Assembly: GCF_032854445.1 (NCBI RefSeq)
Contig: NC_088295.1
Span: forward strand, 59,625,249-59,689,248
Direction: 5' to 3'
Length of the DNA stretch: 64,000 bases
Source of the DNA: Liolophura sinensis
Taxonomy: Eukaryota; Mollusca; Polyplacophora; Chitonida; Chitonidae
Translations under genes and position numbers: made by a program
Notes under the pieces: model-generated
Database searches by the model: none
Seen by the model: the letters and a program-made list of their open reading frames with translations, nothing else
What the model was told of the DNA's origin: nothing
In this document: positions 1-64,000 of the stretch, one piece after another
Position numbering within the stretch: position 1 is the stretch's first letter
Layout: each line of letters opens with the position of its first letter

Positions 1-240
1 TCTACACACGCTCGAGGGATTAGCGCCATTGTTCTGCACCTTGGCTTCCAGGGACTGTTTATTTTTGTTAAAGCCAGTTTTATGGAGTATGCTAAAGTGT
101 TGAATAAGCAACAAAAAAGAGATTATGTGTCTCATTTGATATGAAAGAACATTACCGACAATTCTCACCTGAGTTAATTTGGTAATGAGTGAGGCACTAC
201 TTGGGGTCTTCCTTAGAGTGAACAGTACCTGCGAGAAGCC
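1..240 (-). promoter_or_regulatory. 5' flank of an off-window nanos type A copy
   Basis: Read on the - strand, this is the same ~240-base module found directly upstream of the nanos type A genes at 2300-2540, 7849-8100 and (on -) 21600-21830. Shared blocks include GGCTTCTCGCAGGTA, a purine-rich GAAGACC block, a GGTGAGAATT block and GCGCTAATCCC followed by GAGCGTGTGTAGA. In the other copies the TATA box and nanos ATG follow within ~100 bases. Here they would fall just left of position 1, so a nanos gene on the - strand is inferred outside the window. The module match is seen; the gene itself is not. Confidence 0.7.
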
Positions 241-1115
241 TGCGGTGAAACTTCAGCAATATGTGTCTTGAGCAGATCAAAGCTACCAACACTTGCAGAT
301 TGGTTTACTTTTTTTTTGCTCAGGTATCTCATGGACATATTAGTATTTTGACTTGTGAACCCAAGTAATATTACTATGAACACCAACTTTTTTACAATCA
401 CATGAGCATGTTTGATGCTGTTATTAATAGGACTTAATATAAAATAGTCATAATATACCTCTGTAGTGTGACGCGTGTGCTCTTGGAATTAAGTTGCTGT
501 AGGTGAACCAGTTTTACTGTCCTATATACTTACATGGAAACCAAAAGTGAAGTAAACCCTGGAAATATCACCGGTTATAATTTAAAAAATGCATCTGGCG
601 TAGAATGTGGTTACCTGTTAATTTTTGTTGAAAAGTTTAAGCTGATAAACATGGGATATAATTATTGAAATCGCATCAAATTAACATGATAATGATGACA
701 CCACATTATCAAATGCTAAACAAGTCAAATTAAGGTGATTCTAGTTTGATAAAATTAACACTTGTAAGAACTATTGGGTTGAAGGTCTGACTGTGCATTT
801 TCTGTGAATGGATGAAAGTTTATTCCTCTCAGCTAGGTAAAAAGCGATATAAGAGGCGACATATGTACATATAACAGGAGTAGTAAATTAGTTTACAGAA
901 ATATTGATAAATTTGTATGCCGTAATATTTTCTAATTTACATGGTTTTACTGTTATTTCCTAATATAACACGAATGCAGACATCCCGGGACAAATTGATC
1001 TCAAAAATAAATCCACACACGCTTTGAGGATTAAACACGAGATTAAAATCCTGACTTCCGGTACAGAACTGTTGTCATTTCCAGTCGGTTTCTTTTGCGG
1101 GTACCCAGGAGGTCT
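241..1115 (-). repeat. Inverted duplicate of the nanos A1 distal flank
   Basis: On the - strand, parts of this stretch resemble 6890-7850 on the + strand. Examples are the block around 961-1115, which matches 6890-7035 (shared AATCCTCAAAGC and a following ATATTAGGAAAT), and the block around 640-770, which matches 7190-7290 (shared TTTGATAAT and ATTTGATNNGATTT-like stretches). The duplicated unit therefore carries about 1.1 kb of 5' flank. No ORF here looks real. Confidence 0.55.
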
Positions 1116-1196
1116 TCGGGATAATAACAAAAGACAATCAATGCTTTACCAGAGAGATAAAGTCACATAGCGAATCAGACCATTAATAGGTAATAA

Positions 1197-1558
1197 GTGA
1201 GTGAGTGCTTGGGGTTTAACGTCGTACTCAACAATTTTTCAGTCATATGACGACGAAGGAATCATTAGGGTGCATGCACGTGTAATGTGCCTCCTTGTTG
1301 CAGGACGGATTTCCACCGCTCTTTTATTTAGTGCTGCATCACTGAGACGACTTACCGAAGGCAAGTAAGCCGCCCCGCCGAGCCATTATACTGATACGGG
1401 GTCAACCAGTCGTTGCACTATCCCCTTCATGCTGAACGCCAAGCGAGGAAGTTACAACTTCCTCTTTTAAAGTCTTAGGTGTGACTCGAACAAGGATTGA
1501 TCCTGATCTACCGGTCCCGAAGCGGACGCTCTACCAACTGTGCTATCCGGGCGGTCGG
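1197..1558 (-). repeat. tRNA-derived SINE, family 2
   Basis: On the - strand it starts with a tRNA-like head (a GATAGCACAGTTGGTAGAGC A-box-like stretch, then a TTCGAGTCA B-box-like stretch) and ends in a body with GTCGTCATATGACTGAAAAA. Related copies lie at 31660-31984, 39255-39590 (both -) and 41808-42165 (+). Confidence 0.75.
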
Positions 1559-1559
1559 T

Positions 1560-2295
1560 AATAAGTGAAGTGTTCCGATAATTAGGCTTTGGGTTTACAA
1601 TGCCCCCGAGGGAGGCCTGCTCTGGCGTTAAAGATTTCTGTTGAAAATTTCCTGAAAGGTTGCTTTTGGCATTGATTATATTGAAACATTATTTTTAGAA
1701 GTAGATTGTTTTGATATGTCGTACACAGAAAGATATTATGCGTAACAGCTTACGTTATACAACAGAAAGATTATGTTAGAGAAAAATAGAATTCCATCCA
1801 GGCAGACGGAATTATTTTACGAATTGAAAAATTTACGCCTACTGCAAGCATTAGATTAAAACTGGAAAGTGCATTTTCTAGAAAGATGGAATTACAGAAC
1901 GGTGTAAGAGAAAATTTGTTACAGAAAAATACATTGAATGAATAACTGAGATGTACAAAGTGTATAAACCAAATTGCAACTCGCCACTATTTACGTTTAA
2001 ACTTGTTGCAAGCGCTTTATTCAAAGCTCAAAGGGCTTGCAAATTTAGGCAAAGTTAATTATCACTCAGTACGGAACAAAAGTATTCATATGATACATGT
2101 GATGATGAAAAGTTGTTCAGCAGTTTCTCTACTGTTTGACTAACACGAAGCCATCTGTATTTAGGAAATATTTTGTCCCAGAACATATATTTTGCACATT
2201 AGATCAAGTATAAATTATAAATGTACCTATCTCAGTCTCAAAGTGTTGCCAATTAGATTTGCACAATGGCTTAAGTGTAAACTGATGATGTCGGC
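1560..2295. other. Gene-free AT-rich stretch
   Basis: No convincing ORF, splice pair or repeat family was seen. It is the space between the inverted nanos flank on the left and the pseudogene promoter module on the right. Confidence 0.5.
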
Positions 2296-2299
2296 TTCT

Positions 2300-2570
2300 C
2301 GCAGGTATTGAGTGTAAACACGTTGTCTCTATTCATGAAGACCCCAAGGTGCACCTCACGGATTACCTGCTTAACACAGGTGAGAATTTAGGTAAACTTG
2401 TTTTATTTCACACGTAAAACAATCTCTTTTCTGTTGCTTTTTCAACACTTCGTTAACGTACTCCTTATAAGGTGGCTATAGCAAAAACAAACACCCCCAA
2501 GAAGCCGGGGTGCAGAACAATGGCGCTAATCCCAGAGCGTGTGCAGATTAAAATATATAAACTCCGATTA
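2300..2570 (+). promoter_or_regulatory. nanos type A promoter module (pseudogene copy)
   Basis: This is the conserved type A upstream module followed by a TATATAAA box at 2554-2561, ~80 bases before the pseudogene ATG at 2643. It carries GCGCTAATCCC, whose TAATCC core is the kind of site bound by K50 homeodomains such as Otx or Goosecoid, and a CAGGTG E-box in the ACACAGGTGAGAATT block. Binding is inference; the blocks themselves are conserved between copies. Confidence 0.6.
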
Positions 2571-2642
2571 TCCACTCATAGGCTACATTCTTCTCCAGTT
2601 ACCTCACAGATACCTCCATACTTACAAGACAGTAACAGCGAC

Positions 2643-3254
2643 ATGGAATCCGTCAACAACTACGATTACCTTGTTGAGGGACTTTCCCGACTTGTCCTCA
2701 ATGTTGAACTTTGTCAACTGTGAAGATAACTGTAGTGATCAGAGCGGGTCTGTCTTCTCCCCGTATCCCAGTCCGACACCCAGCCATTCCTCCAGCCGCA
2801 GATCCAGTACAGAAACCTACCCTTGGATATCTCTCCAAGACGAGCTCCGTCAGTTGCTCTTCAAAGACATCAGTAGTCCCCTCAACGCCCTAGACCACAT
2901 CCGCATCACAGAACGAGATGATTTCTTCACAAACGGCGTTGACAGGGAACTAGACGAGTTTGATCTTTACCAGGTCAGACTGCGATCTTCTCCCCAGCCC
3001 TGCTCCATACCTGTTTGTCCCTGACGCACGAGCTTATCCCATCAAAGAGAAAGTCCCAATGAGAAACGCGGTGTGTGTGTTTTGCAAGAACAACGGAGAA
3101 AACTTTATCTGTATATGGTTCTCATCTTCTGAAAGACTCGAGGGGACGAGTGACATGCCCTGTTTTGCGACGGTACACCTGTCCTATATGTGGTACGTCT
3201 GGAGATACAGCCCATACCGTGAGATACTGTCCCCTGAATACCAAGTTCTTGTGA
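2643..3254 (+). pseudogene. nanos: nanos type A pseudogene
   Basis: Collinear with the intact copy at 8193-8798 from the initial [12 protein letters not shown] to the last zinc knuckle, but broken. One extra G near 2678-2680 shifts the frame after residue 12. A net +4 change between about 3000 and 3060 shifts it again before the zinc finger. An extra A near 3098-3102 breaks the frame inside the first knuckle. Both knuckles are still recognisable across frames. Promoter and TATA box are still present, so a non-coding transcript is possible. Assembly error is the other explanation, but three separate indels argue for real decay. Confidence 0.88.
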
Positions 3255-6200
3255 ACATTGAGACAATGTAAACCGTGGCATCGTGGAGTGCATGAATCTA
3301 ATCGGTAGAGCAAAGACGATGGAAATATATTTTGTTTCCGTAGTTACCTTTGCTCTGGGAGAGAAAAGGAACCTCGGCTCGAAAGATGTATTATTCAATA
3401 ACACTTTTCTTTTGTATATACCGAACTCTTACCTGTGTCTATGCTATGCCGATATTATAGAATGTATTACCTGAAAATTTTATGACTTCTATGAATATCC
3501 TTAGTTAAGCACGTCATGGGTATGATTTTATGTTTTGCATGTATTCAGCAAATTGTAAACTATACTATTCTGTATTGCATGTTTGTGTATATCTGCTTTG
3601 CCATATTAGTTTCGGATGATGTCTATTTTATTGTAACACTACTTGAAAATATACAGAATTGATCTACTGTGCTCAATGGTTTTGTGTCTGTTTCTCGAGT
3701 CATACCATGCTCCACGGGGCAGAATCCATTATAATTTATGGCCATGTGGACTTGAGTTTCTGTATCGATCAAGCCCGCATGATTGTTGGCCTGTGGTCTT
3801 TGTGTATTTTGTATGCCTCTAAGGGACACCAATAGCGAATTGTTTGGGCTGGAAGGGAGGGACATACATGTTGGGATTTTCACCGCTTCTTGTTTTTGCA
3901 TCCCGCTCATTATACTCGAGATATTCCATGCCCCGCTCATGGATACGTCTCCCCGTTTTAGTTTTGGATATTCTTCCTCACCAGGTAAGCCAAAATGAAG
4001 CGAATTCATCAGTCATATCTTGTTGACCAGTGCGCGTGGACTGATTCTTAATTACTTTATTTTCCTTCAATATGCGTTCTTCATTTTCTGTCAGTGGTTC
4101 AGCTCTCTTTGGCCTCTTACCTCTGCCTTTCTGTTCCCTTTGTTTCGATGCAAGGATGTTTGTCGAAAATCAAGCCGTGTGGATAGTTTTCTGATAGTCC
4201 CTTACATAGCGCTCTATGGCCCTATGATAACATGTCAAAATGTCCGGCTCGTCTTCCCAGCCCTTGTGCTTTCTCAAAGACAGAAGAAATGATACCACAT
4301 TTAGTTATTTCTCCCATTTTCTACTCGTGGGAAAGCTCCGAGAAATCTGATGTCACTTTCCGTCTTTCCAACAGTGTTTTTGTTCTTCATAGCCAGAACA
4401 AACTCCGATTTTTCCAACTTATCACATTCGTTGGAAGTTGATCCCTTCTCAGGGAATTGCGTGCGTTGTCTCTCGTGGTTGTCTGATTCGACGTCATCAT
4501 TGCTCACAAAGAAAGTAGATGACTCTTAATGTGCAAATAGATTGAATCTTGCTTAAACTGACAGTTGTATACGCCACAGAATGGAATCTGGTAAAACAAA
4601 AAATCACGAAGCAGACGACACAAGAAGCCGAAGCAGTTAATCATTATAAACAGTTTGCCTTTGATAATGGCATGCGGACAGTGTGGAAAAGGAAGTTAAC
4701 TTTTTCTGAGGGTTTAAGATCATTAAACCTCAGCTGTGCATGGAAATTCCCATATAGAAAGACAGAACTTTACCAGCCAGTGGTCACCCAGTACGAAAGT
4801 AGTTCGATCCCTGCGCATATTCAGAAGATGGTACTACGGAAAAATATAGTACGGTTCTGTATCAGGTGGTAACACGCATAGGTATGTGATAAATGAATAA
4901 ACTTGGTTTTTAAAAACAAAGAAATGATGCCGATCTAAATATGATTTAAAAAGAAGATTATGTCTGCACAGTAAAAAGGAAGTGAGCAGTAATCGGTCAG
5001 GACTTTCCAACGCACAATGCACTCTCCATGCAATGAATGTTGGCAAATTTGATCATTTATGGAATGTTGGCGAAAGAATGATTTTCTTCATTCCGTCCAG
5101 TTCCCCAGGGTTCTGTCCGGTTTCCTCCCATCATATTGTTGGCCACCGTCGTATATAGTTGAAATATTCTTAAGTGCGGCGTAAAACACCAATCAAACAA
5201 ATTAATAAAAAGAAAACCATTCCCTCCTGAGGCAATATCTAAACTACACATCAGTTTTACAAGTTCTCGGAGCGTTAAGTTTACTCAAAACCCACTACCG
5301 TCAGTACTGGCCGTCATATTCATCCTACTCTCCTCATACAAATAGACGTACCATAATTATATATTATTCTGGTTGAGTATGCCGTGAAGCAAACAATCAA
5401 ATAGGGAGCGTGCTTTTAATTGGTCTGGAAATATTTAAGATAAACATGTGTTTTTCAGTTCGTAGAAATTTACCCCCATGATGTCCTTGTATGTAGTTAG
5501 ATAAAATGTACACTTGCGATTGAAATATTAGATGTAAACTGCACATTAATTGTCATTTTCCAACCAAATTTACACTACTTCACATATTACAACCAGTCTT
5601 TAATAAATCCATTTTTCGGGATTAAACCCTAGATTCACGCCAGGCCTTATATAAGGAGTGTTTTCGTTCCACGCGAATTACTATTGAATATACTGACGAA
5701 CTGTGAGGCATAATGAAAACAAGGGGTATTATAGTTTTCCAAGAATGTAAACCACTTAGCTGACCAAACCCTTGTTAGGTAATGAGTGAGAGACTCCATG
5801 AGGTCTTCGTGAAAGTAAACATTAGGTCTATTTTTCTTGGTTTAACTACCTTTCGTGAGAATTAGTCGTTAGCTTGTTTTACTACACAGCTATTAAAGCA
5901 TTGCATTTTCTGTGTTGGCATACCAACACCTGGTTATCATCCTTCGCCCAATCTCGCTATAGGCGTGAACTTTCTTTTAAAACCCGGGCATAAAACAATA
6001 ACGTTAATACCCAAAGACGCTAGCTTCAAATTTTATAAACTGTACTTACCCGTATGGTTAGTGGTCAAACTTCAGAGCTTATTCATTTAAAGATGACATC
6101 TGTACAAAGTTTTCGTTTAATCAAGTTTGCTTTTACTTTCGGGTCAGTGTAAACACATGGTAATGTGTAAGGCCCTGATGTCACCGCATGCATGTAATGT

Positions 6201-7845
6201 GTAAACTTAGAAAAAAATGTGCCATCCACGTGTAACCTTGCATGACTCCTAACAGCAGATGTACTATGTACTAGTGATATATTAGTCATTCTACTCTATA
6301 TATATGATGCTTTTAAATGCACTTAATAAAGATTTCCTCCCTTTTGTAAGTCATTTACCCTTGTCATCTCTATATTTCCTTGATAATTTTACTTATACAT
6401 TTGTATATATGTATGACATGGTCTTCTAATTCGTGTTAATATTGCGATATCGTCATTCCAATTAGCTGGATAGCCAATTCTATTTGTCTGTTATCACATA
6501 ACACGTTTACTATAATTTATACAAAGTGTGCGTTATACATCATATGTGGCCTAGAATTCTTGTTACTCCGCTCTGCAGTTGTGTACGTTATGCACACACT
6601 ATAATACATCAGCATATTCTATGTCCTATATTAAACAAAAATTCACGGCTAAAACATAACTTAAAAAAATTAATCAATTCCAAAGCCAGTTTTCTGGAAA
6701 TTATTTTCAACAGAAGCCTTTTAGCACTATAGTACAGGCCCCATGGTGGCTATAAACGCAATTCTTTATTACAGGAATACCTAAGAGAACTTATCAATTA
6801 TTATCTAATAATGAGTTTGTCAGATACATGGCTTTATCTCCCTGGTTCGGCATTATTTCCCCTTTGTCATTATCCCAAACACCTACGGAGCACCATCAAT
6901 GGAAACCGGCTGGAATTCAAAACAGGGAAGTCAGGGTTTAAAGCTAGGGCTTAATCCTCAAAGCTTGCCTGGATTTATATTTTAGATCCATTGATCCTGT
7001 GATGTGGATATTTATGATATATTAGGAAATGACAACATATACATTAAAAAATATTAGGGTATGGACATTTATCAAAATTAATCCAAAACTTTTGTCATTT
7101 TGCCATGTCATTTGGCTAGGTGAGCATAAAACAGTTCATTTATTCATTCGCAGTTGTCATATTTCCCATCCATATACAATGTATATTTTATAAAACTACA
7201 AACACTTTAATTTGATCTGTTTAGCCATTGATAATTGTGTTGCAATAATCTCAGTATCAAATTCGTGCGATTTGAACAATCACATTCCAAGTTTTAACTT
7301 TTCAAGAACAATTAAAACACATTGTACCCCATGTATACATTTTAAAATAAAATATCACTGGTAATAGTTTTAGAGTTTCCTTCACGTAAGGTTTTCTTAT
7401 TTGCATGTAACAGTGAGCAGTAAAGTGATGCACCTACTGCAACGTAATTCCAAAAGCACACGCATCAAAGTAGACATAATTTTCCTTAACATTCAGTCCT
7501 ATTAAAAATTCTAGAGTAGTGAGGTCTAATAAATTGCTATTATCATCACTGCAATTTTTATTGTAATTTGCTGCACTACTTAAGACTTTACATAAACAGT
7601 TAGAATGAAATAAGTGAATTTTATATTACTGACAAAAACAGCGAAGCAATCTGTTCATGTAATTGTGAAAAAATCTTTGGCTGTCTGAGGTCATGCGAGA
7701 TTCACAACTCGAAAAAGTAATATATTTAAAAAACGTCGAATCGAAAACAAATATCAAGTACAGTACCACAGATATAGATGCATTTAAATCATTCTCCATA
7801 TGTGAAGCTTTGATCTGCATTATGTAATGACACAGGTGAAATTTC
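3255..7845. other. Long gene-free interval between nanos copies
   Basis: It begins with the decayed pseudogene 3' flank, whose GGAGTGCATGAAT block matches the 3' UTR of the 8193 copy. Several ORFs of 60-130 codons occur at 3.6-4.9 kb on both strands with no family resemblance. A SINE fragment lies at 5089-5215. A degenerate nanos-type promoter fragment lies at about 5785-5830 (GGTAATGAGTGAG, then GGTCTTC, - strand). The part from 6890 on is the duplicated 5' flank of nanos A1. Confidence 0.5.
5089..5215 (+). repeat. SINE family 1, 3' fragment
   Basis: Contains the family body in sense orientation: GGTTTCCTCCCATCAT, then GAAATATTCTTAAG, then GGCGTAAAACACCAATCAAA. The tRNA-like head is missing. 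Confidence 0.75.
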
Positions 7846-7848
7846 ACG

Positions 7849-8110
7849 GCTGGCTTCTCGCAGGTACTCTTTACTTTCAGGAAGACCTCAAGCAGTGCCT
7901 CACTCGTTACCTAATTAGCTAAGGTGAGAATTGTCGGTAATGTTCTTTAATATAAAAGGTGAAACATAACCTAGTTTTGTTGCTATTTCAACACGTCTTT
8001 AACTTGTATATATAAACTGGTATTAGCAAAAACAAACAGACCCTATAGAAGCCTGGGTGCAGAACAATGGCGTTAATCCCCAGAGCGTGTGTAGATTAGA
8101 ATATATAAAC
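7849..8110 (+). promoter_or_regulatory. nanos A1 promoter module with TATA box
   Basis: The full type A module runs from GGCTTCTCGCAGGTACT through CTAATTAGCTAAGGTGAGAA and GCGTTAATCCCC to an ATATATAAA box at 8101-8109. The ATG is at 8193, so transcription probably starts around 8130. The same order and spacing occur in the other type A copies, which supports selection or recent duplication of the whole promoter. Confidence 0.7.
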
Positions 8111-8192
8111 TCCGATTACCCACTCATAGGCTACATTCTTCTCCAGTTACCTCACTGATATCACTCCATACTTACAAGACAGTAACAGCGAC

Positions 8193-8798
8193 ATGGAATC
8201 CGTCAACAACTACGATTATCTTGTTGAGGACTTTCTCGACTTGTCCTCAATCCTAAACTTGGTCAACTGTGAAGATAACTGTAGTGAGCAGAGCGGGTCT
8301 GTCTCTTCCCCGTACCCCAGCCCGACCCCTAGCCACTCCTCCAGCCGCAGGTCCAGTACAGAAACCTGCCCCTGGATATCTCTCCAAGACGAGTTCCTTC
8401 AGTTGCTCTTCAAAGACATTTCCAGCCCGCTCAACGCCCTAGACCACATTCGCATCACAGAACGAGATGATTTCTTCACAAACGGCGTCGAGAGGGAAAT
8501 GGACGAGTTTGATCTTTACCAGGTCAGATTGCGATCTTCTCCCCAGCTCTACTCCAGATCTGTTGTCTCAGATACACAAGGTCAGCCCAGCAAAGATGTC
8601 CCAATGAGAAACACAGTGTGTGTGTTCTGTAAGAACAACGGAGAAACTCTCTCTGTGTATGGTTCCCATCTTCTGAAGGACTCGAGCGGAAGAGTGACGT
8701 GCCCTGTTTTGCGAAGGTACACCTGTCCTATATGTGGAACATCTGGAGATACAGCGCATACCGTGAGATACTGTCCGCTGAACAGCAAATTCTTGTGA
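8193..8798 (+). CDS. nanos: Nanos homolog, type A, copy A1
   Basis: Single-exon 201-residue protein ending in a complete nanos zinc finger. Knuckle one has Cys143, Cys146, His159, Cys170 (C-x2-C-x12-H-x10-C); knuckle two has Cys178, Cys181, His189, Cys194 (C-x2-C-x7-H-x4-C). This spacing is diagnostic for Nanos, which binds RNA with Pumilio and represses translation in germline and stem cells. The N-terminal half is rich in Ser, Pro and acidic residues, with no domain I recognise; I see no clear vertebrate-type NOT1-interacting motif. The ATG is the first in frame after the TATA box and is shared by the other type A copies. The stop TGA lies inside a GTGAGAG string that resembles the splice donor found after the type B stop. 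Confidence 0.95.
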
Positions 8799-9150
8799 GA
8801 GACGATTTAAAGGGTATCATCATGGAGTGCATGAATCCGTTCAAGGAGACATTGAAGTAAAAGTATTCTGCGTGCCTTCAGCATCAACAAATCAAATGTG
8901 TCACTGATTGACGCTCCTCATTGTGTGTACTCAACTGACTTCCTTTACTGTTGGTTGTATGTCACGAAACTTACTTGTCTTTTGCGTATATTGTCTGGAC
9001 TGATCAGTTGCTTGGCACGTTTTTTGTACAAACTTACTCATTTGCATGCATTTAGCAAATATGTACATTACATTATATTGTATTTTGCATGCTTTTATGT
9101 AAGCTTTTCCACATTACTAACTTGGTGATTGTAACACAAATGTAACTGAA

Positions 9151-9156
9151 AATAAA
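9151..9156 (+). terminator. Poly(A) signal of nanos A1
   Basis: AATAAA about 350 bases after the nanos A1 stop, at the end of an AT-rich 3' UTR. The pseudogene keeps only part of this UTR. Confidence 0.6.
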
Positions 9157-9179
9157 CTTATTACCTATACATTTTTAAA

Positions 9180-11130
9180 CATTGTATCTCGTTCCTGAGA
9201 CCTGTGTCATACGACACGTTCCAGGTTAGGTTTATACACGTAGTACTTTTCAAAAGGAAATGAAACAAACAGATACCCAAAATAAGAAAATGGAACCGAC
9301 TGAGCTCTAGCTTTTGTGCAAACTAGCAGTGTCAAACACCATTGAATTAAGCAAGATATGTGGAATCTTCTCCGAGAGCGTCTTCTCCAGTTAAGGTATG
9401 ACAGCGGAACATCGTATCTATATCAGTTTGCTGGCGAAGAAGCTCCGAGAGTGCAAACATCCACTCCAGTAAAATGTGCAGATCCGTCGATCGCTACAGA
9501 CAAACGGCCAATATTGTGCATTTCTAAGAGTAAGAATCGTAAGAATTCCTGACCCGGACTACCGCAAAAACCTTTCTGGTCTTTACTTAGCCTTTGACCA
9601 AGCTGTGCACAAACCAAGACCGCGCGTCGCAATTTTTCGTAAAATTGTAGACAGACAGAGTCTAAAGGTAATCCAGATACAATACAATCGTGTCTGGCTC
9701 TCTTCAGAGTACTGCCTGTTTGTAATACTTTTACTCAGCTAAGATTCTATGGACATTTTTTTATTTATTCAGGCAATTTCGTTTTAAGCTACAACAGCGG
9801 ATATCCTCACTTGGGGTTCATCACCCTATAATGCATGGTTTGCTTCATCCAGAGAAGGGCAGGATTAGAATTCTCCAGGCAGTATTAAAGTTGTAAATTA
9901 AACTGTTTTTTATTTTCCTGTAACTTTAGGTACAGACTTCGTTGACGCCCATACGGTTTTGGCGTAAATCAGTCGGAGAGTCCCACTGGGTGACTGGCAC
10001 ACGGCGATATTCCCAACACCAACTACTTGCTATCAGCGTAAAGTTAGTTAGATAATGTGGTAAAAAGTTCTTCAAGGTTACTTAATAGCCATGATTTCTC
10101 ATTGCCAACATGTGTCCAGCAAAAATGGAACCCATCTTTTCATAGAGGTGCTTAAGCAAATATTCTCATATTGGCCCAAGGAAATCATACGAGTGTAATT
10201 ATGGCTATTCAACATCAAAGTCTGAAATACTTAGAAAGGGCGTTGTTTAATTGTATCCATCAATTGCATGGATCCGGAAATATATTTATGCTAACCATGT
10301 TTGGTCAAGGAAAGCTATGTTAGGTGACCGATATAACTGATCGCCTTTTATTATTAAATGACTTTTGATTTAACAATTAGAGACATCAAAGGAAAATAAA
10401 TGAAATAATTTTTCACAAACACTAGAAATGGTGTTAAGGAGCGATAATAATATTTTGATTGGTTGGCTATGTGAGAACACGATAGACCTTTCTGACGCCC
10501 TGGTCTGTCCCATATGCTGACTTTTGGGAAACTGGTGGGATTTTTTATTTTTCGGCGATGTAACTTCTCTACAGACAACCGTTTCACAATTTTACGCGGT
10601 ATTACTTACACCTACATTTACAGTTGTGATATAGGTACATGTATTATGTCACCATAGTTGTTACGCGTGAGACGAAATCTGATTGCATCTATGCGTTGGT
10701 TAGAACCGTGTGACTCACTCCTACTAGCGTATACATGAATTATTCGTGGGTGTGGCGTTAAGAGACAAACATAGAAACCAATCAAATTCTCGAATATTTT
10801 GCATGGGCACCAGAACTTTATTGAGCTGATTTTATTTGAAAATGAAAAAGAATCAGCTAGTCTAACGGAGTTGTGGCTGCATCAGAAATACTCCAATCTC
10901 TTGTCATTTTCATGTAGGTTTTATGCAGAATTTTTGTCTGGTATCCTGGCATTTTACGGTTAGCATCGTCGTCTATATAAGAGGTATTCTTCAGTACCCC
11001 AAATGAATCATAGAGGTAAATAAGTCTCCTTGCGGGGCAGATGTGACATCTCAGTTGGAACAAACTTACAGGGGAAAAGGCTAAGGGAAACTTGTCACGT
11101 TCTGCGATAACCTAAAGAAAACAGTCATGT
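9180..11130. other. Gene-free interval
   Basis: Only short scattered ORFs (up to 88 codons) without family features. No repeat family was recognised. It separates nanos A1 from the oppositely transcribed small acidic-protein gene. Confidence 0.5.
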
Positions 11131-11155
11131 TCAAATATGTGGTATGCAGTGTAGT

Positions 11156-11161
11156 TTTATT
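11156..11161 (-). terminator. Poly(A) signal of the acidic-protein gene
   Basis: AATAAA on the - strand, ~225 bases downstream of the stop at 11385. Confidence 0.5.
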
Positions 11162-11384
11162 GAAGCTATACACGCAGTAACAAACAGCATGTGGTCAGTA
11201 ACAGTGTAACAGTTTCATAACATAGCATCCAAACAGAACCAAATACATTTAAAAAAAAGTAACATGTTCAGCAAAACAGCAACAGACCCATAGTCCTTTC
11301 ACCCGTGGAAATACTTTTCTCCTCCAGAAGCCATGTATTGTTTAACCACATCGAGGTATTTTCTAGTCAAACAAATCTCCATTG

Positions 11385-12325
11385 CTAGGGATGAGTATCG
11401 GGAGACACCTGTTGAGCAGCGTCATGGCTGACTTCCGGTGCTCTTATTTCCTGTCCATCTCCGGTAAACCACGACCAATGGAGGTGCGCATGTGCAGAGA
11501 AACTGTCGCCCACGTCGGTTTCCAATCCAAGCCCCGAGTCCTCAGCGTCTAGATTGAACATGGATAAATCAAGACTTGATTCCAGATCACTGGTGAACAA
11601 ACTTTCCATAAAGATTCCCATGGTTTCCAACAAATTCTGCTCACTAGCTGTCGACAAATCGTCGAATCCAAAATCAACAGTGTCATTTAAGGTATTCCCC
11701 ATGTCATAAGTATCTGCAGTGTAATGAGGGGAAATTCTGGGGTTACAACACAATACAGGATACAGGTGGATTTTTATTACACGTTTTTTTCTTATAGTGC
11801 TCTGAGAAGAAAATCTGTAATATCGAACAAAAACACGTCTAAGGTTTAAGAATGGCATTTTATAGCCTGGAAATGAAGAATTTAGTATATGAAAATCTGA
11901 GTGACTCCCAAACTGATACTAATATGAGTCACCGAGTAACTTCCATACATAGATATTTATAGACACCAACGACGTTCCTTTGCTTTTCTTTGATACATAT
12001 AACCTTGTTTCATATAAATGGAGCATGTGTGATTATGACGTCAAACAACCATTCAATAAATACATATATAACCATATTATGCAATTGTATACATACCTAT
12101 GAGGTCAATAAGTTCTGCGTGCTCATTTCCACTGATTGACACGGCAGCTGAGGGTCTTGTCTCTTCTGGAAGCGCAAGGTCACAGGGGAGGTAACATCGT
12201 GGCTCAATCATGAGTGCTGGCTCCGAATAGTGTGACGGATCGTTTATCACCGGGAATCTCTCTATATCCACTGAGTACTCCATACTCGTGTCCACCGTCA
12301 GAGGTGTGAAATAATCCATAGCCAA
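11385..12325 (-). CDS. Two-exon gene, small acidic protein of unknown function
   Basis: Exon 1 is 12325-12097 and exon 2 is 11713-11385, joined across GTATGT and CTGCAG with matching phase (a split Asp codon), giving 185 residues. The start is the first Met of MAMDYFTPL; MDYFTPL two codons later is possible. The protein is acidic, with no signal peptide, membrane segment or Cys/His finger. The C-terminal half has repeated acidic-hydrophobic clusters (FGFDDLSTA, ESSLDLSMFNLD, DSGLGLETD) like those in transcriptional activation domains or docking peptides. I do not recognise the family, and the activation idea is inference. An AATAAA follows the stop. Its place inside the nanos cluster may be chance. 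Confidence 0.65.
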
Positions 12326-13000
12326 GGTAGCGGTTGGTGAAATTGTTGTGTTGATTGGAAATAATATTTTGAGGTCTGATCTCTTTTGAAATTGTCATTT
12401 TGTATTTACAGTGGACGCCTTCTCGGATCAGACCACCTGTATTGTTCGCTCTCACTGATTGGTTAAATCTTCAGTGGCACAGTGGGGGTTGTTTCAGATC
12501 AGGGTGTAATGCTCAGTTGAGCTCCATGCCCTGATGGATGTTCTAGTGTGCTCATTCCACCCAATCTGCACATTCCCCCCCCCCCCACCCAACCCGAGAC
12601 TCGCCCGCGTGATGTTTGTGGGGATGTAGGGTTATTAATCTAATTTAGACCCGAAATTACGTATCGAGTTTGCAAAGTTTTGTACGTCAAGTCAGAGCTT
12701 CCCAATTGAAACGGGTGGGTGGGTAGATGTATCAAAAGAAGGCATCTGTGCATTGCTTGAAAATTAAACAAGGGGGGAATTACATGTTTTACTTCTCAGC
12801 CCTTCTGTTCAGAATTTCAGACAAATACATCAAAATTCTATATTCAGTACCCAGATTTGTACATGATTATATGTCTTTTGATACATTTTGTTTTCAAACA
12901 GCTGCAGTTTAACCTTAATTGTTCCTTAACTATCTTTCAATACTTTTCTCTGTAAGGACAATAGACAAGTTCCTTTCAGTTTTGAGTCTCAGAGGCCTGG

Positions 13001-13126
13001 GGCCGGTTTCAGGAAGCTCACTTAGCTAAGTAAGCCCTTAACAACCATGGCAACGTATGTTGTAGAGGTATAAATTATACTTAGCTAAGGGATACTTAAC
13101 ACCAAGTAGGCTTCATGAAACCGGCC
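13001..13126. mobile_element. Short inverted-repeat element (MITE-like)
   Basis: It begins GGCCGGTTTCAGGAAGCT and ends with the near inverse AGGCTTCATGAAACCGGCC. An inner palindromic pair of CTTAGCTAAG blocks lies between them. At ~126 bases with no coding capacity, it fits a foldback MITE. Confidence 0.6.
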
Positions 13127-13600
13127 TCTGGTTCTTTTTGTTGTTTTCGTGGGATTGTGTATTAAGCGGGAACAGCGCTAAGAATAATTCTGCTAAAGTC
13201 ATGGCGCTAGGGGGCGTATAATTTGCTATTATTTATGTATTTACATGAACAGTTAGAATAATAGCTAAAGTGAAATAAATTTACAATTTGCTTTGTTTCA
13301 CCGTTTGTCTATAGCCAATTGTCAACTATTGCAACATCGTCGCTGCTCTGATTTTGCTCTCCGAGCTTTACTTTTTTAATGTCAAACCTTCCTCTAGTCT
13401 CACGGGACCATTTATGTGTCAGACTGATGGATTTAGAAAGCGGGATAAGGGGCATTATTATCGTTATTTGGGATTTGTGCGATTTACACTCTCTAGGTAT
13501 GGCAAAGATCCTAGAGGTTTCATCATTTGAATTTGGTTTATATCAAGAAAGTGCAATGTCAAAATAACGACAATTCTATGACCATAATTGCTTTGATTTT

Positions 13601-14042
13601 TCGGGGTTTACTGTGGTGTGTCTAATATCTTAACCATATCACGACGGTATCTCCTTGTAGCAGGGCGACTGTTACACCAATATATTTTCGGGGGTTTACT
13701 GTGGTGTGTCTAATATCTTCACCATATCACGACGGTATCTCCTTGTAGCAGGGCGATTGTTACACCAATATATTTTCGGGGGCTTTACTGTCGTTTCTCT
13801 AATATCTTCACCATATCACGACGGCATCTCCTTGTAGCAGGGCGATTGTTACACCAATATATTTTCGGGGGCTTTACTGTCGTTTCTTTAATATCTCCAC
13901 CATACAACGACGTTATGTCCTTGTAGCAGGGCGATTGTTACACCAATATATTTTCGGGGGCTTTACTGTCGTTTCTTTAATATCTCCACCATACAACGAC
14001 GTTATGTCCTTGTAGCAGGGCCATTGTTACACCAATGTATTT
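13601..14042. repeat. Tandem array, five copies of ~88 bp
   Basis: Units start with TCGGGG at about 13601, 13688, 13776, 13865 and 13954. Each contains TTTACTGT, a CACGACG or CAACGACG block, CCTTGTAGCAGGGC and GTTACACCAAT. The last two copies are nearly identical, which suggests recent local duplication. Confidence 0.85.
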
Positions 14043-15576
14043 AAAGTGCTGCCTCAATGCAACGTCTTTGTTGAAAATACTAATATAATATAAGTGATGT
14101 TCTAATGGGTTTTAATACACAATTTAGTTCATCGCTTTCTGATAATATGCCTAAAATTCGGCCAATCCATGCAGGTTTCAGCTGGGGTAGGGGGATATTC
14201 AACTATACTGCCCTGGACATGATCTCCTCACCCCACTGGAGTGTCTCTCATACGTATGGTTGATTTTCATAGCTTGACAATTGTCAAGTTAAATGAACAC
14301 TTAGCAATTATCACACTGGAACGAAAACGAAACACAGAGATGACAAACTCTCAATGGCAATGATTTACACTGTTGCTTTATACACTTGTGATGTATCCAA
14401 TTTCGTGCCTCAGATGTAAATGTAAATGTCAAATGTAAATGAAAAAATCATGTATACACTTTATTCAAATGTTGTGTTTTAATGGTAATTATTTGTTTTA
14501 TTATAACAATTGTATTTTACAACACACTGAATAATGTGTAACGTTAAAGATGGGCGTACGTTACATGACAGAAAATCACAAAGAAATCACAAACAGAAAA
14601 TCACAGAGAAAGACAAACTTTTACGATCAAAACACAAACCACTCACAGATTTTTTATGTTTATTTACTGTATCATCTACTGACTTGAGATATGTTTTCAA
14701 ACTTGTATATTTAATATAAACGCCTCGTGTGGTCTTGGTCTTTATACAACAGGGGTTAACAAGCTGACAAAGCGATTTAAAACAAAATGCAGCTTAAAAA
14801 AACCAAAAAACCAAAAAAAACAGATGCTAACAAAATGCCCTGGCGCTCTGCCTTATACTAATAAACATAAAGTACAGAGAAAAGGACATTATTGCTGTAA
14901 TACACTAAATGCTTTCTTTCGGTTTGTTGTTTGCGGATAGAAAAATTACACGTGGTGCGCTATGATTATAAGCTAATAAACATGTACAAGGATGAGAATC
15001 GTTCCCAAAGTTGTTGAGGCGCCAACTTAATCCTTGTCTACATGTTTTTGCCCAAACATAAACGCCGTATATGTGAAAGAAATAATCCCAAAATACAAAA
15101 TAAACATCTGTGGATTATCTGCTGTGAAACACGGGCGCTAATCCCGACAGCGTGGATCGATTAGGACACACAAACTACCGAGATGCATATGCACCTCTCC
15201 CTCAACCCCCACCCCACCGGAAGGATTACCCAACCGTAATCATATTACTGTTATTCTTAAAATGTGATCAAGTATGTATTTTATTTCTTTCTAAAGTTCA
15301 ATATTATTTCTAAAAATAGCAAGTTTAAGAAAGTTTGCTCTCCCCGACAAAATTGTATGTATTCAAATTACCTATTACATCATTACAGAATGAGTTTGGT
15401 GTAATTAGGAAAAGAAATGGCTGAATACTTTCGTTTCTCTAAAATGTGTCTATATAGAGTAAAAGCTCCATTATCATAACCAATCAACAGCGTCTTTTCT
15501 CTTGAGGGTATTAGTTCCAGTTATAAAACAGTAAACAAGGTCTGGTTGTAAATTGATCTTAATGAGAGCACGGATA

Positions 15577-16312
15577 TTCCCCCTGGGAAATTTCCACCGG
15601 GGACATTTCCCCCCTACGGACAATCCCGCCTTTAATATATACATGTATAACCAGGAAATCAGTACCTACATTTTTGGTTCTAATTTGACATCTATCACTG
15701 TTTATACCATCCATAACATTTATGTACAGTAACTTGAAGCTCGTGGTGAAAAGGATAGGTAAAAACCAAGTTAACGTGTGATAATGTCATAATTAGTTTG
15801 TATGGTACCATCTTATACAGAGAAGCAAGTCTTTGTTTTTAATACCCAATCCCTGTGTTGAGTGGTCTCACTTAGTCTTACTCAATGTCATTAATCCCAC
15901 TTACAGTAGAATTTTTACAAGGCAATCAGTAGCCATGCCTAAAACCCCAACATTATAACACAATTTGATAGTTTCTTGGATTGATGGGGCAAAATGTGCT
16001 GCATAACAGGTAATATCGTGCCGAGTGGTATAATTATGACAATTAATTTACAGATAAATACACTTTATAGTTTGTTGAATAACTTAACTATATACATAAA
16101 GGGAAATGCCCAAATGGGAAAGGGTCCACAGAAGGAATTGTACGTAGGGAAAATGTCCTAGGGGAACTGTCTACAAGGGGAAATGTCCTAGGGGAACTGT
16201 CTACAAGGGGAAATGTCCTAGGGGAACTGTCTACAAGGGGAAATGTCCTAGGGGAACTGTCTACAAGGGGAAATGTCCTAGGGGAACTGTCTACAAGGGG
16301 AAATGTCCTGGA
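15577..16312. mobile_element. Non-autonomous element with 30-bp terminal minisatellite
   Basis: The right end (about 16145-16310) has roughly six copies of a 30-base unit containing AAATGTCCTAGGGG and AACTGTCTACAAGGGG. The left end (15577-15630) carries the same motifs inverted (GGACATTTCCCCCC then GGACAAT). Inverted ends around ~500 bases of non-coding AT-rich DNA suggest a non-autonomous DNA transposon whose end repeat has expanded. The class is not identified. Confidence 0.5.
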
Positions 16313-17489
16313 TTCATGCTATCAAAGCATTAACAGTAAATTCCTGAAATGAGGCAGGAACCTATAGACATTATTACACCAGCTGACAACCAAAATGGAA
16401 GTTCTGGGTCAATAATCACAAAACCAATTTTTAAAACGACTTTCGATTCAAATCACCAAAGAACTAAGAGTAATTAGGACGGATCGATGCAAACAGATGC
16501 AGTCAGCAGTTTTCATTGATGATGAAAAGATGTAAAGGAATGTGTTAGTTGAATTAATTAAATTAGTATCAGAATCAGGTATCACGTTAGTTTATAATAT
16601 AATCAAAATATGTATCTCAGTTGGCTTTAACTGCGATTGGTGTTCTTACTCAATGTCTAAGCTACGGGTTGGGCGGAATTAGAAACAGTTGTGGAGCAGG
16701 AACTTGTTCCAGTGCAGTTTTAATTACTCGTGTGGCTGATTTAAAGAGTAAACTTTTCTAGGATCTTGTACTCCCACCCCACTGTTAAATTGTTTGGTCA
16801 TTTCACACTTTATTCAAATGTATTTCTCGCCACGATATGGCTGGAAAATAGCCGATGTGGCTTTAAGCCGTATTTATTCTTTCAAATGTATTTTCATGTC
16901 GCTCCTCGGAGAAGGGGAAGGTAGTTGTTGATTGGTTAAAAATACATTTACAACAGCACAAGGAACCATGATTTTTTCACATGATTAGCCGAGTGTTACA
17001 AAAAAATTGTTAAAGACTTTAAATTCTATAATGCATGGCATAAGTTTATGAGGATATTGCAGTTATTTACTTAGCTGATTGTTTTATGTGTGACATTTTG
17101 ATGGCACAAAAATCTTAACACAGAAAGAAATATTCGCCATAGTTATTAAATTTAAAGATAAAGGATAAATTAGATTTAAATTAAGAACTTCCAGCACAAA
17201 TGTTTTTAATGGAAATCAATGTAATAAATTTCCTAAATGTATGGTACATAGTAAGTAAAATGTCCAATGTTATACTATAGGTTAACGCAACAAACTGTCT
17301 TTCAAAATTGATTTTTAAGTGTATTTCATAACAAACGCAGAATCTTTCTCTGTTATAGCTTTCAATGTAGGTCTTAAAGTTTTAATTTTATTTCCAGGTT
17401 AGTAAGATAATGTGCCCAAAAATAATTTAACTTCATGTCCAGCTCTTAAATATATATTTCACATATTGCATGTTTGACAACCCTGTGAC

Positions 17490-17740
17490 CACTCTCATCC
17501 ATGAAGTAATGAAATCGAAACTGACGTTTCTGGTTTCCCCTTTGGTTTAAATTTGTGCTTAGGGGCCTATATTTGTTCCTTCCCTATGGTTAAATTACAC
17601 GAAGCGACCATTCAAATCTTATACCTGTATGCAAAGCAGAGAAGTAGACTCCGTGATGGCATGGGCGTTGTGATTACAAGAAGGGAAACAATGGTGGTTA
17701 ATCTGTTAATCTCTTGAGCCCAATAAATAGACCCTGGCTT
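17490..17740 (+). promoter_or_regulatory. nanos B1 upstream block with TATA-like box
   Basis: It matches 24800-25060 upstream of nanos B2 in several blocks: CATGAAGTAAT/CGTGATGTAAT before AAATCGAAA, TTCAAATCTTAT, and the proximal AATCTCTTGAG followed by CCAATAAATAGA. The AATAAATAG at 17722-17730 stands ~85 bases before the ATG and is the best TATA-like candidate. The sequence differs from the type A promoter module. Confidence 0.5.
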
Positions 17741-17809
17741 CTGAACATCCGGCACATACAGTGCAAACAGCCGGACATAAAGTTACACTTCCACAACAGA
17801 CCACAAATC

Positions 17810-18418
17810 ATGGACAACTTCCCGACGTATAACCTGTCTGGACAAACTAGCCCTGTAGACTTCACCGCCATATTTGGATCGGCTAGATCGGATCGAGGAC
17901 AGAAACCAGTGACGTCATCTGTCTCCGGACAACCACGAGCTATCGTCGGTTCATCCAGTTTCTTCAGTCCAATGTACCAACCTCCTGCCAATGTTTGGCA
18001 AAACCTAGAAGATGACATCTCCTCGTCTCGCCAGTCGGAGTACACGAGTCCCCCGAGAATGAACCGTCATGGCGCGAGTTCGACACCAGCTCTCGTTACT
18101 TATTCCCAGACACAGCATAACCCATCATTGTTAGAGACGACGTTGCCACTTTGTGACCAGTTTCCCAGCCAATCAAGAGCCAGAAGATCTACTGTATCAT
18201 CACCACCAGCCAAGTTTCCTCACGCCACCATATCCGTCTGTGTTTTCTGCAAGACAAACGGCGAACGTCTTTCCCAGTACGGCTCTCATGTGCTGAAGGA
18301 CTCCGCTGGCAGAGTTACCTGTCCTGTTCTGAGACGTTACACCTGTCCTATATGTGGCGCTTCAGGTGATGCGGCACATACCGTCAAGTACTGCCCCCTC
18401 AACACACAAACCCTCTGA
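17810..18418 (+). CDS. nanos: Nanos homolog, type B, copy B1
   Basis: A 202-residue protein with a complete nanos zinc finger: Cys144, Cys147, His160, Cys171 and Cys179, Cys182, His190, Cys195. The N-terminal half starts [12 protein letters not shown] and is rich in Ser, Pro and Gln; it is unrelated by eye to type A. The frame is open further upstream to 17714, but the first ATG is at 17810 and matches the start of B2, so I use it. A single G separates the stop from a GTGAGAACGA donor, and CTATCCAG ending at 18598 is a matching acceptor, so the 3' UTR is probably spliced. Compared with B2, residues up to about 120 are nearly identical and the stretch before the zinc finger has diverged. Confidence 0.94.
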
Positions 18419-18419
18419 G

Positions 18420-18598
18420 GTGAGAACGAAAGACTGTCACATTATATATACACACTTTATTCTGTTTTTATTCTCTAGATTGCAAATCGTAAATGGAAAA
18501 TCTTGCATTGCCTAAACTCTAGATTGCAAATCGTAAATGGAAAACCTTACATAGCATACACGTGTATTACATTTTCCTTTCTCATTTCTTCTATCCAG
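18420..18598 (+). other. Probable 3' UTR intron of nanos B1
   Basis: Donor GTGAGAAC lies one base after the stop and the acceptor is TTCTATCCAG. The following exon starts ATACCTTCCAA, the same as after the corresponding intron of B2. It contains a ~50-base tandem duplication with ATTGCAAATCGTAAATGG near 18480-18540. Confidence 0.65.
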
Positions 18599-18816
18599 AT
18601 ACCTTCCAAACTTCGAACCTCGACGCCAGTGCTACATGTTAACATCGCCTGTCATTTTGTTTAACATTGTATTGGAACAACTCCCGGACATCCGACAGAA
18701 GGAAATAACGTGTTTGACTGATCGTGACTGATGTATCTCGTTCATATATAATCGTACCGATAACAGATGACTTTGTATCTGTGTTTTTTTTTATTTATTG
18801 TGGTTTTTACATGCGT

Positions 18817-18822
18817 ATTAAA
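18817..18822 (+). terminator. Possible poly(A) signal of nanos B1
   Basis: ATTAAA ~220 bases into the last 3' UTR exon. A weaker hexamer variant, chosen only by position. Confidence 0.35.
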
Positions 18823-18829
18823 TCCATAT

Positions 18830-20360
18830 AGTAAAGATTTAGTGCTTTTTGCAAGCCATTTATCGTGTTGTCATCTTGATGTTATTATTCGATAAATGCT
18901 CGTATTTTTGTTACACAAGGAAATGGATTGTATACTTGGTGTCCATATTTTCGATATTGAACTGTTATAGTAAGGTCTTTGAGACATTCATATAAACGTG
19001 TGGTACTCTTCTGTCTCATGCACGATGTCAAGGGAATTGAGATTTTATTGTCTGTGACACCTTAGCTGTATACATTGGCAAAATGTTTTTTTGCCAATCG
19101 AGCTGAATAGAAATGGTTTCTTGTTGTCATATGACATAAGTTAAGAACAAATCGTGAACTGTGATGGGAGAACGGTAATGTGTTTGTTTTACTTTTTCTT
19201 GCGGGTTCAAGGCATTTGAAAATGTCATGGTATCCATACCTTATTCCTTTAAAGGTTTCCACTTTTTCGCAAAATGATTTTTGTGATACAGGCTACACAC
19301 GGAAAACGTTTTCTACTAAGCCATATGACAAACAAAACGGGCAAGCAATGGGTGAATTAATTTCAAAGCAATATCTCAATAACTTTAATATAATTGTTCT
19401 AGTGAAACTTGTTAGGCGTACTACTACTCAAGAAGTTTTTGCTGACATTACCGTGGTCAGTTTTATGGGTGGAAGAGTTCCAGGGTTAAACCATTGATAT
19501 TTGGCATGTTACTGGCGAACATTCGCGCGTGCCATCACGGTGGAAGACAAGAACGTTAGGCCGTCCTACGCATTCAAATGATCCGTCCAAAATGCATTGT
19601 CACCATGACCGAAAGCGTAGTAATCCACAAATTACCCGTGCAAGGCTGGGAATGAATCCACGCCTAGACGCAGTGTCTTAGCCGTTCGCCTAAATTGAAA
19701 TCATTAAAATCAGTAAATTATATTAATAATAATAATATTAAACTTAATATAGTACATGTACCTAATAGAGCTTTCTGTAACTTATATTGTCTAGGAAAGG
19801 ATTGCGTCCTTTTCGGCCAAACGCTTTTTCCTTACCTTTTTTTTAACTTGTGTAAACTTTAACTTGTGTAAACTTTCAATTCCTACAAATTTGTGACATC
19901 ATTGAGACATCATTGTGACATAGTCATGGTCATGGTCATTCCATCCGACGGCTCAGTGGGAAGGAAATGAATAACAAGATAATTGTAATGAGACTTATTC
20001 CAGATACACGAGGTCAGTCCCACATCTCGAGTGGGAGGCCCAGGCCCAGGCACTCTGACTTTTCTAATCTTTAATTCGAGTAGAAAAGACAACAAAACGT
20101 TCATCAAAGTGAAATTCAGTACACGTAAAGTGGCCTAAAACAGGATATTTTATTCACTGTGTGAGACCAAGAGAAAACGAAATATACAATTTACATATTT
20201 ATTACATCCTTGGTGTCTATGTATACATAACACGCGCTAAAGTAAGAGAAAATGGCAGATTGCAAACAACATACATGGCTACGAACACTTTGTATTTAAA
20301 CGTATACATATTCGTACAAAAATGTACATACAAATATCGTGTCAAAACAAAAACAACCAA
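18830..20360. other. Gene-free interval
   Basis: Short ORFs only (up to 105 codons at 19180-19497) with no family features. A short tandem of AACTTGTGTAAACTTT lies near 19845-19880. Confidence 0.5.
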
Positions 20361-20367
20361 AAAAAAA

Positions 20368-20370
<3 letters not shown>

Positions 20371-20401
<31 letters not shown>

Positions 20402-20591
20402 ATTGGTGTTTTACGCCGTACTCAAGAATATTTCACTTATACGACGGCGGCCAGCATTATGGTGGGTGGAAACCGGGCAGAGCCCGGAGGAAACCCACGA
20501 CCATCCGCAGGTTGCTGACAGACCTTCTCACGTACGGCCGGAGAGGAAGCCAGCATGAGCTGGACTTGAACTCACAGCGACCGCATTGGTG

Positions 20592-20645
<54 letters not shown>
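20371..20645 (-). repeat. SINE family 1 flanked by poly(T) and poly(A) tracts
   Basis: A 191-base SINE body (20401-20591) reads GATTGGTGTTTTACGCCGTA on the + strand, i.e. antisense. A 30-base T run (20371-20400) is at one end and a ~54-base A run (20592-20645) at the other. The tRNA-like head is missing: the copy stops at GCATTGGTG, where the A run starts. Confidence 0.8.
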
Positions 20646-20649
<4 letters not shown>

Positions 20650-20901
20650 TAATTACTCGTGTTACGGGTGTAAGAAGATAATAAACTGTCCACATCAAGC
20701 ACAATCCGATGTCAATGTTTATGTTGTCTCTCACAAGTCTTATGATAGCAGGAATCCAGTTTGTAAATTCTCTCCGGATAGTACAAAAATTGCCCCCGTA
20801 GGCAATAGTCTCTACCGAGCCAGGCGTGACAGTTCAGAAACTACAAGATGCAGGACCGGAAACTACAGCCATCATAAAGCACCGTTCGAAGTTTATATCG
20901 T

Positions 20902-21510
20902 TTATCTAAAGCACTTGGTGTTCAGGGGACAGTATCTCACGGTATGGGCTGTATCTCCAGACGTACCACATATAGGACAGGTGTACCTTCGCAAAACAGG
21001 GCACGTCACTCGTCCCCTCGAGTCCTTCAGAAGATGAGAACCATATACAGATAAAGTTTCTCCGTTGTTCTTACAGAACACACACACCGTGTTTCTCATT
21101 GGGACATCTTTGCTGGGCTGAACTCGTGTATCTGAGATAACAGATCTGGAGTAGAGCTGGGGAGAAGATCGCAATCTGACCTGATAAAGATCAAACTCGT
21201 CCAGTTCCCTGTCGATGCCATTTGTGAAGAAATCATTTCGCTCTGTGATGCGGATGTGGTCTAGGGCGTTGAGTGGACTACTGATGTCTTTGAAGAGCAA
21301 CTGACGGAACTCGTCTTGGAGAGATGTCCAGGGACATGTTTCTGTGCTGGATCTGCAGCTGGAGGAGTGACTGGGGGTCGGGCTGGTGTACGGGGAGCAG
21401 ATAGACCCGCTCTGCTCACTACAGTTATCTTCACAGTTAACCGCGTTCAGGATGGAGGACAAGTCGAGAAAGTCCTCAACAAGGTAATCGTAGTCGTTGA
21501 CGGATTCCAT
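20902..21510 (-). CDS. nanos: Nanos homolog, type A, copy A2
   Basis: Single-exon 202-residue protein that starts [20 protein letters not shown] and is close to A1 throughout. It has the same finger positions (Cys143, Cys146, His159, Cys170; Cys178, Cys181, His189, Cys194). The C-terminus differs: it ends NTKCFR before TAA, without the GTGAGAG string seen at the A1 stop. It lies on the opposite strand, between the two type B genes, so the cluster has been shuffled by inversion or transposition. No obvious AATAAA was seen on the - strand downstream before the SINE at 20645. Confidence 0.94.
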
Positions 21511-21583
21511 GTCGCTGTAAGTGTCTTGTAAGTATATCTGTGAGGTAACTGGAGAAGAATATGGCCTCTGAGTGAATAATCGG

Positions 21584-21830
21584 AGTTTATATATTCTAAT
21601 CTACACACGCTCTGGGGATTAGCGCCATTGTTATTCGCCCTGGCTTCTAGGGTCTGTTTGTTTTTGCTAAAGCCATTTTACATCAAGTGTGTTAAAGAAC
21701 TGTTGAAATAGCAACAAAAAAGAGATTAATTTTTACGTGTGAAATAAAAGAACTTTGCCGACAGTTCTCACCTGTGTTAATTAGGTGATGAGTGGGGTTC
21801 TCCCTGGGGTCTTCCTGGAAGTAAACAATG
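21584..21830 (-). promoter_or_regulatory. nanos A2 promoter module with TATA box
   Basis: The type A module lies on the - strand: a TATATAAA box at 21586-21593, then, moving away from the gene, the TAATCCCC block, the GTTGCTATTTCAACA block and the CTAATTAACACAGGTGAGAA block. Order and spacing match the A1 promoter. Confidence 0.7.
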
Positions 21831-21839
21831 TGGGTACAT

Positions 21840-24780
21840 GCAGCCAATATCTATACATGTATGTATTATGAATTTTAAACCAAGGCATTGTGCAGAGAAA
21901 AAAGTGAAAGTAAACATTTTAGCCTAGTAACTTATGTTCATATTTGTTTTGGTCGGGATATCTCTTGAAACAAGAATTGTAAATTTATGGTGGATCCCTT
22001 TTCTCATCAAATGGTTTTTAATGGGACCAAATATTCAAAAATTTCTCTCCTTGGTAAGATCCATGTTCTTTCGGAACGCTGTAGTAGACAATTCTTTTTA
22101 CTGTCCTATGTATGTTATATTGCTAATTTTTGAACCAAGCCCTATATTTGATATTCTTAAAACATAAAGGGGCGAGACCCATTTCCAAGATAAAGTAAAA
22201 AAAACCTAAAGTTCTAAAGGAATATGTAAAAAATATTTATTTATTGATTTGATTGGTGTGTTCTGCCATACTCAAGAATATTTCACTTCTACAACAGCGT
22301 CCAGTATTATGGTGAGGAAAAAACCGGGCAGAGCTCGGAAAAAACCCACGACGTAAAAACCCCCGACCCAGGTGCGTAAAAAAGAAAATTAGAAACTTTT
22401 TTGCGAATACAGCTACTAACACTTAAGAGTGAAGGTGTCAAAAGTTTTCAGTGATGCAGGGTAAATATTTGGCATGATAATTTCAACCCTGTTTAATAAT
22501 TAAACATTAGTAATGTTCAGGTCAAATACAAACATCTCTGTCGCGCTTCTATTCCAACTGTCCATAAAACCATCTTGTTGATGTAATCAACATGAATTCT
22601 TTGAAATATTAGACATTTAGATCGAAGGCGTTTGATGAAGTATCCTTCACACGTTAGTTTTTCAATCAATACTTTGTGACGTAGATTGAAATCATCACAT
22701 TTCACGTAGGACCAATTACAAGGTATGGCAAGGAAAGTAACAAAGGCAAAAAATAGAATCCAAATGGAATTGTTGTATTTCTGACTTGTTGCATCACGTC
22801 AGCTTCCAATTCACTCTATATTGTGTCCTGATTCCTTACACCATATGTAGTGTATTGACTGTTGCTATTGGATTGTCATTGTGCGATGAGAGTCCAAATT
22901 GGTGATAGACAGAAATGACACGACGTGGCGAGTTTCCCTCACCTGTACCTGTACCTTCAGTGTAACAATAGATATAATTCTTTTGTTTGTTGGAAGATAA
23001 TTATGTGATAAACACATATAGTTTATTCTTCTTGCTCATTTATTGTTGGTAGTTCCAAACGTAATACAAATATTATCAAGGGTCAAATGAATGTTATTTC
23101 ATATCAAACAAAATGTACGTTTCTTTCCGAAAAACAAAATCCCACAATATCCAACTACAGCGTGTTGCAGGTGTTGGCTCTGTGCCAAGTGTTAAATCAA
23201 ACAGAAACCCCAGGGAGCGTCTCTATAATTAGCAAAATTACCTAAGGTGAGAAGCTTTCGTAAAGAACAGAGTAACACCGCACACCCGGGGCTTAATGTC
23301 ATTGTTTCGTATCTCGCCTTCTTCGGACTCATTCATTCAATGTTTTTCATTCAACGGATCCTTGATGGTATATTTGAAATCAGACACCGTTAGCCTCACA
23401 AGTCTCACTTGCATTGGTTGTATAGGTAATGTTGCCTAAACCATGACTGAACTGGTGAACTACGAGTGCCCGAGGCCTGGTCTTTTTGGATTGAGTCCAT
23501 GTGATTATTTATTAAATGTGATGACCACACATTATTTTCATTAATTCTTAATAAAAAAGCTACTAATAATCAACTAATATTCCTTTTTTTTTCAAGTGTT
23601 TATTCCACACTATTGATGATATCGCCTAACGAATAGCTGTGGAAAGCTTGAAAAAAGCTAGTGTTACAATAAACTCTTTAGTGTTTGAGTTAATTTCAAA
23701 CATACAAAGTTGATACAGCTGCATATCGCACCTGTTTTCATATTACACGTAGCGCGTGTTTTCTTTTGACATATTTAGTTAATAATTTGTTGAAGACGTA
23801 GGAACTACAAGCACAAGCTGTCTGTAGTTTACTTTGGGTGTAACAATTCTATTTAATATTTCTCACCTGAGTTAATTAGTAACTGAGCGTGGTGCTTTTA
23901 CGGAGGTCTTCCTGTGGGAAAAGAACAGATTTACAACTACCCGAGGGGTCTTGCTTCATAGGGTATCTACTATCAATCACATATTAAAGGCTTTAAATGG
24001 TTTACTAATAAATAAACATGATATAGTTGATTTTTCTCATATGTTAAGTTTAACGTATTCAACTAAAAATAATATGCTGCTATACTGAAATTATTCGTTC
24101 ACAGTATATAAATTCGAGACAGAAGTGAAGATTTTAAAGTGGAATTTAAAGAATACTATGAAATATTTTCTTTTGGACACAGCTGATCGAATGAGACTAT
24201 ATGTGTATGTACACGTATATATACGAGACGGAAATGCTACATGAGGTTATGCTGTCTTCAGGTGACACTTGAAAACGGTATTCGTACTGTTCATTCAAAT
24301 TACATTTGAACAAATATCTCGTTCATCGAATTAAATACTGTGGGTCATGACGATTTGTTCCCCTTAAAAACTACAGACAGTTAAGAGAGTGTTTGTAAAA
24401 ATGATGCAAAATACACCACGAAAAACTTCACCTCCCACCCACCCACGGACAACTTTTAAGAAAACCATTACCGCTCCCCCCGCCCCCCTCACCCGTTTGG
24501 TTATTTGTATACATACTATAGGACTACTTCTGGAAAGCTACAAGCCCGCCACGTTTGACAATTCTGGAGACATATTCGCAACTACAGACTCGTTTTAATT
24601 TTTTGACGGAAAATTTTAGCTCACTCTACTCTTACGTGTTACAGAGTAATATTTCCCAAAATTGGTTTTAATTACACCTTTTAGATTGGTGTAAAGCATT
24701 TTCAGGAAATAAAAGGGACATATCTTTCCTATGTTTTCATGGTAGGTAGAAAGCAAATAGTAACAAAAATACTAAACTTC
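21840..24780. other. Gene-free interval with promoter-module fragments
   Basis: No convincing gene. A SINE family 1 piece lies at 22235-22352. Fragments of the type A module recur at about 23225-23260 (AATTACCTAAGGTGAGAA, +) and 23860-23915 (TTCTCACCTGAGTTAATTAG then GAGGTCTTCCT, -), without a nanos ORF beside them. They may be remnants of lost copies. Confidence 0.5.
22235..22352 (-). repeat. SINE family 1 fragment
   Basis: Antisense tail and body: GATTTGATTGGTGTGTT, CTCAAGAATATTTCACTT, then a CCGGGCAGAGCTCGG region. The head is missing. Confidence 0.7.
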
Positions 24781-24799
24781 CTATCCAGTTGTTGGTATA

Positions 24800-25060
24800 T
24801 TTCACATACAGTGAGTCTGACGACTCTCGTCCGTGATGTAATTAAATCGAAAAGGAACTTTGCTGCTTCCGGGCACATGTTGTTTTTTAGCCGCGCTTAT
24901 GTGGCCATAGTATTTCACTCCCTAGGGTTAAGTTACCCCAAGCCGCCTTTCAAATCTTATCCTTATATGCAAAACAGGGAAGAAGACCTCATGATGGTTT
25001 GAATGAAGTAAAACAGCTAATCCGATAATCTCTTGAGTCCAATAAATAGATCCTCGGTTC
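24800..25060 (+). promoter_or_regulatory. nanos B2 upstream block with TATA-like box
   Basis: Collinear with the block before B1. The conserved AATCTCTTGAGTCCAATAAA places AATAAATAGA at 25041-25050, ~90 bases before the ATG. Confidence 0.5.
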
Positions 25061-25133
25061 TGTAAATCCGGAACAGAGAGTGCAAAAGCCTGACCAGAAC
25101 ACAAGTCATCACATCCAAAACCGACCACAAGTC

Positions 25134-25751
25134 ATGGACAACGTTCCGAAATATAACCTGTTTGGACAAACTAGCCCGGTAGACTTCACCGCCATATTTG
25201 GATCGGCTAGAACGGATCGATTACAGAAACCAGTGACGTCATCTGTCTCCGGACAACCACGAGCTATCGTCGGCTCATCCAGTTTCTTCAGTCCAATGTA
25301 CCAACCTCCTGCCAGTGTTTGGCAAAACCTAGTAGATGACATCTCCTCGTCTCGCCAGTCGGAGTACACGAGTCCCCCAAGAATGAACCGTCATGGTGCG
25401 GGTTCGACACCAGCTCCCGTCACTTTTCCCCAGACACGGTATAACGCTTCACTGCCAGGAACGTCCACACCGACACCTCATGACCAGTCTCCCAGCCTAA
25501 CAGGAACGCCCTCCAGAAGATCTACTCTATCGTCTCCACCAGTCAAGTTTCCTCACGCCACCATATCCGTTTGTGTTTTCTGCAAGACGAACGGCGAACG
25601 TCTTTCCCAGTACGGCTCTCATGTGCTGAAGGATTCTAGCGGAAGAGTTACCTGCCCTGTTTTGAGGCGTTACAAATGTCCGATATGTGGCGCTTCAGGG
25701 GATGCGGCACATACCGTCAAGTATTGTCCGCTCAACACACAAACTCTCTGA
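25134..25751 (+). CDS. nanos: Nanos homolog, type B, copy B2
   Basis: A 205-residue protein starting [12 protein letters not shown], closely related to B1. Finger residues are Cys147, Cys150, His163, Cys174 and Cys182, Cys185, His193, Cys198, with Lys in place of Thr just before the second knuckle (YKCPIC). The frame is open upstream to 25080 without an ATG, so the shared MDN start is preferred. A donor (GTGAGAACGA) starts two bases after the stop, as in B1. The linker before the finger differs from B1 by substitutions and an insertion, while the flanks are nearly identical. Confidence 0.94.
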
Positions 25752-25752
25752 G

Positions 25753-25938
25753 GTGAGAACGACAATATAAACTTATGTAAACTACAATTTATTCTGTTTG
25801 TATACTCGATACTGTAAATCCGGAAAATCAAACCATTGTCGTTATATAGGTATGAAATGATTGATGGAAAATCATATTGGCCCCTTGAATATAGGCCTAA
25901 TGTGTATTAAAATTTACTTACCTTTTGTTTGTTTTCAG
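25753..25938 (+). other. Probable 3' UTR intron of nanos B2
   Basis: Donor GTGAGAACGA and acceptor TTTGTTTTCAG, followed by ATACCTTCCAACC as in B1. The conserved exon start in two copies whose intron interiors have diverged supports real splicing. Confidence 0.7.
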
Positions 25939-26480
25939 ATACCTTCCAACCTTTGAACATCAACACCAGTGCTCCATATTAACATCACCTGATGTCAAGA
26001 TGTCTTGACCTTTGATCTTTGACCTTCTACTTTGTTTTTGTATATATCATAGCTTTATATGTTAATATAGACATATGTTATATGCGCTTGTTATGAAGAT
26101 ATTGTGCCTTTGTAATCCGTAAGGCTTGCTTTTGCATGCAATAGTATACAAGCATGATATTTTTTTTACCAGATAGATTGCAATGTTTATGTGCACACGC
26201 CACACATCTTGTCTTCTTAATCGTCTCCACCATTGCGATATGCATGTATCACGATAAACGAACCTGGTATCATGTCTTGCTCTGTTGTAAATGTATGTCA
26301 CATTTGAGCGGTAAAGTTTAGTGCTCGGGCATCGTGAAAAAGGCAGGTGAGAAACACCTTCATGGGAACAGATTATCGACCCTGTTAACTTGTTTTGCTT
26401 CATTGTTTTTACCTTGTGCACAGTAGTTTCAGGAACTACCTTCGAAAGCATTTCTTTGTCATACCATACTGCTGTACAAC

Positions 26481-26486
26481 AATAAA
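26481..26486 (+). terminator. Poly(A) signal candidate of nanos B2
   Basis: AATAAA ~545 bases into the terminal 3' UTR exon; the first good hexamer after the acceptor. Confidence 0.45.
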
Positions 26487-26499
26487 TCATAAACTGACA

Positions 26500-27130
26500 C
26501 TACGATAGTGTTTTTGGTTATTTCGCGTTGGTTTGGTTTTCCACAGAACTTATACCGTTTGTTGTGTGCACGGTGGCGGTGAACTTCATTGATGTGAACC
26601 GATGTTTTAGATCAGGGCGTGGTCAAAGACCTCCCGCTGTGTCGTCTCTGCTTCGCCAAGCCATTTTCATCACTTCAGAGTAAATTACATGTTACCACCA
26701 TGTAACGCATTTAAAGGCAAAGAAAGCTCTAAACGTGTCAGATGAAAGACCACACATAAAGTTAGCTTTATTTTTGATAATTTTTTCAACTCAGTAAAAT
26801 GTATATGAAACTTCTACGGTGACCTGTTCTGATCATAACTGTACTAATTTCACAAATTTCATTATTCTAAATGCATATCATGTAAATGTAAATCTACGAA
26901 TGCTTTTGCAAAATGGACAACTATTTCAAGCAAAAAAATGTGGACGTGACTTCACTGATACCCTCTGGGTCACTATATACAGACAATCGAAGAAGCTGAT
27001 GATTTAAAACCACTTTGTTAGAAAAATTCTAAAAAAAATAAAATTTTTCCACAGTGTTTAATGTAATGGTCTGTTATCTGATATATACTACATTTTAGTG
27101 TTTTCTTTAACGCCTAGAACTTGCAGTTAA
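26500..27130. other. Gene-free AT-rich stretch
   Basis: Nothing beyond short ORFs was seen between the nanos cluster and the transposon next to the receptor gene. Confidence 0.5.
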
Positions 27131-27134
27131 CATA

Positions 27135-27527
27135 CAGGGTGGAGCAAAAGTCTGGACCCATAGGCAATTCACTATATAACAATTTACAGTTTACAATAAA
27201 TGTTCGAACTGACTTCCACTTTCCCCCAAACACTTTCTTACTCGTGAGACACATGATCTTTGCACATTTCGATGCATTATTCGGGTATTTAGCATTAAAA
27301 ATATCTGCGACTGAATGCGAGCTGTCGCCGTCCTTCGCATACAAAAGCACAAGTTCTATTCTTTCTGGAAATGTCAACTTTTCTACCATGGGCAACAATC
27401 TGAAAGATAATAAATAAAATTAATAAAACTATATATGATACTTAAATGATCAAAATTATGTTAAAAATAAATCAAATCAAATTGTATAGTAAATTATTTA
27501 TGGGTCCGGACTTTTTGCTCCACCCTA
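27135..27527 (-). mobile_element. Mariner-type miniature transposon with remnant ORF
   Basis: Terminal inverted repeats of ~40 bases: the left begins AGGGTGGAGCAAAAGTCTGG, and the right (reverse) begins AGGGTGGAGCAAAAAGTCCG; both continue with ACCCATA. A TA dinucleotide flanks each end, as expected for Tc1/mariner insertion. On the - strand it keeps ~60 codons starting MLPMVEKLTFPERIELVLLY and including HSVADIFNAKYP, resembling the N-terminal helix-turn-helix (DUF4817-like) of mariner-type transposases. The catalytic domain is absent. The element is non-autonomous and sits ~290 bases past the receptor stop codon. Confidence 0.75.
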
Positions 27528-27816
27528 TATACAGTACGCCAGCCAGTCAGATTTCCTGTAGCTATCGTCGGTATGCACCAAGGTTTACAGTCATCTAATA
27601 TCTGCGACGCGCCTTTATCAGTGTTCCTCAAGGCCTCTAATATGGCACCTTTTCGCCTGATAGGACGCCCTGTCTTGCTCTTGGGCGTAATCAAAAAGAG
27701 CACCTTCATGTAAGATCCAGTATATTAAATGTAATATTTAAGATTTGACCAGCCACATATCTTTCAGTGTTTGTCTTGCTCAGAACTCTTTCCGCACGTA
27801 AACCCAGAATGTACCA

Positions 27817-30800
27817 TCACTGCTGAGGCCATTGTCTCATTTTCGGCTTGCAGGTCTTCTTTTTCTTTTGAAGATTAGAGGAAACAATTTCCACGAATAG
27901 AAAGAAAACGGCAATAGCGATTCCCCACAATAGCAAAACGAAAACGATTTTCATGATTTCAAGGTCGAGCTGATTTCCTAACGTTCTTTTCTTTGTGCAT
28001 TTGTCCCGCGGTGACAACCATCTCTGCGCCAGGTGCTTGATGACGCCGTTCTCGTGAAGTGACAGAATCCTGTAACGACATTTTCAAAGTTATTCTTCGG
28101 ATTGTCAGGAATGCAAACTAGGTTTATTTGTTCAACACAAAATAAGGGATACAGAAATAAGACGATGCCAATTGCACGCTTGGAATAAGTTATACAATAA
28201 AATAAATATCAAACCAATACCATTTGATTATATCATCATATTTCATCTTTCTCTAATGGTTGATGAGGCTAATCCAACAACTTACTGTTGTGAGAGCATG
28301 TCGGTAAACAGGGAACCCTTTTGTAGTATGAACGAAGTTTGTTGGTCGAGGAAAGGTACGAGAAAATAGTGGAGATCGCAGTTGTCAGCCAGGACCCGTG
28401 CCAATATGACCGCGTCGCTGAGGAAAACGTAAGAACCCAGCCTGACTTTCTTCAGATGAACTTCTCTAGAGCTGCTGAGTACATCAGGGTCATCAACGCG
28501 GAACTCCTCAATGCCAGCCCATAATCTCCGCAGGGTAGCATCCCTTTCCTTTGACTAAAGAGAAAATATAGTTGGGATTTTTTCTTTTAATCTATTTATT
28601 TCATTGATGATTAACCATACTCACTGATATCATTTTTTATGAATGTGGGAAGCGTGAAAGATAGGCGTAAATCACGGACGTTTGGCAAGATACTGACAAG
28701 TTTGACCACAGAAATGTGTCCGAAAATTGATGTTGTTGAAACCTGCACAGTGAGTAATAAGGGAGTGTCTCCCAAAATTGATGCTGAAACTAGTACAGTG
28801 AGTAAGAAGAAAATGTGTCTGAAAATTGAGGTTCAAACCACCACAATAAGTAACAACGATGTGTGTGCAAAAATTGATGTTCAAACGGGCACATTCTGCA
28901 CCGTGAGTAACAAGGAAGTGTGTCCGAAAACTGATGTTGTTCAAACCTGCACATTGAGTAACAAGGAAGCGTGTCCGAAAACTGATGTTGTTCAAACCTG
29001 CACGGTGAGTAACAAGGAAGTATGTCCCAAAATTGATGTTGTTCAAACCTGCACCGTGAGTAACAAGGAAGTGTGTCCCAAAATTGATGCTGAAACTAGT
29101 ACAGTGAGTAAGAAGGAAATGTGTCTGAAAATTGATGTTGTTCAAACCTGCACGGTGAGTAACAAGGAAGCGTGTCCGAAAACTGATGTTGTTCAAATCT
29201 GCACCGTGAGTAACAAGGAAGTGTGTCCCAAAATTGATGCTGAAACTAGTACAGTGAGTAAGAAGGAAATGTGTCTGAAAATTGATGTTGTTCAAACCTG
29301 CACCATGAGTAACAAGGAAGCGTGTCCGAAAATTGATGTTGTTCAAATCTGCACCGTGAGTAACAAGGAAGTATGTCCGAAAACTGATGTTGTTCAAACC
29401 TGCACCGTAAGAAACAAGGAAGTATGTCCGAAAATTGATGATGTTGAAACCCGCACAGTGAGTAAGAAGGAAGTGTGTCTCGTTTAAACCTCCACTATGA
29501 GGTGTATGGAAGTTTCCTTGAAACTTGCATTTGATGAAACCTGGGCATTTGGGGAAACCTGGGCATTTGGGGAAACCTGGACATTTGGGGAAACCTGGGC
29601 ATTTGGGGAAACCTGGGCATTTGGGGAAACCTACATTGTAAAGAGTATGGAAGAGTAGCCGAAAACTAGTTACCAAAATTTGGGAGAGGATAAAAAGGAA
29701 AAACACAAAAGTCGATCGGTGGTATACCTGGGCAAAGGTGGTGATGTAGCCCCCTGCGACCATACCCCACTTATACGTGCGTTGGTTGGCCAGCTGCTGC
29801 AGAGAAGTGAGGGGTTTCCACGAAGATGAGGCGCTAAGAGAGGCAATAAGAGCCGCTGTGAGGGAGGAGCAGATGATCAGACAGAACAAGCACCAGCTGG
29901 CCAGAGCTATCCGGTTAGAGCAGGGCTGGAGGCCATCTTCACCTGTGTGAGAGTAACAGTACATCACAAATACACCGTTAGTTCACGTCGTGTGATCAGA
30001 GATACCAGGCTCAAGTTCTTCAAAACTGTTTTAAAACTTAAAATCAGATTTATCTTTAAGGCAGGTCTTCAAGTTTGTGCTTAACATAGAAACAACTGCA
30101 TAAGGTATAGTAAGTGTTAACTGTTGTTGTTATACCTTGATTTTGGACATTTACCTTAACTGCTGAATTTCGTTAAAGTTTTAAATATAAAATATTTCTT
30201 AGTGTCAGTATTAGCTTATACAATTTCGAACATCTGGGCCCAGGCGATCAGCGTGTTCAAATACAGTGGATACTTGTTCTCAACGTTGCAATTACAATAA
30301 TACAACATGAAAAAAATAGATAATTACTTCATCACGTTATTAATCTTCATTACATTAATGCAATTAAAATTAAATATTTTTATATCTCAAAGTGCATACG
30401 TTTAATATTCAGGTCAGGCGCATGCCCATGTGCATCCTTGTGTAACTCGTACCTTGTTTTAACAAACTCCCAATCAGGTACCACGTCTTACAAAGTGTCG
30501 TTTCGCAGATCCGGACGGCGTTCTGCTCTTTCCGACTGGCGTGACGAAAATGTTGCGTTATCGTCAGCGTAATGGCTGTGGCGAAGAGAGACATCAGCGT
30601 CAAGGCTATGATGCGCCAACTCACCAGGTTTACCCCGAGTCGCCAAATGGACTGTTCCGGCGTGGTGGTATTGTACACGGCTATTACCTGGCCGTCAAAT
30701 AGGACAGGATAGGTGAAGTCAAAGTGCTCCTGGCGATCCTTTAAGATGGAGTACAGTGGGACTATGATGTCAATTTTCTACAACATTATGGATTTAATTT

Positions 30801-33800
30801 AGTAATGGAGCTGAAATTTTGAAATGAAACATGTTTGTGTTTTTGTCCACAAATCAATTTGAAAATTATTTATTTATTTAATTGGTGTTTTACGTCGTAC
30901 TCGAGAATATTTCACTTATACGACGTTGGCCAGCATTATGGTGAGAGGAAACCGAGCAAAGCCCTGTAGAAACACAAGACCATCCGCAGGTTGTTGACAG
31001 ACCTTCCCACGCACAACCAGAGAGAAACTCACAGCGACCGCATTGGTGAGAGATCCCTGGGTCATTTCACCCATCGGACACGAACGCCCCATCATGGCTT
31101 TAGAAATATTACGTAGGAAAATGCACACATGTTAATAACAACGTATTGCTACAACGTATTAGCAGTCACTTGTCTACAATTACTGCCAAGTTGTGACCAC
31201 ATTCAGTATACAGAAAAATGAAAACCATCAAATGGGTCCATGCCAGTCAGCCAGCAAGATTCACGGTTTATGCTGGCGTGTAACATAAGAAACAACAGCA
31301 GAGCAGCAACGACATGGTACACGTGGTACAGTACTGCCCCGCATTCTGAAGACACTGGGCATCAGACACGAAGTCATGTACCGACGTCTCACCTTACTTT
31401 TCAATACCCCCAGTATTCCAGTCCATGTACCATTAACCAAAGTGCCCCACTCCTCGTCTTCATAGTCCATGTACTCAATACTGTGGATTGAAATGTAAAC
31501 AATTCAGTCAGCTGCGTGATCTCCATTCTGTGTCTGAAATAATTTTCTTTGAAGTAATAATTTACTATTTGACTAAAATCCCTTGATTTCAAACTAAATC
31601 AGTGCAACGTTCACTCAGAAATGATCTGTTGACTTCAACGGAAAGTCTGTTGTAATATGTTGAGTGAGTGCTTGGGGTTTAACGTCGTACCTAACAATTT
31701 TTCAGTCATATGACGACAAAGGAATAATTTAAATGCAGGTAATGTGCCTCCTTGTAGCAGGACGGATTTCCACCACTCTTTTATCTAGTGCTGCTTCACT
31801 GAGACGCCTTACCGAAGGCATGTAACCCGACCCGAGCCATTTTACTGGTACGGGTCAACCAGTCATTGCTGAACGCCAAGCGAGGAAGTTACAACTTCTT
31901 TTAAGCTCTTCGGTGTGACTCAACCCAGGATTGACCCTTGATCTACCGCTCCCGAACGCTCTACTACTGTGCTATCGGGGCCGGTATAATGTGTTGAGTT
32001 ATATCATAACATATAACTGAGCAAAATTCAATACAATATCCCGTTAGCCTACTGCAATATTAATAAAGTTGTTTTAATACAATGGGCCGATTTGGCCTCA
32101 TGGTTAGAGCGTCGGCTCGGAAATCAGGAGGCCCGGGACGGAACCCGGGGTGGGTCATACCAAAGACTTTAAAAATGGTACTGTTTGCTGCTTGGCGCTC
32201 GGGACTGAGGTTAGAGCAAGGAGACAGGACTAACTGGCAGAGTGGCCTGGTGGCCCGGTGGCCCGGTGTTAGCATAATGTGACTGGGTGGAGTGTCATGT
32301 CTGGTGTCGTTGGCATAATACTTCAGTGGCGGAAGCACTTTGGCGGGATGGACTTGCCTTGTCATAAGAAGACACAGTATATATGTATATGCAACTAATG
32401 ACTCCTCGTCGTCATATGACTAAAATTGTTTTATTTATTTATTTATTTTTTTATTTGATTATGATTTACGCCGTACGCAAGAATATTTAACTTATACGAC
32501 GGCAACCAGCACTATGGTGGGAGGAAACCGGGCAAAGCCAGGGGGAAACCCACGAGCATCCGCCGGGTCGTTGGCAGATCTTCCCACGTAAGACTAAAAT
32601 TGTTAATTACGACTTAAAACCACAAGCATGCATACATATATGAATAGGATGTGTCTGATATATAAGAAAATAATGTACTGCATTAACTGAATAATGTGCT
32701 GCATTAACTGAATAATGTGCCGCAGTAACAGAATAGATGCTACTGTTATTTAGCCAACAGTTTCAGTTAAAGTTAACAGATTATATTTTAAAATTTATAT
32801 TACCACGACAGGAAATGATACCAGAACTAATATGTACTAAATACATGGTTCTCTGCATGTATATATTTTATGCACATCAGACCACAAATAAAAATAAAAT
32901 TCAGATATAATTAATTATGATGATAATATTTGCCACCTAGGGCCTATGCTCCGCGGAGGGCGTTGGTTTACCTCGGAGATGCCGGTTTCCTCCACACACA
33001 AACCTCAGCGCCGTCAGGCATTTATTTATTGAATTCATTGGTGTTTTACGCCGTACTCAAGAATATTTCACTTCCACGACGGCGGCCAGCATAATGATGG
33101 GTGGAAAGCCACGGCCATCCGCAGGTTGCTGGAAGACCTTACCACGTACAACCGGAGAGGAAGCCAAGTAGCTTGAGGTTGACTTGAACTCCCAGCGATC
33201 GCACTGGTGGGAGACCCCTCACTCACTGCTTCGCGCTGGCGTGCTAGCTCTCTCAGCCACGGAGGCCCCCGCCGTCAAATACGAGAAACACTCTGTGGTT
33301 GGGGCGTTAAATACCAATTAAATAAATAATCAAGAAGAAAACACATATTTTGGGTATGACAACTTTTGTACATGGTTAATTGTATTGTCGTATACCTAAG
33401 GTTGAGCCTGTCTCCAAGTATACTCAGCAACTCCACAGAGAATCCACTGTAAACCAGGGTGCCATCCGTTATCGACTTCGTGGCGGACGGATACCACTGG
33501 CAAAGAAGACATAAGCAGAATGAATTAGACATTGTATGCTAACGATTAATACAACCTCTGTAATAGAGATCTATTAAAAGAAAGGCTGGGGATATTGCCC
33601 TGTTCACACATGCAGAGAATTTTCGTAGCGTTTATACTATACCTGACATTTTCTCAACCCGCAATCTTTAGTCGAGGGTGTCACACTTTTATTGGACTAC
33701 AACCGGCCCCTGTTACGCTCAAATCGACCATTTCTAGTAGAAGACATTGTAAAACTTTAAACAGGAAGCCATGTTCACCGTCTCTAATCGCTGTGCGCAT

Positions 33801-36800
33801 GAGCTCGGACCACGGTCGGTTCATTTGTAGATCGCAAACAACAAAATGTTTAACATGCAGTCATGTTTACCTTGTGGAAGGCGACTTCTCCATGCTGATG
33901 GCTGTTCTTGACAGATACAATTCATGCAGGCATTACAAAAGAAAAAATCCACGAATAGTCTCTTCGCATGCGCACAAAAGTTAGAGAAGGATGAACATGA
34001 CTGCCTGTTTAAAGTTTTACACCTCTCCGGCCGTTCGTGGGAAGGTCCTACAGCAACCTGCGGATCGTCGTGGGTTTCCACGGGCTGAGCCCGGTTTCCT
34101 CCCACCATAATGCTGGCCGTCGCCGTTTAAGTGAAATATTCTTCAATACGGCGTAAAACACCAATCAAATAAAGAAGTAAATAAAAAACATGTCGTAGTT
34201 CTAGAAATTAACAATCACATTGTTTTAATGACAACACAACATTTTGAGTAATTGACCATTCATAACAATTTGCGATAAACATCACTGCGTTTTGGTTTTT
34301 CTTAATTCTGCTTAAGCCATGGTACTAGGGGGCGTGCATGTTTCTACCTATAGGCACAGTAGAAATAAAGCCCTGGTACTAGGGGGCGTGCACGTTTCTA
34401 CCGATACATGCACAGTTGAAATAAAGCCCTGACTGAGGTAAATTGACAAAAGCCAGATACCATCGGTAATATATACGTGCGATCGTTTACCAATTACCAC
34501 ACTGTCATGCTCACCTGGTTTTATTCTCTATGCTCTAGTCTTTATATTGAATATTGAAGATCACTGGAGTAACCTTGGTAAGTACATTTATTCGGCACCT
34601 ATAAGCATAAGCAATAACCACCGGCCATTTCTTCTGCGGATATGATGTAAGATAATATAATTAAAGCCGCACAGCATAGAGAGTAAACCCATAGCAGCGA
34701 CGACAATGTGATAGCTGGCAAATGTTCACACGTAACCGGTGAAATGCGGCCTCTTGTCAATTTACCTCAGTCAGGGTTTTACATAGTAGCATCAACAGTA
34801 GCAATTTACACTTTCCCTAGCACCTCGGCTAAGGCAGATTCAAGTTTTAAAGAAACCCGCAGTTATGTTAATTGCAATCTATTAGACGTCACTGGTCTAG
34901 AGTTAATAAAAATTCTGCGTTGTCAACACATTTACCATAAAATCACATTAAAACAATGCAAAGGGAAATCTTTTGATCATTTTTGAAGGACTAAACCAAA
35001 AATTATGGATAACTGACACAGTTCGATACCGAAGCCTATAGATACAAGACTAGTCCAAGTCCGTTGGCGGGGCTATTTGTGCAGACTAACGTTTGCTGAA
35101 CACCTGTTTTCCACCAATAGTTCTTTTAAGTCTCCAGGCATCACGTCGAAAAGTTAGTAAGTAACATGCCAAAGGTCATTGGTTTACTCTCACCGATACG
35201 ACTTTCTCCAATCAAAAATCAAACCCTCGTGTAAGTGAAATGCGACTGACTTTGTCGTTAAACAGTAGTCGATTCTTAATCCTATCAAGCCCGGATCCGA
35301 GTGTCGAGTACACATATTGCTGCACCCAATGCTACGGGGACTAGTACAACAATTGCATTATTGACCTCACCTGTTTAAATCCAACTCTTAGCGTGGGATG
35401 CTCACATATTACCCTCTGTCTACTTTCATAGTCTCTCTGGGTCAAACCACCCCATTCAGGATCCGATACTGATATCTTTCGGATGTTATACGATTGAACA
35501 GGTGTCGTCTGGAAATATAACAAACCAAGTTTATCATTTAATGAATAACATTGGTATAGATATGTACTGAGTGTGATAAATATATTTGTTATATAGCCAG
35601 AATCGCGCAAAAGTTTACATTGCAAGTTAGTTATTGCTATATATATATGTACTTCATGGCATCGCTTTTATCGGTGTTGTCTGAACAAACATTGGTTTAT
35701 CACAGTCTTTCAAACTGATGCACAGATTGTATTTATACAGCTTAATGGTCATCGTACTCAAGAATTTATCACTTGTCTCTCAGCGGCCAGTTTAGGAGGT
35801 GAGGAAACCGAGAGCCCAGAGGAAACACCCTGGCCTTCTCCAGATACCGGGCGAAGCACCTAACTTACACCCAGCGCCGAGACAGCAACAAATGGTTTCA
35901 TCACCCGACAGCGTTTAACCGTCTTAGAAGAGAAAGATCCTTAGTAAGTATAATTCATTTATTTATTTGATTGGTGTGCTACGCCGTACTCAAAAGCATT
36001 TTGGAGGGAGGAAACCGTGCTGAACCCGGGGGAAACCCACGACCATCCACGGGTTGCTAGCAGATCTTCCCACGTATGGCCACGGAGGAAGCCATTGCCG
36101 TTCAATTTCGCCCACCCACAAACTTAACGTATCCTCAAATGTGCTCCAAAACGCTCCCCCCCCTCCACCCTCCAAAGTAAAATAATATGATCCGTCACTT
36201 GAGGCACTCAGCTCATAATATGTACTGACATACTCGAGCCTGACCTGAATTCATTACATAATATTACGGAATCCGGCAAATATCTAATGACGACTATTGT
36301 TTATAGAATTCGAATTGCCACTCCAAAATGATCCAGCCTGTGAGGGAAACACTTTGTTTGTGACGTCAAAAGAGACTTGTATATAAAAATTCCCTCAACC
36401 GAGTATCGTGATGTGGAATGGTATCACTTTGGATCCCACCAGGAGGACAAGGCGTCTTATTTCTTCTTTAACATAAAAGAACACATCGTACAAGCAAACT
36501 AGAAACAGTTGGATATACAGGTATTTGACTATTTCATTCTTCTTTATTCATATCTAATTCAAACGAACGTTCAAGGGCTAGTATAAATGTCATCCAGACA
36601 CTTCTCTCTATAAGATCGTATATTATAGCTATGACTTGGCCTATCTCGATTCTTCTTTTCAGTTTCTCTTCTTGTATTTTTGGACTTGGCACAGTAGATT
36701 ATGGATTGGGCTTTTTTTGCTTACATAGACAGTCTTACTATATTTGTTATAACACAGCATGAAGGAATCAAGACAAGAATTCACAGGCCCCTCAGCCGAG

Positions 36801-39800
36801 TATACTTTATGTCATATAACATGTCCATCAATTTAAATCAATTTAGTTCACCGTGTGTACATTCTACGAATACTAGCTCCAAACGCTAAAGGAATAACTG
36901 CTTGTTGGTTATCACATTGTACTGTTTGAACGCTGAATACAAGCTTCAGTTTTCTAAGTAGGGGATAGATTGGTTATATTATTCATCTGAAAATGTTTAT
37001 TTCGGATTGACATTATATCGACGTCATGTTTTCTTCACTGTGGTTTTACTTTATTCAGTTCCTCAGTTTCTTAATTGGGGGTTTTGTGATGAAGGTTTTT
37101 TTTTAAAAAAAAAAAACAGGTATTGTGTACATTGACATCACATGTTGAAAATATAACTGGTGATTAGTGTACGACTGTCAGCAATAAAGCTGGATCATAG
37201 AAGATTTTTAGAGAAAATCACTTTCCAAAAAAGAACGCATTGATTGCTCAGGTATAAATGACGCGCAGCACGTTCAAGGCCAGTGTCTTAGCTGTACATA
37301 TACAATTATGCTATTACCTCCAAATTAATTGCAAGCAATGAAAGCAATTTGTCTTCGATTGAGATATTAAATTGTTACGTATTTCCAAGTTATGTTATCG
37401 ACTATTCAGTGACACATACGCAAGGATGCAGTGTTCTATACTGTATACGGCTCATCGTCATGGAGGACTACGTCAATTTCACGTAACGAAAGGCGTACGC
37501 CAACTGTCATGTCATCAAATACCGTAGATATTACGTATGTATTACCTGGTCACCATAATTAAGGGCCAAACCAACTCACTAAATTCGAACTGAACTCCAC
37601 CCCCTCGAGTACTCACCATTAGCTGTCCTTTCTGCATACACTCCGATGTCATGTCTGGATATTGTCTTGACAAAAGGTGTCGATCAAAAATCACTGACGT
37701 ATTCTCTACTGATGAAATTGTAATCCATGTTGTATTTCCTTGAGGCCTGTTGTCTGTCTAAAACGGGATGATTTGAACATATATAAATGTACGATCTACA
37801 TTAAATAGTTATAAACAGAACATATTGCACACTGCATGACTAATTGCTTACCTGTGTTTTACAATATAACATTTAGTATCTTTGTCTTCTACACTGTATA
37901 ATATTTCGTCCTTGTTAACTATAAGGCAAGGTTAGAGTTCATGCCATATAATGCAGTGTTTCGCGAAGTATTATAGGAAGTTAACGAAGACGTGTGTTGC
38001 TGTTGTTGTTGTTATTGTCATGTATGCGATTCACATAAACTTCCAAAACTGTCAGTGATGGTGTTTGTCCTTGACAAGACCAAATGACTTTGTCAGTGAT
38101 TCTATTTGCCCTTGACAAGATTCTACCCAAACAGGCATCTCCGAATAAAAAGAGGCAGCAAAAAGTGCTCTTGTCTAAGACCACACCATTATCGTTCTTG
38201 CACCAATGATGCCACCGCAATGGTCCCTTCACTCCAAATTTTCGGTTCCCGTTTTACAAAGCTGTTGTAGCTTATGTGAAGCGTACACAAACTGTCATGT
38301 CCATACGTTTGTTTGTTCTTATTAGAGATTTATCGTCGGTCTCAACAATATTTATGTCATATCTCGGCAACTTGTTTTATTCACGGTTTACCGAGTACAA
38401 AGTTAAATTTAACATTTCGATTTTGTGATATATCTAAACGGTGTTAGTTATTGAAGATTACGTCGCACTTTGTTCAAATCAAGGGATTAAGATTGATGTA
38501 TGATTAGGAGAAAAGATCTAGATATACCTTTGGACCTAACAGGAATTGAACTGTGTCATTATCGATAATGTCATCGATCAATGCAGATATTGGAGGCAAC
38601 ATTTGTCCTCTGTGAAGGTGGCTGGTCCGAGTTCTCACTGAGGTCCGCGATGTGTGAGTAAAGCATACGCCATGACGGGATAACTCATCAGTGACGAAGT
38701 TAAGTAGTCCTTTAGGTGAGGAAAAAAAAAAAAGAAATATCAAACTGGTAGATCGATCATAACTTATTGTGGGTGTGTTTATTTACTGCATGTGACATAT
38801 AGCAATGAGAACTGCATGGTATGCGCTATGGAATGTGAGATGACAAAGTATCAGCGCGACATCACAAATTATTTGCGCAATATCATGAATTATTAGAGCG
38901 ATATCACAAACTATCAGCGCGGTATTGCGAATTTATTTATTTATTTATTTCATTGGTCGTTTACGTCGTACTCAAGAATATTTCACTTATACGACGGCTG
39001 ACATCATTATGGTGAGAGGAAACCAGGCAGAGGGGGAAAGCCACGACCATCCGTAGGTTGCTGGGGACCTTCTCACATACGGCCGGAGAGGAAGCCAGCA
39101 TGAGCTGGACTTGAACTCACAACAACCCCATAGGTGAGAGATTCCTGGGTCATTACGCTGCGGTAGCGCGCTAACCTAGTGAGCCACGGAGGCCCCAAGT
39201 ATCACGAATCCACAAATCAGAAGCAACGCTTCCTGTTCAAAGCACATAGAGTGTAGGAGTGAGTGCGTAATTGCTTGGGGTCTAACGTCGTACTTAACAA
39301 TTTTTCAGTCATGTGACGAATCCTAAGAGTGCTTGTAATGTGCCTCCTTGTTGCAGGGCGGATTTCCGCCGCTCTTTTATCTAGTGCTGCTTCACTGAGA
39401 CGACTTACCGAAGTCAAGTAAGCCGCCCGAGCCATTTTGCTGATACTGATGTTGCACCATCCCCTTAATGCTGAACGCCAAGCGTAACTTGGAAGTTGTA
39501 ACTTCCTGCTTTAAGTAATCCATCCAGGATTGACACTGGATTTACCGCCCCCGAAGCGGACGCTCTACCAAATGAGCTATCGGGGCCGGTCACAGAGTAT
39601 ATGAAGGAAAGATATAAAGAAATTATATTTTATGTAACAATATGTATAATCTGACGTGCCCCTAGATTAGCGTTTCCTGACCAGTGAGTTTTTAGAATAA
39701 CAATGATGAAGTATACGACTTATTGGGAATAGGAAGAACTCAATGAAGTGTTCTTATACGGCAACAAATGAAGTTGAATATTGATATTATGCGAAATATT

Positions 39801-42800
39801 TTATGTATCATAATTTATGTGGAGTTAAACCATATTCATTAACTCACTGTCATAAAAAACGTCTCTAAGGTTAAATCCTTCACGAAGATAAAAAATTTAT
39901 GTTGCTATGACTCCAAATTAAATTTCCCATTAAGGAATTATAGGGTATGCCGTCCCTTGCATTCTTTTTAATAACTGTCAATTTTTCCCTTTCCTTGAAA
40001 ATTCTCCATAGCTGGCTCTTTAGCACACAGAGAGCTCGTTTCTATTGACTTAATATATACTGATGTCAAAAGCCCCAGAAGTGGATGAAACTTAATGTTT
40101 GTCCAGGGCAATTCCGACGTATGGCGAACAGTTTATTGCGAAAAGGAGAATCACAGTATAGCGTAAAAAGTATTACTGGCCTACCATTGTTCTGATACCA
40201 ATAATGGATCCATGTCAATGGGTAAATCTATACGCCCAGTTAATGTAACTGTATATAGCTATTCAGCTGTCTACAAGGCAGGAGTAATGCAGTTTTGTTT
40301 GCAAAACGGTTACTCTCTGAAATAAAAGATTATATACACGGCAGATAGGTCATATAGGGTTTCATCAATACGGCTGCCTTACCACGATCCATTGTAATTT
40401 TTTCTGCTGTAGATGGCAATGCAAGCAAGGCCATGGTTAGCCACGCCAATAAAATTTATATACTTCCTGGTAAGGAAAGATTCCTGTGTTTAAATACGGC
40501 TGAGCGACGGACTTAATTGTGCAAATAACAACTGCGCCAACGGATATATTTTAAATTTGAATGAAAAAAGGTTTTATTTATAGTATTATACGAAGCTGGT
40601 TTCAAACAAGCATGTGTCCAATCATGTGGTCTTTAGTGAAGCGCAATACATTTGCTTGGGTGTTTCATGTAGACGGATAAAAATGAAAAATAAACACGAA
40701 ATAAAATTAATTAAATACATTCAAACAATGAATGACGCAAGGATGTTTTTAGGTGTCAAAAACGCATAACAAGCATTTTAGCGTATAGCAGTATATAGAA
40801 ACCGAAATGAAAATTCTAAGTAAAGCAACGTGTATAGATGCACAAATACGTCTATAGAGCATCAGTATTGTTTCACCATTGCATAAAACACATCATTTTC
40901 GAGATATATCAATCTATGGCGATGCGTGTTTGAGTATTAGGATCTTTATTCTACTCAAAGATACACTCATGGTATAAGAAAAAGGTTTGATTGAATGTAA
41001 ACAACGACCAGTGTGTGATGTGTGCCTTCAAAGCGTAAGCATACTCCTTTGTTCGACCACTTGCAATCGACAAGCGGAGGATTTATGTCATGATTTTTGA
41101 CAAAGGGAAAAACCACACATTGTAATGTATACATTAAATGACCAAGCAATTAGTATCAAACATGGTTACAAATGTAAACAACCACTGAGAAGCTTAAAAA
41201 TTGTATATTTCCACATAAACTTAATAGAGCAATATATTAGAAAAAAAAACCCAAAACAAAATAGATAACAGTAAATGTTATAGAAAAATGGAAAATTGTT
41301 GTCTGCCACAAAACGCACCACATTGCGTTCCACGTCAAGCCTCTTTATGGCAAGCAATATCAGTTCCAAAAAGTTTAGGAAAACACACACAAAAAAAAAC
41401 ATCAGCACACGACTAAACTCAAACGCTCATGGCCATTTGTCTACAATGTGTTCAGTTTCTGGACCTGAGTGTACATTAATCGTCTGTAATAAATGAATAC
41501 ATTTATTTATTTCATTTATTTGATTGCTGTTTTATGTCGCACTAACGAATATTTGATTTTTGATGCATTATGGTGGCAGAAAACCGGCCAGACAGGGGAA
41601 TCCCAGGAACATCCGCAAGTTACTGGAAGACTTTCCCACGCGCGACTGGAGAGGAAGCCAGCATGAGCCACATTGATGGGAGCTTCTTGGGTCAAATACG
41701 CCTAAATAAAAAATGGTCTAACCATGTTCTCATGTCATGCAAACAGTGAAGCATATATACAGCGTTGGCATCAACCATAATAATGAATGACATATCTTTA
41801 ATATTCGACCCTATGGTTCAGTTGGTAAGGCGTCTGCTTTGGGAGTGCTAAATCGAAGGTCAATCCTGGGTCGGGTCACAGCTAAGACTTTAAAAGAGGA
41901 AGTTGTAACTTTCATATGTAATCTGATTTAGGCGCTTGTCGTTCAGCATTAAAGGTATAGTGCAACGACTGGTTCACCCGTATCAGTATGATGCTTCTGT
42001 CGGGGCGACTTACTTGCCTTCGTAAAGTCGTCTAAGTCAAGCATCGGTGAAAATCCATTCTGCAACAAGAAGGCACATTACATGCACTCTAGGACTCCAT
42101 TGTCGTCGTATGACTAAACAAAAATCATTAAGTACTACGTTTAACCCCAGGCACAAATTCACTCAAAGTGCCCTTTGAATTTTTTCTGCTTTTCACAGCC
42201 AATAAAACAGCAAGCCTTCAAAGTAACATTTTTTTACTTGATGTTGTCAGTTTTTCCATTGTTTTTACTACAAGTTACTGCAAATGAGGACAAGATTTCC
42301 AGTGCAGAATTTCAACGAAACCGATATTTATTTATTTATTTGATTTGTGTTGCTGGCAGACCTTCCCACGTACGGCCGAAGAGGAAGCCAGTATGAGCTG
42401 GACTTAAACTCACAGCGACCGCATTGGTGAGAGACTCCTGGGTCATTACCCAGCGTGCTAGCGCGCTAACCAACTGAGCCACCAATGAAACCGATACATA
42501 ATGTAGCGAGTATGCTGCCGCTAGGTTAAAGCATAGGTTGTTGAGTGAAAATTAGCACTCAGCTCCCATTTCTCTTAAAAAAAAATGGCGGCCTTCTGAA
42601 ATACGAAAGTGACTTTTATGGTGGGAGGTTTTCGGTAGGGGTTCCATACACTATTTGAATGCGGAACAATTTGAGACAAAATAACCTACCTGAAGTTATC
42701 TCTGAAAAACTAAGCTATAGAAATCGTTATCATGGAGACACTAACTAGATTAATGCTGCTGTGGAATATATATGCCCCATCAGAGGCTATTATATTTTTT

Positions 42801-43837
42801 GTGCCTTGTTCTTGCAATAAAGTATTTAAACTCAGTTATTGTCTGTCAAGATATTTCATGTAAATCAATCTATACCTTAGACCATATAAATATTTAAAGC
42901 AGAGAACAGCTACATTTTATTGGCGTTGATAGCAAGAAGCGACTTCAACAACAACAACTACCTACCAGATTCACCTATGCTGTAAAGCATCACTCTCCTC
43001 CATTCCAGGTCTACAAGTATCTGCCGAACTTTGGCTGCGACTTCCTCGTAAACCGAATGGTTTGAATATGTGTGCCCATGCCCGAACCGATCTAAAAGAC
43101 AATTTGTTCAGCAGCAAAAGCTTTACGGAGCTAAAATGCTCAGATTCTCATTACTGTGAGACTCCCCGTACATTTGGAGTCGTCTAGCATCCAATGAATG
43201 AATGACCTTTGTTCAGAGATAGCAGGCACATGTTAAAAGATGGATGTCAAAAATACGAGTGACCGAGAAACAGCGAGGTAGAACAATCGTCTCTTTATTG
43301 ATTTTCTTCGTATCGCACATAAAAGTATACTTACTAATATATTTAAACATATCATCAACTATAGAAACATACATTTCCAAGTCTTCAAGAAATCATGCAA
43401 TGGCAAGCAAACAGATGACTCTGCAGAGTCAAAGAAACTTTTCGAAATTTATAGACCGTTCTCTGGACAAAGAAGAACAGGTGCGCGAGATTATGCAAAG
43501 TGTAGAATTATCCGGAAGACTGCTATGTTGTTCAAAAAAAAGTTATTAAAGGTAGACGAATCAGATGGCATGCTTATTTCTGCATATGAAAACAAGGGGT
43601 TGGCTGACTCAGATATTTAAAGCACTGACTGGCTGCTTTGTCAGTTTTGTTAGTCGCCTGACAAAGGTCTGTGGTTTACTCCGGCGTTAAAAATCAATCA
43701 GTCAATTAGTCAATCAAACAATCACATTATAACGCTTACTTACCCAGTTCCTTCTGAACGTCGCTGCTATAACAGCTTTTCGTCGCAGTTAAGTAGCAAA
43801 AGCAAAACACTAACATCTGGTTGCGGTGACCGAACAT
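27817..43837 (-). CDS. Ionotropic glutamate receptor-like channel, 11 exons
   Basis: Exons on the - strand: 43837-43744, 43091-42966, 38709-38528, 37757-37617, 35508-35371, 33496-33396, 31480-31393, 30777-30453, 29942-29728, 28554-28286, 28069-27817. All have GT-AG borders with agreeing phases, giving 643 residues. Residues 1-22 look like a signal peptide; an in-frame TAG precedes the start. About 32-215 is a shortened amino-terminal domain. S1 runs from LRVGF (221) and keeps an Arg (305) in the RQEHFDF stretch that aligns with the ligand carboxylate-binding Arg of iGluRs. M1 is ~346-363, the pore helix 389-399, M3 ~410-435 (SSLTAALIASL, a degenerate SYTANLAAF). S2 has acidic Asp517 in YVFLSD at the ligand-amine position. 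M4 is ~601-622 with a short basic tail. The Q/R-site position is Lys397. It could be glutamate-gated or an orphan receptor. Confidence 0.9.
28630..29485. repeat. Intronic minisatellite, 48- and 51-bp units
   Basis: About 16 units alternate between 51 bases (with CAAACCTGCACCGTGAGTAA) and 48 bases (with GAAACTAGTACAGTGAGTAA). Both lengths are multiples of three, so the array is open over its length in a + frame (28639-29487) and in a - frame. It lies inside receptor intron 9 (28555-29727). Confidence 0.9.
29535..29632. repeat. 18-bp minisatellite in receptor intron 9
   Basis: Five to six copies of an 18-base unit containing GAAACCTGGGCATTTGGG, on the exon 9 side of the larger array. On the - strand it is open and reads as repeated Gly-Phe-Pro-Lys-Cys-Pro. 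Confidence 0.9.
30867..31075 (-). repeat. SINE family 1
   Basis: Antisense copy from the TTTATTTAATTGGTG tail to CGCATTGGTGAGAGATCCC. It lies in receptor intron 7. Confidence 0.8.
31660..31984 (-). repeat. SINE family 2
   Basis: Starts TGAGTGAGTGCTTGGGGTTT (tail side) and ends with the tRNA-like head GTGCTATCGGGGCC. It lies in receptor intron 6. Confidence 0.75.
32083..32400 (+). repeat. tRNA-derived SINE, family 3
   Basis: The head GGCCTCATGGTTAGAGCGTC (A-box-like) and GACGGAACCC (B-box-like) is followed by a body with TTTAAAAATGGTACT and GACTGGGTGGAGTGTCATGT. The same family occurs at 44988-45058 (+, head only) and 51230-51475 (-). Confidence 0.65.
32430..32590 (-). repeat. SINE family 1 fragment
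   Basis: Antisense tail and body directly after the family 3 copy, from TTTATTTGATTATG to GCAGATCTTCCCACGTA. Confidence 0.75.
33020..33270 (-). repeat. SINE family 1, near full length with target duplication
   Basis: Complete from the TTTATTTATTGAATTC tail to the head CAGCCACGGAGGCCCC. GCCGTCA at 33010-33016 is repeated at 33271-33277 as a target-site duplication. Confidence 0.88.
34010..34170 (+). repeat. SINE family 1 fragment, sense
   Basis: Sense copy of body and tail from CCGGCCGTTCGTGGGAAGG to GGCGTAAAACACCAATCAAA. It is one of the few + strand copies. Confidence 0.75.
34427..34776. mobile_element. 350-bp MITE with 23-base inverted ends
   Basis: It starts CCCTGACTGAGGTAAATTGA and ends with the exact reverse complement. 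No transposase ORF. A related right half lies at about 56505-56605 (AGCGACGA, ACACGTAAC, GGTGAAAT, CTCTTGTCAATTTACC). Just to its left, 34320-34426 holds two tandem copies of a ~56-base unit with GGTACTAGGGGGCGTGCA. It lies in receptor intron 5. Confidence 0.75.
35955..36095 (-). repeat. SINE family 1 fragment
   Basis: Antisense tail and body, TTTATTTGATTGGTGTGC to GGCCACGGAGGAAGCC, with an internal deletion. A more decayed copy lies just before it at about 35745-35840. Confidence 0.7.
38931..39196 (-). repeat. SINE family 1, near full length
   Basis: Complete from the TTTATTTATTTCATTGGTCG tail to the head GAGCCACGGAGGCCCC, in receptor intron 2. It is preceded by a short ~24-base tandem (ATCACAAA-type) at 38840-38930. 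Confidence 0.85.
39255..39590 (-). repeat. SINE family 2
   Basis: From GAGTGCGTAATTGCTTGGGG to the tRNA-like head ACCAAATGAGCTATCGGGGC. Confidence 0.75.
39600..41495. other. Receptor intron 2 sequence without recognised content
   Basis: AT-rich; only short ORFs and no repeat family recognised. Confidence 0.45.
41500..41690 (-). repeat. SINE family 1, diverged
   Basis: Antisense copy from TTTATTTGATTGCTGTTTTA to GGAAGCCAGCATGAGCC, with several internal gaps. Confidence 0.7.
41808..42165 (+). repeat. SINE family 2, sense copy
   Basis: The head CTATGGTTCAGTTGGTAAGG is followed by the family 2 body, ending with GTCGTCGTATGACTAAACAA. The only + strand copy of this family in the window. Confidence 0.72.
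42327..42486 (-). repeat. SINE family 1 with internal deletion and target duplication
   Basis: The tail TTTATTTATTTGATTTGTGT is joined directly to GCTGGCAGACCTTCCC and runs to the head AACCAACTGAGCCACC. GAAACCGATA at 42317-42326 is repeated at 42487-42496. Confidence 0.85.
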
Positions 43838-44149
43838 CCTGAATGGCCAAGTCTCGAAGACTGACAGTTCTTCGGGTTTTGCATACTAGTAACTTGTCTG
43901 GCCTACTTGCAGCACATGGTTATATAGGACAACTGCACAATATAGGGCTCAGAATCAAGAACTGATTGATTCGACAACATTCGCATCCTGTAATTATGTA
44001 CAGAGCGTGAGGAAGGGATGGCATGAATGTGTACCGACTTAATTGTCTGATGCTCCACAGGTCGAGTTACGTTCTCGGTGCTGTTTGCTGATCAAAGATC
44101 GCTGTGAGGATGTACATGTATGAAATATACCGGACGAGTCTGCCCTTAC

Positions 44150-44507
44150 CCTCCTGATTAGAAAACCATGAATACAAAGCAGCTGCATGGTTACTCATCA
44201 CGTAACAGTTGAGTGCATGGTTCTGAGCGCATCGGGAAACATATAAAAAATTCTCTATTGAAAACCGACAGTAACTACTCAAAAACTCCACTGCTACAGG
44301 AAGCAAAGGCATACTCTCTATAACATCATTCCGCGAGAAATTTTCAAAGAGCTGGATAGTAAATTCCGGAAATAAGGCCTGGTAAAATACAAAACCAAGG
44401 TGAACTATAATTATTAAAAACAATATTATAGTTTTCCTGATTGATACATGACTTTTATAACAATGCAAGCGATACCTAGTTATCCCACATCCAAATTTTA
44501 GGAACAT
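44150..44507 (-). other. Candidate alternative first exon of the receptor gene
   Basis: An open frame of 119 codons from ATG at 44507 ends at a GAGG|GTAAGG donor. Its end phase equals that of exon 1, so it could splice to exon 2 (43091) in frame. It encodes an N-terminal hydrophobic segment around residues 25-45 (TIILFLIIIVHLGFVFY) and a stretch with several Cys, not recognisable as a standard iGluR amino-terminal domain. If unspliced, the ORF runs to 44067. It could also be chance or the start of another gene. Confidence 0.3.
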
Positions 44508-44509
44508 AT

Positions 44510-47065
44510 CCGATTACCGGATTACTCTGTTTTCTTACCTGTTGCATTTCTTTTACTGAGCCGACATTTGACGTATCATATGCCCTTCGGCAAACCAGCT
44601 ATAGTATTGGGGACACGGAGACCACCCACACAGTAATCACCTATCAAACAGTATAAAACAAAATTTGTTATCTGCGTTTAGCTCTTTTGTAATAAGAAAT
44701 TGTTCACCATGAATATGTACACGTAATAAACCTTCGTCTTAATATGTACGTGTTAAATATAATAAATGATATTTTAAAAAAAACCTGATTAAGAACTGGT
44801 CCACAAAGCAAGGTGTCCCAGCTAGCCATATTGAAGCGTTTCCCTTATTAAAAGATGAATCAGTCTGAACCTAAGACAGTGAGGCTGCAATTGGGTGCGT
44901 TAAGAGTTGCCTCCCATGTATGGTATCACACCATGAACAATTGTAATCCATTTACGTATACTTACACCAACATTTGTGAGAGCGCTTCGATGGCCTAATG
45001 TTTAAAGCGTCCGTCTTGAAGTCGGGAGACCTGGGATCAAATCCGGGGTCACTATAATGTGACTAGATTGGTACTTTCAGTACAGCATCAAAATTCTAGA
45101 AGTGTAAACTTTTCTGACATTAGACGTTTCTGAGGTGTTTGTAATATCTTGAACTTGCAACCTGTTAGAAACAAACTTTCACACAGTGTGCATTTATGCA
45201 TTCACGCAGTGTGCATACTTTGTTTCTAGGCTTCCTTAAAATGTGTTTTTTTTCCATTGGCCCGGAGGATTTCTAACCGACAAATCAGCGACCAGATTGT
45301 GGGTGAGTCCAGCCAATTCGAAGCCACCAGTATTCTTGCATTTCTTGACTAGGTGGTTGAAAATATGAGGTTATAGAATGGTTAAAACCTCTATCTGGAT
45401 AGCTTTAGTGGCAATAAGCGGCCGACCCAGGTCAGGTTGCTGGCAGACCTTCCCACGTACACGAATGGAGAGGAGGCCAACATGAGCTGGGCTCTAACTC
45501 AGTGGCGGTAATGGTGAGAGGTTCATTCCTGCATGCGTACAACGCAAACTACAAGGCCACGAGGCATTAATGACTTTATTATGTGTTGTATTTTTCACGC
45601 CAGAAAATACCCAATTTCCCGTACAGCGGTCTGAGGTTTGCGGCACATGATTAGTTCACGAGAGCTCAAATCTTGTCAGTCAAGTTTATATGCCATTGTT
45701 TGAATTAAGTGTGAGATGTGAGGGGTCTCAACTGACCGAATTCTTATCTTCCAAGTGGTAGAGAATATGGATATATAGCGCCTATGAACACAATTGTATT
45801 CGATATAGTTTAAATTTATTTTCTTTATTTATTCGATTGGTGTTTTACCTCCTACTTAAGAATATTTCACTTATTCAACGGCGGCCAGCATTATGGCGCA
45901 TGAGAGGAAACCGCCGTGATGCTGGTCGCCGTCGTATAAGTGAAATATTCTTGAGCACGATATAGTTTAGAATAGGGGTGTATGACAGATATGGTAGACT
46001 GACTCAAATGTCTTAACATATAATTCTGGGGTACCTCTCTGGATTGTCTTCTTGTATTTATTGTAGGCTATAGGGCTATATAACATACAGGGCGGATCAA
46101 TGGGATTCTGCATGGTTATTATATTTATGTACTTATTTGATAGGTTAATGTTACAAACCGAACTTAGGAATATTTCACTTATATATGACGACACCGGTGC
46201 TCGAGAGTAAACCAGGACTGGATTATGTGTGGACAGAAAGCCCAACAATTCGCATTATTTCACTAAACTGGAAACACAGGCACACATTCAAAAAATGAGT
46301 AAGTCTTTCTCTCTTATCTACATATTTGTATTTCTACTGTTTCGAGTGTGATGTTTTTATATAGGAATGGGTTAAATACAGGTTTTATGTGGGCATACTT
46401 CCAGGGGATAAACGGTCACTTATACAACACATTTTAAGTGCGATACGGACGCGCCATGTTTAGCGTAATGAACAGATATATACTGCGAGAAAGAAGCATA
46501 ATAACATTTATTCTTTAAAGGATTATGGATTATTATTCACATGTAATAAAGTATGTATAAAAAGAAAGAAATATGCATTTTTTTTTTACACGTATACAAG
46601 CAGAGTAATACATCAATTGAAAAGAGCAGCAACAGGAATAAATAATGACCCTGGAGCCATTGGGATACAGCGAGGCCTACCTCATAGGTGGAGGAGTCAT
46701 TTCTTATTTATTCATTAACTTATGTGACAGGTGTTTTACGCTGCACTCAAAGAATATTTTATCGAAATGGCGGTGATCCGATTTATGATATGAGAAAATC
46801 CGACAGAGCTGAAGGAAAGCACTGCATGAACGTTGTCAAACACCTGGCAAACGTCGTGACGCAAACATCCATCATTCTGCGGCTATTCTTGGCCTGTTTT
46901 ACAAAGCAATTTTGAGTCATATATATAAAGTGCAAAATTTAGTCTTCGTCAGAAAACAAAATATTCTAAAGCTGGATTATCGCAAGCCAAACTTTGTAAT
47001 ATTTAAAACCCCGCAAAGAGTTAAATGCTCAAAAAAAAACAAAACAAATGTAGATAGGATAAACT
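44510..47065. other. Gene-free SINE-rich stretch
   Basis: Contains a family 3 SINE head at 44988-45058 (GATGGCCTAATGTTTAAAGC, then TGGGATCAAATCC). Antisense family 1 pieces lie at 45425-45570, 45825-45960 and about 46700-46860. No gene recognised. Confidence 0.5.
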
Positions 47066-47069
47066 CGCA

Positions 47070-47316
47070 TTTATTTATTTATTTGATTGGTGTTTTACGC
47101 CGTATATTTCACTTATACGACGGCGGCCAGCATTATGGTGGGAGGAAACCGGGGGAAACCCACGACCATCCGCAAGTTGCTGGCAGACCTTCCCACTTAC
47201 GGCAGGAGAGGAAGCCAGCATGGGCTGGACTTGAACTCACAGCGACCGCATTGGTAAGAGGCTTCTGGGTCATTACGCTGCGCTAGCGCGCTAATCGACT
47301 GAGCCAAGGAGGCCCC
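47070..47316 (-). repeat. SINE family 1, near full length
   Basis: From the TTTATTTATTTGATTGGTG tail to the head GAGCCAAGGAGGCCCC, with one deletion before GTATATTTCACTTATACGAC. Confidence 0.87.
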
Positions 47317-47492
47317 AAATAGCATTTGAGAAAGATAATGTGTATTCTATAACTGAATGAAATGGTACTTTTTTCAATTATTGATAAAAATATATTTATA
47401 CAAACTTTTAAACGACTATTCATTGAAAGATAAAAACAATCGAAAAATGATTAAAATGTTCAGACTGAATACGTCACTGTTTTAGTGCGCAG

Positions 47493-49005
47493 CCATGCGT
47501 ATGCAAATACGCTTTCTGTAGATATGAACCTGCATGTGGACAAATACGCTTTCTGTAGATATGAACCTGCCTGTGGACAAATACGCTTTCTGTAGATATC
47601 AGCCTGTATGTGAACAAATAAGCTTTCTTGAGCGTGCATGTGGACAAATACGCTTTCTGTAAATATGAGCCTGCATGTGGACAAATACGCTTTCTGTAAA
47701 TATGAACCTGCATATGGACAAATACGCTTTCTGTAGATATGAGCATGCATGTGGACAAAAACACGCTTTCTGTAGATATGAGCATGCATGTGGACAAACA
47801 CGCTTTCTGTAGATATCAGCATGCATGTGGACAAACACACTTTCTGTAGATATCAGCATGCATGTGGACAAACACACTTTCTGTAAATATGAACCTGCCT
47901 GTGGACAAATACGCTTTCTGTAGATATGAGCCTGTATGTGGACAAATATGCTTTCTTGAGCGTGCATGTGGACAAATACGCTTTCTGTAAATATAAGCCT
48001 GCATGTGGACAAATACGCTTTCTGTAGATATGAACCTGCATGTGGACAAATACGCTTTCTGTAGATATGAACCTGCATGTGGACAAACACGCTTTCTGTA
48101 GATATCAGCATGCATGTGGACAAATACGCTTTCTGTAGATATGAACCTGCATGTGGACAAATACGCTTTCTGTAGATATGAACATGCATGTGGACAAATA
48201 CGCTTTCTGTACATATGAACATGCATGTGGACAAATACGCTTTCTGTACATATGAACATGCATGTGGACAAATACGCTTTCTGTAGATATGAACTTGCAT
48301 GTGGACAAATACGCTTTCTGTACATATGAACATGCATGTGGACAAATACGCTTTCTGTAGATATGAGCCTGTATGTGGACAAATACGCTTTCTGTAGATA
48401 TGAACCTGCATGTGGACAAATACGCTTTCTGTAGATATGAACCTGCATGTGGACAAATACGCTTTCTGTACATATGAACATGCATGTGGACAAATACACT
48501 TTCTGTAGATATGAACATGCATGTGGACAAATACGCTTTCTGTAGATATGAGCATGCATGTGGACAAAAACGCTTTCTGTAGATATCAGCATGCATGTGG
48601 ACAAACACACTTTCTGTAGATATCAGCATGCATGTGGACAAATAGGCTTTCTGTAGATATGAGCCTGTATGTGAACAAATAAGCTTTCTTGAGCGTGCAT
48701 GTGGACAAATACGCTTTCTGTACATATGAACATGCATGTGGACAAATACGCTTTCTGTAGATATCAGCATGCATGTGGACAAACACGCTTTCTGTAGATA
48801 TGAACATGCATGTGGACAAATACGCTTTCTGTAGATATGAGCCTGTATGTGGACAAATATGCTTTCTTGAGCGTGCATGTGGACAAATACGCTTTCTGTA
48901 AATATGAGCATGCATGTGGACAAATACGCTTTCTGTACATATGAGCATGCATGTGGACAAAAACACGCTTTCTGTAAATATGGACCTGCATGTGGACAAA
49001 TATGC
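47493..49005. repeat. 37-bp satellite array, ~40 copies
   Basis: The unit contains GCATGTGGACAAATACGCTT followed by TCTGTAGATATGAACCT. Some units are shorter and read GCTTTCTTGAGCGTGCATG. Because 37 is not a multiple of three, a - strand reading frame cycles through all three phases; none has a stop in the consensus, so overlapping ORFs of up to ~320 codons arise. These are repeat artefacts, not genes. Confidence 0.95.
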
Positions 49006-49212
49006 CGTAATGATTCAGAGGACGAATATTGTCTGCATTTGAGGACCAGGCCACTTTTCAGCAAGACACTCGGTTGGATATGACGGAGTTTCCCTATACG
49101 GTATCTTGTTCGTGGTATTCGAAATTATCAACATTATCTACTGATTTACAATGATTGATTTGAAGAATTTAAAGTATATACAAAAGCGAATGAACAAAAG
49201 AAACAAATTAAA

Positions 49213-49475
49213 TTTATTTATTTGATTGATGTTTTGCGCCGTACTGAAGAATATTTCACTTATACGACGGCGGCCAGCATTATGGTGGGAGGATACCGGG
49301 CAGTGCCCGGGGAAAACCCACGACCATCCGCAGGTTGCTGCAAGACCTTCCCACTTACGGCCGGAGAGGAAGCCAGCATGAGCTGGGCTTGAACTCACAG
49401 CGACCGCATTGATAAGAGGCTTCTGGGTCATTGTGCTGCGATAGCGGGCTAACCAAGTGAGCCACGGAGGCCCCC
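49213..49475 (-). repeat. SINE family 1, full length with 13-base target duplication
   Basis: GAAACAAATTAAA at 49200-49212 is repeated exactly at 49476-49488. Between them lies a complete antisense copy from the TTTATTTGATTGATG tail to the head GAGCCACGGAGGCCCCC. This is the clearest evidence in the window of SINE retrotransposition. Confidence 0.93.
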
Positions 49476-49554
49476 GAAACAAATTAAACAAAATTGGTCA
49501 ATTTAGCTATAGACGTGGAAAAGCAGTGGAAAAAAATTTTCTCCGTGGTGAAAA

Positions 49555-49680
49555 GGTTTTGTCCGTAGTGTAAAGCTTTTACTCCGCGATGTAAACCCTC
49601 TTCTCTTCGAGAAAGCCTTTGCACCGCGAAGAAAGCCTTTGTACCGCGTTTAGAAAGCCTTTGCAACGTGGAAAGGATGT
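49555..49680. repeat. Degenerate short tandem repeat
   Basis: Several imperfect ~26-base units containing AAAGCCTTTG and CCGCG. Confidence 0.5.
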
Positions 49681-51229
49681 TTACAATGCGCTTTTCATTG
49701 TTTTACAAAGTTCATAAGTGAATATAAGTGGACATTTGCAACAGCTACCACAGACGGATCGAGTTGATAAAGTTTAGTGAAATTTTCCACGTGGTGTTAG
49801 ATGGGACAGGGCCGCTGAGCGCAGCGTAAGGAACGCCTCAGCTAGCCATGGAGAAGGTAATAGGAAAATCATATAAAGCGAACATGACATGTTTGTGTGT
49901 GTGCATGTGTACAGTTCTGTTTCAGTACACATTACCTTTGTTTTCAACTCTGCACATTGTCAATTCAACAATTCAAGAAGCAATATTCCTAGCGTTGTCA
50001 TTTAGTTGTTGTTGTTGTTAAACTTTTCTGTTTGGTTGCTAGGGTTACATTTATTTGGGATATTGACTGAGCTACTCATGAAACTGTGACCTCGTCTCTA
50101 CACCAGCTACTCAAGGCACGCACGCGATGTGGCTAATTGACACGTTTTCCTTAAGACACTCAATCTAAAATAATCGTCGTCTCTGCCAAGGGCTCTAACG
50201 CATGCATAGCCATCCAACAATACTTTGAAATATTTTAATCTGAATTTTTGGCATAATTAGAATATTTCTGCTGTGGAGACTTGGTGGATATAAATGTATA
50301 TATGTAACACAAAATCTAAATTTCACTATGTAGCGGTTTACCACTTTATTACTGCAGGCTTTGGTCTCTTTGATTTCATTCCAAGTAGGCCATTTAAGTC
50401 TTATTTATTTACTTATTTGATTGATGTTTTACGCCGTACTCAAGAATATTTCAGGTATAGGACAGCGGCCAGCATTATGGTGATAGGATACCGGGCAGAG
50501 CCCAATGGAAACCCACGACCATCCACAGGCTGTAGACAAATAAAAGTACAAATATGTCAAAGGGATTGGACATAAGAATTAAAGATGGGATCTTCCCGTA
50601 CCCAGTGAAGCATATGTACATCGTTAGCATTCACCATAATGAGCGACAAAAAAAGAATAACATATCTTTAATATTTATGTAGGTCATGAAATTGACGATG
50701 CGTAATTACACAATGATCAATAAGAGAATGGCGCTATTCATCCAGGATATATTTCATTAATATCGTCCTACAGGCTATAATACAGTGTTTTTCGTGCTTT
50801 TACAGCGTACTATCAAGGTCTTATAATTAATTAATCAGTTAGGGCCAACCATAGTCTATACTATCGGTTTGACTACAACATCGAAAGTGACTGTTTCCGT
50901 CAACTTGACATTTTACCTGAAGAAAGAGTTGCATTTAAACCTGGAGACTGTGAAGTTTTATTATTTTATAGGCTAGAACGTCCATGTAGTGTTTTCTAGT
51001 CATTGAAGTTTCAGGTCACCTGTTGTTATATTATTTTTCGACAGGCATTGCACTATACAGTCAACAATGCAACCAGTGTTTGTGAATGCTTAATTTTCCA
51101 CATCAAAAAAACAAAAAAAAAAAAACAAAAACCGTTGAAAAATTGCGATTAAAATACGTTGATTATTCGAATCCCTGTATCTTTTAAACTGGCGCAGCCT
51201 TCAACATGCCGAGTTTGTACACAAACCCT

Positions 51230-51475
51230 ATATGTATGTGTGTATGTATGTATGCTTGCGGTTTTACGTCGTACTTAGTGCTAAGTGTTGTCACCACTGA
51301 ACTATCATGCCAAAGACACCAGACATGACACCCCACCCAGTCACATTTAACTGCCACCGGACCAACCAGTCCCGCACCCTTGCTCTAACCTCTCATACAG
51401 TACTGAGCGCCAAGCGAGGCTGCAACAAGTACCATTTTTCAGGTTTGGCGGCCTAAGCAATAGGCCACCGAAACG
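51230..51475 (-). repeat. SINE family 3, antisense copy
   Basis: From the GCGGTTTTACGTCGTACTTA side, through ACATGACACCCCACCCAGTC, to GGCGGCCTAAGCAATAGGCC. Confidence 0.6.
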
Positions 51476-52493
51476 GTAATAAAATACGATTACGTGAACT
51501 AAAATTGTTGTAAACCACACTAAAGTAGCAAACTGATTCAAGCAATCATACTTTCATAACGAATAAACAAAAACAAAAAACACCATACATCCACCATAGA
51601 TCAGGATTCGATTGCTTTCATTTGGTGGAGATTTTATATATTGTTTAGCATAGTTACGTAGAACATTATTAAACCACATAACCGCCAAGCTATACATTAG
51701 ATAAATTTACAAAAATAGTGAAGATGCAAGAAAGATGTATATGGTGAGTTTATATATAGTTCCAGTGATACCTCAACATGTCCAAAAACTGAGTGTGTAT
51801 GCGGTATATATGTTGTCAGTTTGATTCGATGTACGACGCGCGTATTGGATGCCAGCATGGCGTAAAATTACATTGGCGGACAAGCACCATTAACACCCAG
51901 TCATATAATCACGATGCCATTCGTTAGGCAATTCTTGTAGATCCTACAAAAATTAAATGGTGTTAGCCCATACGCTAAGATAAAAGACAAAAAGGGCCCA
52001 GTAATGTGGTTCGACAGTGATATTGCTGTGCCTGTCGAGGAGCCACAAGGACTCATTAAGCAATGGCTGATATACTCTCCAGGTGCATGAAGTTTAGCAA
52101 TAATCCTTAATACTTTAGATGTTGGTGTGCCGGTTTGGTTGGGTAGCAATACAACCATGTCCACTGCATGATCTTCCACAAAGATACATCGCAATGTAAA
52201 TCGCTAAAACTGGTTCGTTTCTGAGAGCCTCTGCTCCTAGCTTGCTCTGTAAATCCCTAGACACAATGGGAAAAGTTGTCACAAAGATATATCGCTAAAA
52301 TTGCCGTTTAACGGGTTCGTCTGAAAGCCTCTGTCTATAGCTTGTATATTTCTGAATACAGTGAGAAGGCTTTCCTGTGTGAAGTGCTTCTGGCCTGAGC
52401 TGTGCAGTTTATTATTCATCGCCTTTGCAATGACGTTTTGTAGGCAATCGTATTACTCATACATTGCAAAACAACATTGCGCAATTTCAGCTA

Positions 52494-52707
52494 TGGCCTG
52501 GTGATTAGCGTGCTAGCGCGGCAGAATGACCCACGAACCTCTGACCAATGCAGTCGCCGTGAGGTCAAGCCCAGGTTGTCGTCTCCTGTCTTACGCGGGA
52601 TGGTCTGACAGAAACCTGAGGGTGGTCGTGGGTTTCACCATAGTGTTGGCCACCGTCGTATAAGTGAAGTATTCTCAGTAAGGCGTAAAACACCAATCTA
52701 ATAAATA
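52494..52707 (+). repeat. SINE family 1, sense copy
   Basis: Head (ATGGCCTGGTGATTAGCGTG) to tail (GGCGTAAAACACCAATCTAA, then AATAAAT repeats). One of few copies on the + strand. Confidence 0.8.
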
Positions 52708-54189
52708 AATCAATCAATAAATCAACAAATGAATCAATTCAGCCTGTACCTTTGTAGTCGTCATTGCACGGGAAATGTTATAGGGTATTGTGTCTCGAGG
52801 ACGCTTTTCAATGCTCTCTGACCATATATTCCGGAAATAACGAATAGTAATTCCAACCATGCACTGGATTGATTGCTGCAAAACTGGTGACACGTATACT
52901 AAAAGACAGAATTGGTAGTTTATATACTTGGCTTTAACCACATACCATGTATTACTGTTCATACAGCTTGCTTATCTGGGTTTTGACTCTTCTGCTGTGC
53001 TCTTTTTACGTATGGAATTATATATCTTATCTCGTGAACCTTCCGCCTACTATGCGTGTCTAAGCTTAAAATCTAAAACATTGACCTTTTCTTAATTAAG
53101 GTATTTTCCTCTCCTGTGATATTATAACGGTATCTTGTGAATATAAATTTATTGGTAGCCATGGAAGCGAATTTTGCGATCCTATTTTGTAAGACCACGT
53201 ATTCGCCTATTACAGGAAGCAGGCTAAGAGACTCGTGTTTCCACGTGATATATTCAGTGGCGATGATGGACGAGGTGATTTTCCCCAGTCATTATGTGAT
53301 GCTGCCTTCCCGTCTGTCTCTAGCGACTGTGTATACCCCCACTTACTGTCAAACATGTCAGATGAAGCTTGAATAATGACCATGCCTTAATACTTTAAGA
53401 CATGAATATTTTTTCCTTTTTTTATTTTATTTTTTTTTCCATATTTTATTTACATTAATCCAACAGCTGTCCATGCATACTACAGATGAAATTACATGCA
53501 TCATATCCCTCATATTGTAAATATTAACATTCTGTCTGTCTTTATAGGTCTTCTGGGACGAAACACCAAATCTATCAGCTCTTATGGGATGAGCATTGCT
53601 TGACACTAACTCGTATATAGCGATCATCCAACCATGAATTTGTAAACCAACACTACCAACAGCGCCTGGAGCCCAAACTATGCATGAGCACTATGTTGTC
53701 AACTTGCTCACTTAACGTCATTCCCCTGGAGGTCTGAATGTTAGCGGAGCACAATGACCCAAGAGCCTATCACCAATGCTATCGCTGTGAGGTCAAGACC
53801 AGCTCACGCTTGGCTTCTCTCAGGTCGAAAGTGGGAAAGTCTATGACCAACCTGCAGATGAGAAGGGACTAAGAACTGTCGATATTTAAGTCTCACATAC
53901 GACCTATAAACTCTTTTGCCTGTTGACTTACGAGACGGACACTCTTGATCACTCGACCACTGCAGTACGCCCTCCACTTCTGAGGACAGACAAGCACTTC
54001 GTACGGCATATTTCACATTGATATAATGAATGAAACATACCAGTGGTATGTTGTGTGAGTCTTTTGTTTATGTCATAACGACTTTCATGTACAATTGAGA
54101 CACTGTTATTTAATGAATAACTTAGTCATGCTGAAATATGAGGCAAGGAAACGAGATTCAATGGATCGATGAAAATGGCCCATATGTTT

Positions 54190-54295
54190 ATCCAGAACTA
54201 TGTCTATTCAGAACTACGTCTATCCAGAACTATGTCTATCCAGAACTATGTCTATCCAGAACTACGTCTATCCAGAACTACGTCTATCCAGAGTG
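54190..54295. repeat. 16-bp tandem repeat, ~7 copies
   Basis: The unit contains TATCCAGAACTACGTC, with TATGTC variants. Two ~60-80 codon ORFs over it are repeat artefacts. Confidence 0.9.
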
Positions 54296-55159
54296 CACCA
54301 ACTATGGCAAGTCGTTTTAGTATTCATTTTCTATAATTATACATATGAGCAAATCAATACTTATTTTACATATACACAGTACACTCCCACACGTGTGTAC
54401 AAAAGAACTGCACAGATGTTTAGACACGTATATTTGTATAATTAAAGAATATATAACGAAACGCTTTGCCGTATATAATAAAACATTTTTATGTCGGTAG
54501 CGATGGAACGTCCATTCCCTGCTAAATGTGAGAATAATGACTCATTGTGTCATGGACATATACACTCACAGTTTCACTGAAACAATACAGGTACAATGAT
54601 GTTCAGGTTTATCTGGAGGCGAGAGAAAAACACACACAGAAACCTTAAACCCAAAATGCATCTGCGTGTAAAATATTAACGAGGAGCGCCATCATTATGT
54701 GGTACCAACACTTATGCCTCAAGTTTATATATATACACCTACTAAATGATACATATTGAAAGGCGAGGTAAGGTAAAGGATTATGGCATTAGTGTCTTCA
54801 AAATGTGATAACTGGAATCTGGTCCTTCAAATTTCAATGACATTCACACATAGTTATAACGGATTTTATCTCAACCTTTGATGTGAGTGACTGAATCATA
54901 GCATTGAGCACGACCCTTAGCACCATGGCGTTAATTTGATCTCCACTAGTACCTGGAAACTCCCTGATTTGGAAACAATCATGCTGTCAACCATAGGCCC
55001 TAATACAGCCAGTGAATTACAAATACGACATCACTACCAAATCGAGAACGTGTCTGTCCTATCTGAAGCTGACGAAACGTTTAGCCATACATGAGGCACA
55101 AAGAAAAAGACCGAATTTCGGCTATATTGGCGGATAGTTCTGTGTGGTGTATGATCAAC

Positions 55160-55465
55160 AGTTATGACGTATGCTAGGAAGGCAGGCACACGTGAGATCT
55201 GCACACGTCCACACTCGTAATGTCGCACGGTGAGGATTGATCAAACTATTGTGTCGATATTTGCAATGTGATCTGCATGCCGCGCCGCTCATGATATCTC
55301 ACACTGAAGACTGATCACACATTGTGTCGTTATTTGCAATGCCATCTGCGTGTAGTGACGCTATCTTACAATGAGAACTGATCACACTATAAACTCAACG
55401 TTTGCTGTGCGATGTGCACGTGGCGACGCTCGCGATGTCTCACAGTGAGGATACTCACAATATAG
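55160..55465. repeat. Diverged tandem repeat, ~75-80 bp units
   Basis: Three to four units share CTGATCACAC, TTTGCAATG, ATCTGC and TCTCACA-type blocks in the same order. Confidence 0.6.
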
Positions 55466-57032
55466 CGTGGATATTGGATACTTGCGTTGGTCAGCCGACA
55501 GTACCCATAGATCTATACTACGGACACAATGCAGTGAAGCCTGGTTTTAAAAGTAGTTTGTTCTGACCTACTGGTTTTGGTAAATTTAGTGTCTGACCTT
55601 AAATTCATTTCATCAGTATTGTACCCAAAAAGGCTTGGGACTGTGGTTTATGCCATATGTTCATCGCCATGCAGTCTATAATAATGACAAGAAAAGCTGT
55701 CAGTTCTTAATGAGATACCGGTAGAATTAATCATGAAACAATATATGAATTAGTGTTTCAGTTTTTAACTTTCGGAAATTGGTTGCCAGAGGAGGGGGCT
55801 CTTCATTTGTAGAAAGCATGTGCCAAAATCTTGTTAAAACCAATGCGACTATGTGTGTAGAGCGATGAGACCAGAAACGTTTCCGGTTCTTATCGCACGA
55901 ATAGAGCCAAAGCTTTGCTCACTATTTTTATTTATTTATTTGATACATGTTTTTTACGTCGGACTCTTACAAGACAGCAGCTAGCATTATGGTGGAAGGA
56001 ATCCGGGCAGAGCCTAGGGGGAAACACACGGCCATCCGCGCTCTTCTCAAAGTGAGAACATTACATATGTCAAAACCCTGATAATCGGATTTTTAATGCG
56101 ACAACGGCACGTCGGAGCGGCACATCCCACAGAATATCGCGTATAGTATGACCCAACACATGAAAGATTGCACCACGAGAATCGCACATTGAGAGGCGAG
56201 CTTGACAGATGCCAACCATGATCTCCTTGAGCGTAAGACCGTCACGATCAGTTACATCTGTTTATCATTTAATTTACAAAAAGCCCAGTGTCACGCATCA
56301 CGTGTAGAAATTACTTATTCAACACTCTCGCTTACTCAGCCGCTGCTGGTACATTACGCTAGGTGGGTTGTCAGTTACCGGCTGAAGGAGAGGGAGGGGA
56401 TGTGGTAATTCACTGGGTCAACCTGACCGCCACGGTATGAATAAAACATAATAACACAACGTAAAGGGACGATCGAATCAATGCAAAAGACTGTACAGGA
56501 AGGAGATAAAAACTAAGGCAGCGACGAGAGTGCTATGGGTGTTAGCAAATGGATACACGTAACGGGTGAAATTGACCTCTTGTCAATTTACCCCAGTGAG
56601 AGCTTTTTTTTCTACCTCTTCATGAAAGAAAAAGTAATAACTTATAAACACTCTAACCCTTGGCTCTCATACATCCGGCGTATGACCGGGAATGTTGACC
56701 ACGTTTCAACTTCACCCGTGTCGACCGTGTGGACCGCCGGCGATACATCATCACTGGTGGTGGTGTTGTAATCCAGCCATGGTCCGTCGCCTTCACGAGG
56801 ACGATGATCTCTCTCACTACACCCTGGTGTATTTAGGTCACAGGAGCTTGTGTCACAAACCTGCTCTAGCCAGGCTGCGAAAAAAACTGACTAAGCCGTT
56901 TTACACAAGTAAAACTGTCTAATGCTTAACCGGCTTACAATAGAAGGTTATAGTCGAAGCGAAACAATAACAACGGGTTCACTTTGGTGGTTTGTGAGCT
57001 TTCAAAAGACTTTCGTGTACTGAAAAAACTGG

Positions 57033-57038
57033 TTTATT
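57033..57038 (-). terminator. Possible poly(A) signal of the amine receptor gene
   Basis: AATAAA on the - strand ~350 bases past the stop at 57385. No closer hexamer was seen. Confidence 0.35.
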
Positions 57039-57384
57039 CCTAGTTTTATTGAATCAATACATAATTTTCAAAAAACGGGGCAAAACGCACTTTTAAAGCC
57101 GAATTTGCTTTCTTCTAACCACGTTCAGGCGTTACTATGGATTTTAGGTTAACTTTGGAAATCTAAGACAAAAAGTTTTAGTCGATAGCCATATACTGTC
57201 TTTGTGAAACGGTTTGGACAAAATTGCTAGTCGGCTAACTGATTTTATAAAGCTTAAAGCCTTTAGGCTTTTAGAGAAACGGGCACCTAAGGAGATGTAT
57301 AACAATATTGAAAATGAGTTTCGATGTACATGTACGCTTTGTTTTTTTTATAAGGGTTATTGCTCAGTTCGCCTATGACTATTC

Positions 57385-60300
57385 TCACGTGGTCCTCCAC
57401 GCACAGCTTAATATCTTCTTAAAGGCCTGACGGAATTCCTTGCTGCTGAAATTATACAGGAAGGGATTGATCGTGGAGTTCAAGTAGGTCATCCAAAACG
57501 TTATTGTGTAAACGGTGTTGGGCACCTTCTCCGGCGCGATCGAGCTGACATCGAAAACAATGTGAAACGGAAGCCAACACATGACATAGCCAACTATTAT
57601 ATAGGTCAAGGTAACGAAGACTTTACGTTCCTTGTTAATCCCAGAGGAATTTTCTGATGACTGCGCCTTTGCGCTGCTTTGTCCGTTTCCGCTCTTCGGC
57701 GGTTGCAGTAGGTTGTTGGATTTAGTATCTGACGCTACAACCGACAACGACGTCGCTGCCACCACCGAGTCTTCTACACCGCTCACGCTTGGACTGGCCG
57801 ATATGTTTTTGTTGCGCGGGATGACAGGGTTGACTTGGCGTTTGCGCATGAACAGCAGAACCCGGATGTAGCAAAACATAAGGAGGAGAAAGGCTCCGTG
57901 ATGACCGACGGCGGCGATAACGATGACGAACTCTCTGTTCAGGGACGGTTCCCAAATACAAACTTCCGGTTGGCTGTTTTGTATCCGGTCCAGCACACAG
58001 GGCGGGAGCCATAGAATCACCATGAACAACCTGAAAGTAGAAAATCAGGACACATTTTGAAAAATCATAAGGAGCATCTGCTATTATATTTAGTTTTAAC
58101 TTTAGTGTTAAGAAATAATTTATTTATTTGACTTGATTGTTGCAGAACGCCTTACTGAGTTTTATGCCTGGAGGAACTTGGAAAGTCCGAGGTAAATCAT
58201 CGATCTTTGACAAGATACTGAAGAACTGTCCCACGTGTGACCTACAAATAGGTCCGAACGCATAACGTCGTGGTCAAAGTCAAGTGGACATGAAATTTAA
58301 ACCGAAATTTGACACACTAATCAAAATGTTTCATTATCGCTCGCAAAATTTTGCTCATTTATGCCAGGAAATGAGTGCAACGGTAAATATATCTTCATTT
58401 ATTAACTTTTTGAGTAAGATCTGCGGTCACTACACAGTAAAGATAAGTGCCTTCAGCATGACATTGTAGTGAGGCAGCATATTATACATGTCAGCGTTGA
58501 GACCGATCTTATCCAAGAAGATTCCTGCGCGATATCATCAAAATTATGTTAAACGCCAAATTACCCTCAACCTCCACGGCAAAGAACAGAAAACATCGCA
58601 CAAGCATGGAAAGACACAAGACATATTATCTCCCATAGAGCAGGATCGAAGCTTTTACTTTGTATGGTGTATGGTAGATTTGGCTGTTATTTTATAGCTC
58701 TCGTCCAGTGCATGGCTACGGCTAACGTTCGCTTATACATGTATATATATATATATATACTATGAACTTCGAGCGACAGTGAATAAGACACTCTTATAAG
58801 CTTCATTACCGCAGGAAATGGAGGTGATGAATTCGCAAGATAAAGCCTCATTAAAAGCCAACAGTCTACGTTTTAATTTGATACTTCGCCAGCCGAGGAA
58901 AGACCAATAATAGCAACGCTCTTAGTTTCCGGAGACTGTAGTTGAGTTGCATTCATCCACATGGATGGATGTAGATTTGAAATCTTTGGACGCATTTGTC
59001 ACTGCAGATTGCACTGTTTTCACATGCGAGTGAGTGCAGTACGAATACATTACAATTTTTTTAGCTGATAAAACTGGTGTCCAGTACTTATGTAAGTTTT
59101 TTCTATTTAGGTCCAGAGACTTGAAAATAGCTGAAAATATACATTTTTTTTAGTTTTATACTTAATTACATCCTAAACACACATATATTCGCCTGGTAAG
59201 TTTATCATTATATTCGTGCTATCATATTAAGTTCTGTGAAGGACTATGTATTAGGGAGACATTCATCTGTTGGATCCACTGATTAGCTTCCGGTAATAGA
59301 GAATAAAGGTAACTCCGAAGAATGTCAAGGCTTTCATTGTGGTTGATCTATATTTCCACAAACATTTATGGCAAAGTCAGGAAATACAGAACATAATTCA
59401 GGCAAAAAGACATCACTTTATAGGCTAACAAGAACAAGCTAAATGAGTCCACAGCAGCTAAACCAGAAATGAAACAATGAAAAGAAAACCAAGTAAACAG
59501 AAAGATGAAAAGGAGGGCAAGGGTTAGTTGAACAAAGCCAGTTCCTTGCTTGCTTTTGTGTGATTTGTCGTGATTCAGGCTGCTGGATATCGTCTAATGA
59601 GCAAGGCCTCTGTGAACAATAGCTCATTCTAGACGTTGCTGGACTCTACAGGTTTGCAGTATTGTAACAGGAAATAATGAACATTTTAAAAGCTTTCAAC
59701 CGAAAATATTATCTTATATAGAATCTACAGGAGATTCTGTTTTAGTATATCCTTCCATTGTCCCAATTCTAGCGAACATGAGTGACTGACAACCTCCCTA
59801 ACTCTGGAATCATTAAATTCAATGCTAGATATGTCGACGACTCGCTCGTGTTGGCCAAACTTTGTGACTCCAGCCTGATTCTAAAAAAACTGAACTCTTT
59901 CCACCCACAATTGAATTTTACCCACAAAGCTTTTACAGGCCAAAAGGACTGTTCATTTCCTTGACTTAAATATAAATGGATGAAATATATGAGTGTACAG
60001 GAAAAGTACATAAACTGGACTGCACACCCATGCTGACAGGTTTCAACTGAAAAATAATCTAGCCTGCGGGCTGCATCCTTCAATAAGACCCGTGGAATAA
60101 CAAGGAGAGGCCTATTGACTACAAAGGTTTTATCGTTTATCAGTTCCCCTGTACAGGTTGTGATGCTCAGTATATATAAGAAAAACAGAAGAGTGCCTCA
60201 TTGAAAGATACAGAAAGCATGCCACTAGCTCCATATCCACTTATGTGAAAGCTTTTAATATTGTAAAGATCTTGTACACTTGTCCAATACGTTGAACAGG

Positions 60301-62682
60301 GAGTCTCCCAGTCCACATCATTATTTCCTGTTACAAAACTACAAACCTGTGGACTCTAGCAAAAGGTGCAATGAGCTATTGTTCAAAGAGGCCTTGATCA
60401 TTAGACGACACTCCTCCAGCCTGAATCACGAAACAACAGCCAGGAAGGAACCGACTTTGTTCAGATATCCCACGCCCTCCTTTTGCGCCTTTCTGTTCAC
60501 TTCGTTTTCTTTAATGGTTTAGCTGCTGTAAACGCTGTCAACTTGTTCTAGTTAGCCTATACAGTGATTGTTGTCTGAATTATGCCCTGTATTTCCTAAC
60601 AATGGCATAAATCACAATAAAAAAAGACTCTCTTCGGATTACCTTTATTTTCTATTGCCTGAGATATGTATAGCTTACTAGGCCTTGGTTTCCTGATCGC
60701 ATGTACTTGTCTTTGTATCATTCGTTTGTTGAAGAAAGTGGGCACTGTTCGTGAGCCATTCTCCATAAATCAATAAATCATTAAATTAAAATTGACGCAA
60801 CGAGCCACGATAGGGCTAAAATCATTGAATGGTTATTACTTAATTAATTCATTCATTTTTCAACAGATATAGGGTCATCGCTTGCTTGAACAGCTAATGG
60901 GCTGACTTGCAGGCCCTATTGTAACAGAGACCGCGAATTAGAATCAAAATTTCTCTCTGCTTTGATTGCGACTTTAAATCAGGAGGTTCTACAGGTACCC
61001 GATGAAGTGCTGTGATTTCCTCCTGGTACTCCGGTTTCCTCTCGGTAGTCCGGTTTCCTCCATAATCCTGACTTGAGTCAAGAAAGATTTTTACGTATTC
61101 AACGTTGAACAGCAATCAAATCAACTCCACACAATCTATGCTACCCACGGCTTTCACTGTACTGAATGGGTTGTAAGCTATGCCCGACTGACCAGAAAGA
61201 TCCAAGGCCAGAGCCAACCATGTACCACAAACATATATACTCTCGCGTCGTATGTATAGTTGTGAACCTTGCGGTACTCCGCAACGGTCACACGATATTG
61301 TTCGGCTACTGCAGAGGTGCCGATTCCGTTCCCCAGTGTATAGCCTACCGACGTAAGGTACTGCTTACCTTCCTGTTCAGTAGCATAATAACTACTCAGT
61401 ACCATGCGGTGATAGTTTGACTCCTGCGTCGACTGTCATCTTTATATGTAGGGAAACGGGACTTTGATAATATAGGGAAAACCATCACAATTTCCCGGGA
61501 TGATGTCAATCCTCCTGACCTAAAGTCATAATCGTCAAGTCGACTAATGGCTCCATGAATCCAAGATTTTGGTTTTAATTCAAAGAGTCTGTAAGGTATT
61601 TCATGGCGAGGTAATTTGTACACCTCACCCACTTCCTAAAAACCCTGGCACAGGTATCCTATATATGAAGAGCTGTGGCGTGCGGCACAAAATCATTTCT
61701 GACCGCCTGCTGATGGGATCTTGCTCGTCTTGGAAATGCCTTGTTATAAGAAGAAAGTTAAGGTTGTACTTTATATGTGCAATAGCCCTAAAGCCTAATT
61801 ATGTCATCGATTCTTTGTCGCAAGATATTCTTGGTAAAATGCCCTCGAGTTTCTTGCATCCATTAAACTGACCTGAAGTCAAAACTTCTTGAACATTGAA
61901 CAAAATTTGATTTCATATTTCACTTATACGACGGCGACCAGCTTTATGGTGTGTGAAAACCGGGCACAGCCCGGGGGAAACCCACGACCATCCGCAGGTT
62001 GCTGGGAGATCTTCCCACGTACGGCCGGAGAGGAAGCCAGCATGAGCTGGACTTGAACTCACAGCGACCGCATTGGTGAGAGACTCCTGGGTCATTACGC
62101 TGCGCTAGCGCGCTAACCAACTGATACACGGAGGCCCCCATTGAACAAAAGAACAATCGAATAGGTGTATATCGATAAATGTGACAGAGAACGGGAATAA
62201 ACTCACCATATAACAGCGATGATTATAAGGCACTTTTTGCGGGTGTGGTGAGTCCGGTAATGAAGACTCCATGTCACAGACCAGAAACGGTCCAGAGAGA
62301 TAGCGATGAGGGTGAACACGGACGCGAATGTCATGCCGTAGTCACAAAAGATCCAGATGGCACACATGATCTCCCCGAACGGCCAGTACCCCAGGGTGAC
62401 GTCCAGCGTGTAAAACGACATGGCCGTAACCGCTACAGCGATGTCCGTCACCGCCAGGTTGATGATGTAATAATTGAACAGGGTCTGCAAGCGCTTCTCT
62501 ACCTTGATTGCCAACAGCACCAAAACATTGCCAAAGATTGTGACGAACACTATGATGTAGAAAACAACACATATGATAATTTTGTCCGTTGTCAGTGGTT
62601 CTCGCGTTGTTACTGTGTTGTTTTCGGAGCTCTGAGAGGAGTTGGACATTCCCCCTAAAAGACCACCTGTTGAATTGGACAT
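57385..62682 (-). CDS. Muscarinic-like amine GPCR, two coding exons
   Basis: Exon 1 is 62682-62207 and exon 2 is 58030-57385, joined by GTGAGT and CTTTCAG with matching phase (a split Trp codon). The product is 373 residues, a class A rhodopsin-like receptor with seven membrane segments. Seen: glycosylation sites near residues 3, 14 and 22; Asn52 (TM1); LAVTD with Asp80 (TM2); Cys107-Cys183 pair; Asp114-Tyr115 in TM3 as in amine receptors; DRF instead of DRY at 131-133; Trp159 (TM4); CWLP 310-313 (TM6); NSTINPFLY 343-351 (TM7). The Asp-Tyr pair, the VILWLPP stretch after TM4 Trp and NSTINP are closest to muscarinic acetylcholine receptors; histamine or orphan amine receptors remain possible. 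The third loop is short (~75 residues, Ser-rich), so Gq versus Gi coupling cannot be read. Confidence 0.92.
58117..58262 (-). repeat. SINE family 1, decayed
   Basis: Recognisable by the TTTATTTATTTGACTTGATT tail and a late CCCACGTGTGACC block; the rest is heavily diverged. Confidence 0.45.
58270..59340. other. Amine receptor intron, no recognised content
   Basis: AT-rich with a short TA run near 58745-58760. No gene or repeat family recognised. Confidence 0.45.
59355..60620 (+). mobile_element. Decayed Penelope-like retroelement with inverted flanks
   Basis: Within the amine receptor intron. A + strand piece reads SGIIKFNARYVDDSLVLAK, with the YVDD catalytic motif of reverse transcriptase, then LNSFHPQLNFT, typical of Penelope-like elements. 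About 200 bases on, in other frames, a YI-x-KTEECLIERYRKHA stretch resembles a GIY-YIG endonuclease domain. The end reads ELLFKEALIIRRHSSSLN, the usual C-terminal tail. Frameshifts and stops show it is inactive. The last ~280 bases (60320-60620) recur inverted at 59355-59700, on the other side of the RT piece. Confidence 0.75.
60630..61905. other. Amine receptor intron, unremarkable
   Basis: A partial SINE-like stretch near 60990-61115 (CGGTTTCCTC, CAATCAAATC). Overlapping - strand ORFs of 75-78 codons at 61178-61632 show no family features. Confidence 0.4.
61906..62139 (-). repeat. SINE family 1 with 11-base target duplication
   Basis: ATTGAACAAAA at 61895-61905 is repeated at 62140-62150. 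The copy has lost the segment between tail and GAATATTTCAC but keeps the head to GGAGGCCCCC. It lies just inside the receptor intron, ~70 bases from the exon 1 donor. Confidence 0.9.
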
Positions 62683-62689
62683 CCTTCCT

Positions 62690-64000
62690 TAGACACAGAA
62701 TTGACCAAGGTTGTTGCGTAATATGCTCAGTTCCAAAAGATTTCGGCGCACGTAAGCGAACTGGACTTCAGTGCGTGAGTTAATTTTCTTTGGAACTCAG
62801 TGACGCGTAAAGGTGTTGTATGTTCCTTTTATCCATAGCATAGGAGTATCGTGATGCGGACGAAGTGTTGTCTGCATCCTTCAATCGTCCGTCCGCTACC
62901 GTTCTGTCATCCTGAGCATTTGCCTAGGGTAATTATTAAAGGCACGGAAATCAATATCTTCCACAAAAACGCCTCTGTGCCTTGTCTCTGCCTAAATGCA
63001 GATACATGTCAATTTGAGTATTTAGTGGCGTTGATGCGATTGGTTGTATAACGGGCATCTTTATTGGTCCGTCATCCTCTAAGGCCAACCAACACTATCT
63101 AAAATTACAAGGACGACATTTACTCTAAGCAAATGTAAACACACGTAAAGAAAAAGATGTCTTCCACCTACCCCGTTAACATTATTGTCGCCATTTATTT
63201 ATTTATTTTATTCTTTTATCCGTAACCTTTTAAGAAACCTCTGCATGCATGTGGTTTGAAATGGAACTTTTGAACTACTAGAAATTTAATAAAGCGAGAT
63301 CACGTTTGTCACACGTCGACATTTATCGTCTAAGAAGAACATCGGTATTTATTTATTAATTTATTTCATTGGTGTGTTACCCCGCACTCAAGAATATTTC
63401 ACTTATACGACGGCGGCCAGCGGGAACATCATTAGCGTATATATTTTAATACCATTTTGTCACATGTAAGAAGGTAGGTTCTGTGATATTTTGTTAAGGG
63501 AAATGGGTCTAAAACCATTAACAAAACGAAATAAAGTGCATGGATTAAAAAAAACAAAATGACCTAGGCGTATTTGAAAAGAGGGGTCCAGCGTTATGGC
63601 GCCAAAATTCATTGTGGTTCCAGGAAGCAAACGAAATGAAGTTCAGAGCCATCCTCATGATGTGGTGGAGAAAATGGACATTTTTAATTGTCGTTATTTT
63701 CACTGGTGACAGTAACAACTGCGTGACGCGTTCGACAAACATATAGTTTTCTATTTATTTGATGGGGGTTTATCGAAAATACTTAGCTGTGAAAGCACGT
63801 TATTCTCAGAGGCATACTGTGAACTTATAAGGAGTCTAACGCTACAACCTAATGGAACGCAAAACCCGCATGAACTATACGCACGCCGAAATGAGATGTG
63901 TCCATCCTTTGATGTTGTCTATATATTGTATTCATGCATAAATCAGGATTCTTCTGGTGGACAAAGCATCCCCGCATAGCCAGGTCCCTTGGCATTGGTT
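62690..64000. other. Upstream of the amine receptor, no further gene seen
   Basis: Probably the 5' UTR and promoter of the receptor; no clear TATA box was identified. A SINE family 1 tail fragment (-) lies at about 63344-63425. Confidence 0.45.

Follow-up and report, generated by a model that had tools for sequence, protein, structure and literature searches.

The chiton Liolophura sinensis carries a cluster of nanos genes on scaffold 1 (C1) that is under purifying selection, as well as a head-to-tail array of a further nanos paralogue on scaffold 11 (C11), which comprises approximately 153 copies over 248,610 bases (~249 kb) in this assembly. The widely conserved nanos gene family is needed by animals for making germ cells, and one to a few copies have been reported. 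The explanation that we favour, with a probability of approximately 0.6, is that an old, selected cluster exists next to a paralogue amplified into a macrosatellite, which is perhaps one collective multicopy gene.

The window, i.e., the whole analysed stretch of 64,000 nucleotides from scaffold 1, was subjected to a six-frame motif scan, which revealed four intact nanos fingers in open frames (Table 1). As proposed in the initial annotation, all four had the spacing C-x2-C-x12-H-x10-C and C-x2-C-x7-H-x4-C, and each of the four intact copies scored 88–89 bits with the Pfam zf-nanos model (cut-off of 27, E ~1e-25); together, the spacing and the score exclude chance. The decayed copy expected beside them was also recovered (A5), with at least three changes in its reading frame and the nucleotides of the finger still there. 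The inverted flank reported at the window edge turned out to be promoter-side sequence of A4, a copy that does exist, on the minus strand. This flank forms an inverted repeat with positions 7837–7978, upstream of A6, and window positions 1–80 and 95–224 are direct repeats with 21600–21827, on the upstream side of A7. The single off-window copy inferred initially therefore exists, but the number was an undercount, as three more copies lie further to the left. Altogether, the scaffold 1 cluster contains 9 nanos copies in 38 kb (7 intact and 2 broken). A TATAAA box is common to all 5 intact class A copies, 81–89 bases ahead of the ATG. No N was present in the window or in the 19 kb to its left. 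Neither an RNA gene above the Rfam gathering score nor a tRNA was identified in the 10 kb preceding the window, at one array locus or in both array flanks.

Table 1. Nanos copies and associated elements of the scaffold 1 cluster. Positions are those of the window, except for the four off-window copies in the last rows, which are given in scaffold 1 coordinates.
Feature	Position	Strand	Remarks
Finger 1	8619–8774	+	six-frame motif scan of the window
Finger 2	18239–18394	+	six-frame motif scan of the window
Finger 3	20929–21084	-	six-frame motif scan of the window
Finger 4	25572–25727	+	six-frame motif scan of the window
5' flank of off-window copy A4	1–255	-	promoter side of A4
A5, broken class A nanos	2643–3254	+	88.4% identity to A6 over 612 bases
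TATAAA of A6	8104–8109	+	89 bases ahead of the ATG
A6, intact class A nanos, 201 aa	8193–8798	+	single uninterrupted frame, ATG to stop
B8, intact class B nanos, 202 aa, own N-terminal part	17810–18418	+	TATA-like AATAAATA 88 bases ahead of the ATG
A7, intact class A nanos, 202 aa	20902–21510	-	TATAAA 81 bases ahead of the ATG
B9, intact class B nanos, 205 aa	25134–25751	+	TATA-like AATAAATA 93 bases ahead of the ATG
A4, real minus-strand copy	ATG C1:59625154	-	95 bases to the left of window position 1
Further off-window copy	59619521	-	scaffold 1, left of A4
Further off-window copy, broken	59614618	-	scaffold 1, left of A4
Further off-window copy	59612769	+	scaffold 1, left of A4

The cluster copies fell into two classes, A and B, with a nearly identical finger and unrelated N-terminal parts, each conserved inside its own class. 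The silent divergence among the cluster pairs was 0.20–0.42, with one pair, the off-window A3/A4, at 0.03. For the window copies, the dS values of 0.25 (A6/A7) and 0.27 (class B pair), set against the published heterozygosity of the genome of 1.24%, rule out an origin as haplotype duplicates, the alternative against which the initial annotation had set its own proposal. The dN/dS ratio of the class B pair was 0.32, the ten pairs within class A had ratios of 0.14–0.30, and the comparison of N with S by Fisher's test gave p ≤ 7e-6 for all cluster pairs but A3/A4 (p = 0.03). Because their silent divergence is above the heterozygosity and their dN/dS is 0.14–0.32, the cluster copies are real, selected paralogues and not haplotypes. 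The birth and death of nanos copies suggested initially is borne out by these ratios, together with the two broken copies. The cluster would represent an old family of single-frame, apparently intronless paralogues that arose through local, partly inverted duplication and loss. As a separate observation, A3/A4 was the only pair nearly as close as alleles. In a tree based on the finger and the N-terminal part, B stood apart from A, D and E on very long branches; in a tree of the finger only, the sequence was too short for the order of A, B, D, E and the C3/C6 pair to be resolved. The AlphaFold model of A6, obtained from a four-row alignment, had a mean pLDDT of 35.7 and was set aside.

The CCHC/CCHC spacing of 2-12-10 and 2-7-4 was found in all 11 sequences compared (A1, A3, A4, A6, A7, B8, B9, D, the array consensus, C3 and C6), and the finger lay close to the C-terminal end behind a variable N-terminal part, as is the layout of nanos. 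The best and only strong structure matches were those to Nanos (Drosophila 5KL1/5KL8 and zebrafish 3ALR). Some mollusc nanos proteins carry a CNOT1-binding motif. In the form F-x2-W-x-D-Y-x2-L, the CNOT1-interacting motif is conserved in vertebrates and some invertebrates, but not in all nanos (PMC4003280). It was missing from the A, B, D and E frames; for the multi-exon C3/C6 pair, of which the finger exon was read, none was seen in the 10 kb upstream of C6. The motif is not needed for membership in the family, since insect and annelid nanos do without it. Judging from the family, the proteins would repress target mRNAs, to which they would bind via the finger jointly with Pumilio. PUF (pumilio) matches were located at a single locus, C3:17.74 Mb, with 6 matches among 50 candidates, all of which were scored. 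The likeness to the Nanos family (PF05741) thus lies in eight zinc ligands in the family spacing within a C-terminal finger. The differences are the ~160–165 copies in one genome, the lack of a vertebrate-type CNOT1 motif in the above frames and N-terminal parts that are, as far as seen, specific to this genome.

Among the 150 zf-nanos matches listed genome-wide, all of which were above the cut-off, 141 were located on scaffold 11, and there was no sign of a second array or of stray array units elsewhere. The paralogue, whose N-terminal stretch is common to class A, was probably amplified there into the ~153 head-to-tail units, typically of 1.67 kb. If it is needed, the array would be its only source, since no copy outside the array was found among the matches listed. 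The unit of 1,673 bp comprises a TATA box, an uninterrupted 202-aa frame and an AATAAA signal, so that each full unit, with its ATG, looks like a complete putative transcription unit. Array copies were classified in 128 of the ~153, namely the finger-bearing ones in the DNA read. A 21-base array pattern had 133 matches, 114 of them in the DNA read and 1 in the 187 unread bases, and the unread stretch with its 24 copies would account for the remaining 18. Of the classified copies, 85 were intact at full length, 16 were disrupted but full-length, 17 were without the promoter and the first 61 coding bases and 10 were partial. TATAAAT was present in 101 of the 103 copies retaining the 5' end, and AATAAA in 96 of the 97 aligned units. 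No opposite-strand match occurred within the array in the DNA read. Typical units had a mean divergence of 1.15%, and none of 2000 permutations gave neighbouring units as similar as those observed. The array hence has three properties of a macrosatellite of the D4Z4 type, i.e., many head-to-tail units longer than 1 kb in one orientation, an uninterrupted open frame in the unit and local homogenisation.

Among the array copies, the ratio of amino-acid to silent changes was 71:21, compared with an expected 109:40 (p = 0.41), which is neutral. Indels broke the frame in 24 of 27 coding and 41 of 45 spacer cases, with a similar density, and finger cysteines were lost in single copies. These three lines of evidence do not support the view that the function of individual array copies is maintained, and such copies look dispensable because no purifying selection was seen among them. 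Coding changes, silent ones included, were rarer than spacer changes, for which we offer no explanation.

The copy number comes from one assembly, built from 14x reads with a mean length of 8,347 bases, and is approximate because the array contains one 200-N gap and a duplicated block of 22.1 kb, of which at least 14.2 kb are exact, exceeding the mean read. The unit divergence is also near the heterozygosity. An array that is mostly an assembly artefact or merged haplotypes, with a far lower true copy number, is nevertheless very improbable: adjoining 3.2-kb stretches in one array part differ at 13–20 positions, the similarity of the units declines with distance, full and truncated units alternate, and more than 100 distinct places are hard to create by error from a single locus. 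On this evidence, the doubtful part amounts at most to approximately one 22-kb block. The same duplicated block, the neutral pattern of substitutions and indels and the 43 of 128 copies that are truncated or disrupted would fit a passive satellite that carries nanos by chance and expanded by unequal exchange, with most copies silent and the cluster and single loci doing the work. We regard this as a serious possibility, though the less favoured one. It is opposed by the nearly invariant TATA box and AATAAA, by the confinement of the paralogue to the array among the matches listed and by the 85 intact copies, even though intact frames prove little by themselves at a divergence of only ~1%.

Genetic conflict would likewise fit a germ-cell regulator in homogenised tandem copies, some intact and some truncated. 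The array might then resemble Stellate, driving its transmission or serving as a suppressor, and spread through its action on germ cells; such an origin is conceivable but improbable. It is also possible, if doubtful, that classes A and B split the work of nanos between lineages or stages, in line with the subfunction in germ cells, stem cells or larval tissue suggested initially; this would be compatible with the favoured explanation. A class-level functional difference is plausible because the two N-terminal parts are unrelated, and the TATA-type boxes differ as well; however, the near-identity of the RNA-binding finger speaks against such a division.

Under the favoured explanation of an old cluster and an amplified paralogue, the array may, less surely, work collectively as one multicopy gene that is active in the germ line or the early embryo and of which no single copy matters. 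Somewhat speculatively, this would make it a functional macrosatellite in which the array copy number, and no single copy, sets the nanos dose like a dial, perhaps in a transmission-driving manner. An old, selected cluster combined with an array of ~150 copies, either young or under continual homogenisation, makes it testable how the dose of a germ-cell regulator is determined and whether macrosatellites carrying developmental regulators, such as DUX4, arise again in unrelated animals. The published genomes of other chitons permit an immediate comparison.

A literature search on macrosatellite terms found no paper. Like the scaffold 11 array, the Stellate array of Drosophila combines intact with broken forms among tandem, homogenised copies of a protein gene, although the two genes are unrelated. 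The small nanos families of other animals likewise consist of paralogues with the same finger, but with one or two genes, as opposed to 9 in the cluster and ~153 in the array: a single nanos was judged most likely for the annelid Alitta virens (PMC8871563), and two genes were given for a centipede (PMC4111900). The nearest known kind for the array is the human D4Z4/DUX4-type macrosatellite, whose DUX4 is described in PMC12376486 as a retrogene expressed in early cleavage. In both, a developmental regulator sits in each of the head-to-tail units, which measure a few kb, whereas the array described here carries an unrelated gene in a unit half as long, with a TATA box and an AATAAA signal in every full unit.

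The four nanos fingers in open frames that the initial annotation had described in the window, C1:59625249-59689248, are present, with the exact spacing C-x2-C-x12-H-x10-C and C-x2-C-x7-H-x4-C and with scores far over the cut-off of the Pfam domain zf-nanos. The decayed copy was likewise recovered, and the copy that had been inferred beyond the left edge proved to be real, its ATG starting 95 bases left of the window's first base. These sequences belong to a cluster of nine nanos copies on scaffold 1, four left of the window and five inside it, which comprise class A (five intact and two broken) and class B (two intact). The dS values ranged from 0.20 to 0.42 in nine class A pairs, with the A3/A4 pair excluded, and dN/dS from 0.14 to 0.30 across ten class A pairs. 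The class B pair had a dS of 0.27 and an overall dN/dS of 0.32 (0.06 in the finger, 0.55 in the N-terminal part). The excess of silent changes was significant in every cluster pair (p 7e-6 or lower; p 0.03 for A3/A4). Based on the pairwise dS and this significant excess, the cluster is older than allelic differences and under purifying selection. All class A copies that are intact, five in number, carry a TATAAA 81-89 bases upstream of the ATG, the place of which is taken in the class B copies by AATAAATA, 88 and 93 bases upstream. A search with the class B N-terminal part, in which all five candidates were scored, gave two matches and none elsewhere in the genome. In the structure comparison, the closest solved structures to the window nanos were Drosophila Nanos and zebrafish Nanos; the Drosophila structure 5KL1 shows the nanos finger together with RNA and Pumilio.

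Two copies of a dispersed element, a putative Meta-SINE of molluscs, lie between the nanos copies of the window, and the element is also present in the flank of the scaffold 11 array. The remainder of the window contains two rhodopsin-family receptor exons and two repeat regions, and the minus-strand frame of the 48/51-base repeats connects to a match for a ligand-gated ion channel.

Positions of nanos loci and other features (C1, C3, C6 and C11 are scaffolds of the Liolophura sinensis assembly)
Feature	Position	Strand	Remark
nanos cluster	C1:59612769-59650999		nine copies
A1	left of the window	plus	intact
A2	left of the window	minus	broken
A3	left of the window	minus	dS 0.03 to A4
A4	left of the window	minus	dS 0.03 to A3
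Decayed nanos copy	window 2643-3254		
Dispersed element	window 20386-20477, 22236-22327		
48/51-base repeat array	window 28711-29545		
Tandem repeat	window 47460-49124		unit CPHACSYLQKAYLSTC-like; several minus-strand frames open
Rhodopsin-family receptor exons	window 57385-58044, 62203-62688	minus	Pfam 7tm_1
Single nanos locus D	C1:24.54 Mb		one open frame, 224 aa counted from ATG
C3 copy, finger	C3:3981192-3981374 (locus ~3.98 Mb)		
C6 copy, finger	C6:24224823-24225005 (locus ~24.22 Mb)		
nanos array	C11:17948612-18197221	minus	about 153 copies
PUF (Pumilio repeat) locus	C3:17741551-17748778		

The zf-nanos genome search, in which the best 150 of 204 candidates were scored, placed 141 of the 150 scored matches on scaffold 11 at 17.95-18.20 Mb, all on the minus strand. 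The DNA of this head-to-tail array was read at 17,941,001-18,138,521 and 18,176,900-18,206,899, less 187 bases, about 38 kb of the array lying outside. The DNA read held 128 finger-bearing copies and no opposite-strand array matches; 85 copies had an intact full-length frame, 16 were full-length but disrupted, 17 were without the promoter and the first 61 coding bases, and 10 were partial. For the rest of the array, the zf-nanos search listed 25 further copies, of which 13 show the open frame of 218 residues found in the intact full-length units (202 residues from the ATG), giving 153 in total. The array matches extend over 248,610 bases; since the array crosses a 200-N gap, this size is the assembled figure only. 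With the spacer as query, 155 first-look candidates were obtained, and all of the best 40, which were scored, lay within the array. Outside the cluster and the array, three single loci bring the assembly total to 165 known nanos sequences. The N-terminal part of locus D is 41% identical to class A. The fingers of the pair on scaffolds C3 and C6 are 87% identical (dS 0.57, dN/dS 0.36 over 139 codons), and both look like multi-exon genes because, in the finger exon examined, their open frames start next to AG splice-acceptor-like sites. Part of the genome of this chiton is reported to have been duplicated (PMC12005716), and this pair may have arisen in that event. All copy numbers come from one assembly of 609 Mb in 632 contigs, the first of 96,433,062 bases. 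According to its published description, GCA_032854445.1 was assembled by means of hifiasm, purge_dups and YaHS from PacBio HiFi reads at 14x with a mean length of 8,347 bases, the heterozygosity of the animal being 1.24% (PMC11068029); the species name, Liolophura japonica at publication, was corrected to L. sinensis (PMC12441733).

The consensus unit of the array measures 1,673 bases (spacer 1,064, coding part 609), with TATAAATA 53 bases upstream of the ATG and AATAAA 96 bases downstream of the stop. The spacer of every consensus unit also carries an exon-like ATGGCGCTACGAGACTATCTCAGGGACAGAAAAAAG followed by GTATGAG, roughly midway between genes. The most frequent spacings were 1,673 (38), 1,672 (31) and 1,520 bases (10), and the 85 intact copies fell into 38 different coding sequences, which encode 35 different proteins. 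Variation was evaluated in 97 aligned units of 1.60-1.70 kb out of 123 gap-free ones, the other 26 being excluded. Their mean pairwise divergence was 1.15%, and neighbouring units were closer to each other than in 2000 of 2000 permutations. A 22.1-kb block is duplicated, at least 14.2 kb of it exactly, the match stopping at the end of the DNA read, and truncated copies lie at the left edge of the array. What emerges is a tandem array that is either young or being homogenised continually.

Coding changes in the 97 units numbered 71 non-synonymous, 21 synonymous and 3 stop, and all three kinds were rarer than spacer rates predict (109, 40 and 7.5). The non-synonymous to synonymous ratio did not differ from neutral (p 0.41), and indels were as dense, and as often frame-breaking, in the coding part as in the spacer. 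Single array copies look dispensable. We prefer a reading in which the copies would be expressed collectively, in the germ line or embryo. The main rival is that the array is a passive satellite, and the neutral pattern among its copies fits this too. Nanos is described as an mRNA repressor that recruits the CCR4-NOT complex and can act with Pumilio (PMC4003280). Across the whole genome, PUF matches were confined to one locus, so the usual nanos partner was not amplified. The CNOT1 motif was absent from the class A, class B, D and array frames; recruitment, if any, would thus proceed via another part, for which the DFxTNG...DE(F/Y)D stretch common to class A, D and the array is a candidate.

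In the open-licence literature searched, we found nothing that describes clustered or arrayed nanos genes in a chiton, or a large nanos array in any organism, and no paper containing both Liolophura and nanos as whole words. The main text of the chiton genome comparison does not contain the word 'nanos' (PMC12005716). The nanos numbers reported elsewhere, in the sources consulted, are small (PMC8871563, PMC4111900). D4Z4/DUX4, as described in PMC12376486, is a macrosatellite carrying a developmental regulator and is the same kind of object as the scaffold 11 array.
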